A DNA stretch of 64,000 nucleotides, from assembly GCA_964035545.1 (NCBI GenBank), contig OZ037772.1, positions 4,139,538 to 4,203,537 on the forward strand, written 5' to 3'. Both the position numbers and the translations under genes were made by a program. This DNA comes from Bugula neritina (Eukaryota; Bryozoa; Gymnolaemata; Cheilostomatida; Bugulidae). Shown piece by piece: positions 1-64,000 of this stretch (its first letter is position 1; every line of letters begins with the position of its first letter). Below the pieces are notes generated by a model. The model saw only the letters and a program-made list of their open reading frames with translations, ran no database searches and was not told the origin of the DNA.

Positions 1-1285
1 GCCCAGTAAAATAGTGTGTATTTCGAGTGCTGTCTAACTGCCCTGCATACAGTAAAAGTATTAGAGTAGATGATGACTCACCTATTTGACTGACATTCAG
101 TACAAGTGCTTCTGAGTGCTTGGGACACTAAAGGGAAATGTCATGACATCATTTCCTTCCATATTACAACAGTAAGTAGATATATGATCAATATCAAAAC
201 TATGCCAACCCAATTTCCAAACTACCATTCAGATTTGGCATGTAAGCCAATAAATTAATATGAATAGACTCATTTCAAACTATCACAAAAGTTTGCTATT
301 TTATGAAGCTGTAAGTAAACTGTGGTATGAAAATTAATGTAAAACACGCTTTTTAGTGACTGTAGTACATGTAGAACTAGTAGTAGTCTAACTTGAATCT
401 CAAAATTTTATAATGCAAAGAACTCTCAAATTTTATGCTGATTCATTAACTTATATTTTAATGTAGAATACCTCTATCCTCTTTTCTAACTGTAGATCAC
501 TCACTATCTATGTTTGTATACATAACATTTGTTAAAAAAACTCTCAATTTATCAGATTATTTAAAACTACATTTTTTCTTTATTTCACTTAAATTTCAAC
601 ATAAAAATTCAATTGAGTATGAAATAACGTTAAAATTAACTTCAAGAATCTTGTTATGTTTTTAAAAATATAAAACTCTAATTCAAACATTGATAATTTA
701 GAAAAAATTAGTTTAAAATCATTTGTATATAATTGCAGCAACAATTACTTTTAGGTAATTGAAAAAGGTTTTGATTTAGCTGACCTATGGCTAATAATAA
801 ATTGTTCAAATTTTTGTACATGTGTCACCAACTTTAAATTACTTAGTTTACAAATACTTTTGCTGGTCTTAAGAGTCTATCGATGATAAAAATAGTCTTT
901 CCTTCCACAAGTGAGCTAACATTGAAATCAAAATTTATTTGATCTTGTCTTCAGCTTCTGCCCAGATATGGCAATTTCAACTTGCTAAACCAAAACTGAA
1001 AAGTTCATTTCTATCATTATTGCATTTGAAATGAGCATTTCGCAGTTGAACTCATCAGAAATGACAGAATTAATATGAAAGAGAATGAAATACAGTTTAA
1101 ATTAGATCAAATTTGTTTGCAGTTTTACTGCATTGTCATGGCCCATGAGCATAATATTAACATGTATACAGCTAATAGCATGATTGTTTTACTACTACTA
1201 TTATAAGTTTTTACTTTTAGCATAATTGACTATTACACTTAATATAGCAATAGGCATGGTCAATGATCATAAATTGAGTGTTAGC
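1..1285. other. AT-rich non-coding DNA left of the nested stack
   Basis: I see no convincing coding exon, tRNA or structured repeat here. The sequence is AT-rich with short homopolymers. It ends at the 5-bp direct repeat ATGGC (1286-1290), which is the left target-site duplication of the gypsy element that follows. Confidence 0.6.
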
Positions 1286-1290
1286 ATGGC

Positions 1291-1479
1291 TGTTTATGTT
1301 ATGGTTGTTTTATTAGATTCAGAGACCAGTCTAGGAGTTTAGAATAGTTTATTGCTTAAGCTATTAAAGGTCCACTCTGGATAGATCCAAAAGCACAAAC
1401 TCGCTCTGATTAATCACATTCATAACATAGTATAAATATTTTAAAACAAAGACAAAGCATATTCTGCATATCATCAACA
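1291..1479 (-). repeat. 3' LTR of element 1 (189 bp)
   Basis: Direct repeat of 5814-5947 plus 11124-11161 plus 16531-16547. It has TG...CA ends (minus-strand start TGTTGATGAT). On its internal side lies a minus-strand purine tract, TAAAGGGGA (1480-1488), as expected for the polypurine tract that primes plus-strand DNA synthesis. Confidence 0.92.
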
Positions 1480-1810
1480 TCCCCTTTACAAATCTTTGAC
1501 AATGTTGAGCAAACAAACAAACAAAAAACTAAACAACAAAATTAAGAGCTGATACATAAACAAGTAATATGATTTTGTTAATAGTATAGTAGATTAGCAT
1601 ATTATGATGAGATTGTCTCCCTAGTTAATTTAGAGTACATTATTTTCTGGGTTTGGGTTATTTAAATTTCTTTTCCTTTATTGTCCGATTGCCTTCGGGC
1701 AGATTAGGTATAATTCTCTAGTACATCTCATATTGTTCATATTTAGCTGGGGTTTTTGTTTGTCTGGACCGTTGCCATTTAACTGGAGTTGGATCAGGGT
1801 TTGTATTCAC

Positions 1811-4800
1811 TTAATCTGTAGGAATTGCTGCTGCGGCTGATTGAGTCGGTGCGTCTGGAACAGAATGACTGACTACTGGGTCGTTGGTGTCTGTTGGTAT
1901 TTCGACTGTAGTCAATGGCTGACTAGCTTGCACATCGCTCAGAGGGCGCAAATCTGCCCTGTTTCGCCTCACAGCAGTGTCTGTGTCTTTGCTTGAGACA
2001 AGGTATGATCGGTCCGACAGCTGTTCAACTACTCTGCCCTGCTGCCATCTAGTCTTTTGTGACACAAAGTCTCTCAGCAGCACTGGCGAGCCAATAGCCA
2101 ACTTTGTCAAATCTTTAGCTAATTTATTGTAGCTGCTCTGTACCACTTTTCTCTTGTTATCTTTTTGCTGTAAGACATTGTTCTTTGGCATGTCACCTGT
2201 AGGGAGAATAGATCTCGTGGAATGCCCAAACATCCTTTGAGCTGGTGATGAGGTCATCCCTGCAGTTGGGGTATTTCGATATTCTAGCAGAGCCAAATAT
2301 GGGTCTTCTGCTCTCTTCATCAGTCTTTTAATTATTTTAACTGCTGCTTCGGCTTTGCCATTTGACTGCTGATGTCCAGGAGATGAGGTTGTATGGCTGA
2401 AACCCCATTCAGTGCTGAATCGAGCAAAGTCGGCCGAGGTGAATTGTGGTCCATTGTCTGACTGAAGCTGGTGAGGGATTCCATACCTTGCAAAGGTTTT
2501 TTTGCAAGCGTTGATTACTGTTCTAGATTGTGTATCCGAGAGAGGTTCACATTCAAAGAAGTCAGAGTAATAATCTACCAGCATAAAATAATCCTTATGC
2601 TTGTAGGTTAGTATGTCCATTCCTACTTTACTCCAAGGTAAGTCTGGTATGTCATGGTTTTGTAGAGACTCATGCTGTTGTAAAGGTGCATCCATTGCAC
2701 ATGTGACACACTTGTCAGTTTTCATTCGAATATCCTCAGCCATTTGAGGCCAGAATACAGCATTGCGAGCTCTTCTGATAGTGGCAGCTGTTCCTTGATG
2801 GCTAGTGTGAAGCTTGTTGAGTATCTCACCTCTTGCAGCTATGGGCACAACCAGTCTAGATCCTTTATAAATAATTCCATCTAATACTGCAAGTTCATCT
2901 TTGTATGAATAGTACGGCTTCACCTCTTCTGGAAGTTGAAATAATTTGTTAGGCCATCCTGAGGTTATCAAAGATTGCAGCTGCACCATTACTGGATCAT
3001 TGCTTGTATGTTGTTGAATCAGTTTATAGGTCGCTTCTGACACTGGCAGGTCTTGCTTTAGACCCGTTGCGCTCAGGTCGGACATAAATGACTTCAATTG
3101 ATTAACTGTGAAAATTTGTTCTTCCGATGTATTGTTCTGGGGTTCACCAACAGGAGCACGAGACAGCATGTCTGCTGTAACTTGTTCGGAACCAGGTTTG
3201 TAGTGCACTTTAATTTGGTATCTTTGCAGAGCCAATAGCATTGACTGCAGGCGTTTAGGCGCTTTGTTCAGAGGTTTCTTAAATATTGTTTCTAAAGGGT
3301 GGTGATCCGTGTGTACAGTTACATCTGGGTTTCCAAAAACATACTGATCATGTTTCTGCATCCCATAGACTATGGCCAGAAGTTCTAGTTCAATAGGTGC
3401 ATAGTTTTTTTCACTATCTGTCAAGCTTCTAGAGCCATAGCTCACTGGTTGCCCCTCTTGCAAAAGTACAGCTCCGAGCCCTTCTAGGCTTGCATCAGTC
3501 TGTACAACCACTGGCTGGTTCATGTTGAAGTATTTGAGTGAAGAAGTTTTTGTGATCAGTTTTTTAATCTCCTCAAACGCCCTCTTTTGATCTTGGCCCC
3601 AGACAAACTCCTCATTGCTGACACCAATCAGTCGTCTTAGTGGTTCACACTCAGCAGAGCAGTGCGGTATGAACTTCGATAGATAGTTCACATGACCGAG
3701 AAACCTCTGTATTCCTTCACTGTTGACAGGGGGTTTCATGTTTGTTATGGCTTGGATTTTATTAGGATCGGGCTTCACTCCATCTCTTGTTATCAAATGA
3801 CCAATATAAGGTAGCTCTTCTAAAAGAAACTTACATTTTTCTTTGTTTAGTTTCAGATTAACTTTACGTGCTCTAGCCAAAAGTTTTTCGAGCTTTTGGT
3901 TATGGTCTTGAACTGCTTCCGCTTGAGTAGCTCCTTTCCCATAAATTAGGATGTCGTCTGCTACTACAGTTACTCCGCCGAGACCGCTAAGTGCATCTGA
4001 GAGTCTCCTCTGGAACTCTTCAGGACTTGAGGACAACCCAAAAGGCATTCTCAGCCACTTATATTTGCCAAATGGCGTCCAGAATGTAGTTAAGTCACTG
4101 GACTTTTTGCTGAGCTTTATCTGCAGAAAGCCGTCCTTTGCATCACACAATGAGAATACTTGAGCACCATCCAGCTCGCTAAGCACATCATCAAGCGTCG
4201 GCATTGGGAAGTGATTTCTTTGAATCACTTGGTTTAAGTTGCTTGGGTCCAAACATACTCTCAGTGTGCCATTGGGCTTTCTCACAGCCACATGATTGTT
4301 TATCCAAGCTGTTGGATAGTCTACTGGACTTAAGATACCCTTCTTAGTGTATGACTGCAACTTCTGTTTGAGATCAGCTACCATCAAGAGAGGCGTCTTT
4401 CTGTTGTGACTTTGTCTTGGGATAGACCTATCGTCTATTTCAATATGGTATTCCCCAGGCAAACATCCAATACCTTTAAAAACTTCTGGGTAACTTCTGA
4501 GAATGTCATCTAGGCTGGCATCGCTTATTAAGTTAACCCACTCCTTTTTAATGGTTATCAAACCAAGCTGAAGAGCAGCCTCACCAGATAGAAGGCTGTG
4601 ATTTCGTGTCTTGTGCATCAGAAAATATAGCTTCTCTCCAGCTACTTCCAGTTCACATTTTCCTAATGCTCGAGTGATAGAACCATCAAACTGCTTTAGT
4701 TCTGTCTGGTTGTTGTCAAGCTTTGGCTTACCAAGGTCAACAAAATCTTTGTGATTGAGAATGTTACAGGATGCTCCTGTGTCAATCTGAAACTGCGTCG

Positions 4801-5773
4801 GTTTGTGGCTATCATTCACACTGGCTCTTATAGTTGTCATCAATTTTTTGTTCTTTCTGACTACCTGTATGCTCAACAGGGATTCACCTGAACCATCACT
4901 GTCTTCTTCTACCACGTTTACTTGCTTTTTTGAGCGACATTGAGATCTCCAATGGTTGTACTTTTTGCAGTTATGACACTGGTGCCCATATGCAGGACAC
5001 TTTCTGGGAGGGTGAGACTGCCCACAGTTGCCACAACTTCCTTTTGATAAGTTTCCTGTTCGAGTGGACCTTACTGCATTATCATAATCATTTTTGTTTG
5101 GCTTACTTGGCTTTTTTCTGGAACCAATGAACTGCACTGACTCTTCAGACTGGATTGCAGCCATGTCATTTCTTGAATTCTCAGCAATACGACATTTCTT
5201 TATAGCTTCCTCCAGTCCTAAGCCAGTATCTCCGCTGGCATCATCAAATAGCTTCCTTCTTAGTTGGCCATCCTTGATGCCCAGGAGTAAAGCTTGAAGC
5301 ATGAAATCATCATACATCGTGTTCAGTTGACACTCTCGAGCAATTTTGTGAAGTGAGGTGACATATTCATCAATGTTCATGGTATTCTGCTTGGTGGAAA
5401 ACAGTTGATGTCTTTTGACTGGTTTATTTGTGCCTCGTTGACAAAAAGCATCAAACTTCTCTACAACATCAGCATAGACTTCTTTTGATTTACCATCTGA
5501 AAAGGTGAATGTTTTAAATATGTCGTTGCCTCTTGGGCCTATGCATCTTAACATAATGGCTACTTTGACTTTATCATCAGAATTTGCTTTCTCAGCTGCT
5601 GTGAGGAATAGCTCAAATTCTTCTTTGAATCTCGCCCACTGGTTGGACAAGTCAGAGCCATCTTGAATAGGCTTAGGGGCTAAAAAGTCAACACTGATAC
5701 TCATCTTGATATTGTGAACTTTTGTTGTTGATTTAGTTCTGTATTGATTGTTGTCTTTCTTTCCAGCGAACAC
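1811..5773 (-). CDS. gag-pol: Gag-Pol polyprotein of element 1, single intact frame (1320 codons)
   Basis: This one uninterrupted frame encodes the structural and replication proteins of a Ty3/gypsy element. In order it shows a gag domain, then two CCHC zinc knuckles at about residues 246-278 (C-x2-C-x4-H-x4-C twice). An aspartic protease follows with DTGA near 330. The reverse transcriptase has VADD at the catalytic site near 603-606, and RNase H (TDAS motif) covers about 755-870. The integrase has an HHCC finger near 990-1025 and catalytic D/D/E near 1052, 1104 and 1140. Gag and Pol are fused without a frameshift, unlike in elements A-C. The first ATG is at 5773; a second at 5704 directly precedes the conserved gag region and may be the real start. 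There is no env-like gene. The two knuckles and VADD variant recall Mag-like lineages; that assignment is tentative. Confidence 0.93.
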   Translation of the reverse strand: MFAGKKDNNQYRTKSTTKVHNIKMSISVDFLAPKPIQDGSDLSNQWARFKEEFELFLTAAEKANSDDKVKVAIMLRCIGPRGNDIFKTFTFSDGKSKEVYADVVEKFDAFCQRGTNKPVKRHQLFSTKQNTMNIDEYVTSLHKIARECQLNTMYDDFMLQALLLGIKDGQLRRKLFDDASGDTGLGLEEAIKKCRIAENSRNDMAAIQSEESVQFIGSRKKPSKPNKNDYDNAVRSTRTGNLSKGSCGNCGQSHPPRKCPAYGHQCHNCKKYNHWRSQCRSKKQVNVVEEDSDGSGESLLSIQVVRKNKKLMTTIRASVNDSHKPTQFQIDTGASCNILNHKDFVDLGKPKLDNNQTELKQFDGSITRALGKCELEVAGEKLYFLMHKTRNHSLLSGEAALQLGLITIKKEWVNLISDASLDDILRSYPEVFKGIGCLPGEYHIEIDDRSIPRQSHNRKTPLLMVADLKQKLQSYTKKGILSPVDYPTAWINNHVAVRKPNGTLRVCLDPSNLNQVIQRNHFPMPTLDDVLSELDGAQVFSLCDAKDGFLQIKLSKKSSDLTTFWTPFGKYKWLRMPFGLSSSPEEFQRRLSDALSGLGGVTVVADDILIYGKGATQAEAVQDHNQKLEKLLARARKVNLKLNKEKCKFLLEELPYIGHLITRDGVKPDPNKIQAITNMKPPVNSEGIQRFLGHVNYLSKFIPHCSAECEPLRRLIGVSNEEFVWGQDQKRAFEEIKKLITKTSSLKYFNMNQPVVVQTDASLEGLGAVLLQEGQPVSYGSRSLTDSEKNYAPIELELLAIVYGMQKHDQYVFGNPDVTVHTDHHPLETIFKKPLNKAPKRLQSMLLALQRYQIKVHYKPGSEQVTADMLSRAPVGEPQNNTSEEQIFTVNQLKSFMSDLSATGLKQDLPVSEATYKLIQQHTSNDPVMVQLQSLITSGWPNKLFQLPEEVKPYYSYKDELAVLDGIIYKGSRLVVPIAARGEILNKLHTSHQGTAATIRRARNAVFWPQMAEDIRMKTDKCVTCAMDAPLQQHESLQNHDIPDLPWSKVGMDILTYKHKDYFMLVDYYSDFFECEPLSDTQSRTVINACKKTFARYGIPHQLQSDNGPQFTSADFARFSTEWGFSHTTSSPGHQQSNGKAEAAVKIIKRLMKRAEDPYLALLEYRNTPTAGMTSSPAQRMFGHSTRSILPTGDMPKNNVLQQKDNKRKVVQSSYNKLAKDLTKLAIGSPVLLRDFVSQKTRWQQGRVVEQLSDRSYLVSSKDTDTAVRRNRADLRPLSDVQASQPLTTVEIPTDTNDPVVSHSVPDAPTQSAAAAIPTD

Positions 5774-5796
5774 TTGTATTTTTAGTTTCTTTAATT

Positions 5797-5813
5797 CCTC
5801 ACTCGGGGCACCA
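5797..5813 (-). other. tRNA primer-binding site of element 1
   Basis: Directly inside the 5' LTR the minus strand reads TGGTGCCCCGAGTGAGG. It begins with TGG, the complement of a tRNA CCA end. From memory it resembles the 3' end of animal elongator tRNA-Met with one mismatch; the tRNA identity is an inference. Confidence 0.7.
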
Positions 5814-5947
5814 TGTTTATGTTATGGTTGTTTTATTAGATTCAGAGACCAGTCTAGGAGTTTAGAATAGTTTATTGCTTAAGCTATTAAAGGTCCACTC
5901 TGGATAGATCCAAAAGCACAAACTCGCTCTGATTAATCACATTCATA
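5814..5947 (-). repeat. 5' LTR of element 1, inner piece (134 bp)
   Basis: By eye it is identical to the first 134 bp of the 3' LTR. It breaks at a TA dinucleotide (5946-5947), where the DNA transposon entered. The empty site is preserved in the 3' LTR. Confidence 0.92.
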
Positions 5948-8900
5948 CACAGCATAGTTAAGGTCATCCCCAGTGAAATATCATCTCATAATCTAGTCTC
6001 AGTTCCTAGTTGCTATTGCTCTGTGGGCGGCACGCGTATTGCCTACTTGTCATAATTTAGCATGAGATATAACAATTGCCAACAGACCATGAAATTAGCT
6101 AGGGCTGCACCTGTTCGTATTACAACCATCGCTACAATCTATTGAGCAAGTATGTGGTCATGGCAAGCCTCAGCATCACCTCATTATTATTATTACAAGA
6201 GACCAGTGGTTTGTTTTATGTGCAATGTACTTGATGTACAAAGGAAGATAATTTTCATAACTGCTTTTTTAACAAACAATGTAAAACTATTTCAGATTCT
6301 GGAAGCAAGCTAAATGCTAATGCTAACTCAATGTTCTTCCATTTGGCTAGCCTAATAAAGTTGTTAATAATTACAGGCTTGACTACAACCTTTGAAATTT
6401 TATTGCAGTTATTATTTAAATACTGTAAAAGGCAGTCATAACAAATAATTTAGAGATGCTCTTTTCTCAAAGCATAATGTTTTTAGGCTAGACCATTAAT
6501 CTATCTGTTCACTACCATTGACTAACTTAAAACCAAAATTACCTTCTTCATTAAAATCCTCTTCTAGTTGTAAAAACACTTCTCACTGCTAAACTATTAC
6601 AATCAGTTACAGACTCTGCACAATAGATTAGAATAGTAAAGAGACTTGTATATAAGTTAGATAGTCATGTGCGAGATTTTGTTGGTAGCTGTGAAGGGCA
6701 GATATGCAGAATCTTGTGTGGCCACTTTGAGTTTAGATGGTTTGGGTAAAGGATTTGATTGCTGAAAATGTCTAATAAAGCTAGTAGGTACTTTTGTCGT
6801 CCCATTGTACATTAGTATATAAGCAATAATCAACACTTATTGAAGTGAGTTGGAACTTGGAACTATATAAAAGGTTAGACCATGAGCCTGTGCTTTAAGT
6901 ATATTCTATTTGCTCTCTGCTGTATACAGTCTAAACTTTTAAGGATCCAATCAAGCCTAAATGGCATCTATCTAAATGTCCAAAAATTGGCTATGAGCTG
7001 TATCTTGTTGCCTTGCACTGAGAAATGAATATGAGGCCAGCAAACACCTGGGCTCTTTTGTACTCCTGGCAACTACTATCAATAGTTGGTTATCATAGCT
7101 GCGGAGTGTTCACTCAAGCATGATATCATCGGCTTGTATAGCAACTCAGAGCCAAGATTATCAACTATTTTATGTTTCTAAATTTAGCATCTAATAGAAA
7201 AAGCTGTGTCTAGTTAGACTGACTGACCGACGCTATGCATGCTTGCCCGAGTGAAACATCCACGATGAAAAGTTTTAATCTTAGCTAGACAAATATTGAG
7301 AATTTGAAAAGAAAACCTCCTTAAGATAAAAACAGATGTCCAGTGAATTCAGTTTTGTTTCCAGACTGATAGGTGTCAGTTAATCAGCTCAGATATAACT
7401 AGCAATGCATTATCTAATATTTTGATGCTGCAGTTATAATATTCCATAACAAGAATTGACTTGAGAATTTAGGCATATGCAACAAATCATTCAGTTTTAT
7501 TCAAGTAAATACCAGATAGCCATTGCTCAAGATCACAACGAAAATCAGTTTGGATTTTCAAACATAATAGAATATATATACACGTATGATCAGGCATAGA
7601 AGTAGCAAGTTCAATGAATAATGTGAACATGCAGAAGGTGTAACAGGTGTGTACTATTGTGAAGGAATAAGTCAGGCTTTTTTATAGCAATACATCCTAT
7701 AAATATATTACAAACTTGGGGGAAATAATAGGTTAGTTCCCTAATTACTTTTCTTTAGCAAACATTACGATATTAAATGTCAAAACTGGCTTTGTAAAAA
7801 AGCAGAATTTATAAAAATTCAAGCTGCAAAAGCCTAACTAAAAGGCACATTGCTAGGGTAATTAGTCCTGTCAACTATTAATGATTTTAGTTTTTATATC
7901 CGTGGATAAAAGTCCTATTCTTGCAGGTAGAGTCTTGATATATAGGTGTCAATTGTAGAGTATTATGCTTTTTAAACATAAAAAGATATCGTCTTGCAAG
8001 AGTAGAAGATCAAAAAATCCTAAGAGCTGCAGCTGACATTGAAAAGATGTCCTGATTACACATACTATAGCATTTTGTTGGCAAAACTTAATCCTCTAGT
8101 ATAAGCCACTTGTTTTGGGGCATCATCTAAAAATACAAATAGCAGATTTCTCAATACATTCAAAAGTAATTTTCAACATTTGAAATTTGATTTAACATGT
8201 TCATACACCACAGCTAGTACAGGTACTATTATAGTAGTCTATATTCTGTAAAATCTACCTATACTGTAATCAGATCAAAGCTGCCTGCTGGTAACTTTAT
8301 AAAAGACACAGCTCATAATTACAATTAATATGTTGAATGCTCCCTTGAAATTGTATTTTTCAAATAATTTCTCAGTAGATATGATTGCCATGACCACTAC
8401 AATTTTTTTGAAACATATTATGCTTATAATGTGTTTCAAGTTGGTCACTCAAAGTAAATGTAGTTTGGTATGCAAGTAGTAGTACAATGAGAATTACTAA
8501 ACAAAAGCTCCTCAGTGCAATATTATATTTTCTATGTGCCTACTCAACTACAGAACTTTAAATATTCAAGAAAAAAAAAATAGTCAATAATAAATTTGGC
8601 AATTTTTCTTAAAGTTAATTACATAATGATGAAATGAACGAACAATTTAGATCTAGTTTTACAGTCTTTGTAATAGTTCTACCATTAATGAATGACTATA
8701 TTACTATACATTTTAATTTTTTTATGAATATAAAACTCAATTTTGAAGTTCAGTGATACTGTGCAATACAAATAATAATAAGAATAATAATAATAATATA
8801 GTAATACTAATAGTAATAGTAATACGCATGCAGTATAGGCCTACCGTAATACTAATAGTACAACTATACAAATACTATAAAATTAAATATATTATTGCTT

Positions 8901-11121
8901 GTAAGCAATATGAAATATGCGAATTTGCTGAAGGAAGCAGTATGTACTCACAGTCACTTACCCTTGAAGTTAAACTTTTTAAGTTAATCAAAGTACACTC
9001 TTTCATCCTAGGTTTGAGAGGTAAAAGACGTTTTTCACTCAATTTTATAATGATAATCCCACCGCCAGTTGGCAAGTTCACTTCACAGATTGCGTTTTAA
9101 CATCGAATATTTTATTTACCGAGATAGCTTTTACTAGTAACATCTCCAATACGGCAAGATGCAGCTACAACGTATGATATTACACAGAGCGGTTTGTTTG
9201 AGGACAGTGCACTGCAGCTGTGGCATGACTAGGGTAGGTTTTCCCGGGTGGGGGTGGATGTGAATTATAAACGTTCTACGTACTTTTTTGAAAGCATTAT
9301 GATATCATTTGCTTTAATAATTATTATACAAAATATAAATTATTGTTTTATAAATGATGATTTACTTGAAAAAAACAGCTATTTATTTATTTTACTATTT
9401 TGTTTTTAAAAGAAGATGATTGATAAAAATTTGAACACCCCCTTCATAATACCACAACTATACTCCACTCCTTTGGTTATAATTTAATTAGATTAGAAGT
9501 CACATATTCAATACAAACAAGCTAGGCCTATATAGCTATTCTGATGTCTACTGCTGGAATTAGCTTGAAACTGTAGTGAAGCTCTTACTGAGCTAGTAGA
9601 CTGAAAGTGCACAACATGTAGTAAGCTACCAACATTATAAATTGGTGTAAGCAGTAAAGGAAATTAGCAGTATATGTGTACAAAAACTTGTTCTCAAATG
9701 CTAGAACCCCATAGTTATGGTTATTTGAGATTCAGTCAGGTCCAAAAGAAATTGTGAAATTAAATACCCATAGACATTACATCATGCTGAATCTGGTTAC
9801 ATATTTGGCTATTTAAAGCTAATTGTAATTAAAACCATATTGCAATATAAAATAACCTGTCTAAGTTGCTCATTAGTGACAAGTAGTCTAGTTGGGCATT
9901 TAAGTTCAAATCATGAGCTCATTTCAGCTAAAAATAGCAGCACCTTGTCATTGCCTATGAATGGCTGTGTCAGTGCCAGAGGCATTAGCAAAATGGCTTA
10001 CTGCTATTTAGGTATTGAAACTTTAGCTCCTGCTCTAGAGATTACAACTTAGAGCTAAAGTTGTTAGTTCAAAGGCTCTAACTGTTTGAGTAAGCATGAG
10101 ACTAAATTATCAATTTGAATTGATACCACTAACGAGGTTTGCCAAACTTGTATTAATCTCTACATAAACATGTAAAGTGGGTGCGGAGGCTTAGTTTTGG
10201 CTTAGGCGTAATATTTTAACAACAACAAAGTGTATACGGATGCCACAATACTGAACTTTATAACTAATGTAACCTTCTTAAAATAGATAATTAAATTGTA
10301 AAGCTTTTTCTAAGGATAGCTATAGATTATATGTCATAGGGGGTTAAAAGTTGACAATTAGAAAGCTTGTTAGATGCAACTCAGGAAAGGCAGAGCAATT
10401 AATTGTATATATAGCTAAAAGAGATGTAAAAGAATTGCCACAACTGGGAATCGAACCCGAGTTCCCTGACTTGCAAGCAAATGTGCTACCATCACGCCAC
10501 GGAGACCACTGAGTAATGTAAACACTACAGGAGATTGCATGCACGCTGAGTAGTTAAACTAGCTAACGGGAAGCAGAGATGAACATTCCATATAATTATT
10601 ATAAACTACGAAGCTAGTAACTACTAATAACGTACGAGTGCGTGTCTTCCAACCTCTACGCGCTCACTGAAGCGCAAAGTGATGCGTAATGATGATTATA
10701 TAGAACAAAAAGATGGCATTTTCATCTTATAACTTACTAATTTATAGAAAATCTATAAAAGCTATTGGAAAGATTACAAAAACCGCGCTGCAGAAACTTC
10801 TGAGGATTCCAACAGTGTGTTTCTTATTTAGATATCATGTTTTCCTGCTGAGATATTTTACTGGGACTGACATGATGTTATTTTGGAAAAAAATAGGCTA
10901 AAATAGGCAGTTTTTTGCCTGTAGCTTTGCCAAAAAATAGAAAATTGAAAGTTCCAAAAAAACCGCGCTGAGGAAGAAAGCTATCTATAACATAGTTTTT
11001 AAATTTTGATTCTAGCCCAATTAGGTGATGATTTATTTTACTGGGACTGAATTCATATATAATTACAATGCATCATCAGCATAGCAGCTAGAAGGAAAAT
11101 GTTGCCCTTATCTATCCTGTG
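5948..11121. mobile_element. 5.2-kb non-autonomous DNA transposon with TA duplication
   Basis: Its limits are fixed by comparing the broken 5' LTR with the intact 3' LTR. Everything between 5948 and 11121 is extra, and the TA at the junction occurs on both sides (5946-5947 and 11122-11123). The ends are imperfect inverted repeats: CACAGCATAGTTAAGG on the left and the complement of a right end reading CACAGGATAGATAAGG (about 17 of the first 21 positions match). Near the right end the phrases ACTGGGACTGA and ACCGCGCTG each occur twice (10859/11039 and about 10783/10963), like subterminal repeats. No frame longer than about 115 codons exists and none looks like a transposase, so it probably moves in trans. 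TA duplication fits Tc1/mariner-type transposons; CACAG ends could also suit an EnSpm-like element. Class uncertain. Confidence 0.8.
10436..10507 (-). repeat. tRNA-like sequence, probable tRNA-derived SINE or tRNA pseudogene
   Basis: On the minus strand there is an A-box-like TGGCGTGATGG and a perfect B box GGTTCGATTCC at tRNA-like spacing. The T-arm and acceptor pairing are poor, so it is not a credible functional tRNA. It sits inside the DNA transposon. Confidence 0.5.
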
Positions 11122-11161
11122 TAACATAGTATAAATATTTTAAAACAAAGACAAAGCATAT
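11122..11161 (-). repeat. 5' LTR of element 1, middle piece
   Basis: It continues the LTR from the duplicated TA (11122-11123) to the ATAT target (11158-11161) of element A. The sequence matches the 3' LTR at about 1423-1462. Confidence 0.9.
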
Positions 11162-11514
11162 TGTAGTGAGTAGTGCAAAGTACAAATACGGGAATCGCCC
11201 TCTCCCTACTCTTGGAATACTTAGCCCCTTATGTAGCAACCAATTAGCAGCTCCGGAAGATATACTTCCGATTCACGTGACACTTCCCGGGTTATTAACA
11301 TTTTATCACGTTGTTGTAAGCGGAGGCTTGAAGGAGAAACATGTATTAGTAGTTGACTGATGTTTAGGATAATTTGATGTGATGTTTATTTTATGCTTTA
11401 TTGTGGATAATAAATATAATTACTCGACAGCTACCCTAGTAATTACTAGCAGGATAACTAACTAACTATACGCAAGTAGATAACTCACGCACAGTAATTG
11501 CACGAATTACTACA
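11162..11514 (+). repeat. 5' LTR of element A (353 bp)
   Basis: It starts TGTAGTGAG and ends ATTACTACA. It is followed after one base by a primer-binding site. The only difference seen from the 3' copy is A versus G near 11264. Confidence 0.93.
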
Positions 11515-11515
11515 G

Positions 11516-11533
11516 TGGTGGCAGCAGTGGGAT
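11516..11533 (+). other. Primer-binding site of element A
   Basis: TGGTGGCAGCAGTGGGAT begins one base after the LTR. Almost the same sequence occupies this place in element B (complement of 24351-24368) and element C (41964-41981), so the whole family uses the same primer tRNA. I do not name the tRNA. Confidence 0.75.
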
Positions 11534-11549
11534 CTTGCGTATAGCAGTC

Positions 11550-12500
11550 ATGGCAGAAGACGGCACGGAGCTACCCATTCCACTGAATGAAGGTGAGAGA
11601 GATAAAGTTGATATACCTGAGGAACCAGTGGTGTTAGATGAAGAAGTGAGAATTCCTAGAGAGCATGGTAAAGACAGATACCGGCTGAAGGCGCCCACCT
11701 TCACAGGCGAAGAAGCAGTGGAGCAGTTTATCCAAGAATTTCAAGATGTGATGGAGATTGCACAGTGGCCACCAAGGGTGGCGTTGCTCAAGCTCAGGAT
11801 GGCGCTGAGAGACAAAGCTAAGCCGTACGGAGCGGGACCTGACATAGACGGAATCTTTGCTTCTCTGCGGGCCCGCTTTGGCATCTCCCCCATAGATGCG
11901 CGGGCCCGTCTACAAAGGATGCGGCGTGATCCTCACACGTCGCTACGAGAGGAAGCTGCCACGGTGTACCCACTAGCGCAGATCGCGTTCCGCGATCTGC
12001 CTCCAGTACACCGTGAGAGGTATACTTATGATGCTTTTGTGCAGTCCATCAACGACTTGGTGCTCCACCATCAATTCCAAGCGAGGGGAGTCACCACGGT
12101 CGAAGATGCACTTGCGGTGGGAGAAGCCTACCTCATGGCGACTCATATGCACCGCAACCGCGTGGCCTCCCGCCAGGTGACCACGGAGCACACTACTGCT
12201 CATGCTGAACCAAACGCGGAACCCTCCGCGGTGGCTAATGTAAACCAGATGTCACTAGCGTCAAAAGTTGCACAGATGACTGACATGCAAGATAAACTGG
12301 TCGCCACATTATCTCCCCCAAGCCAGGTAGATACTGCCCGTGAGCCTTGCGGGCCGCAGGTACAATCACCAGGCATGGGGCACAACTTCTGCTGGGGATG
12401 CGGAAGGCCAGGACATTTCCAGAGGAACTGCCCTCAACTCCCACAAGGGTTAAACTACCACAGCCCGCAGATGTTCCCACCTCCTGCGGGCCGTCTGTGA
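11550..12500 (+). CDS. gag: Gag of element A
   Basis: A structural protein of about 316 residues starting at ATG 11550. A capsid-type region lies at about residues 40-210 (motifs YRLKAPTFTG, QWPPRVALLKLRMAL and LRARFG are shared with elements B and C). One CCHC zinc knuckle, CWGCGRPGHFQRNC, sits near the C terminus. The frame ends at TGA 12498-12500, just behind the frameshift hairpin. The pol frame overlaps its 3' end in the -1 frame. Gag proteins form the particle and package the RNA; that role comes from the family. Confidence 0.88.
   Translation: MAEDGTELPIPLNEGERDKVDIPEEPVVLDEEVRIPREHGKDRYRLKAPTFTGEEAVEQFIQEFQDVMEIAQWPPRVALLKLRMALRDKAKPYGAGPDIDGIFASLRARFGISPIDARARLQRMRRDPHTSLREEAATVYPLAQIAFRDLPPVHRERYTYDAFVQSINDLVLHHQFQARGVTTVEDALAVGEAYLMATHMHRNRVASRQVTTEHTTAHAEPNAEPSAVANVNQMSLASKVAQMTDMQDKLVATLSPPSQVDTAREPCGPQVQSPGMGHNFCWGCGRPGHFQRNCPQLPQGLNYHSPQMFPPPAGRL
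12449..12490 (+). promoter_or_regulatory. Putative -1 ribosomal frameshift signal, gag to pol
   Basis: The heptamer GTTAAAC (12449-12455) has TTA and AAC as gag codons. After an 8-nt spacer comes a hairpin with arms CCCGCAG (12464-12470) and CTGCGGG (12484-12490). The pol frame is exactly -1 relative to gag and is open here. Element B has the same heptamer and a different but equally stable hairpin. GUUAAAC is, from memory, a working slippery site in arteriviruses. Confidence 0.75.
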
Positions 12501-14794
12501 ATCACCCAGAGAGGCCCGCGCGTCTGTCGCCCCGCTGGGCGCCGCACGGAGATGCTGTGAAGTGGCGACCCCCGCGGCAAGTAGGCTCAAGCCACTCGCC
12601 GCCTGGGTCCTCTACGCCACTCCAACACCAACACGGAGCCGGCAGACGGTTGACCTCAGAGCCTGCGAGGGAAACGGTACAGGCGCCACAAGGCGTACCG
12701 CCCCAACCTCGGCAGCTGGTCAATAGTCGTCGCCAACCGTGGACCCCTCGACCTACAGCGAGGGAGGTGCAACCACGGCACACACAGCTGCAGCTACACG
12801 GAAGTAGCTACTTCCTGCCAGGAAAGCTAGCCGGCAAGCCTGCCAACTTCCTCCTGGACTCAGGCTGCACCACCAACCTCCTTAGCCGTCAATTCTTTGA
12901 CACCCTCAGCGCTAAGGTCAAGGACGGGTTGGCACCGTATGAGGGGGATCATGGCACCCTGGCAGACGGGTCGTGCATTCCCTTCTACGGCATTATTGAG
13001 CTAACTGGTTACGTCCGTAACCAGGCCATCCAAGAGACGTTTATCGTCGGGCAGCTCAACGAGGACGCTATCCTCGGGATGCCATTCTTACAACGACACG
13101 GATGTCGCATCGATTTCAGTAAATCTGCGATGATCATGGGCGACAGGGAGCTCGCTTGTGTCGATAAGTTTGGTCGCCCTCTAGCGGGAGCAGTGCAGGT
13201 GGTACGGAGCTGTACTATACCAGGCCACTCCCGGGCTACCGTCCGCTGCAAGGTAGACGGTGGCCAAACCTCTAAGTTGGGAGTTGTCGAAAGTACGCAC
13301 TCGAGAGTCCAACTTGCCCATAGCTTTAGCCGGCTTACGGGACAAGGAGAGATCTCAGTGCAGTGTGTCAACCCCTCTTCAGAGACAGTAGACCTACCAC
13401 CCAGATCCATGCTGGGCCGCTTCCATCCTGTCCAGGAGGAAGCCATTGGGCCGTCGTCGGGAGCTACGACGGAAGGTCCTCAGCAGAGCCCGTCTCAAGG
13501 GCGGAGGACCGTCCCAACCCACGCCTCCCATCCTCCAGGGACGCGTGGCTGCACAGGCAACAGAAAGCGCCAGGCTATGGCTAGGTTGCCACATGGGTAC
13601 AGTGAGGCGTTCCGCCACACGGACCACGACGCCCGCCTAAATAGAGCAGGCTGTCGTGAGGTACCACGGGCGGCGAAGACCGCCCCTGCTCAGCCACTCC
13701 AACAGTGGGCTGACACGCCCCCGGAGGCTGCCCAGAGCCTCCGCGCCAAACCTGTATGGGCTGGTAACATTAGGGAGCTGCCAAAGCTCCAGGAAAGCCT
13801 TCCTGGGGTGGTAGCCGACGTGTACCGAGCGAAACAGGAAGGGCGACGACGCAGTAGTAAACAAAGGCGACAGGGATGCGCCGAGTTACGGCTGTACTGT
13901 CAACGTTGGAGCTCTCTGCGGGTCGGGCCAGATGGTCTGCTGACCATGACCTTGGCCGCCAACAGCAGACAGCCAGCCAGGAAGAGGGCCGTCTGCCCAG
14001 TTGCCATCCGCCGGAAGTTGATACAAGACACCCACGAGGAGACTCACCGAGGAGTCCAAGGGGTGGTCACCAAGCTACAACTCCGGTGGTACTGGCCCAA
14101 CATGGAGCGGGATATCCGGCGCAGAGTGAGACGGTGCAAAGTTTGCCAGACCAACAAGCATAGCCGTCTCCCTGGTGAAGCAGGGCGGCAGACGCATTGT
14201 GCGAAAAGGTCTCGGCAAGCGGAGACTGTCATCCTGGCCGGAAACACCTCCATGACACGTCAGGAAGACTTGGCGAGGCGAGAAAGGCCACTTCCGTCCT
14301 TGAAAGTGCGCCCACCGCCCCCAACGTCAAGCCTGCCATCACCACCACTTCCGGAACCAGAAACGGGTCCGGAAGTGCAAAAACCCCCCGTGGGAGGGGC
14401 TCCGCAAGGAGATACCAACATAGGAACAAACGTCACAAACAGGCTGGAAAAACCACCCGTGAGACATAACAGTCCACAGGTGAGCACACCGCCTCCCACA
14501 GTGACGACGCCTCCAGGACCACACACTAGGCAACTTCCAGCGTGTCTCAGAGACTGTGTACGTGACCGCGGTATAAGCGGCAGTAACGAAAGTCTAGAGA
14601 AGCCTCGCATGGGAAAACAGGCAAAGAGCCGTGGGAGTTGTGAACACCACGGAAATCTCAACTTTTGCCTCGGCGGAATCTCACACGAGATTCATCCGCT
14701 GGAAGTGAAAAGCCCTAGTCACGTTTCACAACCACGCTGTCCGGTCTTTTCCTACGTTGATGCAGTCAAGAGTAGACGTGCCACTAAACAGTAA
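12456..14794 (+). CDS. pol: Deleted Pol of element A: protease, integrase zinc finger and C-terminal Cys/His tail, one open frame
   Basis: The frame is open from 12347, but translation probably enters by the -1 frameshift near 12455. It contains an aspartic protease (LLDSGCTTNLLSR, near 12855-12895). It then jumps at about 13620-13720 from the sequence that normally precedes reverse transcriptase straight to the linker after RNase H. The integrase HHCC finger region (about 13990-14165) is present, but at about 14190-14270 the core with its D/D/E residues is lost. The frame resumes in the Pro-rich C-terminal region and ends with the family tail (GSCEHHGN, NFC, QPRCPVF). It contains no stop codon despite two large deletions. 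Such a protein could process Gag but cannot copy or integrate DNA. Confidence 0.82.
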
Positions 14795-14817
14795 TCATTT
14801 ACCGCTCTCATTCCAAA

Positions 14818-15875
14818 ATGTCTTACTATTCTGGATCGAAGGGTGAGTTAATTATGTTTTTGGTACGATAACTAGACTGCATCAGTCAGCTTCAGCTACA
14901 CTAACTAGCAAGCTGGAGATTCGATAATGATAAACAGTGGTGGGAATACACGTCGACTTTGATTTTAAATAATCTGCCATAGCGAGTGTGTTCTCCATCA
15001 ACTATTCATTAGCCTGAATCTCACGAGTGTAACTGAACAGAGTACCGGTCAGGCTGTACACGCCGACGGTACCTCAGTGTATAATCTTTAACACTGCTAC
15101 TCTTTCAGATCACACTCGAGTGACCACCTCCCGGTCACGGGACCAGCCAACTTCTCTGCCTATGGAAGAGGAACCTGTAATGGAGAATGGCATACCCGTG
15201 GTGCTCTGTCGACGACACCGCTGGGTGTCACCCACGACGGAAAGGAGAATTGAGGAAGCCTGGGGACCCAGCGGACCCCACCGAACCTGCCAGGTCTGCT
15301 TTGAGGAGTGCCCGTCACACCGCTCCCTGCGTCTACATGTAGACGCCCATTTTCTACTCCACTTCTGTCCGTGCAGGTTCCACGACGTATGCCCGTATCC
15401 CGTGACAGTCCATAAGCTGAGCTGCTTCGCTGGAGAGAACCATACTGTCGATGAGGACAGTTTCCCCCAATACCTATATACCATCAAGCCAGTCATCAGG
15501 AAGGCTATCACCCTGGCCGCACTAGCGTCAGGGTTCCACGTACTGCTGCTATCCGCCCGCCATAAGTCCCCTATGGTTCAGGGCCCGTCTCCTACCTCCG
15601 TCAACCCTAGCAACACCCCCGAAGTAGAAAGAACAACAATACCCCCTCTAACAGAGACTACTACAACCCCGCCAAGACCTAGCCAGCTGGCTAATGTAGA
15701 AGAGCGGCTTGTAAGACTACAAGCCGAGTTCACACAACTTGCCCCTGACTTGCTGGATATGACGACAGGTCTATACCAGTTGAAGGACTCAGTGGGGCGA
15801 CTGAAGAGGCGGCTACGTGCCCGACAGGCTCGACACAGAGCACGCTCGCTACAAGAGTCGGAGTCCACCCAATGA
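14818..15875 (+). CDS. ORF3 of element A: two-exon zinc-finger/coiled-coil protein
   Basis: The predicted gene is join(14818..14842, 15109..15875), 263 residues. Exon 1 is 25 nt beginning with ATG, 24 nt after the pol stop. The donor is G|GTGAGT and the acceptor CTCTTTCAG|AT; the intron is 266 nt, phase 1, and the split codon is GAT. Exon 2 encodes a C2H2 finger (C-x2-C-x12-H-x3-H) followed at once by a second cluster beginning CPC (C-x-C, then His and Cys). After a Thr/Pro-rich linker comes a heptad-rich helix (LVRLQAEFTQL...) and a basic end. I see no signal peptide or membrane segment, so it is not env-like. Elements B and C keep the same intron position, phase and domain order. Function unknown; nucleic-acid binding plus oligomerisation is a guess. 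An unspliced reading would start at ATG 15162. Confidence 0.8.
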
Positions 15876-16139
15876 GTATGCCTGGGGTAGGCACCTTTCG
15901 TTGAGCTGTATTTCGTCTGGAAAGTGACGAGTGCTCCGACATTGGCCCGCGTGCTGGTAAGCACCCTCTCTCTTTATAGCTGATTAGATGTGTGTGATCG
16001 ATCACCCTGTTTACTTCTGTATATAAATGTTGTCGTGCTCAACTATTTCTTTTCTTCCTCTTTGTGGGTTTACTTATGTATGTTTTTCTTCTTGGATTAT
16101 TGTATAGTTTTTCATTATGTGTTTTTTTTATTGTGTTAT

Positions 16140-16173
16140 CAGAAAGTAGGGCTTTCTGCTGGGGGGGGGGCGG
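16140..16173 (+). other. Hairpin plus polypurine tract of element A
   Basis: CAGAAAG (16140-16146) and CTTTCTG (16152-16158) form a 7-bp perfect stem around a 5-nt loop. Ten G residues and CGG (16161-16173) follow and abut the 3' LTR. The same hairpin stands before the tract in elements B and C. Confidence 0.8.
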
Positions 16174-16526
16174 TGTAGTGAGTAGTGCAAAGTACAAATA
16201 CGGGAATCGCCCTCTCCCTACTCTTGGAATACTTAGCCCCTTATGTAGCAACCAATTAGCAGCTCCGGAAGATATGCTTCCGATTCACGTGACACTTCCC
16301 GGGTTATTAACATTTTATCACGTTGTTGTAAGCGGAGGCTTGAAGGAGAAACATGTATTAGTAGTTGACTGATGTTTAGGATAATTTGATGTGATGTTTA
16401 TTTTATGCTTTATTGTGGATAATAAATATAATTACTCGACAGCTACCCTAGTAATTACTAGCAGGATAACTAACTAACTATACGCAAGTAGATAACTCAC
16501 GCACAGTAATTGCACGAATTACTACA
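16174..16526 (+). repeat. 3' LTR of element A (353 bp)
   Basis: Direct repeat of 11162-11514. It is followed by the ATAT duplication and then by the last 17 bp of the split 5' LTR of element 1 (16531-16547). Confidence 0.93.
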
Positions 16527-16547
16527 ATATTCTGCATATCATCAACA
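16527..16547 (-). repeat. 5' LTR of element 1, outer piece
   Basis: After the duplicated ATAT, the 17 bp 16531-16547 complete the LTR and end in CAACA. The 5-bp duplication ATGGC follows at 16548-16552. Confidence 0.9.
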
Positions 16548-16552
16548 ATGGC

Positions 16553-17170
16553 TATCAGTAATAAGTACAGCATAATAGATTATTATTATAAATGTATTTA
16601 TACAAATAGTGACAGTAATACTAAAAGTAATATTTTTAGCTATAATTGGTATCCACCAGTTTGCACTACAATTATGAATTTTAAATTACATACAACTTCA
16701 ATTTAAAACTAAAAGTAAGAGTGAAACGCTTAATAGTTATTACTATAACTATGACTATTAAGATTAGTATAATATGGTAAAATGTGAGACTGAGTACCAG
16801 TATAAAACTGATATTTAACCTATTTGTAGATTCTAAACTTTTAAATTAGACCTAATAGTAGTAGCAGCAACCTTGCAGTAACTTCTACAGTTAATCCTAG
16901 TTCTATCATCTATCAGTATCACTATGATTATCATTATGATTATGATTATTACTATCAGTATCACCATCACCATGACTTCACGTCTAAAACTATGAGTATC
17001 AGTATGACTGACTGTGAGAGTATCACCACCACTATGAGTGGTGGTGATAGTGAGTATCACTATCACTACAATACTTAATTAGTTACTTATAGTTATACTT
17101 ATACTATGAGTTACACTACTATCACTATTAGTATCACTACGACTATCACTATCACTATCAGTATAACTAT
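16553..17170. repeat. AT-rich DNA grading into degenerate TATCAC/TATCAG simple repeats
   Basis: No gene is seen. From about 16900 the sequence is a degenerate array of ACTATCAGTATCAC-like units that resumes at 24675, so element B inserted inside this simple-sequence tract. Confidence 0.7.
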
Positions 17171-17475
17171 TGTTATAATTTTCAGATTTAGGGTTGATGT
17201 GCTATCCAGAGAGTCTATTTATTTACTATAAAACTGCACCAGGATAAGTCGAGTGAACGAGTATATTTTACACACAATTATACATTATAAAAACGATACA
17301 TTATTTCCAGACAAGTTACACATCTAATCTATTTCACACTCTAGCTTCGACTGAGTTAGCAGCGGGAAACTACAATTGCTGTTAACTATCAACTACGCTA
17401 ATTGGTTATCCATTGTTCCGGGTCAATTGCGCGACCCTACATGTTGTGCTGCTGGTAGTTCCACGAACCACCACA
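17171..17475 (-). repeat. 3' LTR of element B (305 bp)
   Basis: Ends TGTGGTGG...ATAACA on the minus strand. It matches 24370-24674 except at about three sites. Confidence 0.92.
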
Positions 17476-17506
17476 CCGCCCCCACCAGCAGAAAGCCATC
17501 TTTCTG
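17476..17506 (-). other. Hairpin plus polypurine tract of element B
   Basis: On the minus strand CAGAAAG and CTTTCTG (within 17489-17506) pair around a 4-nt loop, followed by CTGGTGGGGGCGG up to the LTR. The stem is identical to those of A and C, while the loop differs (ATGG instead of TAGGG). Confidence 0.78.
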
Positions 17507-17763
17507 ATATATATATAAAAAAAACATTCATTGGTAACCGCATACATCAGTGGACAAAATAATACATAATATACAGGAAGAGACATAATAATAGACAGAA
17601 TCATTATAACGATCCGTTGCATACAATTGGCCAGCTGTAGATAGACGAGGAATACTAGCTAGCTGTGGTGTTAGACAGGGGATAACCTGTTAAGCAGTCA
17701 AACATTTACATGACATCTTGGCTTCTCCCAAGAGGCGGAGTTGGAGTACTCCGGGTAGTCTAA

Positions 17764-18841
17764 CTAGAGTCCTTGTTGGGCACGCCGGTGCTTGGCTTGG
17801 CATGTACGCAGTTTCCTTTTCATACGGCATACGGATCCCTTTAGCTGGAAGAGTCCTGTTGTAGTGTTAAGTAGATCTGGTGCCAGCTGGGTGAACTCTT
17901 CTTGTAATCGTAGGAGGTGTTCTTCTACTGTGGCTAGGCGTACTGGGTCTGGGGACGGTGTCCGTCTGCGGCGCAAGGGTGGACTGGGGGACCTGGTTCG
18001 TCTCTTCGTCAGAGTAGGGGAGATCTCTCCTTCTTCTGGATATGTAGTTTCTTCGGGGGTGTATGTAATTTGAGGGCGGTCAGACACCAACGGAGATTGT
18101 TGGCGGGCGTTGTCTAACACACGTTGGAACCCCGAGGACAGAACGGCTAATAGCATGGCCTTCTTCACCAGAGGTCGTATAAGTGTGAGGAACTCCGGGT
18201 ATAGCTTAGCGTCGACCACGTAGTTTTCTCCAGGGAAACAGCCCGCCGCTCTGTGTCTGGTGACGGGGTAGGGATACACGTCATTGTACCCGCAGGGGCA
18301 GAATGTTAGTAGGAGATGAGCATTGACGTGTAAATTAAGGGAGCAATGAGAGGCGCAGTCTTCACCACAGATCTGGCATCTCGTCCGTCCTCTGGACCCC
18401 CAGGCTGTTTCTATTTCTTCTTCTGTTTGTGGAGACACCCACCGCCAACGGCGGCGTAGTGGCTCAGGCCGGTCACCACTAGCATACTCCTCTGGATACG
18501 GAGCGGGAAGTGTTCTATCCCGTACCCTGGTTGTAGCGGGTCGAGTGTAATCTGAAAAAGTTTCAACAGTGTTAATACAGTACACTGCTGTGTTGTCAGC
18601 TTGAACAGCTTGGCAACTCCTAATTCAGTTACCTCGTAGAGATTTATGGTAGTGAATAGTCAGATAGAACACGTATTGCAATGAGATTATAAAAATCTCT
18701 AAGTCAAACTGAGTTCTTACTACGGTATTTCACTAACCTATCTCCAGCTCGATTGACTCGGTGAGTCAGAGCTGAGCGATGCAATCTAGTTTCGTATTAA
18801 GATATAGTTAACTCACCCCACGATCTGTTGTCGTAAGACAT
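17764..18841 (-). CDS. ORF3 of element B: two-exon zinc-finger/coiled-coil protein
   Basis: The predicted gene is complement(join(17764..18551, 18817..18841)), 270 residues. Exon 1 is again 25 nt starting with ATG, 24 nt after the pol stop. The donor is G|GTGAGT, the acceptor CTTTTTCAG|AT, and the intron is 265 nt in phase 1. Exon 2 holds the C2H2 finger (CQICGEDCASHCSLNLHVNAH region, C-x2-C-x12-H-x3-H), the CPCG...H...C cluster, and a helical block after GENY. A linker rich in Arg-Ser-Pro follows, then a coiled coil (VEEHLLRLQEEFTQLAPDLL). The sequence is clearly homologous to ORF3 of A and more distantly to that of C. Unknown function; no membrane segment. Confidence 0.8.
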
Positions 18842-18865
18842 ACTGAATGTGTGAAATGGTTTGAA

Positions 18866-21800
18866 CTACTGCTTAGAAACACGTCTACTCCTGACTGCAT
18901 CAGCGTATGAAAAGATCGAGCAACGTGGTTGGGGTGCGTGATTAAGACTTTGTGCACCCGGCGGATGAATTTTGTTTCTATTTCCGCCGATGCAAAAGTT
19001 GATATTTCCGTGGTGTTGACAACTCCCACATTTGCTCGATTCTTTTCTCGTACGGTTTTCCCCTAGACTTTCATGCGTGCCGCTTTTAACGCAGTCACAT
19101 ACGAAGTCCTTCAAGTATGCGGGGGGTTGCCTCGTACGCTGTCCCCTTTCTAGGGGGGGTGACACGCTTGCCGGTTCGTTAGTAGGGGCCTCTAATGGCG
19201 TCTCTACTTCACCGTCAGCGGTCACCTCTTCTTGTTCTCCGGATGGAGCCCCTCCCTCCGTGGGGGTTTGCACTTCCGGAACCGGCTCGGTTTCTGGAAG
19301 TGATGGAATTAGACTTGGCGGTGGCGGACACGCTTCTGTTGACAAAAGCTGCCGCTCCTCTCTCACCAAGGTTTCTTCCCGCGGTATGACCACTTCGTAT
19401 TCAGGTCCATGCCGCCGTCGCCCGCGCGTTGTTGTCTGCCTCCTGGGCTCTAACAACGGGGGGGCTTCTCCCACTCCGTCGGGGCTAGCCCAATACGGTT
19501 TCAAGCGAGACTCGTTCTGGATAGACACCTGTCCTGAGCGCTCGATCTTGTACGTATGATTGGGCATAGCCTCGACGACCACGTAGGGCCCTACGAACTT
19601 AGGCTTCAGCTTATCAGCCTGTCCGCGGCGCCTACGGTAATTGACCATCCACACCTTATCTCCCATTTGATAGAGAGGTGGTTCATCGGAATCTTCGTGC
19701 CGCACCTTCCACTGCTGTTGGCGCAGTATATCGTGTGCGGCCTTCATCCGTTCCACTAGTTCACTGGCATACTCGTGGACTGAGTTATCTTGCTCTGGAA
19801 CGTGATAGGTGAGATGGTCAGGGACACGAGTCTCTCTCCCGAGCATCAAGAGGTTTGGGGTCTCACCAGTACTGGTGTGTGGGGTGCTACGGTATGCACG
19901 CATGACTTGCGGCAACACCGTATCCCATTCCTCTTGACCTCGTCCAAGGAGGAGACTCCGGAGTGCTTCACCTAGCATCCGGTTGTTGCGCTCCACCACC
20001 CCGTTACCTTGAGGGTGGTAGGGGGTGGTCCTGCTCTGATTTACTCCCCAGAGGTGGCAAAGGTCGCTCATCAGTTGAGACTGGAATTGAGCGCCTTGAT
20101 CAGAGTGTATCTGTTCGGGGAGCCCAAAATAACAGAATACATGTTGGTCTAGTGCCCTGGCCACTGTTGGGGCTGATGCATCTGGGATAGCCAGAGCATC
20201 CGCCCACCTAGTAAAGTGGTCGGTTAGTACTAGGATCCAATTATTGCCTCTGGGGGTCAGGGGCATGGGTCCGACCAGGTCTACAGCGACTACTTGCCAG
20301 GGCCTACCAGCGTATAGCCTCCGCCGTCCTGCTTCACCAGGGGGGCGGCTATGCTTACTGGCCTGGCAGATCTCACACTGTTTGACTCTGAGCCGGACAT
20401 CACGCTCCATTTGTGGCCAATACCACCGAAGTCGTAATTTGGACATCACTCGCTTGACCCCTGCGTGGGCCTGCTTGTGAGTATCCCAAATCAACTCACG
20501 GCGGATGGCTGTGGGGCAGACTACCCTCTTCTTTTCCGGGTGTCTGCCGCTGGCAGCTAGAGAGATGGTTAGCAACCCATCCTGCCCGATCCGCAGCGAG
20601 TCCCAACGCTGACAGTATAGCCGGAATTCGGCGCAACCCTGTCGTATGCGTTCCTCGCTGGGTCGTCGCCCTTCCCTTTTGGCCCGGTATATGTCTGCCA
20701 CGACTCCAGGCAGCTCTTCTTGGAGCTTTTTCAGCTCTCGAACATTACCGGCCAGTACAGGGTTGGCGCGGAGGTTTTGTACATCCTCCGGGGACTCATC
20801 AACTCTTTGCCTGAGTTGACCTTGATCCCAGTCAAACGGTGCTCCGTGGTGAGCCAGCATCTCCAACTCGCATCGCGGGGACCTCCATCCCTCCTCTCGA
20901 TGTTGAGACACTGTTTGCAACCTCCGTCAGGTCGGCGACTCAACCCATCTGCATTGCTGTGTCTCTTGCCCGGTTGATGTTCGATCCGGTATGAGAATTC
21001 AGCTAGGATTTCGAGCCACCGGGCGACCTGACTAGAGGGCTCTGCTCTCCTGCACAACCAGATCAGCGAGGCATGATCCGTACGCAGCCGGAACTTCCTG
21101 CCGTATAGGTATGGTCTGAAGTGCTTCACTGACTTGATTACTGCCAGCAGCTCCTTGCGGGTAGTGCAGTAATTTCGTTCAGCGGGTGAGAGAGACTTGC
21201 TGTAGTAGGCTACTACTACCTCTCGGCCTTCCTGCACTTGTGACAGCACAGCGCCAACATTTTGGTCACTGGCGTCCGTGTCTAGGATGTACTCCAGAGT
21301 GGGGTCTGGGTAGGCCAAGATGGGCGCCGTTAGTAGGCAGCCCTTGAGGCGGTCGAACGCTTCTTGTTCGACTGGAGTCCACTGCCATGTCACTCCCTTT
21401 GCGGTGAGCCGGTTTAACGGCTGGGCTATGCCCGCAAAGTCTGGTATGTATTGCCTGTAATACCCTACCAGCCCCAAGAAAGCCCGGAGTCCGGTCAAGT
21501 CTTGGGGGGTGACCCAGTCTTCTACTGCCCGTACCTTTTCGGGATCCGTTGCCACGCCGTTTCGACCGACAACGTGCCCCAGGTACTTGACCTCCGGCTG
21601 CAATAGAGCGCACTTGGAAGGTTTGAGCTTAAGACCGGCACCTCGGAGTCTCTCGAAAACCTCCTGCAGAGGACTGACATGTGTCTCGAAGTCTGGAGAG
21701 ATTACGATGACATCATCGAGGTAGACCAGCAGTGTCTTCCAATGGAGTCCGCTAAGGACTTGTTCCATCAGCCTCTGGAAGGTGGCTGGGGCGGAGGTTA

Positions 21801-23496
21801 ACCCGAAGGGCAGCACCCTCCACTTCCACAAACCGTCCCGTGTGATAAACGCCGCTTTCTCTTGGGCGTCGGGACTCAGAGGAACCTGCCAATAGCCGCT
21901 TAGCAAGTCTAACGTACTGAAGTACTTGCTGCCGGCTAGGGCGTCCAATGACTCGTCAATACGAGGTAGAGGGTAGGCGTCCTGTATGGTTACGCTATTG
22001 AGTTTGCGGTAGTCCACACAGAACCGCCAACTGCCGTCTTTCTTCCGGACTAGTACGACTGGCGAGCTCCACGCACTATGGGCGGGCTCTATCAGTCCCC
22101 GGTCCAGAAGATCCCGTACTTGTCGGCTAACCTCCTTCTCTTTCTCCGGCCCCAGCCTGCGTGTGGGCTGCCGGACAGGGACTGTCCCTGCAGTCAGCGG
22201 TATTTCGTGTCTGACAATTCCAGTCAGTCCCACGTCATGCTCTCCGCTGCTGAACACATCACCGTAGTCGCGTAGTAACTTAGCCATAGCTTGGCGTTCT
22301 CTGTTACTCGCGCAGCCGCCACTGGCTGTTTCGTATAACTCCCGGAGATGTGTTGGGACTGCCCCTCGTCCCTGAATAGGGCACTGAGGGAGTGCCTCTG
22401 TCGCATCACCCAGCGACGGGCCTACGTCTCCCTCCTGAACAGAGTGAAAACGGCCCAGCATCGACCCAGCCGGGAGCTTGATAGGCTCGGTAAAGGGGTT
22501 GACGCACTGCACTAAGATCTCCCCTTGCTCAGTCAGCTGATTCAGACTGCTGGCAAGTTGGATCTTTTCGTGCGCGCCTTCAACCACCTCGAGTCCAGAG
22601 ATCCGGCTATTATTCACCCTGCAGTGAATGGTAGCCCGGGAGCGGCCTGGTATGATACGGTTGCGTACCACTTGCACACCTCCCACTAAAGGGCGGCCGA
22701 ACTTGTCGACGCAGGCGAGTTCCCGCCCGGACATCATCATTGCAGATCTGCTAAAATCTATGTGACATCCGTGCCGTTTAAGGAACGGCATCCCGAGGAT
22801 AGCATCCTCCTTGAGCTGACTGACGATGAACATCTCTTGGATCGTTTGATCACGGACTCGTCCCGTCAGCTCAATTATACCATAGAAGGGAAGGCACGAC
22901 CCGTCAGCTAGGGTGCCATATTCCCCTTCGTATGCCTCCATCTCGCCCCTGACCCTAGCACTGAGGGTGTCGAAGAGTTGGCGGCTTAAGAGGTTCGTGG
23001 TACAGCCCGAATCAATGAGGAAAGTAACAGCTTTGCCTTCCAGTTTGCCGGGCAAAAAATAGCTGTTCCCATGGGGCTGCACCTGAACTCTCTCTTCAGG
23101 CCTTACTCTCGCAGGGAGTACCTTCCTCGCTTTGGGTCGCGAAGAAGGTCTCTTAGGGCGGTGGTAGGTAGGCCTCGGGGGTGCCGAGGCTAGATTCTCA
23201 GCTACCTTTGTGTGCTCCCATCCAGATTCTTGGACTTGTAGCCTTGTGAATCTGTTGTGAAGGAGCATAGAAAAGGCAGCCGCGGGGCGAAGCCCCTTGC
23301 TGGTCCGTCGTGGCTGTTGCCACTGTTGGTTGCCAGTACGCGGTACCCGTCTGGGTGACCTGCGTTTCTTCTTCCCTGGGGGTTTCATCGTCGGCCCGCG
23401 GAAGGCGGGAACATCTGCGGGCCGCGGTAGTTTAACCCCTGATTTAGGTAGGGACAGTATCGGCGGAAATGTCCTTGATTTCCGCACTCCCAGCAA
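18866..23496 (-). pseudogene. pol: Pol of element B: protease, RT, RNase H, integrase, C-terminal tail; one frameshift
   Basis: Two overlapping frames make one ancestral Pol. The upstream part (20731-23496) has a protease with FLIDSGCTTNLL and a reverse transcriptase with YLDD in VYLDDVIV. Its RNase H begins at DTDASDQN. The downstream part (18866-20920) has the integrase HHCC finger, D/D/E (VDLVGP, SDQGAQF, VVERNN), a Pro/Glu-rich region, and the Cys/His tail (GSCQHHGN, NFC, QPRCSIF). The frame breaks between RRDGG and the next domain, near the GGGG at 20877-20880 on the plus strand. Element C reads straight through here, so the break is a mutation or an assembly error. The 5' end overlaps gag by 112 nt in the -1 frame. 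Confidence 0.88.
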
Positions 23497-24338
23497 AAAC
23501 TGACTGTTTCTCCTTGTGGTGGCGCCGATGGCCGCATGGGCTCAGGGGCGGTACTCACTGGGGTTTGTGGTGTCAGTGTTGCTATCAGCTTGGCTAGCAT
23601 GTCCGTCAATTGAGTGACTTTTGATGCCGTCGCCAACTGAGACACGGCAGCCGCGGCGGGAGTTTCCTCCCCTTGTCCTGCGGCCGTGTCCGCGCGGTCT
23701 ATCTCCACTTGACGGGAGCTCCCGCGACTTTTATGCATTTGATTAGCTAGGAGGTAAGCTTCCCCCTCAGTCAGAGCATCTTCAACGGTGGTGACTCCCC
23801 TAGCTAGAAACTGGTGGTGGAGACCCAGATCATCGACAGATGCTATGAAAGCGTCGAGGGTATACCTCTCGCGGTTGACTGGGGGCAAGTCGCTGTATGC
23901 GATCTGTGCCAGCTTCATGACCGCAGCGGCATGCTCCCGCAGCGGGGTGCGGGGATCACGCCGCAACCTCTGCAATCGGGCCCTGGCATCTGTAGCAGAG
24001 AGGCCAAAGCGGGCCCGCAGAGAAGCAAAGATATTATCAATGTCTACGCCCAGCCCATAGGGCTTGGCTTTGTCCATCAATGCCATTCTAAGCTTCAGCA
24101 AGGCCACCCTAGGGGGCCACTGGGCGACGTCCATTACGTCGCTAAACTCTTGGATAAATTGTTCCACCTCCTCTTCACCCGTGAAGGTGGGCGCCTTTAA
24201 CCGGTAACGGTCCTCAGCTAGTTCTCGCGGAACCCTTCGCTCTTCTACTACATGGTTAACAGGCATTGTCTCTACAGCATTGTCTCTACGCTCACCTTCT
24301 ATTGCCGGTGGTTGAGTTCCAGCATTCTCAGTCTCCAT
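23385..24338 (-). CDS. gag: Gag of element B
   Basis: An intact 317-residue Gag. The capsid-type region is strongly similar to that of element A (RYRLKAPTFTGEE, QWPPRVALLKLRMAL). One CCHC knuckle, CWECGNQGHFRRYC, lies near the C terminus. The ATG at 24338 follows the primer-binding site by about 12 nt. It ends just behind the frameshift hairpin. Confidence 0.88.
   Translation of the reverse strand: METENAGTQPPAIEGERRDNAVETMPVNHVVEERRVPRELAEDRYRLKAPTFTGEEEVEQFIQEFSDVMDVAQWPPRVALLKLRMALMDKAKPYGLGVDIDNIFASLRARFGLSATDARARLQRLRRDPRTPLREHAAAVMKLAQIAYSDLPPVNRERYTLDAFIASVDDLGLHHQFLARGVTTVEDALTEGEAYLLANQMHKSRGSSRQVEIDRADTAAGQGEETPAAAAVSQLATASKVTQLTDMLAKLIATLTPQTPVSTAPEPMRPSAPPQGETVSFCWECGNQGHFRRYCPYLNQGLNYRGPQMFPPSAGRR
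23392..23436 (-). promoter_or_regulatory. Putative -1 ribosomal frameshift signal of element B
   Basis: On the minus strand the heptamer GTTAAAC (23430-23436) is followed after 5 nt by a hairpin. Its 8-bp arms are CGGCCCGC (23417-23424) and GCGGGCCG (23392-23399), around a 17-nt loop. The gag stop lies just beyond, and pol continues in the -1 frame. Confidence 0.75.
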
Positions 24339-24350
24339 CTTGGATGCACA

Positions 24351-24368
24351 ATCCCACCCCTGCCACCA
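24351..24368 (-). other. Primer-binding site of element B
   Basis: The minus strand reads TGGTGGCAGGGGTGGGAT, one base inside the 5' LTR. It is nearly the same as in elements A and C. Confidence 0.72.
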
Positions 24369-24369
24369 C

Positions 24370-24674
24370 TGTTATAATTTTCAGATTTAGGGTTGATGTG
24401 CTATCCAGAGAGTCTATTTATTTACTATAGAACTGCACCAGGATAAGTCGAGTGAACGAGTATATTTTACACACAATTATACATTATAAAAACGATACAT
24501 TATTTCCAGACAAGTTACACATCTAATCTATTTCACACTCTAGCTTCGACTGAGTTAGCAGCGGGAAACTACAATTGCTGCTAACTATCAACTACGCTAA
24601 TTGGTTATCCATTGTTCCGGGTCAATTGCGCGACCCTACATGTTGTGCTGCTGGTAGTTCCACAAACCACCACA
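24370..24674 (-). repeat. 5' LTR of element B (305 bp)
   Basis: Direct repeat of 17171-17475. It is followed by the CTAT duplication and then the simple-sequence tract. Confidence 0.92.
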
Positions 24675-25427
24675 CTATGACTATCAGTATAACTATGACT
24701 ATCAGTATTAGTATGAGTATCAGTATCCGTCTTCTTGGGTTAGGCAAATTTTCAACTTCTGCGCTGGGATGAAAATTCAACTAATTTTATTTTCAAAGCT
24801 CACGTTTAAAAAACTACAGTGCAAGCAAAAATTATCTAATATCGATGCTTAAAAACAAAAAGAAAACCTATCCATTTCAATTCAACTAATGCCTTGGGCT
24901 TGTAGCTTACTCAATGTTGCCTAACAATTTACAACATCCGCTGCGTCTTTATTGTTAGCTAGGGAACCAAAAATCCGAACAGCCTACATAACGTTTTTCA
25001 GACTAGGGGGCTTGTTTTTTGTGTTATGTATTAGAATCTTTTCCACCGATCTTCTCAATTTGTTTTTATGACCATGGGCAAGGCCAAGGTTTCTCCCGCG
25101 GATCTGCAGCAAAAATGAAGAGGATTGTTGTGAAACAGAAGTTGCATTTGTGTAGTTTATCATTAATATTATTATTAATGATATTAATTATTGATAATAT
25201 TAATTATTATTATTAATCTCTTGAATTTTTTACTCATAATGATATGATTATGTCTATTTATTATTATATCCATATAATTACCATAATATCAATTATAATG
25301 ATACTCATAATCATAATGATAATGATAGTTAGTGTTACCTCCAGTTACCTCCAGATTACGATCATGCTAGACCACTAGGTAGCAGAAGCGGCATGCCTCA
25401 TATGTTTACGGTTGGTCAGAAAGTAAA
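24675..25427. other. Simple repeats then AT-rich non-coding DNA
   Basis: CTATCAGTAT-type units run to about 24730. The rest is AT-rich with ATTATTAAT runs near 25160-25220 and no recognisable gene. Confidence 0.55.
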
Positions 25428-27837
25428 ATGCATACAATAGATCATAAATTGGTTGCAGTGTGTGTTGCATTATTGTTTATTAGTACGGGTAAGTTAACCT
25501 GTCAATGTTTAGATTATTCTGTGTGTAAATTAGTCTTGCAAGGATTGTTCCCTTTAAGGTCACGGATTGTCCGTGGCAGGAAGCTGTTATAATAGCAGTT
25601 ATTATTGGTGCTGACTGATCTTGGCTGTCCTAGTGTTTGGGCCCTAGTTTGGATAAAAACTTTCCGAGGTATTTATTAGTTCGTCATACGCTGCAGAGAG
25701 TGCTGGGTGATATTCTTCCTTTTGGCGTATCCTCATAAGGAGTCTTAGTCGTTGAGTTCTTCTTCTTTCATCGAGGGCGGCCTCGTTAATGATAATGTCA
25801 ATCACCAATGATAATCATAGTCATAATGATTATTATTTATATTTATAAATTATTATTAATATTGATATTATAATTTTATGTTTATATTTTTGAGTTATAC
25901 TTTAATAACAATATAACTATAATGATTGTCATATATCGTTGAATTTGACATTTGATTTGTCATTTGATCAATATTGACATCGATAATTTGATAATAAATA
26001 TTATTAACATAATGATAATTTTCTTGTTGGTGTATTTTAAATAATAAAATCTTAATAGTAATAGTTGTAGCATAAGTATAACTTTAAGTTAACGTCTAGG
26101 CACGTCTTGAGTTTGTGATGTAACTAAATCAATATCAAGTTCAAGTTGTGATACCCTCATGATTATGATTATAATGATCTTTGTACTTTATAGAGCATGA
26201 TTACTCGATATTTCTTACTCTTATTCTAAAACAAATGTTCATTTTCATACTTGTGTTGTTATTAAACTATATTAATAGCTAAAGGCCTGCTTCTAGTTTT
26301 GAATGTTTAAAACGTACTTAACATACTGCACTTGCAGCTCTATTTTTCAAAATTCATCCTTCAGTTGATAATGCTATATTACTAGTAACTTCTGCTACTT
26401 AGTAAGAATTTGCATACCATGCATTAAATCAACTTCATTGCAACTTTGAGCAAAGTAAAGCTACATCTGTTATACTAATACCTTGGTGATGTTTTCTGGC
26501 ATATCACTTTTTTTGCTAAGAAAGTTTCTACGGCCATGTAATTGCCAACTTGTAGAAGGCATGCAGTACTAACTTTTCTCTTTCGTTTATTACAGGAATA
26601 TTTGACACTATCTTCCTATTGCTTTCAATTTTTTGTATTCATATTTTTTTAGATTTGTAATTACGACTACACTACTGTTGATAGGTTTGGATTTTCTCCC
26701 ACATTTACAATGACAAAAATGGATTTGATTTTCACACTGAGTCTGATATGCTGTTTAGTTGTTTAGCTGTGAAGGAACTGTTAGCTGCGGCACAAAACCA
26801 CTTGAGGAAATTCTCCTGGCAGATGCACCCTCAAGGCAGATGGAAAATCGTCTCGAATCAAACAAGTCGTTGCGAAATGATTTGAATTTTTCAAACAAGT
26901 GTGGTAACCAAACCTTGCACCTACTCAATGAAGTGTCTAATAGATCCATGTGGGCCTTCAAAGTGAGTTGGCTAACTTGTTTGATATTTATTTTTATTCA
27001 TTTGACATCTAGTGAAGCTATTTGCAGTATGATTTGGTCGCCATGTTGCAACTTAGAGTAACTATAACTTTGAGATTGTAAGCTAAAATCTACACAATAT
27101 GTTCATTAAAACTGTTCTCTGCTTGTCACCAATTGCAATATTAACTTTCTATATAACCCTGGATTATATTAGCTCAGTATAATTTTTTAGGCTCAGTTCC
27201 TTAGAATATAGTGTTTTATGGTTAGTTCAACTTAGCATGTTATGCAACGTCTGCTAATTTTTGGATATATGAGACATTTTTAGAGGTGTGAGCTATGATC
27301 AAAAAGTCAATCTTTTTTTACTTTGCTCTCTGCTATTCTTTCACCATATTCTACACTATTTTACCTTATTCTTGCACACCATTTTTTACATTACATTACA
27401 TTCTTATTTTTTACCTACTCTTACACCACATTCTACCTTATTTCACCTTATTCTTGCACCATATTCTACATTATTCTACCTTATTCTTGCACCATATTAT
27501 ACATTATTCTACCTTATTCTTGCATCATATTCTACATTATTTCACCTTATTCTTGCACTATATTTTATATTATTTCACCTCTTTCTTACACCATATTCTA
27601 CCTTATTCTTAGACCATATTCTATCTTATTCTTACACCATATTCTATTCAAGTGTTGGATGCTTGGGAAAATCCACCGACCGGATTTTTCACTAGAATAC
27701 TCAACTGGGCTGGTGACTACCAGAAGTGTGTTGCCATCAGATCTACCTACGGAGAGAATGATGACCCGAGTATGATGCTCTATCAGGGGAGGTACTGCTC
27801 CGAGATACACCCTAGCATGGCGGCCAATGACGGACAG
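25428..27837 (+). CDS. NRF-domain (nose-resistant-to-fluoxetine type) protein, 5' exons; partial and possibly broken
   Basis: Two exons resemble the secreted N-terminal NRF domain that precedes a multi-pass acyltransferase-3 domain. The first, about 26767-26962, carries CGNQTLHLLNEV...SMWAFK and ends at a GTGAGT donor. The second, 27653-27837, encodes LDAWENPPTGFF...LNWAGDYQKC...YQGRYC and ends CAG|GTACTA. A possible first exon at 25428-25488 (ATG, hydrophobic VAVCVALLFIST, donor G|GTAAGT) looks like a signal peptide. The reading phases of these three pieces do not fit together with canonical sites: the middle exon ends in phase 0 but the next needs phase 1. So either a splice site is misread or the gene is damaged. 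No later exons (acyltransferase membrane segments) were found; element 4 and a collagen pseudogene follow instead. Confidence 0.5.
27340..27650 (+). repeat. Pyrimidine-rich minisatellite, about 34-bp units
   Basis: Units like TTATTCTTGCACCATATTC are repeated about nine times with substitutions. The array ends directly at the acceptor of the NRF exon at 27653, so it forms that exon's polypyrimidine side. Confidence 0.75.
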
Positions 27838-28884
27838 GTACTAAGTCTATTTTAAGGTCACATCAGGTTTCTAAATCCAATTGCAGCTGCAATTTCTTTC
27901 CAACTTTCAGTGTTTACAGGATAATGTGAGTTTTGGCAGCCTTCGCTGTCGGTATTTTGACCTTGATGAAAATTAGGTGGTGGAGAAATGAATAGCTCCA
28001 ATATATGAGATGTCTTGTAGCTTCAATATATGAGATGTTTTGTAGCTTCAATATATGATATTTTTTGTAGCTTCAGTATATGAGATTTTTGTAGCTTCAA
28101 TATATGATATTTTTTGTAGCTTCAGTATATGAGATTTTTGTAGCTTCAATATATGATATGTCTTGTAGCTTCAATATATGAGATTTTTGTGTGTCATAAA
28201 TATGAAAGGTTAAATCTTACATCAGTAGACTGGATAGTTGATGCTGTCAGATTTTGAAACATAAATAAATTAGCCATGACTGTATAAAGCTTATACTATA
28301 CTAATCAGATCTGTGTTAACGAGGTGTGCACACTGACATGTAAAAGTTACTCTGAGTGTGCATCCAACCAGGTTAGACACTGCATACATGTCTCTATCCT
28401 AGCAGCTAATTGCACGACCATATATGGAAGTATGCAATTCTATGTCTATATATGGAAGTATTTATCTCTGTGGCCATATATGGTAGCAAATGTCCTTGTG
28501 CATGTCCATATTTGGCAATATGTATATCCGTGACCATATATGGTATGAACATATTTTATGACAAACTGTTTCTATGATGCATGTAGCTGTATGCGTTTTT
28601 ATGACCATATTATATAACAGCAATGTGAATAACAGTTGATGAATGTATGCATTTCTATGACCTTATAGCTGTATATTTCTTCATGACTGTATTTAGTAGT
28701 AAACTATCTCCATGATCATGATATAATATCTATTAGGCAGACTTTCTATTACACATCAGGTCTACTCTGACAGTAGCCTGTATACGTATAGATATCATTT
28801 ACTGACTGGATGTTTTTCCTAACATCGCCCATAGCCTTTTTCGTGGCTCGAACCTATTATTTCGTGTTTACTAGGCAAACCCTC
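27838..28884. repeat. Non-coding DNA with two degenerate minisatellites
   Basis: About seven units of TGTAGCTTCAATATATGAG lie at 28015-28195. Degenerate CCATATATGG-centred units lie at about 28415-28560. No exon is recognised. The last five bases, CCCTC (28880-28884), are the target duplication of element 4. Confidence 0.6.
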
Positions 28885-29169
28885 TGTTACATATGCAACG
28901 GATGCTGCTACAGTCCTGACTATGAGAATTATATCATACCATAAAGTCATAAAGCCATAAAGCCATATAGCCATATAGCCATATAGCCATATAGCCATGA
29001 AGCATCTATTATAATTTTGTATTATGACCGGCTATCACTAAAAAGCTATGTAATATTTTTGTATATAAACAGTGAATTTTCTCTGAGCTAATTGTATTTT
29101 TCTAGAACTAAAATATACTACATTTTATGATATCTACATAAATTATCCTTTCTACTCAAGAATACAACA
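28885..29169 (+). repeat. 5' LTR of element 4
   Basis: Contains an internal run of the 9-bp unit AGCCATATA. The partner copy is 33566-33844. Confidence 0.9.
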
Positions 29170-29371
29170 GGAAAAATTGGCGACGAGGATGGGATTTCTC
29201 TTTTCAGTGGACAAAGTTACCAGTGGAGTTCTACATCTACTTCAGAGTTTAACAGATAGAACTACTTACAGCAGAGGAATCTCGGACTGTTCAGAACAAT
29301 ACCAGGCTAGGCAATATCTACACTCTAATCGCCTTGTGAGTAACACAAATTAATTTTCAAAAATTTTCATA

Positions 29372-32300
29372 ATGGCAGAAGTTGCGGAGTTAGTAGCCAT
29401 GCTTAAACAGACACAGGAAAACAATAGAAAACTAATGCAAATGCTAATGGAAGGGAGAAATGAACCTAAAGCATTACCGACAGTTTCTATACCTAATTTT
29501 CCGGCATTTGATTCGACATTAGAATTGTGGACGAACTACTGGGCTAGGTTTAACACTTTTGTAGCTGCACACGCTATTCCAGAAGACCGCAACCCAAAGA
29601 TCTTCCTAACCTCTCAGTCAGCTGCAACATATAAGATTCTAGGAAACTTATCAGCTCAGATGACACCACCAAAAGGCATCAATGAACTTACAATAGCAGA
29701 AATAACAGAATTCATGAAGGACCAGTTCGACCCAAAGAAGTTCATCATAAGAGAGCGATTCAAATTTTGGAGTGAAATGCGACGTAAACCAAGCGAGACT
29801 GTTCAGGAATTAGCTGCACGGATTCGTCAGGACGCCACAACTTGTGATTTTGCTTCTATCACCAATCCACTAGATGAAAATATGTGGACAAAATTCATTT
29901 GTTCTGTTAGCAATGAAGCAGTTCTAAAAGCGTTATTCAAAATTAAAGATGATGAATTGACCTTCACCAGAGCTGTGGAAATTGCAATTGAAACTGAAGA
30001 TGCAGCAAAGGTAGCCAAGGAAACTGCGCATGAAGTTAAGGCTACAGGTGTTAGCAAAGTTCAGACTGACAAAAGATCAACAAACAATGCTAGCAGCGTT
30101 TCTTCAACAAAGAAAGAAGATACTCAACAAAAAACCAGCTGTTACAGATGTGGAAAAATACATTCACCAAGTATTTGCAATTATAAAAATGCTCAATGCA
30201 ATTTTTGCAAAAAACTAGGTCACATAGAATCAGCATGCCGACTTAAGAAGAAATCAACATCAACATCACAACCTGTCAAAGTTATCACTTCTACCGTAAG
30301 AAGGATTGAATCTCTATCACAGTTACAACAGAAGTTACAGATAGAGAGTGTGGAATTCACTACGGAATTGGATACCGGAGCATGGGAAAATTTCATCACT
30401 GCCGAAATTTGGGAGAAACTTGATCGACCGAATTTGGAGCCAACAGAAGCACAGTACGAGTCAGCATCTAAACATCCTATTAATGTAATGGGACAATTCC
30501 AACGAGTTGCCAACATTCCTGATAAAGCCAGTGGACAGATGTTGAACTTCGTAGTCACAGAAATACCACAACTAAATCTTCTAGGACGTGACGCTATACA
30601 TAGGCTACAGATATCTATAGACGACAAGATGAAGATTCCATGTACATCATCGCCTACAAGTAATCCAGTGAACACAGTTTTCCAAGATCTTAAACCTGAC
30701 TACTCATTACAGAAAGCTTGCGAACAAGTTTGTCAAGAATTTCCAGATCTTTTCAAACCAGAACTGGGTTGTCTCAAAGATTTTGAGTTGGAGATTGAAT
30801 TCAAACCTGACTTGAAACCAGTATTCTGCAAAGCCAGACCAGTTCCATTCGCTATGCAAGACGATCTTGTCCAAGAATATGAAGCAGGAATAAGAAGAGG
30901 AGTCTGAAAACCTGTTCAGTTCAACAACTATGGCACACCAGTAGTACCAATCAGGAAAGCCGCACTCCCCGATCAACAGAAAAGAAAGCTCAGAGTGTGC
31001 GGAGATTACTCGGTGTCTATCAACAGCCAACTTGAAACTCACCGCCAACCAATGCCCTTACCAGGAGACTTGATGCAGAAGCTCAGAGGAGGATATGGAT
31101 TCACCAAAATAAACTTGGCGGATGCCTACAACCAGATTCTGTTAGCTCCAGAAAGTCAAAGAAGACTGGCTCTGAACACCCATCGAGGAGTACTTCTTCA
31201 GATGAGACTTCCTTTTGGCATTAGTTCGGCACCAGGGTACTTTCAAGAAATCATGGAGAAACTCACTAGCAACCTAGAAGGTGTGGCAGTGTATCTAGAT
31301 GATATCCTGGTCAGCGGATCAACAGCAGAGGAACACTTAAACAACCTCAGAAGACTTCTACAACGCCTAGATGAGAAAGGACTAAGATGTCGTAGAGAGA
31401 AGTGTGAATTTACAAAGCCAGCAATCCACTACCTAGGACATCTCCTCTCTAACCATGGCATAGCTAAAGGAAAGAAGGCAGACGCTGTTAAAACTATGCC
31501 GGTACCAACAGATGTATCATCACTCAAGTCATTTCTTAGATCGGTAGTATTCTACGGCAAATTCTTACCAAATTTATCTACAGTTACAGAGCCGCTACAC
31601 CATCTGACTAAAAAGAACGCTGTTTGGAAGTGGGGATCTGAAAAAGAGTCAAGCTTTCAGAAACTTAAAGAGATATTATGCTCGGACACAGTACTAGCTC
31701 ATTTTGACCCTACCTTGGAAGTCGGGATTTCCTGTGATGCCTCATCAGTGGGAATAGGAGCTGTTCTTTTTCATCGATACCCAGATAAATCAGAAAGACC
31801 AATCTTCAACGTTTCAAAGACACTATCTGGAACTCAGAAGAAATACGGACAGATACAGAAAGAGGCTCTAGCTATAGTGTTCGCACTAAAGAAGTTTCAT
31901 CAATACCTCTACGGCCGGCGGTTTATCTTGGTTACCGATCACCGACCATTATTGCCACTATTTGGACCTACAAAGGAGACACCAGCTTTAGCAGCCAACA
32001 GACTAGCAAGATGGGCACTGCAACTGAGTCAATACGATTATAGTATTGAGTATCGCACGACCAGCAAACACGGCAATGCAGATGCACTTAGTCGTCTGCC
32101 AGTTGGCCCAGACTTCAAGTTTGATGAGGAGGAAGATGGCGATGATATGGACACGATATGCACGATACGACTGATTTCTCAACAATTAAAGCCAACAGAT
32201 CCAAAAGTACTCCTAAAAGAAACCTTGAAAGACCCCGTTCTGTCTACAGTAATTTGCTATACAAGAGAAGGATGGCCTAAAACACTAGAAGAGACAAACA

Positions 32301-33541
32301 CAGAAGATGAGGACCAAGCTCATAGTGCAGCTTACAACATACAGTGTTTCAAGAAGGTGTCTGGCTCACTCTCTATCTTAGATGGATGCTTGCTGTACGG
32401 TTCAAGAGTTGTAATACCGCTTACCCTTCAGCCACAAGTTCTGCAGATTCTTCATCTAGGACACTTTGGCATGCAGCGGATGAAAAAACTCACACGTTCT
32501 GCTGTTTATTGGCCAAGAATAGACGCAGACATCATGGATGCTTGTAAATAGTGCAACTCTTGCACTGACCACCAGAAACAACCAGCCAAAGCTCCTCTCC
32601 ATCCTTGGATGATTCCAGAAAAGCCATGGAGTCGTATTCACATCGACCATGCAATCAACTTTATGGGAAGCAACTGGCTAGTAATTGTGGATGCATACTC
32701 AAAGTATCCCTGCATACATTCAACTACATCAACATCTTTGAAGAAAACTACAGAGCTTCTAGAACAAGACTTTGCACACTTTGGATATCCACACAGAATT
32801 GTATCCGACAATGCAAGCACATTCAAGTCTGAAGAGTTTCAAAGCTAGTGCCGGGATCGTGGAATAGTTCATCTATCTGGAGCCCGTTATCACCCTGCCA
32901 CAAATGGAGCAGCTGAAAGACTAGTGCAATCATTTAAACAGGCTCTAAGAAAATATAATTTACCACCAAATCTAGCTTTGACTGAATTCCTGATGCACTA
33001 TCGACGCACACCCTTGATAGGAGGATACTCGCCCAGTGAACTGCTGAATGGGAGACTGATTCGTTGCAAATTTGATGTTCTGCTACCATCACCAGCACAC
33101 CAAGCCCAAGGACGACAATCAAAAGAAGTGGAAAAGTCTACAGACCAGAAATCCACTGTATCCAAAGTTCACACCTATACAGTTGGAAGTCCTTGCTACG
33201 CATTCTATTGTGGACCCCGAAGAGACAGAGAACCACGATGGGTCCTTGCCATTGTCACAAAAGTATTGGGACCAAGAAGTATAAATGTCAAAGTCACACC
33301 AAGAGGACCAATATGGAGACGTCATATTGAACAACTATTACCACGCTACGGAGTTGAGGAAGATTCTGAACCAGCAGACGATGTGAAATCTGAAGTTCAA
33401 ATGGCTGATGTTTCAAATGACGATAGTACTGCTAACCAAACACCTCAACCATGGAGAAATCCCAGACTACCCACAGGCGGAGAGTATGGACCTGAAAATC
33501 TTAAATGGTCAAAGAGATTGGCAGCTCACCAAAATACATAG
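29372..33541 (+). pseudogene. gag-pol: Gag-Pol of element 4, one frame with three internal stops
   Basis: A single reading frame runs from ATG 29372 to 33541 without any frameshift. TGA (30905-30907), TAG (32549-32551) and TAG (32846-32848) interrupt it. In order it shows gag, two zinc knuckles (CYRCGKIHSPSIC and CNFCKKLGHIESAC) and a protease with LDTGA. The RT has YLDD, followed by RNase H (SCDASSVGIG), an integrase finger, and an integrase core (IDHAIN, SDNASTF, AAERL). The stops fall just before the RT core, in the integrase finger (ACK-stop-CNSC) and in the integrase core (FQS-stop-CRDRG). All three are one transition from a plausible Trp or Gln codon. It is a distinct lineage from elements A-C and has no third gene. 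Confidence 0.88.
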
Positions 33542-33565
33542 ATGCATCAAAGGCTAGTGGGGAGA

Positions 33566-33844
33566 TGTTACATATGCAACGGATGCTGCTACAGCCCTGA
33601 GAATTATATCATACCATAAAGTCATAAAGTCATAAAGCCATAAAGCCATATAGCCATATAGCCATATAGCCATGAAGCATCTATTATAATTTTGTATTAT
33701 GACCGGCTATCACTAAAAAGCTATGTAATATTTTTGTATATAAACAGTGAATTTTCTCTGAGCTAATTGTATTTTTCTAGAACTCAAATATACTACATTG
33801 TATGATATCTACATAAATTATCCTTTCTACTCAAGAATGCAACA
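33566..33844 (+). repeat. 3' LTR of element 4
   Basis: Direct repeat of 28885-29169, with fewer or rearranged 9-bp units and at least four substitutions. Confidence 0.9.
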
Positions 33845-34009
33845 CCCTCGAAAACCCCTAGAACATGTCTGCTGTATATTATATATTTATGTGGGTGTCA
33901 GTGTGAAGTTCTGGTTTGTAAGAGAACCTGGTTTAATTGGACCACAGGGACCCAGTGGACGAGACAGAGAAAATGGAGCTCCTGGTTAACAGGTATTTCA
34001 CAAACTATT

Positions 34010-35165
34010 TTGAAACTCATACTTTTATTGTTCATTGTCTATGTATTCTCCACCATGTTTTTACTAGAAGTAAACTTTAATTCAGTAATAAGTTTAAAAT
34101 AAATTGTTATTTGGCATTGTACAGTTTATTATTGCCTGAATCTTGTAATACGAATATTGACAATATTAGAGCAGCAATGTGATTGGCTTAACTATACCAG
34201 AGCAGGGATTTGATTGGCTTAGCAATATCAGTGCAGCGATGTGATTAGTTTTACAATATCAGAGCAGGGATGTTATTGGTTACTCTGTTCTGTTCTGCAG
34301 GGCTTCAGAGGAGACGAGGGGAAACGGGATTGCCCTGTGCTGTAGGGGATGCTGGAAAACCCGGACCTCAATGTCCAATGGGAGAGAGCCGGTCGACTGG
34401 GCTCAAGAGATTCCTCGGACCAGCCGGTGCTCCTGGTAATCCTGGCCTGCAAGAACCGAGGTTGGTGAATAGTATCTTTGTGGGGCTCACTGCTTGTGTG
34501 GGAGTTGTCTCCTCTGAAATATTTGGAAGTGTAGCTTGAGTTCCTTGCCTTGTGTTATCAGTTAGCCACGCCTAGGTGTTTCACAGTTTATTACAGGGTT
34601 GGGGTAATTGTAATTTGTAATTGTAATTGGTTGTATTTAATTACATTTTTTCAAGTAATTGAATGTAATTTGTGATTGATGTATAAAAATGTAATTGTAA
34701 TTGTAATTAATTACATATCTAATGTAATTGATTTTTACAATAACTTTACAATTACATATCAATTACTTCAACCTTTTAAATCTTAAAAAATTCATTTTTT
34801 TAACATGCCTACTGTTAAAGAACAAGTTCAGATTAAGTCAATGTAGTATAGTATCAGTGTTGAGAACAAAGGAGGTTCCCCCCTGTCAAAAATGCCCCTG
34901 TTAGTTGGACCCTAGAAGTGAAATTGCATGTGATTGACCCCAACCCTGGTTTATTATGGAGCTCATACTTTTATTGTTCAAGGTCTAGATGTATTCTCCA
35001 CCATGTTTTTACTAGAAGTAAACTTTAATTTGGTAATAAGTTTACAATAAATTGTTGTTTGGCATTGTACAGTTTATTGTTGCCTGAATATTGTTACGAG
35101 AGTATTGACTGGCTTGATAATATCAGAGTAGTGATGTGATTGGCTACTCTGTTCTGTTCTGCAGG
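34010..35165 (+). repeat. Tandem duplication of collagen intron sequence
   Basis: The stretch 34010-34300 (CTCCACCATG...TGTTCTGTTCTGCAG) recurs in shortened form at about 34960-35165, including the polypyrimidine tract and acceptor. The second acceptor has no exon behind it; the next real exon starts at 35206. Confidence 0.75.
34594..34948. mobile_element. hAT-type MITE (355 bp)
   Basis: The termini are CAGGGTTGGGGT and its complement. They are flanked by a perfect 8-bp duplication GTTTATTA (34586-34593 and 34949-34956), the size made by hAT transposases. The interior is AATTGTAATTACATT-rich and non-coding. It lies in a collagen intron. Confidence 0.85.
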
Positions 35166-35524
35166 GCCATGCCTACTTGTATTATAAGTTAATCTTGTTT
35201 TGCAGTGAACAGAAAGGGGTAATGGGTCCCAAAAGACATCCGGGATCTTACCATGGAGAGGAAGGGTTCACCCGATGGTGATGGCCTGCCTGGTATATCC
35301 GGCAATCCTGGAGGTGCAGGAGAAAGGAGACCACCTGGTTTTGCAGGAGATACCGGACTTTTTGGAGAACCAGGTAATATTTATGCTCAATCGAGTTTAA
35401 TCTGTCAAGTTAAGTTGAGTACTTTTTCGTTTTCGTTATTTTATGTTTGTTACGTGGAAAAGGGAAAAAACTCTGTCTTGGAGCATTTTTGTTTTTTCAG
35501 AGAGCTTTGGATTATTTGATTATG

Positions 35525-36175
35525 GTCTACACAGGGGTGTAGACAGACAAAACTACACAGTGGTGTAGACAGACTAAACTACATAGGGGTGTAAACAGAC
35601 AAAACTACACAGTGGTGTAGACAGACTAAACTAGACAGGGGTGTAGACAGACTAAACTACGCAGGGGTGTAGACAGAATAAACTACACAGGGGTGTAAAC
35701 AGACAAAACTACACAGTGGTGTAGACAGACTAAACTAGACAGGGGTGTAGACAGACTAAACTACACAGTGGTGTAGACAGACTAAACTACACAGGGGTGT
35801 AAACAGACAAAACTACACAGTGGTGTAGACAGACTAAACTAGACAGGGGTGTAGACAGACTAAACTACATAGGGGTGTAGACAGACTAAACTACACAGTG
35901 ATGTAGACAGACTAAACTACATAGGGGTGTAAACAGACAAAACTACACAGTGGTGTTGACAGACTAAACTAGACAGGGGTGTAGACAGACTAAACTACAT
36001 AGGGGTGTAGACAGACTAAACTACACAGTGGTGTAGACAGACTAAACTACATAGGGATGTAAACAGACAAAACTACACAGTGGTGTAGACAGACTAAACT
36101 AGACAGGGGTGTAGACAGACTAAACTACGCAGGGGTGTAGACAGAATAAACTACGCAGGGGTGTAAACTTACTAC
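35525..36175 (+). repeat. 26-bp minisatellite with higher-order pattern
   Basis: About 25 units of GGTGTAGACAGACTAAACTA type. Variants (GTAAACAGACAAAAC, CTAGACAGG, CTACATAGG, CTACGCAGG) recur in a fixed order every four to five units, so amplification happened in blocks. It lies in a collagen intron. Confidence 0.88.
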
Positions 36176-36489
36176 GAACGTATAACTACCCTGTGTCATG
36201 CTGTCATGACGTCTCTATTCTCTCCTATAATTTGACTTTTATTTACTGAGCAGATTTCAAGTGGGCTATTCTATAGTGACCAGTCACACTGTTTATTATA
36301 GCAACATAGAAATCAAGTTGAAAACTAGTTGCACCTGTTGTGATGCTATCAATGGGTGCTTACAGGTAGAGACGGAGTACCTGGACCTGTTGAGATCGGT
36401 TATCAGGTAAACAAGGAGATCAAGGTCCTGCAGGTAAGAATGAGGAGTTACTCACTCTTGTTTGGGTATTTCTATTCTTTTTAGGTATT

Positions 36490-36640
36490 CTATAATATGC
36501 TGGGGTTCCCCTCACACCTATGCTATATGCTGGGATTTCCCTCACACCTATGCTGTATGCTGGGATTTCCCTCACACTTATGCTATATGCTGGGATTCCC
36601 CTCACACTTATGCTATATGCTGGGGTTCTCCTCGCAGCTA
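36490..36640 (+). repeat. 30-bp minisatellite
   Basis: Five units of TATGCTGGGATTTCCCTCAC type in a collagen intron. Confidence 0.85.
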
Positions 36641-39600
36641 GTCTGCACTAAACCAGGGTGTAGGCTAAGTAATCATACTGAATCCCAGCAGTGCTTGTTA
36701 CTTCAACTGACAGGATTACTGTGTATGATAGTTACTCTGACTGGTCTCCATGGATCATTTTTACCATACTGTTTACCACATGATGCATTGTCTGAGTAAA
36801 AACAAGGAAACAAAGAAATATACCAGAAATGTTGAGAAATTTTGTGTTCCAGAATTAATAAATGACTACTTGTAATGCATACTGGTGCTGCTTGGTTCAT
36901 AGGACAAGCCGGACAAGCTGGAGAACCCGGTCTGAATGGCAGAAATGGAAAGACAGGAGAAACTGGACCAGCTGGTATGCCTGGTCGAACTGGCTCAATG
37001 GGATTCACAGGAGAACTCGGATCTGATGGAAGGTATTTTTTGTGCTTTACTTCGCCCTATTCAGCTTCTTGGAACTTTTTATTTGATTTAGTTTTTATAA
37101 TTTGTTGTCAATTTTTTCAGAGACGGTTTACCTGGAGTACCGGGTGCTGATGGTAGACCTGGGGAGCAGGGTGATCAAGGACCTCCTGACCCCACGGGTC
37201 CAGTGGGAATCCCCGGTAACCAGGGACCTGAAGGTGCTCAAGGAGACAAGGGTGATAAGGCAGGAACATTCTTTATTCAGTTTTCTATTTATTTCAGTTC
37301 TCTGGTTTTCCACTAGTCAATCCTTTAGTTGTTTATTTGTTTTAGTTTATTTATGTTAATACTAGAGTTGCTTCAGTGACACCACATCATGTAATATATT
37401 ACATAACAATACAGTATAATACACCATAATATAATATGTTATACAATACAATAATATTGCAGAAAATATAATTCAATAATATCTCACAGCTAAGGTGTCT
37501 CCTAAATATATTCTATACTATAGGGGCCAGCTGGGCCACAGGGTGCTTCTGGACCAACTGGATTGTCTGGACCAGCGGGTCCACGTGGGCCAACTGGTCC
37601 TCAAGGACCCCAGGGAGCTTCCGGGAATTCCCGGCGAACAAGGACCTAAAGGTATAAATTAAGTTGAACCAATCTTTGTCCTTAGTTATTGGCCATGAAC
37701 AAAATCATGGCTCTAAGAGTTATCCTTCTTGGTAAGAAGATAAGGCAATTCCTAAGTCATGATAATATGAATATCATCTGCTGTTGTAGGACCCACTGGT
37801 TTCCAGGGACCTCAGGGATTCCTCGGAGCTCCTGTTATTGATGGTGAAAGGGGAGATGTTGGATCAGTTGGCATTGCTGGACCACCCGGGCTACGGGGTG
37901 CTGATGGCAAAGAAGGAATAACTGGATCTTCTGGTGCTACGGGGCCACCTGGACCTGATGGTGCTGAGGTAAACACTTACACTGCTAACAGGTTATTGTT
38001 ATTCATCTTGTTGGTTTAGTGGTAATAAACCAATAGTCTGTAGGGCCTATTTCTAGGGTGAGCAAAGGAGAGATGGGGAGATGGGTAGTCTTGGCAGACC
38101 TGGACCTCCTGGTGAAGCCCCAGTATTTGGTTAGTTATAAGCAAAACCAAGTTATCGTTCATCACTTGTATCTTTTTCATTCTCTTTCAACTGTGTATTG
38201 GTAATATTTTGGGAATTTCATCCATAGCTTGTGATTGAAGCTTTTATTTTATTCTACCATGGGTTATGTTAGGTGCGCCCCCTATGATGATGAGTGCAAT
38301 GATGTCCAACTGTAAAGGTGTACAAGCTGATGATGCAGGCGCCAACAATCAGCTCTATAATATGTACCTCAGTGAGTAATGGTCATGATGTGATTTGATG
38401 TTGCCTGCTTTGTAGCGGAAAGGCTCTTTTTGAATGCTGTTTTGGAACTCAATTGACAGACTTGTTTCAAATTGTTTGTATATTTTTGCAGACAAACATT
38501 TTTTTAATTAACGGCTAGAAACTATTGTAATAAAAATATAGACAGCTGTTGTAATGTATTTCTCCTCCTAGCATTGATGATTGACATTCTTGTTTGATGA
38601 GTCACCTATTTAGTTCGCTTCTCCAGTCAAATGTTGCTACATTCTGACATATTATATAATGTTGGTTTTATTGCTGTTAGCTTACATTACTACTTCCACC
38701 TTATTTCTCTAGAAACAAAAGTAAGGGACGGGTCCAAAGACAGCCCTGTTAGAGACTGTAGAGAACTTTTCACTGAAAACCCAGAGTTCAAGAGTGGAAC
38801 CTAATGGGTGAGAGAAGATGCTGATATGTTTCTTTTTTCTCTGCTCAGAGGAAATCTGCATCCAAGTCTAATGACTGAAATTTTGTGAACATGTTTTACA
38901 TTCTACAATTACTACTCCTGAGATGTCAATATAATGTCATGTGAAGTTTCCACAGATATTTAATGAATTGTTGTTTAGGAAGAAGAGTTTTCCCATGAGT
39001 TGCCTGTAATATATAATTCTGTAGATTCAACAGCTGAACATGTTTTAGTAGTTTTATTTGATATTAGCATTGTGTTAGTGTGAAATAGAGAAGTTGTATT
39101 CTCTATTGTTTGTTGTCAGGTGGATCCAGATGGTGGCTCCATAGCTAATGCTATCCAGGCTTACTGTCGCAAGGAAAGGAAGAGCACTTGCATCAATGCC
39201 AAGACCTCTGAGTTTGCCACCAAATCGTACGTCACCCAGCAGCTAGATAATCAGCCATTCGTTGCTAAACACATGGGAACAGCACTCGTGAGTGTTTATC
39301 TTGTATCAACCATGACTGTCTTAGTAATAGTAAAGAATATCCAAGAGTTTTATGTTGAGAATTGTCGCTATAGTAACATATTTGTTTACTGTATGGATGT
39401 TGATAAGTGTTGCTATAGTAACATGTTGGTTTCCTGTATGGATTGTAGTTTGAGTATCAGGCAGAGTTTTCCCAACTCAACTTCCTTCGAATTCACTCTG
39501 AGAGAGCAAAGCAAACCCTGACTTACAGGTAATAGTCACTGCTAGCAGTTTATCAAATAGTCACTAGTTGCTAGTCGCTAATCAGGTAATATTCACTACC

Positions 39601-39911
39601 AACAGTTTACCAAATAGTCACTAGTCAGTATTCACTAGTCACTAGTTGCCAATCACCAGATACTAGTCCTCTACTATGTTGCAAGTCACTTGATAATCTG
39701 AACAATTACTGGCTTCTTCTTAAGCTGAGCGAGTTGTTGGCATGACTATTCCTTTTGCTGATTGTAGATGTATAAACTCAGTGGCAGTACAAGATGCATA
39801 CGGTAGGAAGAATAAGTCAGTCATTTTATATACAGCTGGTGATAAAGAAAACACAGCGACAGTCAGCAGGCTCCAATCTTCAGTGCTGCAGGTTGATTGC
39901 AAGGTATGTAA

Positions 39912-40025
39912 ATCTGACCTGTATAATATAAATCTGATCTATATAGTGTAATTTTGACCTATATAGTGTAAACCTGATCTATATAGTGTAAATCTGACTT
40001 ACATAGTGTAAATATGACCTGCATA
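39912..40025 (+). repeat. Short tandem repeat, about 23-bp units
   Basis: Five units of CTATATAGTGTAAATCTGA type in the last collagen intron. Confidence 0.7.
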
Positions 40026-40327
40026 TGCGCATGATTGCGATAGTTGCATCTTTTGTTCTATTAATTTACTGTGGAGCTTGCTTTTGAGGCTTGTAATAAA
40101 TGTTTACGAGTTCAACCCAAAAGCCACTTTGAGTGCTGTACGAGTTTAGAGTTTTGAGTTTGCCGTCTGCCATTTTGTAGTATGCCAAATCATCAGAAGC
40201 TCAGACAGTGATTGAGATTGACACCAAGACCGCCACCCACTTGCCTATTATTGACATTGCTCCTGGTGACATCGGGACCACCCACAAAGAGTTTGGGGTT
40301 CAGCTTGGAGAAGTCTGCTTTTCATAG

Positions 40328-41005
40328 ACTCATATCTAACAACAGTTTTATTTGTCTGATTTGTAAGACTGTCCCTGATTAGATAATTAGTGGCCAATCA
40401 GAGAATGCAATCAATGTTTGGTTGGCTGAGACCAGCGGTCTGATTTTTATATAACCTAATTTTTAAATGAAAGATTTGATTACTCTAAATGAATTTATCC
40501 GAGACTTCCAAGGCAGTGATGGTGATTTTTGCACATATAAATTTGAAGGAGTTTAGCTATAGGGTTTATGCTGTTTTTTAATTATTCCACCATAACCTGA
40601 GATTGTGAGTAGTAATTCTAGAATGAGATAGGGAGGGTGTTATGCCCCTCCCTATGATTTTATATATTTAGAAACTGTTGTTAATTTAGTAATTCTGTTG
40701 GTGCTACATTTTTGAATTTATTTAATCCAATCATTTCTCTAATATTGCAAAATATATTTTACCATACAGCACTACACAACTTATTTCTCAGCTTGTAAAT
40801 TTCATCATCAAAATTATTGCAGTTTTCAGATCTGATTATTTAACCTATTTATCCTGAAATTAGACATTGTTAGTTTAAAATGGAATTTTACATATATTTT
40901 AGTTACTTAGTTCCAACTGTGTTGACCATATCAACATTTTAAATTTTACTTTGGCTGCTATGAAGTATATAAGCAAATGGCATTAAGTTATTAATATATA
41001 ATAAG
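40328..41005. other. AT-rich DNA after the collagen stop
   Basis: Presumed 3' untranslated and intergenic sequence. No gene is recognised. Confidence 0.5.
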
Positions 41006-41336
41006 GTTTGCAAAGACTTAATATACCAAGCAACTGTGACAAGACATGACAATAACTCCAGCCAATCATACATAGGACTTTGTTCAACTACCTTCAAAGC
41101 CAGACTCAACAACCATAAAGCCTCTTTCCTACATGCAGATAAAGCCAACAGCACACAACTCAGCAGACAATACCGGGATTTAGAACAAAACACGAAATTC
41201 AGCCTAAAATGGATTATTTTAAAAAATTTGTAGATCATACTCAAACCTAATCAACAGATGTAACTCATGTAGCTATGAGAAATATGTAATTTTGAAACAA
41301 CCGGAGTTATCCACTCTCAACAAACGCAAAGAGTGA
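41006..41336 (+). pseudogene. Penelope-like retroelement fragment, GIY-YIG endonuclease end
   Basis: The frame from 41006 reads VCKDLIYQATVTRHD...SQSYIGLCSTTFKARLNNHKASF, then TQLSRQYRDL and FSLKWIILK. This is the IYQA...YIG...R..NH pattern of the GIY-YIG domain at the C terminus of Penelope-like elements. After a frame break near 41230 it continues as NRCNSCSYEKYVI...LSTLNKRKE and stops at 41334-41336. Only this 3' piece remains; no reverse transcriptase is visible upstream. Confidence 0.65.
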
Positions 41337-41529
41337 AGTGTGAGAATTCCACGCTAGTGACCTGCCACACACAGTGCGTGTGTTGCGAGTGCAAAATATT
41401 ATTAGCAAATGATGTTAGCGTTAAACTTTACTGCTCGCCTACAGACGTTTGTTTTTAAACAGCGTCACCGGGCAAAGTAATTTGGATATTCTAAAAGCGG
41501 AAATGCAAAATATATAAAACTGTTTTAAT

Positions 41530-41689
41530 TCAGCTCAGTATATTATGTTATACAGTATATTATGTCATACAGTATATTATGTTATACAGTATACTATGTT
41601 ATACAGTATATTATGTTATACAGTATACTATGTTATACAGAATATTATGTTATACAGTATACTATGTTATACAGTATATTATGTTATAT
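41530..41689 (+). repeat. TTATGTTATACAGTATA minisatellite
   Basis: About ten units of 15-16 bp. Element C inserted at its right end, duplicating ATAT. Confidence 0.8.
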
Positions 41690-41962
41690 TGTAGTGAGGA
41701 CGTAATACGCGCGTCCCCCAAACCCCTTCAGCCTATCCGAGTGCGTCACGTGATAACCCTCAGCTAGTAGTAGTTTGTCAGTAGAGAGAGCGTACTAACT
41801 AAGCGAAGATGTAATCTCTAATCTGTGTACGTGCTGTATCTTTTATATAATTAGTAGCGAATAAACTTTGGAAACTCTTACTTAAATACTTTATTGATGT
41901 GGATAAATAGACTATAATTACAAGCTAGGAACCCACGCATAGTAATTACACAAATTACTACA
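41690..41962 (+). repeat. 5' LTR of element C (273 bp)
   Basis: Partner of 47838-48110. The primer-binding site TGGTGGCAGCAGTGGGAT follows at 41964. Confidence 0.93.
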
Positions 41963-42023
41963 GTGGTGGCAGCAGTGGGATTTCTAGCTACTGTATAAGA
42001 ACAATGAGAAGTATTAGAACATC

Positions 42024-42845
42024 ATGGACGAGAGAGTAACTTCAATGGAAGGAGGTGAGCGAAACATTATTATAGGCCCTCTCGGAGCTGGAGAGGAGGT
42101 ATATAGGAACACATTAGAGGTTCCCGTGTTCACGGGCCTCGAGGATGTTGAACAGTTCGTTCAAGAGTTCCGTGAAGTTGCAGCCATTACAAGATGGCCG
42201 CCAAGAGTAACTCTTACGAAACTGCGGATGGCACTGACGGAAGAAGCCAAGCCGTACGGGTGGAAGCCTAGCGTAAACGGGATCATTGCTACACTACGGG
42301 CCCGTTTTGGCATGCCCGTTGCCGTCGCCAAGTCCAGGCTGCGAGGATTACTCCGCAGGACATGTACACCGCTTCCTGACCACGCCACTCTGGTGCAGAG
42401 ACTGGCACGGACCGCGTATAGCGATCTGCCAGAAACACACAGACGGCACTACACATTCGAAGCCTTTGTACAGTCTCTCAACTCTTTGGACTTCCACCAC
42501 CAGTTACAAGCCAAGGGAGTGACCACGATCGAGGCTGCAATCCAGGAGAACAAGGCCTACGCTGGAGCCGAGCAACTCTATAAGACGGAAGAGGCCACTC
42601 CCCAGACCTCTAGGGAACCAGACCATCCGATCCGCATAGCTGCCGCGACCATTCAACCCCCCATAGAGATGGAGATAAGCCGCTTGATGACTAGACTGGG
42701 ACAATTGGTGGCGACGATAACATACAACCACTCAAAGAAGAGTAAGAGGACGGCCGCAAAACCCCCCAGACCTATGATGCGACGCTGGGAAAGCGTCAAC
42801 CAGGGGCACCGCCACCCGAGCGGCTCAGTTGCTACAAGATTATAG
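42024..42845 (+). CDS. gag: Truncated Gag of element C
   Basis: 273 residues from ATG 42024. The capsid-type region matches A and B (VPVFTGLEDVEQFVQEF, RWPPRVTLTKLRMAL, LRARFG), but the chain diverges after about residue 240 and has no CCHC knuckle. It ends at TAG 42843-42845, inside the start of the pol sequence, which is in the +1 frame here. Normal -1 frameshifting could therefore not make Gag-Pol in this copy. Confidence 0.82.
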   Translation: MDERVTSMEGGERNIIIGPLGAGEEVYRNTLEVPVFTGLEDVEQFVQEFREVAAITRWPPRVTLTKLRMALTEEAKPYGWKPSVNGIIATLRARFGMPVAVAKSRLRGLLRRTCTPLPDHATLVQRLARTAYSDLPETHRRHYTFEAFVQSLNSLDFHHQLQAKGVTTIEAAIQENKAYAGAEQLYKTEEATPQTSREPDHPIRIAAATIQPPIEMEISRLMTRLGQLVATITYNHSKKSKRTAAKPPRPMMRRWESVNQGHRHPSGSVATRL

Positions 42846-45681
42846 CGACGTGTTCAGCAGTGGGGACCATGACGTCGGCCTGACCACGGCCGTCCGTCAT
42901 GAGATACCGCTAGCTGCAGGGACTACCCCTATTCGGCAGCCCACTAGGAGGCTGGGACCCGAGAAGGAAAAGGAGGTCAGCCAACAAGTCCGGGATCTTT
43001 TGGACCGCGGCCTCATCGAGCCAGCACATAGTGCGTGGAGTTCACCGGTCGTTCTGGTCCGAAAGAAAGACGGTAGTTGGCGGTTCTGTGTGGATTATCG
43101 CAAGCTCAATAGCGTGACCATACAGGACGCCTACCCCTTACCCAGGATCGACGAATCTCTGGACGCCTTAGCCGGCAGCAAGTACTTCAGTACGCTAGAC
43201 TTGTTGAGCGGCTATTGGCAGGTCCCCCTCAGCCCAGACGCCCAGGAGAAGGCGGCGTTCATCACGCGGGACGGCTTATGGAAGTGGAAGGTCCTCCCCT
43301 TCGGACTGACTTCTGCCCCCGCCACGTTCCAGCGGCTCATGGAACAGGTCCTCAGTGGACTCTACTGGAAGACACTGCTAGTATACCTCGACGACGTCAT
43401 CGTGATCTCCCCAGACTTTCAGACACACGTCAGCCGTCTGCGGGAGGTCTTCGATCGACTCCGAGGCGCCAATCTGAAGCTCAAACCCTCCAAGTGCGCT
43501 CTCTTGCAGCCAGAGGTGAAGTACCTGGGGCACGTCGTCGGCCGTCACGGTGTGGTGACGGATCCTGAAAAGGTACGAGCTATAGAAGATTGGGTAGCCC
43601 CCCAGGATTTGACTGGGCTACGGGCTTTCCTGGGGCTGGTAGGGTATTACAGGCAATACATACCAGACTTTGCGGGGGTAGCGCAGCCGTTAAACCGGCT
43701 CACCGCAAAGGGGGTGACCTGGCAGTGGACTCCCGTCGAACAGAGAGCGTTCGACTGCCTCAAGGGCCGCCTGCTGGAGGCCCCTATCCTGGCCTATCCA
43801 GACCCTGCCCTGGAGTACATCCTCGATACTGACGCCAGTGACCAAAATGTCGGCGCTGTGCTGTCCCAGGTGCAGGAGGGCCGCGAAGTAGTCGTGGCCT
43901 ACTACAGTAAGTCTCTCTCGCCCACTGAACGAAATTACCTCACTACCCGAAAGGAATTACTGGCAGTAATCAAGTCAGTGAAGCATTTCAGACCTTATCT
44001 ATACGGCAGGAAGTTCCGCTTGCGGACCGACCACGCCACCTTGATTTGGTTATGTAAGAGAGCAGAACCGTCCAGCCAAGTCGCCCGATGGCTCGAGGTC
44101 CTGGCCGAGTTCTCTTACCGGATCGAGCACCGACCCGGTAAGAAACACGGCAATGCTGATGGACTGAGCCGGCGACCGGACGAGAGGTGTAAACAGTGCC
44201 TCAACATCGAGAAGAGGGACGGAGGTCCTCCAAAATCCGAGTTGAGAGCACTGAACCACTCTGAAACGGAGTATGACTGGGACCAGGGTCAACTCCTACA
44301 GAAGGCCGCTACGCCCCCGGAGGCTATCCAACGCCTCCGTGCCAATCCTGTCTTGGCTGATAACGTTAGGGAGCTACGAAGACTCCAGGAGGACCTCCCT
44401 GGAGTGGTAGCCGACGTATATCGTGCCAAAAAGGAGGGGCGACGACCCAGTAAAGAACAACTGCGACAGGGATGCACCGAGTTACGGTCGTACTGTCAAC
44501 GTTGGGACTCCCTGCGGATCGGGCCAGATGGTCTGCTGACCATCACAGTGGCTGCTCACAACAACCAGTACGGCAGGAAAAGAGTGATCTGCCCAGCCGC
44601 CATACGCCGGGAGTTAGTATGGGACACCCACAAACAGGCCCACGCCGGGGTGAGCAGGGTGCTCTCCAAGCTACAACTCCGGTGGTACTGGCCCGGCATG
44701 GAGCGTGAGGTGCGGCGTAGAGTCAAACAATGCGAAATCTGCCAGGCCAGCAAGCATGGCCGTCTCCCTGGCGAAGCGGGACGGCGTAGGCTATATGCTG
44801 GGAGGCCGTGGCAGGTGGTAGCTATCGACCTAGTCGGACCCATGCCCGTCACCCCCAGAGGAAACAGTTGGATCCTAGTATTAACCGACCACTTTACACG
44901 GTGGGCGGACGCCCTGGCTATTCCAGATGCGTCCGCCCCCACGGTGGCCAGGGTGCTGGACCAAAATGTATTCTGCTATCTTGGACTACCTGAGCAAATA
45001 CATTCGGACCAGGGGGCTCAATTCCAGTCCCAACTGTTGAGCGACCTCTGCCGCCTCTGGGGAGTAAACCAAAGCAGGACCACCCCGTACCATCCTCAGG
45101 GCAACGGGGTGGTGGAACGCAACAACCCCATGTTGGGCGATGCACTGCACAGTCTGCTCCTCGGCCGGGGTCAGGAGGAGTGGGATACGGTACTGCCGCA
45201 AGTCATGCGGGCCTACCGTAGTACACCACACACCAGTACGGGGGAAACCCCTTACCTCCTGATGCCTGGTCGAGAGACGCGAGTGCCTGACCACCTCACA
45301 TACCACATCCCAGAGCAGGACTATACCATCCACGAGTATGCCAGTAAATTGATAGAGGACCTGAGGGCCGCACACGAAATACTTCGGGCGAAGCAGTGGC
45401 AGGTACGGCGAGAGGACTCTCAGGAACCACCTCTCTATCAAACTGGGGACTGGGTGTGGATGGTCAACTACCGTAGGCGTCGAGGACAAGCGGCTAAGCT
45501 CCAGCCTAAGTTTGTGGGACCCTACGTAGTAGTTGAGGCTATGCCCAATCATACGTACAAGTTGGAGCGATCTGGACAGGTCTCTGTCCAGAACGAAGCC
45601 CGCTTGAAACCGTATTGGGCTAGCTCAGGAGCAGCAGGAGCAGCCCCCCCCCGTTGTTGGAGCCCAGGAGGCAGACAGTAA
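42829..45681 (+). CDS. pol: Pol of element C: RT, RNase H and integrase; protease missing
   Basis: The frame is open from about 42776 and has no clear ATG at its start (42829 is a TTG). It begins just before reverse transcriptase (LLQDYSDVFSSG). It shows FCVDYRKLN, the YLDD site in VYLDDVIV, and an RNase H (DTDASDQN, TRKELLA, RTDHA). The integrase has an HHCC finger and D/D/E (IDLVGP, SDQGAQF, VVERNN), followed by a PYVVVEAMPNHTYK barrel-like region. At a C10 run (about 45644-45653) the frame shifts. The Pro-rich region continues in another frame and shifts again at a C9 run near 45855. The conserved tail is then read at 45860-46321. Both breaks sit in homopolymers, so slippage or sequencing error is possible. 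Confidence 0.85.
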   Translation: MLQDYSDVFSSGDHDVGLTTAVRHEIPLAAGTTPIRQPTRRLGPEKEKEVSQQVRDLLDRGLIEPAHSAWSSPVVLVRKKDGSWRFCVDYRKLNSVTIQDAYPLPRIDESLDALAGSKYFSTLDLLSGYWQVPLSPDAQEKAAFITRDGLWKWKVLPFGLTSAPATFQRLMEQVLSGLYWKTLLVYLDDVIVISPDFQTHVSRLREVFDRLRGANLKLKPSKCALLQPEVKYLGHVVGRHGVVTDPEKVRAIEDWVAPQDLTGLRAFLGLVGYYRQYIPDFAGVAQPLNRLTAKGVTWQWTPVEQRAFDCLKGRLLEAPILAYPDPALEYILDTDASDQNVGAVLSQVQEGREVVVAYYSKSLSPTERNYLTTRKELLAVIKSVKHFRPYLYGRKFRLRTDHATLIWLCKRAEPSSQVARWLEVLAEFSYRIEHRPGKKHGNADGLSRRPDERCKQCLNIEKRDGGPPKSELRALNHSETEYDWDQGQLLQKAATPPEAIQRLRANPVLADNVRELRRLQEDLPGVVADVYRAKKEGRRPSKEQLRQGCTELRSYCQRWDSLRIGPDGLLTITVAAHNNQYGRKRVICPAAIRRELVWDTHKQAHAGVSRVLSKLQLRWYWPGMEREVRRRVKQCEICQASKHGRLPGEAGRRRLYAGRPWQVVAIDLVGPMPVTPRGNSWILVLTDHFTRWADALAIPDASAPTVARVLDQNVFCYLGLPEQIHSDQGAQFQSQLLSDLCRLWGVNQSRTTPYHPQGNGVVERNNPMLGDALHSLLLGRGQEEWDTVLPQVMRAYRSTPHTSTGETPYLLMPGRETRVPDHLTYHIPEQDYTIHEYASKLIEDLRAAHEILRAKQWQVRREDSQEPPLYQTGDWVWMVNYRRRRGQAAKLQPKFVGPYVVVEAMPNHTYKLERSGQVSVQNEARLKPYWASSGAAGAAPPRCWSPGGRQ

Positions 45682-45859
45682 CGCGCGGGCGGCAACGGCA
45701 CGGACCAGAATACGAAGTGGTTGTGCCGCGGGGAGAGGACTTGGTGAGGCAGGAGACGCCACTCCCACCAACGGAAGTGCGCCTACCGCCCCCAGTACCA
45801 AGTCTACCCCCACCACTTCCGGTTCCGCATCCGCGTCCGGAAGTGCAAAACCCCCCCCC

Positions 45860-46321
45860 GTGGGAGGGGCTCCATCTGGAGACAACAGCGGAGAGGGGAA
45901 CACCACCACCAACGGCGGGCCAGAAACACCACAGGTGGAGCAAAATAGCCCACCAGTGAGTACGCCGCCCCAACCAACAGCTACAACTCCCTCTCCAGCT
46001 GATACGTCACCTCCCCTGGAACGGGGACAGCGTACTAGACAACCCCCAGCATACCTTAAAGACTTCATATGTGACCGTGTTACAAACGGCAGTTATGAAA
46101 GTCTAGCTGGGCACCGTACGGAAGGACTGGCAACAAAGCGTGGGAGTTGTGAACACCACGGAAATCTCAACTTTTGCGAAGGCGGAGTAGTAAACAAAAC
46201 TACTACGCCCGGGGCAAATAGTTCCAGCCGTGCGCAACAACCACGCTGCCCAGTCTTTTCGTACGCTGACGTTGTCAAGGGAAGACGCATTCAAACTCAA
46301 TCCACGGACATCCAAGCTTGA
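45860..46321 (+). CDS. C-terminal Pol tail of element C with conserved Cys/His module
   Basis: This 153-codon stretch aligns with the end of Pol in A and B. It reads ERGQRTRQPPAYLKDFICD, then YESL, GSCEHHGNLNFC, and QPRCPVFSYADVVKGRR. In B the same block is joined to integrase without a break. The Cys and His positions and the FSY-D-V-RR ending are shared by all three elements, although the residues between vary. I do not recognise the domain. Confidence 0.75.
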   Translation: MGGAPSGDNSGEGNTTTNGGPETPQVEQNSPPVSTPPQPTATTPSPADTSPPLERGQRTRQPPAYLKDFICDRVTNGSYESLAGHRTEGLATKRGSCEHHGNLNFCEGGVVNKTTTPGANSSSRAQQPRCPVFSYADVVKGRRIQTQSTDIQA

Positions 46322-46330
46322 ACGCTGAGT

Positions 46331-47475
46331 ATGATTACAAATACCGGGTTCTCAGGTAAGCTTGCTCTGAGCTAACATTTCCACTCATGGAAACCAGTCT
46401 ACCATCAGTCAGTTCTGATTTAATCGCCTTGATTGAATCACAACTACTGGGGACTGAGTCCTACGTGAAAGGCGACGAGAACATAAAGATGGCCGACGAT
46501 CTACTAGATCTGGAGCTTGACACTATGTCTCTCTGTCAGTCTACACGACACGACTCAGTCCCTCGAGTGCTATCTGAAAAGATGTATGACTCCCAGACTA
46601 GTAACAGTCGGTTGTCATCAGAATTATGGTGTAAAGATCACATTCGATCTAACAGTAATTCTGCTCTTTTAGATACCGCTCTCTCTCCTCTCTCTGGTGA
46701 CATGCCGTCACTAGAAATGGCTTGGAACGAGGAACCCGTTCCCACTACTCTTCCGGAGGCACTCTTACAGCAGTCATGCTGGGTTACACCAGATACAGAA
46801 ACACTGATACGAGAGCACAAGGGAGACGACCAATGCACCACCTGCCGTTTATGCCAGCTTCACTTCACTACTCCACGAAGACTTCGAGTTCATATTCCCC
46901 AACATTATTTCACCACCTTTTGTCCCTGTGGACAGTATAGTTACCACAGGGACTACATCTTCCGTCACCAGCGAACTATGGGATGCCATGTTGGACACCT
47001 TTTCGGAGTCGACGAACCCTCCTTTCCACAATTCCTTAATCTCATCCGACCATTCATATCAGACCCAGCTCGCTATGAACAGCTGCGTCAGGAATTCCCC
47101 GCACCCAGGACCATCACACAGGGACCCTGCCCTAAACCACCCGGATATAGGAAACCACACGTACCCCGTCCCTCACCCCCCGCACGCACAGTGCCCCGCC
47201 CCGACTCTATACCAAGAGTCGTGTTACGACGCATCGATTTACCACAGCGATGGCGTCCCTCTCCCCCTGTCTCCCCAAGGCCTTCTCGTAAACGGCGTTG
47301 GCCATCTTCATCCCCCAACCGACACTCTGCCCCTGCCCGGAATCTAGGCGAGGCAGAAGAGCGGATACGAGAATTAGAGAAAGAGGTGCAAAGACTGACA
47401 CCGAGAATCTCCGCCGCCGCATCAGAACTCCGGGCCCTCTCTGCCTCTGTAGCCCGAATGAAAGGAAGTGCTTGA
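46331..47475 (+). CDS. ORF3 of element C: two-exon zinc-finger/coiled-coil protein
   Basis: The predicted gene is join(46331..46355, 46673..47475), 275 residues. Exon 1 is exactly 25 nt from ATG, nine bases after the pol stop. The donor is CAG|GTAAGC and the acceptor CTCTTTTAG|AT; the intron is 317 nt, phase 1, split codon GAT as in A and B. Exon 2 has WVTPDTE, the C2H2 finger (C-x2-C-x12-H-x3-H), CPCG with a following His and Cys, and a PSFPQFLNLIRP block. An Arg/Pro/Ser-rich linker and a coiled coil (EERIRELEKEVQRL) complete it. The intron is also open in this copy: an unspliced frame from ATG 46387 gives 362 codons. Unknown function; no membrane segment. Confidence 0.78.
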
Positions 47476-47800
47476 AGATGATATCTCCCAAACTCCCTAT
47501 CCGTGATGGTACTGCAGGTGGTGCCCCATCCCGAACCCTTCTCACGCCGGTGCTCACAAACAATTACTCAGTGTGACAATATATAGTAACCTACCAGTAT
47601 ACAGCTCTACCTCTATAGACTATCCCCTTACAAGTGCCTCCCGCCGGTGCCATTGTGTATTTACTGTTATATTTTTTTATATGTGTATATGTTTTCTTAT
47701 TACTGTACATAGCCATGTTTTTCTTTTTATGTGCCACACGCCCTCTCAGTTTTTTTAGTTTTATAACATTTTATGTCCGAATTTATTGTATCTGTGTTAT

Positions 47801-47837
47801 CAGAAAGTAGGGCTTTCTGCTGGGGGGGGGGGGGCGG
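47801..47837 (+). other. Hairpin plus polypurine tract of element C
   Basis: CAGAAAG (47801-47807), loop TAGGG, CTTTCTG (47813-47819), then 13 G residues and CGG up to the LTR at 47838. Confidence 0.8.
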
Positions 47838-48110
47838 TGTAGTGAGGACGTAATACACGCGTCCCCCAAACCCCTTCAGCCTATCGGAGTGCGTCACGTG
47901 ATAACCCTCAGCTAGTAGTAGTTTGTCAGTGGAGAGAGCGTACTAACTAAGCGAAGATGTAATCTCTAATCTGTGTACGTGCTGTATCTTTTATATAATT
48001 AGTAGCGAATAAACTTTGGAAACTCTTACTTAAATACTTTATTGATGTGGATAAATAGACTATAATTACAAGCTAGGAACCCACGCATAGTAATTACACA
48101 AATTACTACA
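47838..48110 (+). repeat. 3' LTR of element C (273 bp)
   Basis: Direct repeat of 41690-41962 with three differences. Confidence 0.93.
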
Positions 48111-51100
48111 ATATAATAATCAACATACAAATGAGATGCTCTTGTCAGTCTATAATGATGAATATTATACACTGGAACTGGGTTACTCTCTCACCTCCCC
48201 TCACTGCAGCTCAGCTAGACCAGATCTTCCCAAGTGATGAAGATTTTTATTTCTAAAAATTTCAAGATTACATGTACTGTATATGTATAACTATAACTCC
48301 TTCATATTATGTAGTTCATATATTTATCCACACTACACACTACAATCTAAGTTTACTTCTACATCCATGTGTCTAATATTCACTCTACCCTAGCTGCTAC
48401 CCCTCCTACTATGAATGAAGGTTCGGAAGTTTGAATTGGAAGCAAAACCAACAGGAAGTTTAAGCAGCAATGCAAGCTCATTTCTATAAACTATACACAC
48501 TGCATACATATAGTGGATATATTTCCTGTGTTCCAGTGCAATCATCACATCATCACTCTTCATTATAGCAGCATCAATCCTTTCAAAGCTGAACTCAAGT
48601 TGTGACCTTGACATAATTCTATGATACAACTATCCTCACACTCAATAAATTATTAGAAAAAGAACCTGTTCCAGAGATATCTTTCAAAAAGCATTTCCGC
48701 GAATATCTTTGAACTTTTAACATTATTTGACAGTATTTCCCTGAGCTACCTTCATAAGAGAGTTACATGAGAGTGTTATTGAGCTGGTTTACAGTAAAGG
48801 ATGATTTGCTGAATTCTGTGTTTCCACAAGCAAACTCTACCCACACATTGCTGACAATACACTAACAGTTTTAGTGCCATTCAGCACTACCTTTTTATAT
48901 AAGATAGGATTCCTTCAATTAATATGCTAATGGTTAGGAATCAGCAAATAAACTGCCTTGACCTGCAAAGTGGCCTACAATGTACAGCTTGTCAAAACCC
49001 AAGTCAAACTTAAGCAAGCTGCAGCACAAATTCACCAGCTTCAGCCATCATATTAATAATTGAACTGCTCTGTGCTTTTTACATGCATAATGTAATAATC
49101 ATAATCTTATATAATAATCAAATATACTAGAACAAATATAGACTTCTATTGTATATTATGCCTATCATTCATAAATTGCACTTTTAGAAAGAGGAGAACT
49201 TAATAGTAAACAGTTATGGAAGGGGAGATGATATGGTATGAAAAAGGTTTGGAACCACTGAGCTAGAGGAACCACCATACCTCAACCATAGCATCACATC
49301 CCTCTGCCATCTTGATTGCAGCCTGCCAGTTAAGAAAATTCAAGATTAATCAGATGTTCAGTGATGTTGCTGAATATGCTAGTACTAAACAGCTCAACTT
49401 AAACATTATAAAAATATTTTACATAATGAAAGTACAAACAAAAAGATGCAAGTGCTAGCTGACACTCAAGACTACTAATAAGAGACAAAGTCCTTGTAAA
49501 GATTTTGCTACTAAAAAGGACATAGATGTTATCTGTAATTTTGTAATTTGAAAATATACAGGACCGGAATTGGATATTCTAAAATAGCTCAATTGAAAAA
49601 CATGCACACTTGGTGCCCTGGATAATTTTTTAGATTTCAACCTTAGAGTTGTCTCTCTTCGACACTAAAATATAGCGCTCCGCTCAATGAATGCAACATT
49701 TCTTTCACGTGATTATTATAGAGCCGACCTTTGTAGTTGAGTGACGTGTTATAATCCTTCTGCGCGCAGAACTTCCTCGTTATTTTGGTTTTATTCATAT
49801 TGATATTGTGCCTTTTCTCACTTACTAGTTACCAAGTTTCTTACCAGTTTACAGACTGACACTATTGACTCTCGTGAGGTGAGAACAGTTTGAGTCATCT
49901 TATCATTTCTCAAATTAATCAGGTACCCGTACTTTAATACTTGCAGTTAGATTTACTATTTTAGTATTTACTATTTTATTTAGTATTTTAGTATTTTAAT
50001 TTTAATTCTAGATTTACTTTTACTTTTAGTTTTAGTTTTAATTTTAGCCTTTAGGCTTTAGGTTTAAGTCTAGGCTTATAACTTATATAATATTAATATA
50101 AGATTAAGCTTAAGACTAAGTTATATTTAAATTATAAGTTATATAAATTAAAATTCTTACAGTTAATGTTATAATATTATTTAAATATAATTGTTTCTCT
50201 TTGAGTCTTTTATTTGAAATTTACAATAGACATAGTAATACCATAGCCCATATGGCCATAGGCATATGATCAATAATTAATTAATTATAATGATTTATCG
50301 AATAATATAAATATAAATATCGTATTAATGATATTAAATTTATTATTATTATAAAAAATTTAATCGACTTCAAGTTTAGGTTCAAGTTTTAATACTGAAA
50401 AATTAATCTACTAGTAGTAGTACTAGTACTGCTACGTCTACAGTAGTAATAGTGGTAGTAGCCTACGATTACAGATTACTATTACGTACTATAAGTATTA
50501 GTCTATTAGTAATACATGTACTATTAGATTACTCTTAGTATTGCTATTCGATTTACTGTTGGTATAACTATATAAGAATTGAGACTAAGTATTTCAGTTT
50601 CGCACTATTTTATTTATATAATTATTTGTATTAACTTTAAGTATTACTATTAGTAATCACAATTAGTATTGATATTGCATCTCCTATTAGGATTACTGCT
50701 ATTACTATTAGTATTGTTGTATGAGTAATTACTAATTAGTATTAGTAATTTTTACTCATTGCATTACATTTACTATAAGTATAACTATAAAGTGTAAGTT
50801 ACTATTATTGCTTTACTATAACTATCAGTATTAGCTTTAGTGTTGCAGTTGGTTTTACTGCCAGGTCCCCTACCATCATTAAATTTATTTATAATGATAA
50901 TCTTGGTGATTATCACCCAATATTGACTCATATGACTAGGTTAGCCACATTTATATGATCTACTATTGTTGTAAACATAAAAATATGAGGTTAGTGTTAG
51001 TAAATCATTTGCTAGGTAAGAGTGTAGAATAAATAATTGGCTAGAGATGAGTGTAGAAGCTGCCAACTCATGAAACAACTACACCTGACCTAACAGAAGC

Positions 51101-51840
51101 ACAAACTTGTTAAATTAGTGTGTTTCACACCACCATAGTTTCTATTAGATGATTAGAATAGCAAACTAGCAGTTGATGGCTTTTTCCCTGGCTGGTGGAA
51201 GAGTGAATCTAAGTAACATATTAAATCATGCATCACCAACACTGCAGAAATGTTAAAATGAATTTTGTCATTTAGATTATGGAGAAAACAAAGTATTTTC
51301 AACACCCAGCACAAAATATTTCATGAAACTATGTTTTCTCCCACTGCTATGTTTCCCCATATTTTGTGTCTTAGCGTGAGCCCACGCAATGTATCTAGCC
51401 CAAAAATGGGCAGGTAACATTGTAAAACTGGCTGATATCTTTGAATGAGGGGATAAGCAGCTGAGCCCAATTGTGCTGTTTGTTCATAAAAGTAATACAT
51501 AACTCACTGGTATTCATGTTTCACTTCTCTTCTATATATTAGAAACACTTGATTAGTGGTGTTCAATAGAAGTAGAATAATAGTGTTCACTGAAGCACAC
51601 AACATTGCTTCATATTTATTGTATATGGAGTTTGAGTCACCAGCAAAAACCTTTTCAGTGATTACAATGGAAACAATACAGCCTTTGTTAGAGAGTTAAA
51701 GCTGTGAGCTCAGCATGTTGTAGCTGACTATCACGTATACCAGTTTTATTAACTGCCTTTGTTTAACATTATTTTTCATGTCTTTATTTTGTATGGTTTA
51801 TTGTTAAGGGTTAAGTCTTTGATTTGGAAACCTTCACAGA
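48111..51840. other. Mostly non-coding DNA; possible small exons of an unrecognised gene
   Basis: The section 49940-50860 is low-complexity AT-rich sequence built of TTTAGT/TATTAGTAT-like words. On the minus strand, exon-like pieces with plausible splice sites occur at about 49281-49324 (CAG|GCTGCAATCAAGATGG...GAG|GTATGG) and about 48530-48615 (encoding LEFSFERIDAAIMKSDD). On the plus strand, a terminal-exon-like stretch encoding LDQIFPSDEDFYF then TAA lies at 48209-48257. None is recognised and they may be chance. Confidence 0.3.
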
Positions 51841-51907
51841 TGTAGTGTGAAATATTATGCTAAGAGTATGTGTATCTTTTACAGGATTTCCTTATCATAT
51901 AACCAAG

Positions 51908-54900
51908 ATGGCAGAATCCAGAGTTGTGAAAAAGAGACTAAACAATTCGTATCGCTGTGGGTACTGCTCGCAGTACTTCAACAAACTTGAAGATCCCAGA
52001 ACTCTGCCCTGTCTGCATGTGTACTGCATGAGATGTTTGAAGACTGACATCGGTGGTAGGAAGGATCATATTAGATGTGCTTATTGTAGGTGAGTTACAG
52101 TACATAACACAATATATCATGTCATAGGCTTGCATATGATTATCTCACTATCATCTATGAGTTGTCTGATCTGTGTCTATGAAAAGCAAACAATACTGTA
52201 TAATGTATATTCTATGTGAACTCTGGTTACCAACTTGTGGAGTGTGTGGATATCTTTTTATTAGGTTAAAAAGATATCTGTTATGTAGATTACATCATCA
52301 GCTGTCCTTTCTTGTTGCATTGTGGTGCTGTTGGATGTCTTGGGATTGGGGTTGTCTCCTCATTATATTATTTTGTTCTCATACAGTACAAGAATTGTTA
52401 GACCAACCTTTTTCATACCATCCCCACTTTCATACATGTTTACTATTAAGTCCCCTCCCTTTCGTCAATCGGAAATTTTTATGACTGTCATAATGATAAT
52501 ATAGATAACAATGCAACATTCTTCTCTTACATTTGAATATAATATAATTATTTCTGATAATTATATTATTATGCATGTATAAAACACAGAGCAGTTCAAT
52601 TATTAATATTATGGCTGCAGCTGATGACATTGTGTCAGCTTGCTTTCAAACCTCCCACCCCAACCCCTAAACCCCAACCCCAATATTGTAATTAAAACAC
52701 ATTCATGTAGAAGTAGACTGAGATGGCAGAACTGGTTAAATGGATAAGCTAAGAGGAAGGCTTATAGATATACAGGTACATGTAACTTGCAAGGGCTCAA
52801 AGTCTTCAACAAACTGCTTGAAATTTTTGAAATCAAAATCCAGGCTCCCCCTAAAAAGCCCAAAATTCCCTCTTATAAGGGGATTCTCCCAGGTTGGGAA
52901 CCACTGTGTTGAATTGGCTTGTGTTTCTTATCCTCTTTCCTGTGATTATAAACATGTATGATGTTGTCATGACAACAGAGTTGCTGTGGCACAAAGTACA
53001 GTTTACTAGTATGTAGTGATTGTGTAGTGAGAGTGGAGTGTCTGGTTATTGTCCATGCTTATGTGTAATCTGTAAGGAGTAGAATTATATTATTTTAATA
53101 TAATGTTGAGAGAGGTACTTTTATAATGGCAGTTTGCTAAATAGCTTTAGTTCTAATGCCATAGACTCATAGCTCTGGAGTCTAGCAGCTGCTACTATTA
53201 CCACTAGCTGTTCAAAATTCGGGCTGCCAAAGCATAATAGCCATTGACAAGGTCAAGCAGTCACTGGGAAATTATTTGACTAAAGAGCAGGTCTTATGAC
53301 AATTAGTAGTCAGTCCCTTAGACAGGAATCAGTGATTCTGTGACTTATTTAGTTAAATCCAATGCTGAACTTTTGATTGGCTATTAGATAGCCATCACAA
53401 TTGTAATTGGTACAATATATTATTATGGGGTGTCAATCAGTGTGTAATATAATCTGTGAATTGAGTGTCTCCTTTAGCTTTGATGAGTTGATTACTTCTT
53501 CTACCATCAGTCAGTTGTATTAAGTGTTTTTTTGTACTGAGTCATGAATAGTGTTGAGGATTTGGGCTTATATTATGCCAACCCCCCCTCTGACTTAGAC
53601 TGAGACCCAGCCTGCTGCACATACATAGTAGTACTACACTGAAGATAGTTAACATGTGCGTATATCATCCTACCAGTAATTGATTACTAATTACAACTTA
53701 TCCTATGACTCACTCTTCTTCTGCTAGCTGCATGAGATAGGCAACACTCACACGTGACACGAACTCACGGTGCGCTAGCTCTTGACACATTGCCAAGGAT
53801 GATGAAATGACAGTTTCGCGCCACTCCTAGCAGTTAGAGTGGCAGGGAATAGTTGTAGTATGTTGTAGTATTGGCTCCTCAGAATTCACTCCTCAGTAAT
53901 TAGTTGCAACATGCACTAGTAATAAACTTGCAACAGTAGTGAATAATTATTGACAATATGGCCTCCACTCAGTAGTTAACTAGTAATTTGTCTTGTCATT
54001 TTACAATACAAGTTACAGTTGAGTCTATTTGTTGAGTAGCAGTTCTTTGTCAGGAGTGACTATTTTCCAGCATATTAAGTACATAATATAGTCAAGTGTG
54101 TTTGTGTGATAGCCTGTGGTCTATATAATGAATGTCTGTTGATGAGTGATGAGTATTTATTTGAGTATTTGTCAAGGACATAGCTGTGTGTGTGTGGATG
54201 GAGTATTTCATTACTTGAGATATACTAAACACAGCTAACACAGGTAACATACTGATTGCTATATGTTGTAGAAAAGATCACTATGACATCACGGATCCCA
54301 CAACACTACCAGTAGCTCAGCATGGAGACCCCTTAGAATACAAGTCTCCACCCAAACCTGCACCCATTCCCTGCGATGTGTGTAAAGGTGGAACACAAGC
54401 TGCTGTGTTTTGTCTTGAGAGTCTAAAGAAATTATGTCAGCAGCATCAAGAAGTGAGTCTTTCTTATATAATTTCTCAAGATTAGTTACTAAACCAGTTC
54501 TGGTTTGTATGTAGAATATTATTGAAAAGAAATGTTGAGTCTGTGTGACTTTTTATACTAAACACAGAGTTTCACAGTGCAGTGAGTCAACTATGACAGA
54601 CTTGTTGGTGAAAATACAACCAACTAAACTGTTGACCTTTATTATACAGAATCACAGAGAGCTGATGGGAGATAGACATCAGTTTATTGACATTGAGGTC
54701 TACAGAGCTTCTCCCCAAAGATATACTATAACTGAATGTGAACATCATAAAGAGGAACAGCTGACAGAAGTTTGTTCCAAGTGTCACCAGATATTCTGTA
54801 TGAGATGTGATATGAGGACTGGCTGTAAGGATAAGACAGGTATTTACTTGCTGTTTCTATTTCTGTAGAGAGAAACTGAGAAATATTACAAGAACCTGTT

Positions 54901-57900
54901 ATTTATTATTTTATTATTAAAGTGAGTTATGTAACAGTAAAAGAGGAAGTCAATTTGTCAGCATTAAGGTTTGTGTGAGACAGAAGTGGATAGTGCAGGA
55001 GTTTATATTCTCACTGTTATGTTGAATATTTAGTATATTTCATCCTTCAAGTGTTTGTTTCCTTGATAAGATGGTATAGGCGTAGCTTTAACTCAGTTGT
55101 GTCCCACCTTCTTCATACCATTCCACATTGAACTATAATCCATAGGGTTATAGTTTCAGTTCAGTGCCATTCCATCTTTTATAAATGTTTTCTTTTGAGT
55201 TTCCGCCTCTTTGATAAAATTGTAATTTCATTTATAAAGAAAATCTTGGACAGGTTGTTTTCCTAATAATTCATTGAGTGTAGAAAAGGCCAGTGTGTTT
55301 GACATGGACCAGTGTCTGCCGCAACTTCAGTTCAGCTTTGAAAGCAGTGAGTTGATAATTAATTCAGTGTCTGCTGGAGAAGGTTGAGCTACAATCAACT
55401 CAGATAGCAATACTTGAGACAGATTCCAACTGTTTAGTAATTACATAGTATGTGTATAGTGATACATCATCAACCTGTAGTTACAGGTAGTAGGTATAGA
55501 ATAAGTACATATTGTATCTAAAAATGCTTTTATGAATAGTGTGATTTTATGTATACAGAGGAGACAGTAGCATCCCATGACTTGGCATCTTTGAGTGATT
55601 TGTCTTGTGAGTTACGAGAAAGTCTGACTGGTGGAATAGAGACTCTGTCTGAGAAAGTTGCAGAGTTGAATGACATCTCAAAGGATGCCTGGAAAGAACT
55701 GAGTAAAATAGAAGATGAAGTGAAGAAGATGGTTGCCAGAGTAAACGCTGTTGCTGACGCTCAGGTATGCTGACATGGTCATGTCATCTAATGTATTTCT
55801 GTTTGTCTGAAATTGGATTTTGCATGTGTTCTGTGAGTTGTAATCAGAAATGAATTTCATTTGCCACTAGAATTAACTGGCCATTAAAGTACTATCATTC
55901 TGTGTACAAGTAGCAGTAGCCATTCATCACATGTTACTCAGTGCAGAGGAACCTGTCAATACAGATGACTCACTCATCCTTCTGCAACTGTCAATCACTC
56001 ACACAGAAAGGTTGGCTGTGTGAGTGATTGACAGGTGTCAGGAGGAGGAGACTAGTCACGTGATGTACTAGCTCTCTGCTGTGTATAGAGTGTCACGTGA
56101 CTGAGTCATTGTCCACTCAGTGGGTGATCTGTCACTTTCATTTCAAGTGCAGAGGTTGTGAGGTGCAGATGTGGTTACACTGTGTTACTATTTATTAGAT
56201 AGAAGAGATTAGAAAGAGAGCCACAAACCTGCACACAGATAGTGGATAATTATAGAATAGAGCTGGCCTTGAGTAAGACAATGGGCAGACAGTCTCTGCT
56301 GGACACAGTACAACATGCAGTTGATAAGTTCAATGATGCAGGGATTGTGAGAGACTACAAAGAGATGAGTGAAAAGATGGAAAAGGCTACAGATATTGGT
56401 GTAATAGAGAAGTGTGTACTTCCAGACAGCATCTTGGTACCAACGTGTAGGTGGAGTCTATAAATAGTAACACTAACTATAAATAACTTTCTGCTTGTAA
56501 TTAGTTGAATTGTTTTCACTGAATATTTTAATAGTAGAATAAGTAGATAGAGTTTATTTATTAGAGAATTAAGTTTTGTTCTGCTCTCACATTATGAGAC
56601 ATTTCTGCAGTGTTTCAGAGTTTATGATGTATAAGTGAGCTGCTAAACTGTGTTATGCTGACTACCTGCTGTCAGTATTGACAAGATATTCTCACTTAGA
56701 CCTGTGCATCACGTAGCAACTTGTAGTAACTACAGACTGCTTGTATTTAAAACATCTTTTCATTTTAGGTTTGAAAAGCTGTTCCCACCTCCTCAGGTGA
56801 TGAGATTCTCAAGTTATAGAATTGTTATTTTGTTGTTGCAGACAGTGAAGACAGTCTGGGACTGAAGCTGCTGCAGCCACCAGCTTCTCTACAGTCTGAT
56901 GGACTTCCTGTACGTGGCTGGTGTTTCACAGTAAACATCTCAGCTGATGGACATTTGATGTGTGGGACACCAGGAGGTGTAGAAGTAATAAATAGACACA
57001 CTCTGAATACTATCAGCTCAGTGAAACACACCAACACTACAGGGTGGAGGGAGATAATCCAACCTGAAGGGGTGATGGTTGGCAGCTGGCATAACAAGAA
57101 GAAGAAAACAGTTGACGTCTCACTTCTTGATCCGAACTCCTTTGAGAAGACTCGCTCCCTCTACAGGCAGTCAGTAGATGTACCCTACACTTACTATAGA
57201 ATAGCTCAGCACGACTCACTGCTCTGTATTGTAGACACGAGTGAGAAACAGCTGGTAGTATGTAACCTGGTTGACAATAAAATACAGAAGTTCCCACTTC
57301 CTGAGATGAAGTACCCTTGGCCTGTATGCATCCTCCCAGACTCAACTCTCCTCATAGGTGGTAAAGTGAGAAGATTTAAAGTGGAGAACACAACTCTCAC
57401 TCTAATGTGGGAGTTTCCTCACATCTCAGAACCAACTGGTATTTCCTTTGATCCAACATCTGAACTGATTCACATCTGTACACTGGAAGGACCTCTCCTC
57501 ATCCTCTCACTTGAAGGTAAATACTCTGTTTATTATACTAAGTTTAGTTATTTTATATATAATTATGTTGTAGTAAATAATATATTTTAAAAATTACCAG
57601 TAAACAACTTCCACTCATGAGATATATTATGATATTGTTAGTATTTATCAAGTCACTGATGTTATTTTTAGCTAAAAGTTATGTAATAAAGACTGTAACA
57701 TGCTGATAGTAGATGTTTTATTCTTCATCACATGACTTGTAGCTAATAATAATATTAGTGAATAATACTGTCTCCCTGCAATAAGTTTATTTCCAGCTGC
57801 TGTAACATGCAGGATGTAAGCACAGGTAAAAGTGTATATTATATTGTATAGGTTTAAGTTGTACTCTGTGTAGTGTGCAGTGAGCTCTTAGTAAACTCTC

Positions 57901-58654
57901 TATTCAGTCTTCCTTTCCAAGGGTTCACCTGGTAGTGTAGAGGATAGGGACTCCACACTGCTGAGTGAGTTGGTGCTGCAAGGGGTTCAAACCCACCTAT
58001 CAGCATGTCTAGTTAGTATACTATGCAAGTGTTTTACACTAATTTAAGAGGTGCTCAGTCTAACAACTGTACAGATTGCCAGCTACACATGAGTTTTGAG
58101 TTGTAGTTTGACTTCAGTCTAGTGCTGCTGTTGTTTTGGTCATCAGATAATTTAAATATAAATAATTTGATACTTTTTGACTGCCATTACTGAGACTATG
58201 TAATTTGATGGTGGCTGGTAGAGCAGTGTTTTCTGGTGGGACTCAGGTGGCTGTGGTTGGTTCTTGTCAAGTATTTAATATGTGATAATGTTGGAGTAGC
58301 TGCAGTGGTATTAGAAGTAGACATGTGGGTGTGTTCTTGTTAAGAGCCACAGGCTAAGTTTGTGGGTCAAGGTCAATACAGTTGTATAAGGAGGCACTAT
58401 TTTCTGCTGTTTAAATATTTACTTCATGCATATAACCTGCTTAGTTCCATCTTTAAAGGCAGTCTGTCTGTTTCTCTCAATACACCAACTGATACAATAT
58501 GATGCTATTGTTTACAGGTCAACTGGTGCTTACTGTTCCCAGAGAAAGTCTTGGTGTGAGTAGCAGGGTGTGGGACATTGCTGTGTATAACAGAGACACA
58601 GTGTTTCTAGCATGTCAAGATGGTGGACTTAGGAGATACACAATAAAATACTAA
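51908..58654 (+). CDS. TRIM-like RING/B-box/coiled-coil protein with C-terminal propeller-like domain (604 aa)
   Basis: Seven exons: 51908-52089, 54272-54452, 54650-54839, 55559-55764, 56203-56446, 56842-57516 and 58518-58654. All introns are GT-AG, phases match, and the total of 1815 nt is divisible by three. Residues 17-60 form a C3HC4 RING (C17, C20, C35, H37, C40, C43, C57, C60), expected to act as an E3 ubiquitin ligase. A first B-box-like cluster lies at 95-119 and a second at 151-175. Exons 4-5 encode a helical, coiled-coil region. Exons 6-7 encode repeated beta-rich strands (GWCFTVNISADGHLMCG, VWDIAVYNRDTVFLAC) as in NHL or related propellers. The ATG at 51908 follows an acceptor-like CTTTTACAG, so a 5' non-coding exon may exist. 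A polyadenylation signal AATAAA is at 58832-58837. The substrate is unknown. Confidence 0.85.
55976..56049 (+). other. Long perfect hairpin in a TRIM-gene intron
   Basis: CTGTCAATCACTCACACAG (55988-56006) pairs perfectly with 56016-56034 over 19 bp around a 9-nt loop. Outside a small internal loop, about eight further pairs follow (TCCTTCTG with CAGGAGGA). A second inverted pair, AGTCACGTGA (56054-56063) and TCACGTGACT (56093-56102), adjoins it. It could be a small-RNA precursor or a tiny MITE. Confidence 0.6.
57922..58010 (+). repeat. tRNA-like SINE candidate
   Basis: An A-box-like TGGTAGTGTAGAGG and a B-box-like GGTTCAAACCC at tRNA spacing, within the last intron of the TRIM-like gene. Pairing is too poor for a working tRNA. 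Confidence 0.4.
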
Positions 58655-58861
58655 ACTTATCAACTACAGTTTACTAATAATCAGCTCAGTGAGGTACTGA
58701 GAGATAAACTGGATAATATTTGTCATCAACATAGTTGGATTCATTACAATTCATCATTACACACACTCTGTATTTATAGTTAGATATGAGATGTTTTACT
58801 GTATCAAATATATGTTGCCATTTTACTATCTAATAAAGTTTATTTGCTAGTGAAAATATAG

Positions 58862-61645
58862 TCTGTTTTCATGCCTCATTAGCTTTAGTTCAAGTTGAGT
58901 TCGCTTACTAAAAAATAATCTTTACTGGAGCAGTAACTGTAAATGACTTGTCTGTGGGAGAATTTATTCACTGAATTGACATGCAGGTGCAAGTAACTCC
59001 AACATGACTAAGTAAATTTATTCCAACCATTCACATTGTTATACATTCCATTGCTGTGCAAACAATAGCATTGAGTAGCCAATCAAATTGTTTCTTGTCA
59101 TGCAATCAGGAATCTGGTAAATAATATATAAGACAATCAACTAGATATAAACACTGTTTTACTCTACACATAAGCTCTCTGTGATGTAGCTGCTTTGTGA
59201 AATGTGTGTAATTTGATGAGTTTAGTTCAATTGGTTGCAGTTTAATTATGACATGTTCACCATTATGTAATATTAGAGGACAACTCCTATCCAGTGTGCA
59301 GTGGTAGTATACTATTAGTCAAAGGGAGTGCTCAGTATAATATAAATAGCTGACCTCTCCTACACCAACACTCCTGAACACCAGGTAGACGACAAGAACT
59401 CTTGAACACCACTCAGGTTAAGGGACTCCACCCACCCAGGCACCCCTGAATACCATCCAAAGCAGACGTGTTATGGATCATAGTCTTAACTCCTCACAGA
59501 CTAAGACAGGAGCTGGAGTCATCCTCACAGCCAAGCAACCCATGCCAATATACCAACCCTAGCCGACCTGAATACTACAACTTATATATTATAGTATTCG
59601 GAATAACTCCAAAGTAGCATATTTCTGTTAAAATAACATTAATAATAAACAGATAAATTATATATTTACTGATTCAATCACTATTTGAGTTTTCAAATTG
59701 AAATTCAATAAGAGACATCAGCAAGTAATAATCATATGTTATGTAATAATACATGCCACAAAAAAGCATCATTATAAAATTTAACAAAATGTATTAGCAG
59801 TTATCTATACTGAGATTATAATGTAATAATAATGTTGTATAAAGTACTAAACTATCAACCCCTCTCTCATATTATTATTTAACGTTTGACCTACAAACAA
59901 TGATTTCTTGTTGCTATACTGTCTGTTGTCTAGTTGGCTCACAGAAACAGTTTCAATCTAACAAATGAGTAACAATGTAGTGTTGATACAAATCAGAGAA
60001 TCTAAGCTCAACAATAAAACATAAGAAATAAATATCCTCAATATCCTAAGGAATATTCCAGAGAACACTGCAGGCTAAGCTAAGATATTTTACAACTACA
60101 TGCAGTTGACATATCTACATGAATTGTGGACCATTTTGGTGCTTCTGTGTGCACAGACAAGTTGTAATGACTCTAACAGAAACTTTCTCAGTAGGTTTCA
60201 GTCCATCTTGAATATAGTACAGCTTGTTGTCATTTGGCCTCAATAGTATTGATGATACACTACCTTGTTTGACCTCAATAGTGTTGATGGTACACTACCT
60301 AGTTTGGCCTCAACAGTATTGATGGTAGACTACCTTGTTTGGCCTCAATAGTATTGATGGTACACTACCTTGTTTGGCCTCAACAGTATTGATGGTAGAC
60401 TACCTTGTTTGGCCTCAATAGTATTGATGGTACACTACCTTGTTTGGCCTCAATATTTTTGATGGTACACTACCTAGTTTGGCCTCAATAGTATTGATGG
60501 TACACTACCTTGTTTGGCCTCAATATTATTGATGGTACACTACCTAGTTTGGCCTCAACAGCATTATTGGTACACTACCTTGTTTGGCCTCATTAGTCTC
60601 GCTAATATAAAATTAACAGCACAACTTGCAAGATTTAACTAATTTAACTTGGTTCATGTTATGATGTTAATATGTTGACATTTATAACCTCTGATATATT
60701 TCTATGTTTATAACCTATCAATATGCTCTGATCTACAGTCTTTATTGCCATTCAAGGTGTTCCTCCTCACTGCTGGTCAACCCCATTAACCCTCAACTTA
60801 CTGTCTACATAGAAAACTGTCTGCTTTCCCTCCATGGTGTAATATACGGTCCTACTTACTCGACAGTCTGTGTAAGAGTCCCCTCGTGCAGTCTTTACTT
60901 TTACTTTCACTCTCACAATAGCCAATATCCAAGCCGTACAAGCTGGTGGGAAATCCGAATGCTTGTAAGGCAGTTAGCCAATCACCTCAGGTTAGCTTGT
61001 AGCTTATCTGCTAAAGACTATAAACCGCATTATATTCCACATGGCACATAGCTCATACAATGTGTATATTTGCTTTTGCACACTCATTACATAAAACACC
61101 AGCCATTGTGTTAAAAGTAGAGTTTTGTTGTATAGTCTCACATATTGGAACATGGCCAGTTGAAACTTAATATTTTTAGTTTCTGAGGCTTTTGTTAAGC
61201 TATTGCTGGAGAAAATTGCTAAGAATTTACTGCAGTGAATCTTTTTATATACATTACTTATGAAATGCATTACTGTGGAATAGTTGATCTACTCTGTATC
61301 ATGTAAACTAACTTACACACAAGTTATATACAGCTACTACTTGATAAGGAAGTAATAGACTTACACTAACAGAGTTATTGACATGAAAAAGTAAAAATAT
61401 TTAAATTGTGATGACTAAGTAAGTGGATGAGTCATAAACCAGTCAAAAAATAATTTCTACAAACAAACTTTATTGAGTGAATGTGACTACAGAGTCTTGA
61501 CAGCATAGCAGAGTAAATATGTTACATAATCATTACTAATCAACATCAAATACTGCATATAAGCAGTGCAAGTTCTGTGGAATATATAATATTATACTGT
61601 GAGTAGAACACAATATATTATATTTGACATGTACTATTGATGACC
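58862..61645. other. Non-coding DNA with a 35-bp minisatellite
   Basis: About ten units of TTTGGCCTCAATAGTATTGA type (35 bp) occupy 60230-60595. A 115-codon frame at 60704-61051 resembles nothing I know. No gene is supported. Confidence 0.55.
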
Positions 61646-62418
61646 TCACTGAGCTGATTATTAGTAAACTGTAGCTGATAAGTTCAGTATTTTATTGTGT
61701 ATCTCCTCAGTCCATCTCCACATGCTAGAAACACTGTGTCTCTGTTATACACAGCAATGTCCCACACCAAGTCACTAACACCAAGACTTTCTTTGGGAAT
61801 TGTTACCATCAGTTCACCTTTAAAAAATATAATGTCAGATTGAATCAGTTTGAGACAAACAGACAGACTACAGTGACATCACAACAGCTGACACCACTAC
61901 AAGCAAGTTTCTACTTTCCAGTATAATATAGTAACTGAAATATATTCGATAATAATACAATAAATTTCAAATATATTTCTCACTCAGAAAGACTTCCTTT
62001 AAAGATGCAACTAAGCCGATTATGATGAAGATAATAAAGTTCTACCAGTCAGTATTGAATAATTCACTGATCTGCTCTACTGTTTACTTCATAATAAATG
62101 ACAACATGGAGAGACTCAACATAGAAATTTACCTCCTCAGCAAGAAGAAGATATATAATATAAGTATTACATACATGAAGTAAATATTCTAACAGAAAAT
62201 AGTGTCTCATTATACAACTGTATTGACCTTGACCCACAAACTTAGCCTGTGGCTCTTATATAGAACACACCCACATGTCTACTTCTAATAATACTGCTAC
62301 TGCAGCTACTCCAACATTATCACATATTAAATACTTAACAAGAACCAACCACGGCCACCTGAGTCCCACCAGCAAACACTGCGCTACCAGCCACCATCAA
62401 ATTACACTAGTCTCAGCA
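61646..62418 (-). pseudogene. Inverted duplicate of the TRIM-like gene's last intron and exon
   Basis: The exon at complement(61684..61817) is a near copy of 58518-58654, one codon shorter, with an acceptor TTTAAAG|GT and TGA instead of TAA as stop. Its 3' flank matches the original 3' UTR for about 40 bp. Upstream, complement(62222..62418) matches the intron 58185-58380. The exon that should precede it is absent from the expected position, where satellite arrays and a tRNA-synthetase exon stand instead. So the copy is truncated. Confidence 0.8.
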
Positions 62419-62419
62419 A

Positions 62420-62878
62420 TAATTACATAACATAAGATATATTACATGGTATAAGACATATTACATAATATAAGATATATTACATGATATAAGATATATT
62501 ACACAATATAAGATATATTACATAATATAAGATATATTACATAATATAAGATATATTACATAATATAAGATATATTACACAATATAAGATATATTACATA
62601 ATATAAGATATAATACATAGTATGAGATATATTACATAATATAAGATATATTACATAATATCAGATATATTACATGATATAAGATATATTGCATAATATA
62701 AGATATAACACATGATATAATATATATTACATAATATAATATATATTACATAATATAAGATTTATTACATCATATAAGTGATATTACATGATATAAGATA
62801 TATTACATAATATAAGATATATTACATAATATCAGATATATTACATAATATAAGATATATTACATAATATTTATATAC
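62420..62878. repeat. 19-bp AT satellite (ATAAGATATATTACATAAT)
   Basis: About 24 units, fairly homogeneous, directly beside the truncated TRIM duplicate. Confidence 0.88.
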
Positions 62879-63104
62879 TCTTTCTATAATGTATAATCTT
62901 GCATACACATACAGCCATTAAAACCTCTTGCCATTTAGTTTAAGTTTATCAATTTAGACACAAAATGCATTTGATCTTCAGTCCCATGACTGTCAAAACA
63001 ACACATTTCACATTCATTGGTTATACAAGAGATTGTTTTCCTCAATAATGGCAGCGTTACTCTAAATTGAAAAAAAAACTATAAAGTTATCAGCTAATTA
63101 AACA

Positions 63105-63736
63105 GGGTCATCTAAAGCGTATAGATATAGAATAAGTATATTGAATAGAGTCATCTAAATGGTATAGATATAGAATAAGTTGATTGAATAGAGTCATCTA
63201 AAGCGTATAGATATAGAATAAGTATATTGAATAGAGTCATCTAAAGGGTATAGATATAGAATAAGTATATTGAATAGAGTCATCTAAAGGGTATAGATAT
63301 AGAATAAGTATATTGAATAGAATCATCTAAAGGGTATAGATATAGAATAAGTATATTGAATAGAGTCATCTAAAGGGTATAGATATAGAATAAGTATATT
63401 GAATAGAATCATCTAAAGGGTATAGATATAGAATAAGTATATTGAATAGAGTCATCTAAAGGGTATAGATATAGAATAAGTATATTGAATAGAATCATCT
63501 AAAGGGTATAGATATAGAATAAGTATATTGAATAGAATCATCTAAAGGGTATAGATATAGAATAAGTATATTGAATAGAATCATCTAAAGGGCATAGATA
63601 TAGAATAAGTATATTGAATAGAGTCATCTAAAGGGTATAGATATAGAATAAGTTAATTGAATAGAGTCATCTAAAGGGTATAAATATAGAATAAGTATAT
63701 TGAATAGAGTCATCTAAAGGGTATAGATATAGAATG
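63105..63736. repeat. 43-bp minisatellite
   Basis: About 14-15 units of GAGTCATCTAAAGGGTATAG type, 43 bp each, very homogeneous. It ends about 50 bp from the valyl-tRNA synthetase exon, in what would be its downstream intron. Confidence 0.9.
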
Positions 63737-63788
63737 GTAACCACAGACATCAGAAGAAGCAGAAGACACTTTCTACCACCAGACGTAC

Positions 63789-63985
63789 CTCTTTGAAGGG
63801 AAGCTCCCCGAGTAGGAATTGTCCCATCATGACCATGCGGGCCACCCAGAAGAAGAGGATATCCAGTCCAGTCTCTAGCAGAGTACCCGGGTAGTAGGCT
63901 TGCAGGTCGGGGGTGTTATCTGGCCACCCCATAGTCTAGAAAGGAAATATTCCGGAACTAAACCAAGTGTCCAGCACATTTTCAT
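63789..63985 (-). pseudogene. VARS: Valyl-tRNA synthetase exon with in-frame stop (fragment)
   Basis: On the minus strand, after an acceptor TTATACAG, the frame reads ENVLDTWFSSGIFPF, then a stop (TAG, complement of 63936-63938). It continues [20 protein letters not shown] and [18 protein letters not shown], ending FKEG-like at GAG|GTACGT. This is the very conserved class-I catalytic region of ValRS between the editing domain and the KMSKS loop. The stop replaces the Ser normally found in PFS (TCG to TAG). No exon for the KMSKS part is found downstream within the window. It may be a truncated pseudogene, though a read error at one base cannot be excluded; the upstream part lies beyond the window. 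Confidence 0.75.
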
Positions 63986-64000
63986 CTGTATAAAAGGCAG

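What the first reader, a model, noticed from the sequence alone, without database searches (positions are those of the whole stretch)
14818..47475. A third, spliced gene with a 25-nt first exon is conserved in three gypsy elements
Behind pol, elements A, B and C each have an ATG exon of exactly 25 nt (14818-14842; complement 18817-18841; 46331-46355). Each is followed by a strong donor (GTGAGT, GTGAGT, GTAAGC) and an intron of 266, 265 or 317 nt. The acceptor (TTTCAG, TTTCAG, TTTTAG) is followed each time by AT, completing a GAT codon in phase 1. The summed coding lengths are all divisible by three and give 263, 270 and 275 residues. Three divergent copies agreeing in exon length, phase and split codon make chance very unlikely. 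Splicing inside a retroelement to express an extra gene is known for gypsy env, but this product is not env.
Basis: partly seen in the sequence, partly recalled or inferred. Interest (0 to 1): 0.93.

Follow-up and report, generated by a model that had tools for sequence, protein, structure and literature searches.

The report
Spliced accessory gene in gypsy elements
Three families of virus-like jumping elements in a eukaryotic genome carry an extra gene for a zinc-finger-like protein, and genomic copies that lost exactly the predicted intron show that two of the families really splice it; it may help the elements' unspliced RNA leave the nucleus, as one worm element is known to do.

Summary
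Splicing of the 25-nt exon is real for A and B: the genome holds 8 copies with the predicted exon junction and pol-side sequence still attached, against 265 places with exon plus donor. They look like integrated cDNAs of RNA that lost this intron. Exon 2 is under protein selection in A, B and C. C is weaker: no junction copy, and its 'intron' is open in frame in 34 of 36 readable copies and in database relatives. The intron carries few inherited variants. In family A, which lacks RT, the pol tail is not protein-constrained while ORF3 is. ORF3 does not look like env. Best reading: a CERV/Rev-like accessory protein acting on its own unspliced RNA. Splicing is shown; the export role is inferred.

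The parts
14818..14842 (+). A: 25-nt ATG exon; donor GTGAGT at 14843
   Evidence: 30 of 30 copies; junction copies L083-L086
14843..15108 (+). A: intron, 266 nt, few inherited variants
15109..15875 (+). A: ORF3 exon 2 (zinc-finger-like and coiled-coil protein)
15288..15350 (+). A: finger 1 motif, C-x2-C-x12-H-x3-H
   Evidence: read from sequence
15366..15425 (+). A: finger 2-like motif, C-x1-C-x12-H-x3-C
   Evidence: read from sequence
15684..15869 (+). A: C-terminal long helix (likely coiled coil) with Arg-rich end
11550..11592 (+). A: gag-start exon, 43 nt, phase 1; donor GTGAGA at 11593
   Evidence: fusion protein P0014 in a database relative
18817..18841 (-). B: 25-nt ATG exon; donor GTGAGT
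   Evidence: junction copies L057, L060, L081, L082
18552..18816 (-). B: intron, 265 nt, few inherited variants
17764..18551 (-). B: ORF3 exon 2
24296..24338 (-). B: gag-start exon, 43 nt, phase 1; donor GTGAGC, first intron base 24295
   Evidence: use inferred
46331..46355 (+). C: 25-nt ATG exon; donor GTAAGC
   Evidence: 36 of 36 readable copies; no junction copy
46356..46672 (+). C: predicted intron, 317 nt; also open in frame with exon 2
46387..47475 (+). C: alternative unspliced ORF3, 362 aa, starting inside the intron
46673..47475 (+). C: ORF3 exon 2
42024..42054 (+). C: gag-start exon, 31 nt, phase 1; donor GTGAGC at 42055
   Evidence: use inferred
11162..11514 (+). A: 5' LTR (3' LTR 16174-16526)
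   Evidence: and reading
24370..24674 (-). B: 5' LTR (3' LTR 17171-17475)
   Evidence: and reading
41690..41962 (+). C: 5' LTR (3' LTR 47838-48110)
   Evidence: and reading

Best explanation
ORF3 is an accessory gene of a Ty3/gypsy lineage, made from spliced RNA. One 3' splice acceptor behind pol is served by two donors of the same phase: one in the 25-nt exon (shown for A and B) and one near the start of gag (seen as a fusion protein in a database relative; inferred for the window). The protein has two finger-like motifs, a predicted coiled coil and basic stretches. I infer that, like CERV of Cer1 or retroviral Rev, it binds the element's own unspliced RNA, probably through the conserved intron that only unspliced RNA keeps, and helps it escape splicing and leave the nucleus for translation and packaging. 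Shown: splicing, protein selection, few inherited changes in the intron, ORF3 kept where the pol tail is not. Inferred: RNA binding, the intron as target, export.
For: Eight junction copies, 4 in B (0 mismatches) and 4 in A (one with 0, three with 1 mismatch in the 27-nt pattern), with pol-side sequence directly upstream; reversed-pattern controls 0. Nearest-relative comparison with the copies held suggests at least 4 groups of intron loss. Exon 2 pN/pS 0.16, 0.12, 0.15. Variants shared by two or more copies: A intron 5 in 265 sites against 39 in 144 fourfold exon-2 sites and 30 in 247 3'UTR sites; B 5 in 265 against 19 in 148 and 38 in 245. Shared-to-singleton ratio, intron against pooled neutral-like sites: p = 0.00036 (A; pol and exon-2 fourfold sites and 3'UTR) and 0.00048 (B; without pol). 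In A the last 314 pol codons show no protein constraint (21 syn of 64 shared, 20.2 expected) while ORF3 does (67 of 95, 30.8 expected): ORF3 is kept in cis although RT must come from elsewhere. P0014 = gag residues 1-14 + ORF3 exon 2; gag relative P0239 has the identical 14 residues as its start. Cer1's CERV comes from a spliced gag-start + 3' ORF mRNA and its Cys loop is needed for gRNA export (PMC10309623, sections 9 and 15).
Against: No RNA data and no export assay; homology to CERV or Rev not tested. Intronless copies exist, some in pairs that may descend from one another, so the intron is not strictly needed for a cDNA copy. No gag-to-ORF3 junction was found in this genome, and only 1 of 194 ORF3 relatives shows it. 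The hairpin shared by the introns is weak: locally only C clearly beats shuffles (z -0.8, -1.3, -3.8). Between A and B the intron is only moderately more alike (74%) than exon 2 (67%) or 3'UTR (69%), with shuffles at 62-65%. A pol and exon 2 differ in depth of diversity, so recombination may add to the low intron diversity; in B the window just before exon 1 is as low. Singletons in exon 2 also show a synonymous excess, so they are not a clean neutral yardstick. Constraint on A gag could not be tested. C2H2 fingers often bind DNA (general knowledge).
Confidence: 0.42

Rival explanations
1. ORF3 is a DNA-binding regulator: it binds the LTR or chromatin through its fingers and controls transcription or integration site (Tat/HBZ-like in role, recalled). 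Splicing only serves to express it.
For: Finger 1 has the classical C2H2 spacing; weak profile similarity to SALL-family fingers in PDB (best E 0.027); long helix suited to dimers.
Against: Does not explain why the intron has so few inherited changes. A protein acting on LTRs could be shared in trans, yet A keeps its own ORF3 while its pol tail is unconstrained.
Confidence: 0.25
2. ORF3 is a packaging or assembly factor, a second nucleocapsid-like RNA-binding protein, and the intron is a packaging signal.
For: Finger motifs and basic stretches; intron conservation; exon-plus-donor places outnumber junction places 265 to 8.
Against: Eight spliced RNAs were still copied and integrated, so the intron is not essential for packaging; A gag already has a borderline CCHC knuckle match (20.7 bits, cut-off 20.8).
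Confidence: 0.17
3. The intron conservation reflects splicing control alone (donor, acceptor, enhancer and silencer sites), and ORF3 has an unrelated role, such as countering silencing.
For: Few inherited changes in exon 1 and all five fifths of the intron; in C-type relatives the residue before the acceptor's Asp/Glu is L, S, V or I, all with NYA codons, in all 53 (of 74) that the pattern could read, which fits a kept YAG.
Against: Leaves the role of ORF3 open; constraint is not confined to the ends of the intron.
Confidence: 0.13
4. The intron is a chance reading of an unspliced ORF.
For: Possible in part for C: open intron frame in 34 of 36 readable copies, 11 syn of 19 shared changes against 6.5 expected (p 0.028), start and frame kept in C-type relatives, no junction copy.
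Against: Excluded for A and B by eight junction copies.
Confidence: 0.03

Closest known systems
CERV of Cer1 (Ty3/gypsy element of C. elegans)
   Same: [quoted passage not shown] Cys-rich possible zinc finger; potential leucine zipper; an element that must also keep its RNA unspliced (PMC10309623: abstract, passages, sections 9 and 15; PMC3315495: passages only).
   Different: CERV is 517 aa from five exons with a possible C4 finger and H, M, G domains; here about 263-275 aa (spliced forms), C2H2/C2HC-like motifs, one short first exon at a time, plus an ATG exon behind pol. Export is shown for CERV, not here. Sequence homology not tested.
Retroviral Rev/Rex and their RNA response elements
   Same: In role (recalled; HIV Rev also described in PMC10309623 section 15): accessory protein from spliced RNA acting on a structured region of unspliced RNA.
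   Different: No sequence relation tested; Rev has no zinc finger (recalled).
ORF3 genes of bdelloid rotifer LTR elements
   Same: Extra ORF behind pol, said to be expressed from spliced messages (PMC5408684, passages only).
   Different: Those are env, esterase, exonuclease, coiled-coil or membrane types; 'zinc' has 0 occurrences in that paper's main text.
gypsy env
   Same: Position behind pol; expression by splicing (recalled).
   Different: No clear membrane segment or env family here.

Membership tests
Ty3/gypsy (Metaviridae) | Two LTRs flanking gag-pol | tested here: met
Ty3/gypsy (Metaviridae) | pol order protease, RT, RNase H, integrase; RT nearest to Ty3 | tested here: met
   B: PR, RT, RNase H, then integrase domains; C RT best PDB match is Ty3 Gag-Pol, E 5.7e-125. 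Against: A has no RT or rve-core match and C no protease match
CERV-type accessory gene | Spliced mRNA joins gag start to 3' ORF | tested here: inconclusive
   Met in one of 194 database relatives (P0014); donor present in the three window elements; junction not found in this genome
CERV-type accessory gene | Cys-rich zinc-binding motif | tested here: inconclusive
   Two finger motifs, of C2H2/C2HC-like and not C4 spacing
CERV-type accessory gene | Needed for export of unspliced RNA | not testable with these tools
   needs experiment
CERV-type accessory gene | Sequence homology to CERV | not tested
   no CERV sequence was fetched
gypsy env | Membrane anchor and fusion-protein features | tested here: not met
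   highest hydropathy mean 1.56 over 19 residues; no env family in Pfam. No signal-peptide or membrane predictor was run
C2H2 zinc-finger protein | Match to a zinc-finger family at its cut-off | tested here: not met
   zf-C2H2_4 13.1 bits against cut-off 27 in C, none listed in A or B; the ligand spacing fits

The most novel reading that the evidence does not exclude
An independently evolved Rev/RRE-like system in Ty3/gypsy elements: the intron of the accessory gene is the cis-acting response element, and the zinc-finger protein read from spliced RNA acts back, in cis, on RNA that still carries that intron. Non-autonomous elements keep this pair while letting pol decay, because RT can be borrowed but RNA export cannot.
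Probability: 0.3. Interest if true: 0.87.

Novelty: new variant of a known kind. Interest (0 to 1): 0.72.

Why it matters
In the papers that I read, one LTR retrotransposon, Cer1, is shown to export its RNA with its own spliced accessory protein. Here three families, one of them lacking RT, keep such a gene and a conserved intron, with many relatives in public sequence. This gives a second system in which to ask whether the Rev strategy arose repeatedly. It also shows that integrated spliced copies in a genome can reveal a retroelement's introns without any RNA data.

Tried and rejected
Env: rejected. Chance intron: rejected for A and B. B pol against viral contigs: no match. Gag-to-ORF3 junction in this genome: the A/B pattern gave one hit at 3 mismatches, against one in the reversed control; C none. 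Intron hairpin with pairing changes between A, B and C: seen by eye, locally clearly better than shuffles only in C, so kept as a hint; exon 1 plus intron folds better than shuffles (z -2.7, -2.9, -4.8). C intron as coding: over all variants no synonymous excess (18 against 16.1 expected, p 0.34); among shared ones 11 of 19 (p 0.028). Literature: nine answered searches, of which 74 and 94 held no paper; judged by titles and starts of abstracts alone, none listed a zinc-finger ORF3 like this one besides the Cer1 papers. One search failed on wording. The host was not identified.
Full report
1. Observation. All coordinates, donors, acceptors, intron lengths and protein lengths of the finding are right. 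The window lies in a 215.8-Mb, 295-contig assembly. Each family has many copies: 40 scored matches each, of 164, 185 and 103 first-look candidates.

2. Copies. A: 30 copies all have the 25-nt exon; AG acceptor in 29; ORF3 intact in 27. B: 30 copies, 27 intron-bearing (23 intact), L055 rearranged, L057 and L060 intronless. C: 38 fetched, 36 readable, donor and acceptor in 36 of 36, ORF3 intact in 25 of 36. The copies were taken as best matches to exon 2.

3. Splicing. A whole-genome search for the exon-exon junctions gave 4 places for B (0 mismatches), 4 for A (one with 0, three with 1 mismatch) and 0 for C; reversed controls 0 each. All eight align to the element through the last base of exon 1 and again from exon 2, with one base of overlap because exon 1 and the intron both end in G. 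Pol-side sequence lies directly upstream: 1.5-2.0 kb in the B copies, 0.33 kb up to the next internal gap and more beyond in the A copies, which have internal deletions. So RNA that lost this intron but kept its upstream part was copied and integrated. Exon 1 plus donor occurs at 265 places in A and B together (up to 2 mismatches). Among the copies held, L057, L060 and L081 are each nearest to an intron-bearing copy (L051; for L081 by a hair), L082 is old and nearest to an intron-bearing copy, and L083/L086 and L084/L085 form pairs: at least four groups of loss, perhaps six. The pairs may mean that an intronless element was copied again.

4. Selection. Exon 2 pN/pS: 0.164 (A, n 30), 0.119 (B, n 25), 0.152 (C, n 19); copies with a length change in exon 2 (2 in B, 1 in C) and the three odd B copies were left out. 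Among variants shared by two or more copies, synonymous against expected: A 67 of 95 (30.8; 30 copies), B 38 of 43 (14.4; 28 copies), C 67 of 90 (27.8; 27 copies). Intron diversity (0.012 in A, 0.011 in B) is below nearly all surrounding 100-nt windows; in B the window just before exon 1 is as low. Shared variants per site: 0.019 in both introns, against 0.271 and 0.128 at fourfold exon-2 sites and 0.121 and 0.155 in the 3'UTR. Singletons differ less: 0.098 and 0.087 in the introns, 0.188 and 0.149 at fourfold exon-2 sites, 0.142 and 0.094 in the 3'UTR. Singletons are not a clean neutral yardstick, since exon 2 shows a synonymous excess there too. Two B copies (L034, L050) had odd pol sequence; without them the B intron has 5 shared variants in 265 sites and pol 42 in 934. 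A pol (0.095 at fourfold sites) is also less diverse than A exon 2, so recombination may add to the contrast.

5. C. Its intron is open in frame with exon 2 for 105 codons in 34 of 36 readable copies, with an ATG at 46387. Of 74 C-type database hits, many keep this start and frame; the ten closest in length cover 99% of the unspliced query at 57-71% identity. Such proteins are picked by a gene caller for being open, which biases this. Within this genome the coding signal is weak. I read C as possibly having both a spliced and a retained-intron form; splicing in C is not shown.

6. A second first exon. Each gag begins with 43, 43 or 31 nt that end in phase 1 before GTGAG; in A/B this donor pattern has 474 places (reversed control 19, up to 2 mismatches). 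Of 194 ORF3 relatives compared, one, P0014, starts with a gag-like N-terminus, MAEEGTELPIPRNE, and continues as ORF3 from the Asp at the acceptor. Gag relative P0239 starts with the same 14 residues and continues GEK. So the gag-start donor has been joined to the ORF3 acceptor in a relative, seen either in an integrated copy or in a transcript.

7. The protein. Two finger-like motifs (CX2CX12HX3H, then CXCX12HX3-5C): a strict pattern finds both in 55 of 120 A/B-type and 45 of 74 C-type relatives, many of which are fragments. A and C types align by profile (E 2.6e-20). Models: A mean pLDDT 76.6 with a helix at 192-253; C mean 68.3, core mostly above 90, the intron-encoded N-terminus mostly under 50. 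PDB profile matches are weak (best E 0.027, a SALL finger).

8. Natural experiment. A has no RVT_1 or rve match. Read from the two pattern listings (contigs C1-C3), 25 of the 28 listed A exons have a gag donor within 8 kb on the same strand; 22 of the 25 lie 3.13-3.24 kb away, the others 1.1, 2.1 and 7.6 kb. Of 12 B pairs read on C1, 11 lie at 5.45-5.47 kb and one at 4.86 kb. In A the last 314 pol codons show no protein constraint (21 syn of 64 shared, 20.2 expected, p 0.45); in B they do (25 of 42, 13.4 expected, in 25 copies; 34 of 78, 23.6 expected, p 0.014, with all 27). Yet ORF3 of A is strongly constrained. This suggests that ORF3 serves its own RNA while enzymes can be borrowed. Whether A gag is constrained could not be tested.

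9. Comparison. Cer1's CERV is made from an mRNA that joins gag-frame exons to a 3' exon and is needed for export of the unspliced RNA; its Cys loop is essential (PMC10309623; PMC3315495, passages). The layout here resembles it; domains and exon number differ. I say that it probably works like CERV, not that it is a CERV homologue.

10. Verdict. My odds: splicing real in A and B about 0.97; gag-start fusion used in this lineage about 0.85; role in RNA export about 0.4; intron as its target about 0.3.

Noticed in passing
11162-16526 and A copies: Family A looks non-autonomous: no RT and no integrase core found, pol tail without protein constraint, yet ORF3 under strong selection.
   Followed up: partly
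16140-16173, 17476-17512 (-), about 47800-47837: A small inverted repeat (CAGAAAG ... CTTTCTG) sits directly before the G-rich tract at the 3' LTR in A, B and C.
   Followed up: no
46387-46672: C intron also encodes a start and frame kept in many database relatives; modelled mostly at low confidence with one N-terminal helix.
   Followed up: partly
14887-14915, 18745-18774 (-), about 46406-46449: A hairpin at the same place in the three introns with different but pairing letters; only C is locally clearly better than shuffles.
   Followed up: partly
L055: B-type copy in which an inverted piece of pol replaces exon 1 and the first 50 or so bases of the intron.
   Followed up: no
1811-5821 (-) and 29354-33541 (+): Two further gypsy-type elements by Pfam; whether they carry an ORF3 was not examined.
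   Followed up: no
41536-41690: 17-bp tandem repeats abut the 5' LTR of C.
   Followed up: no
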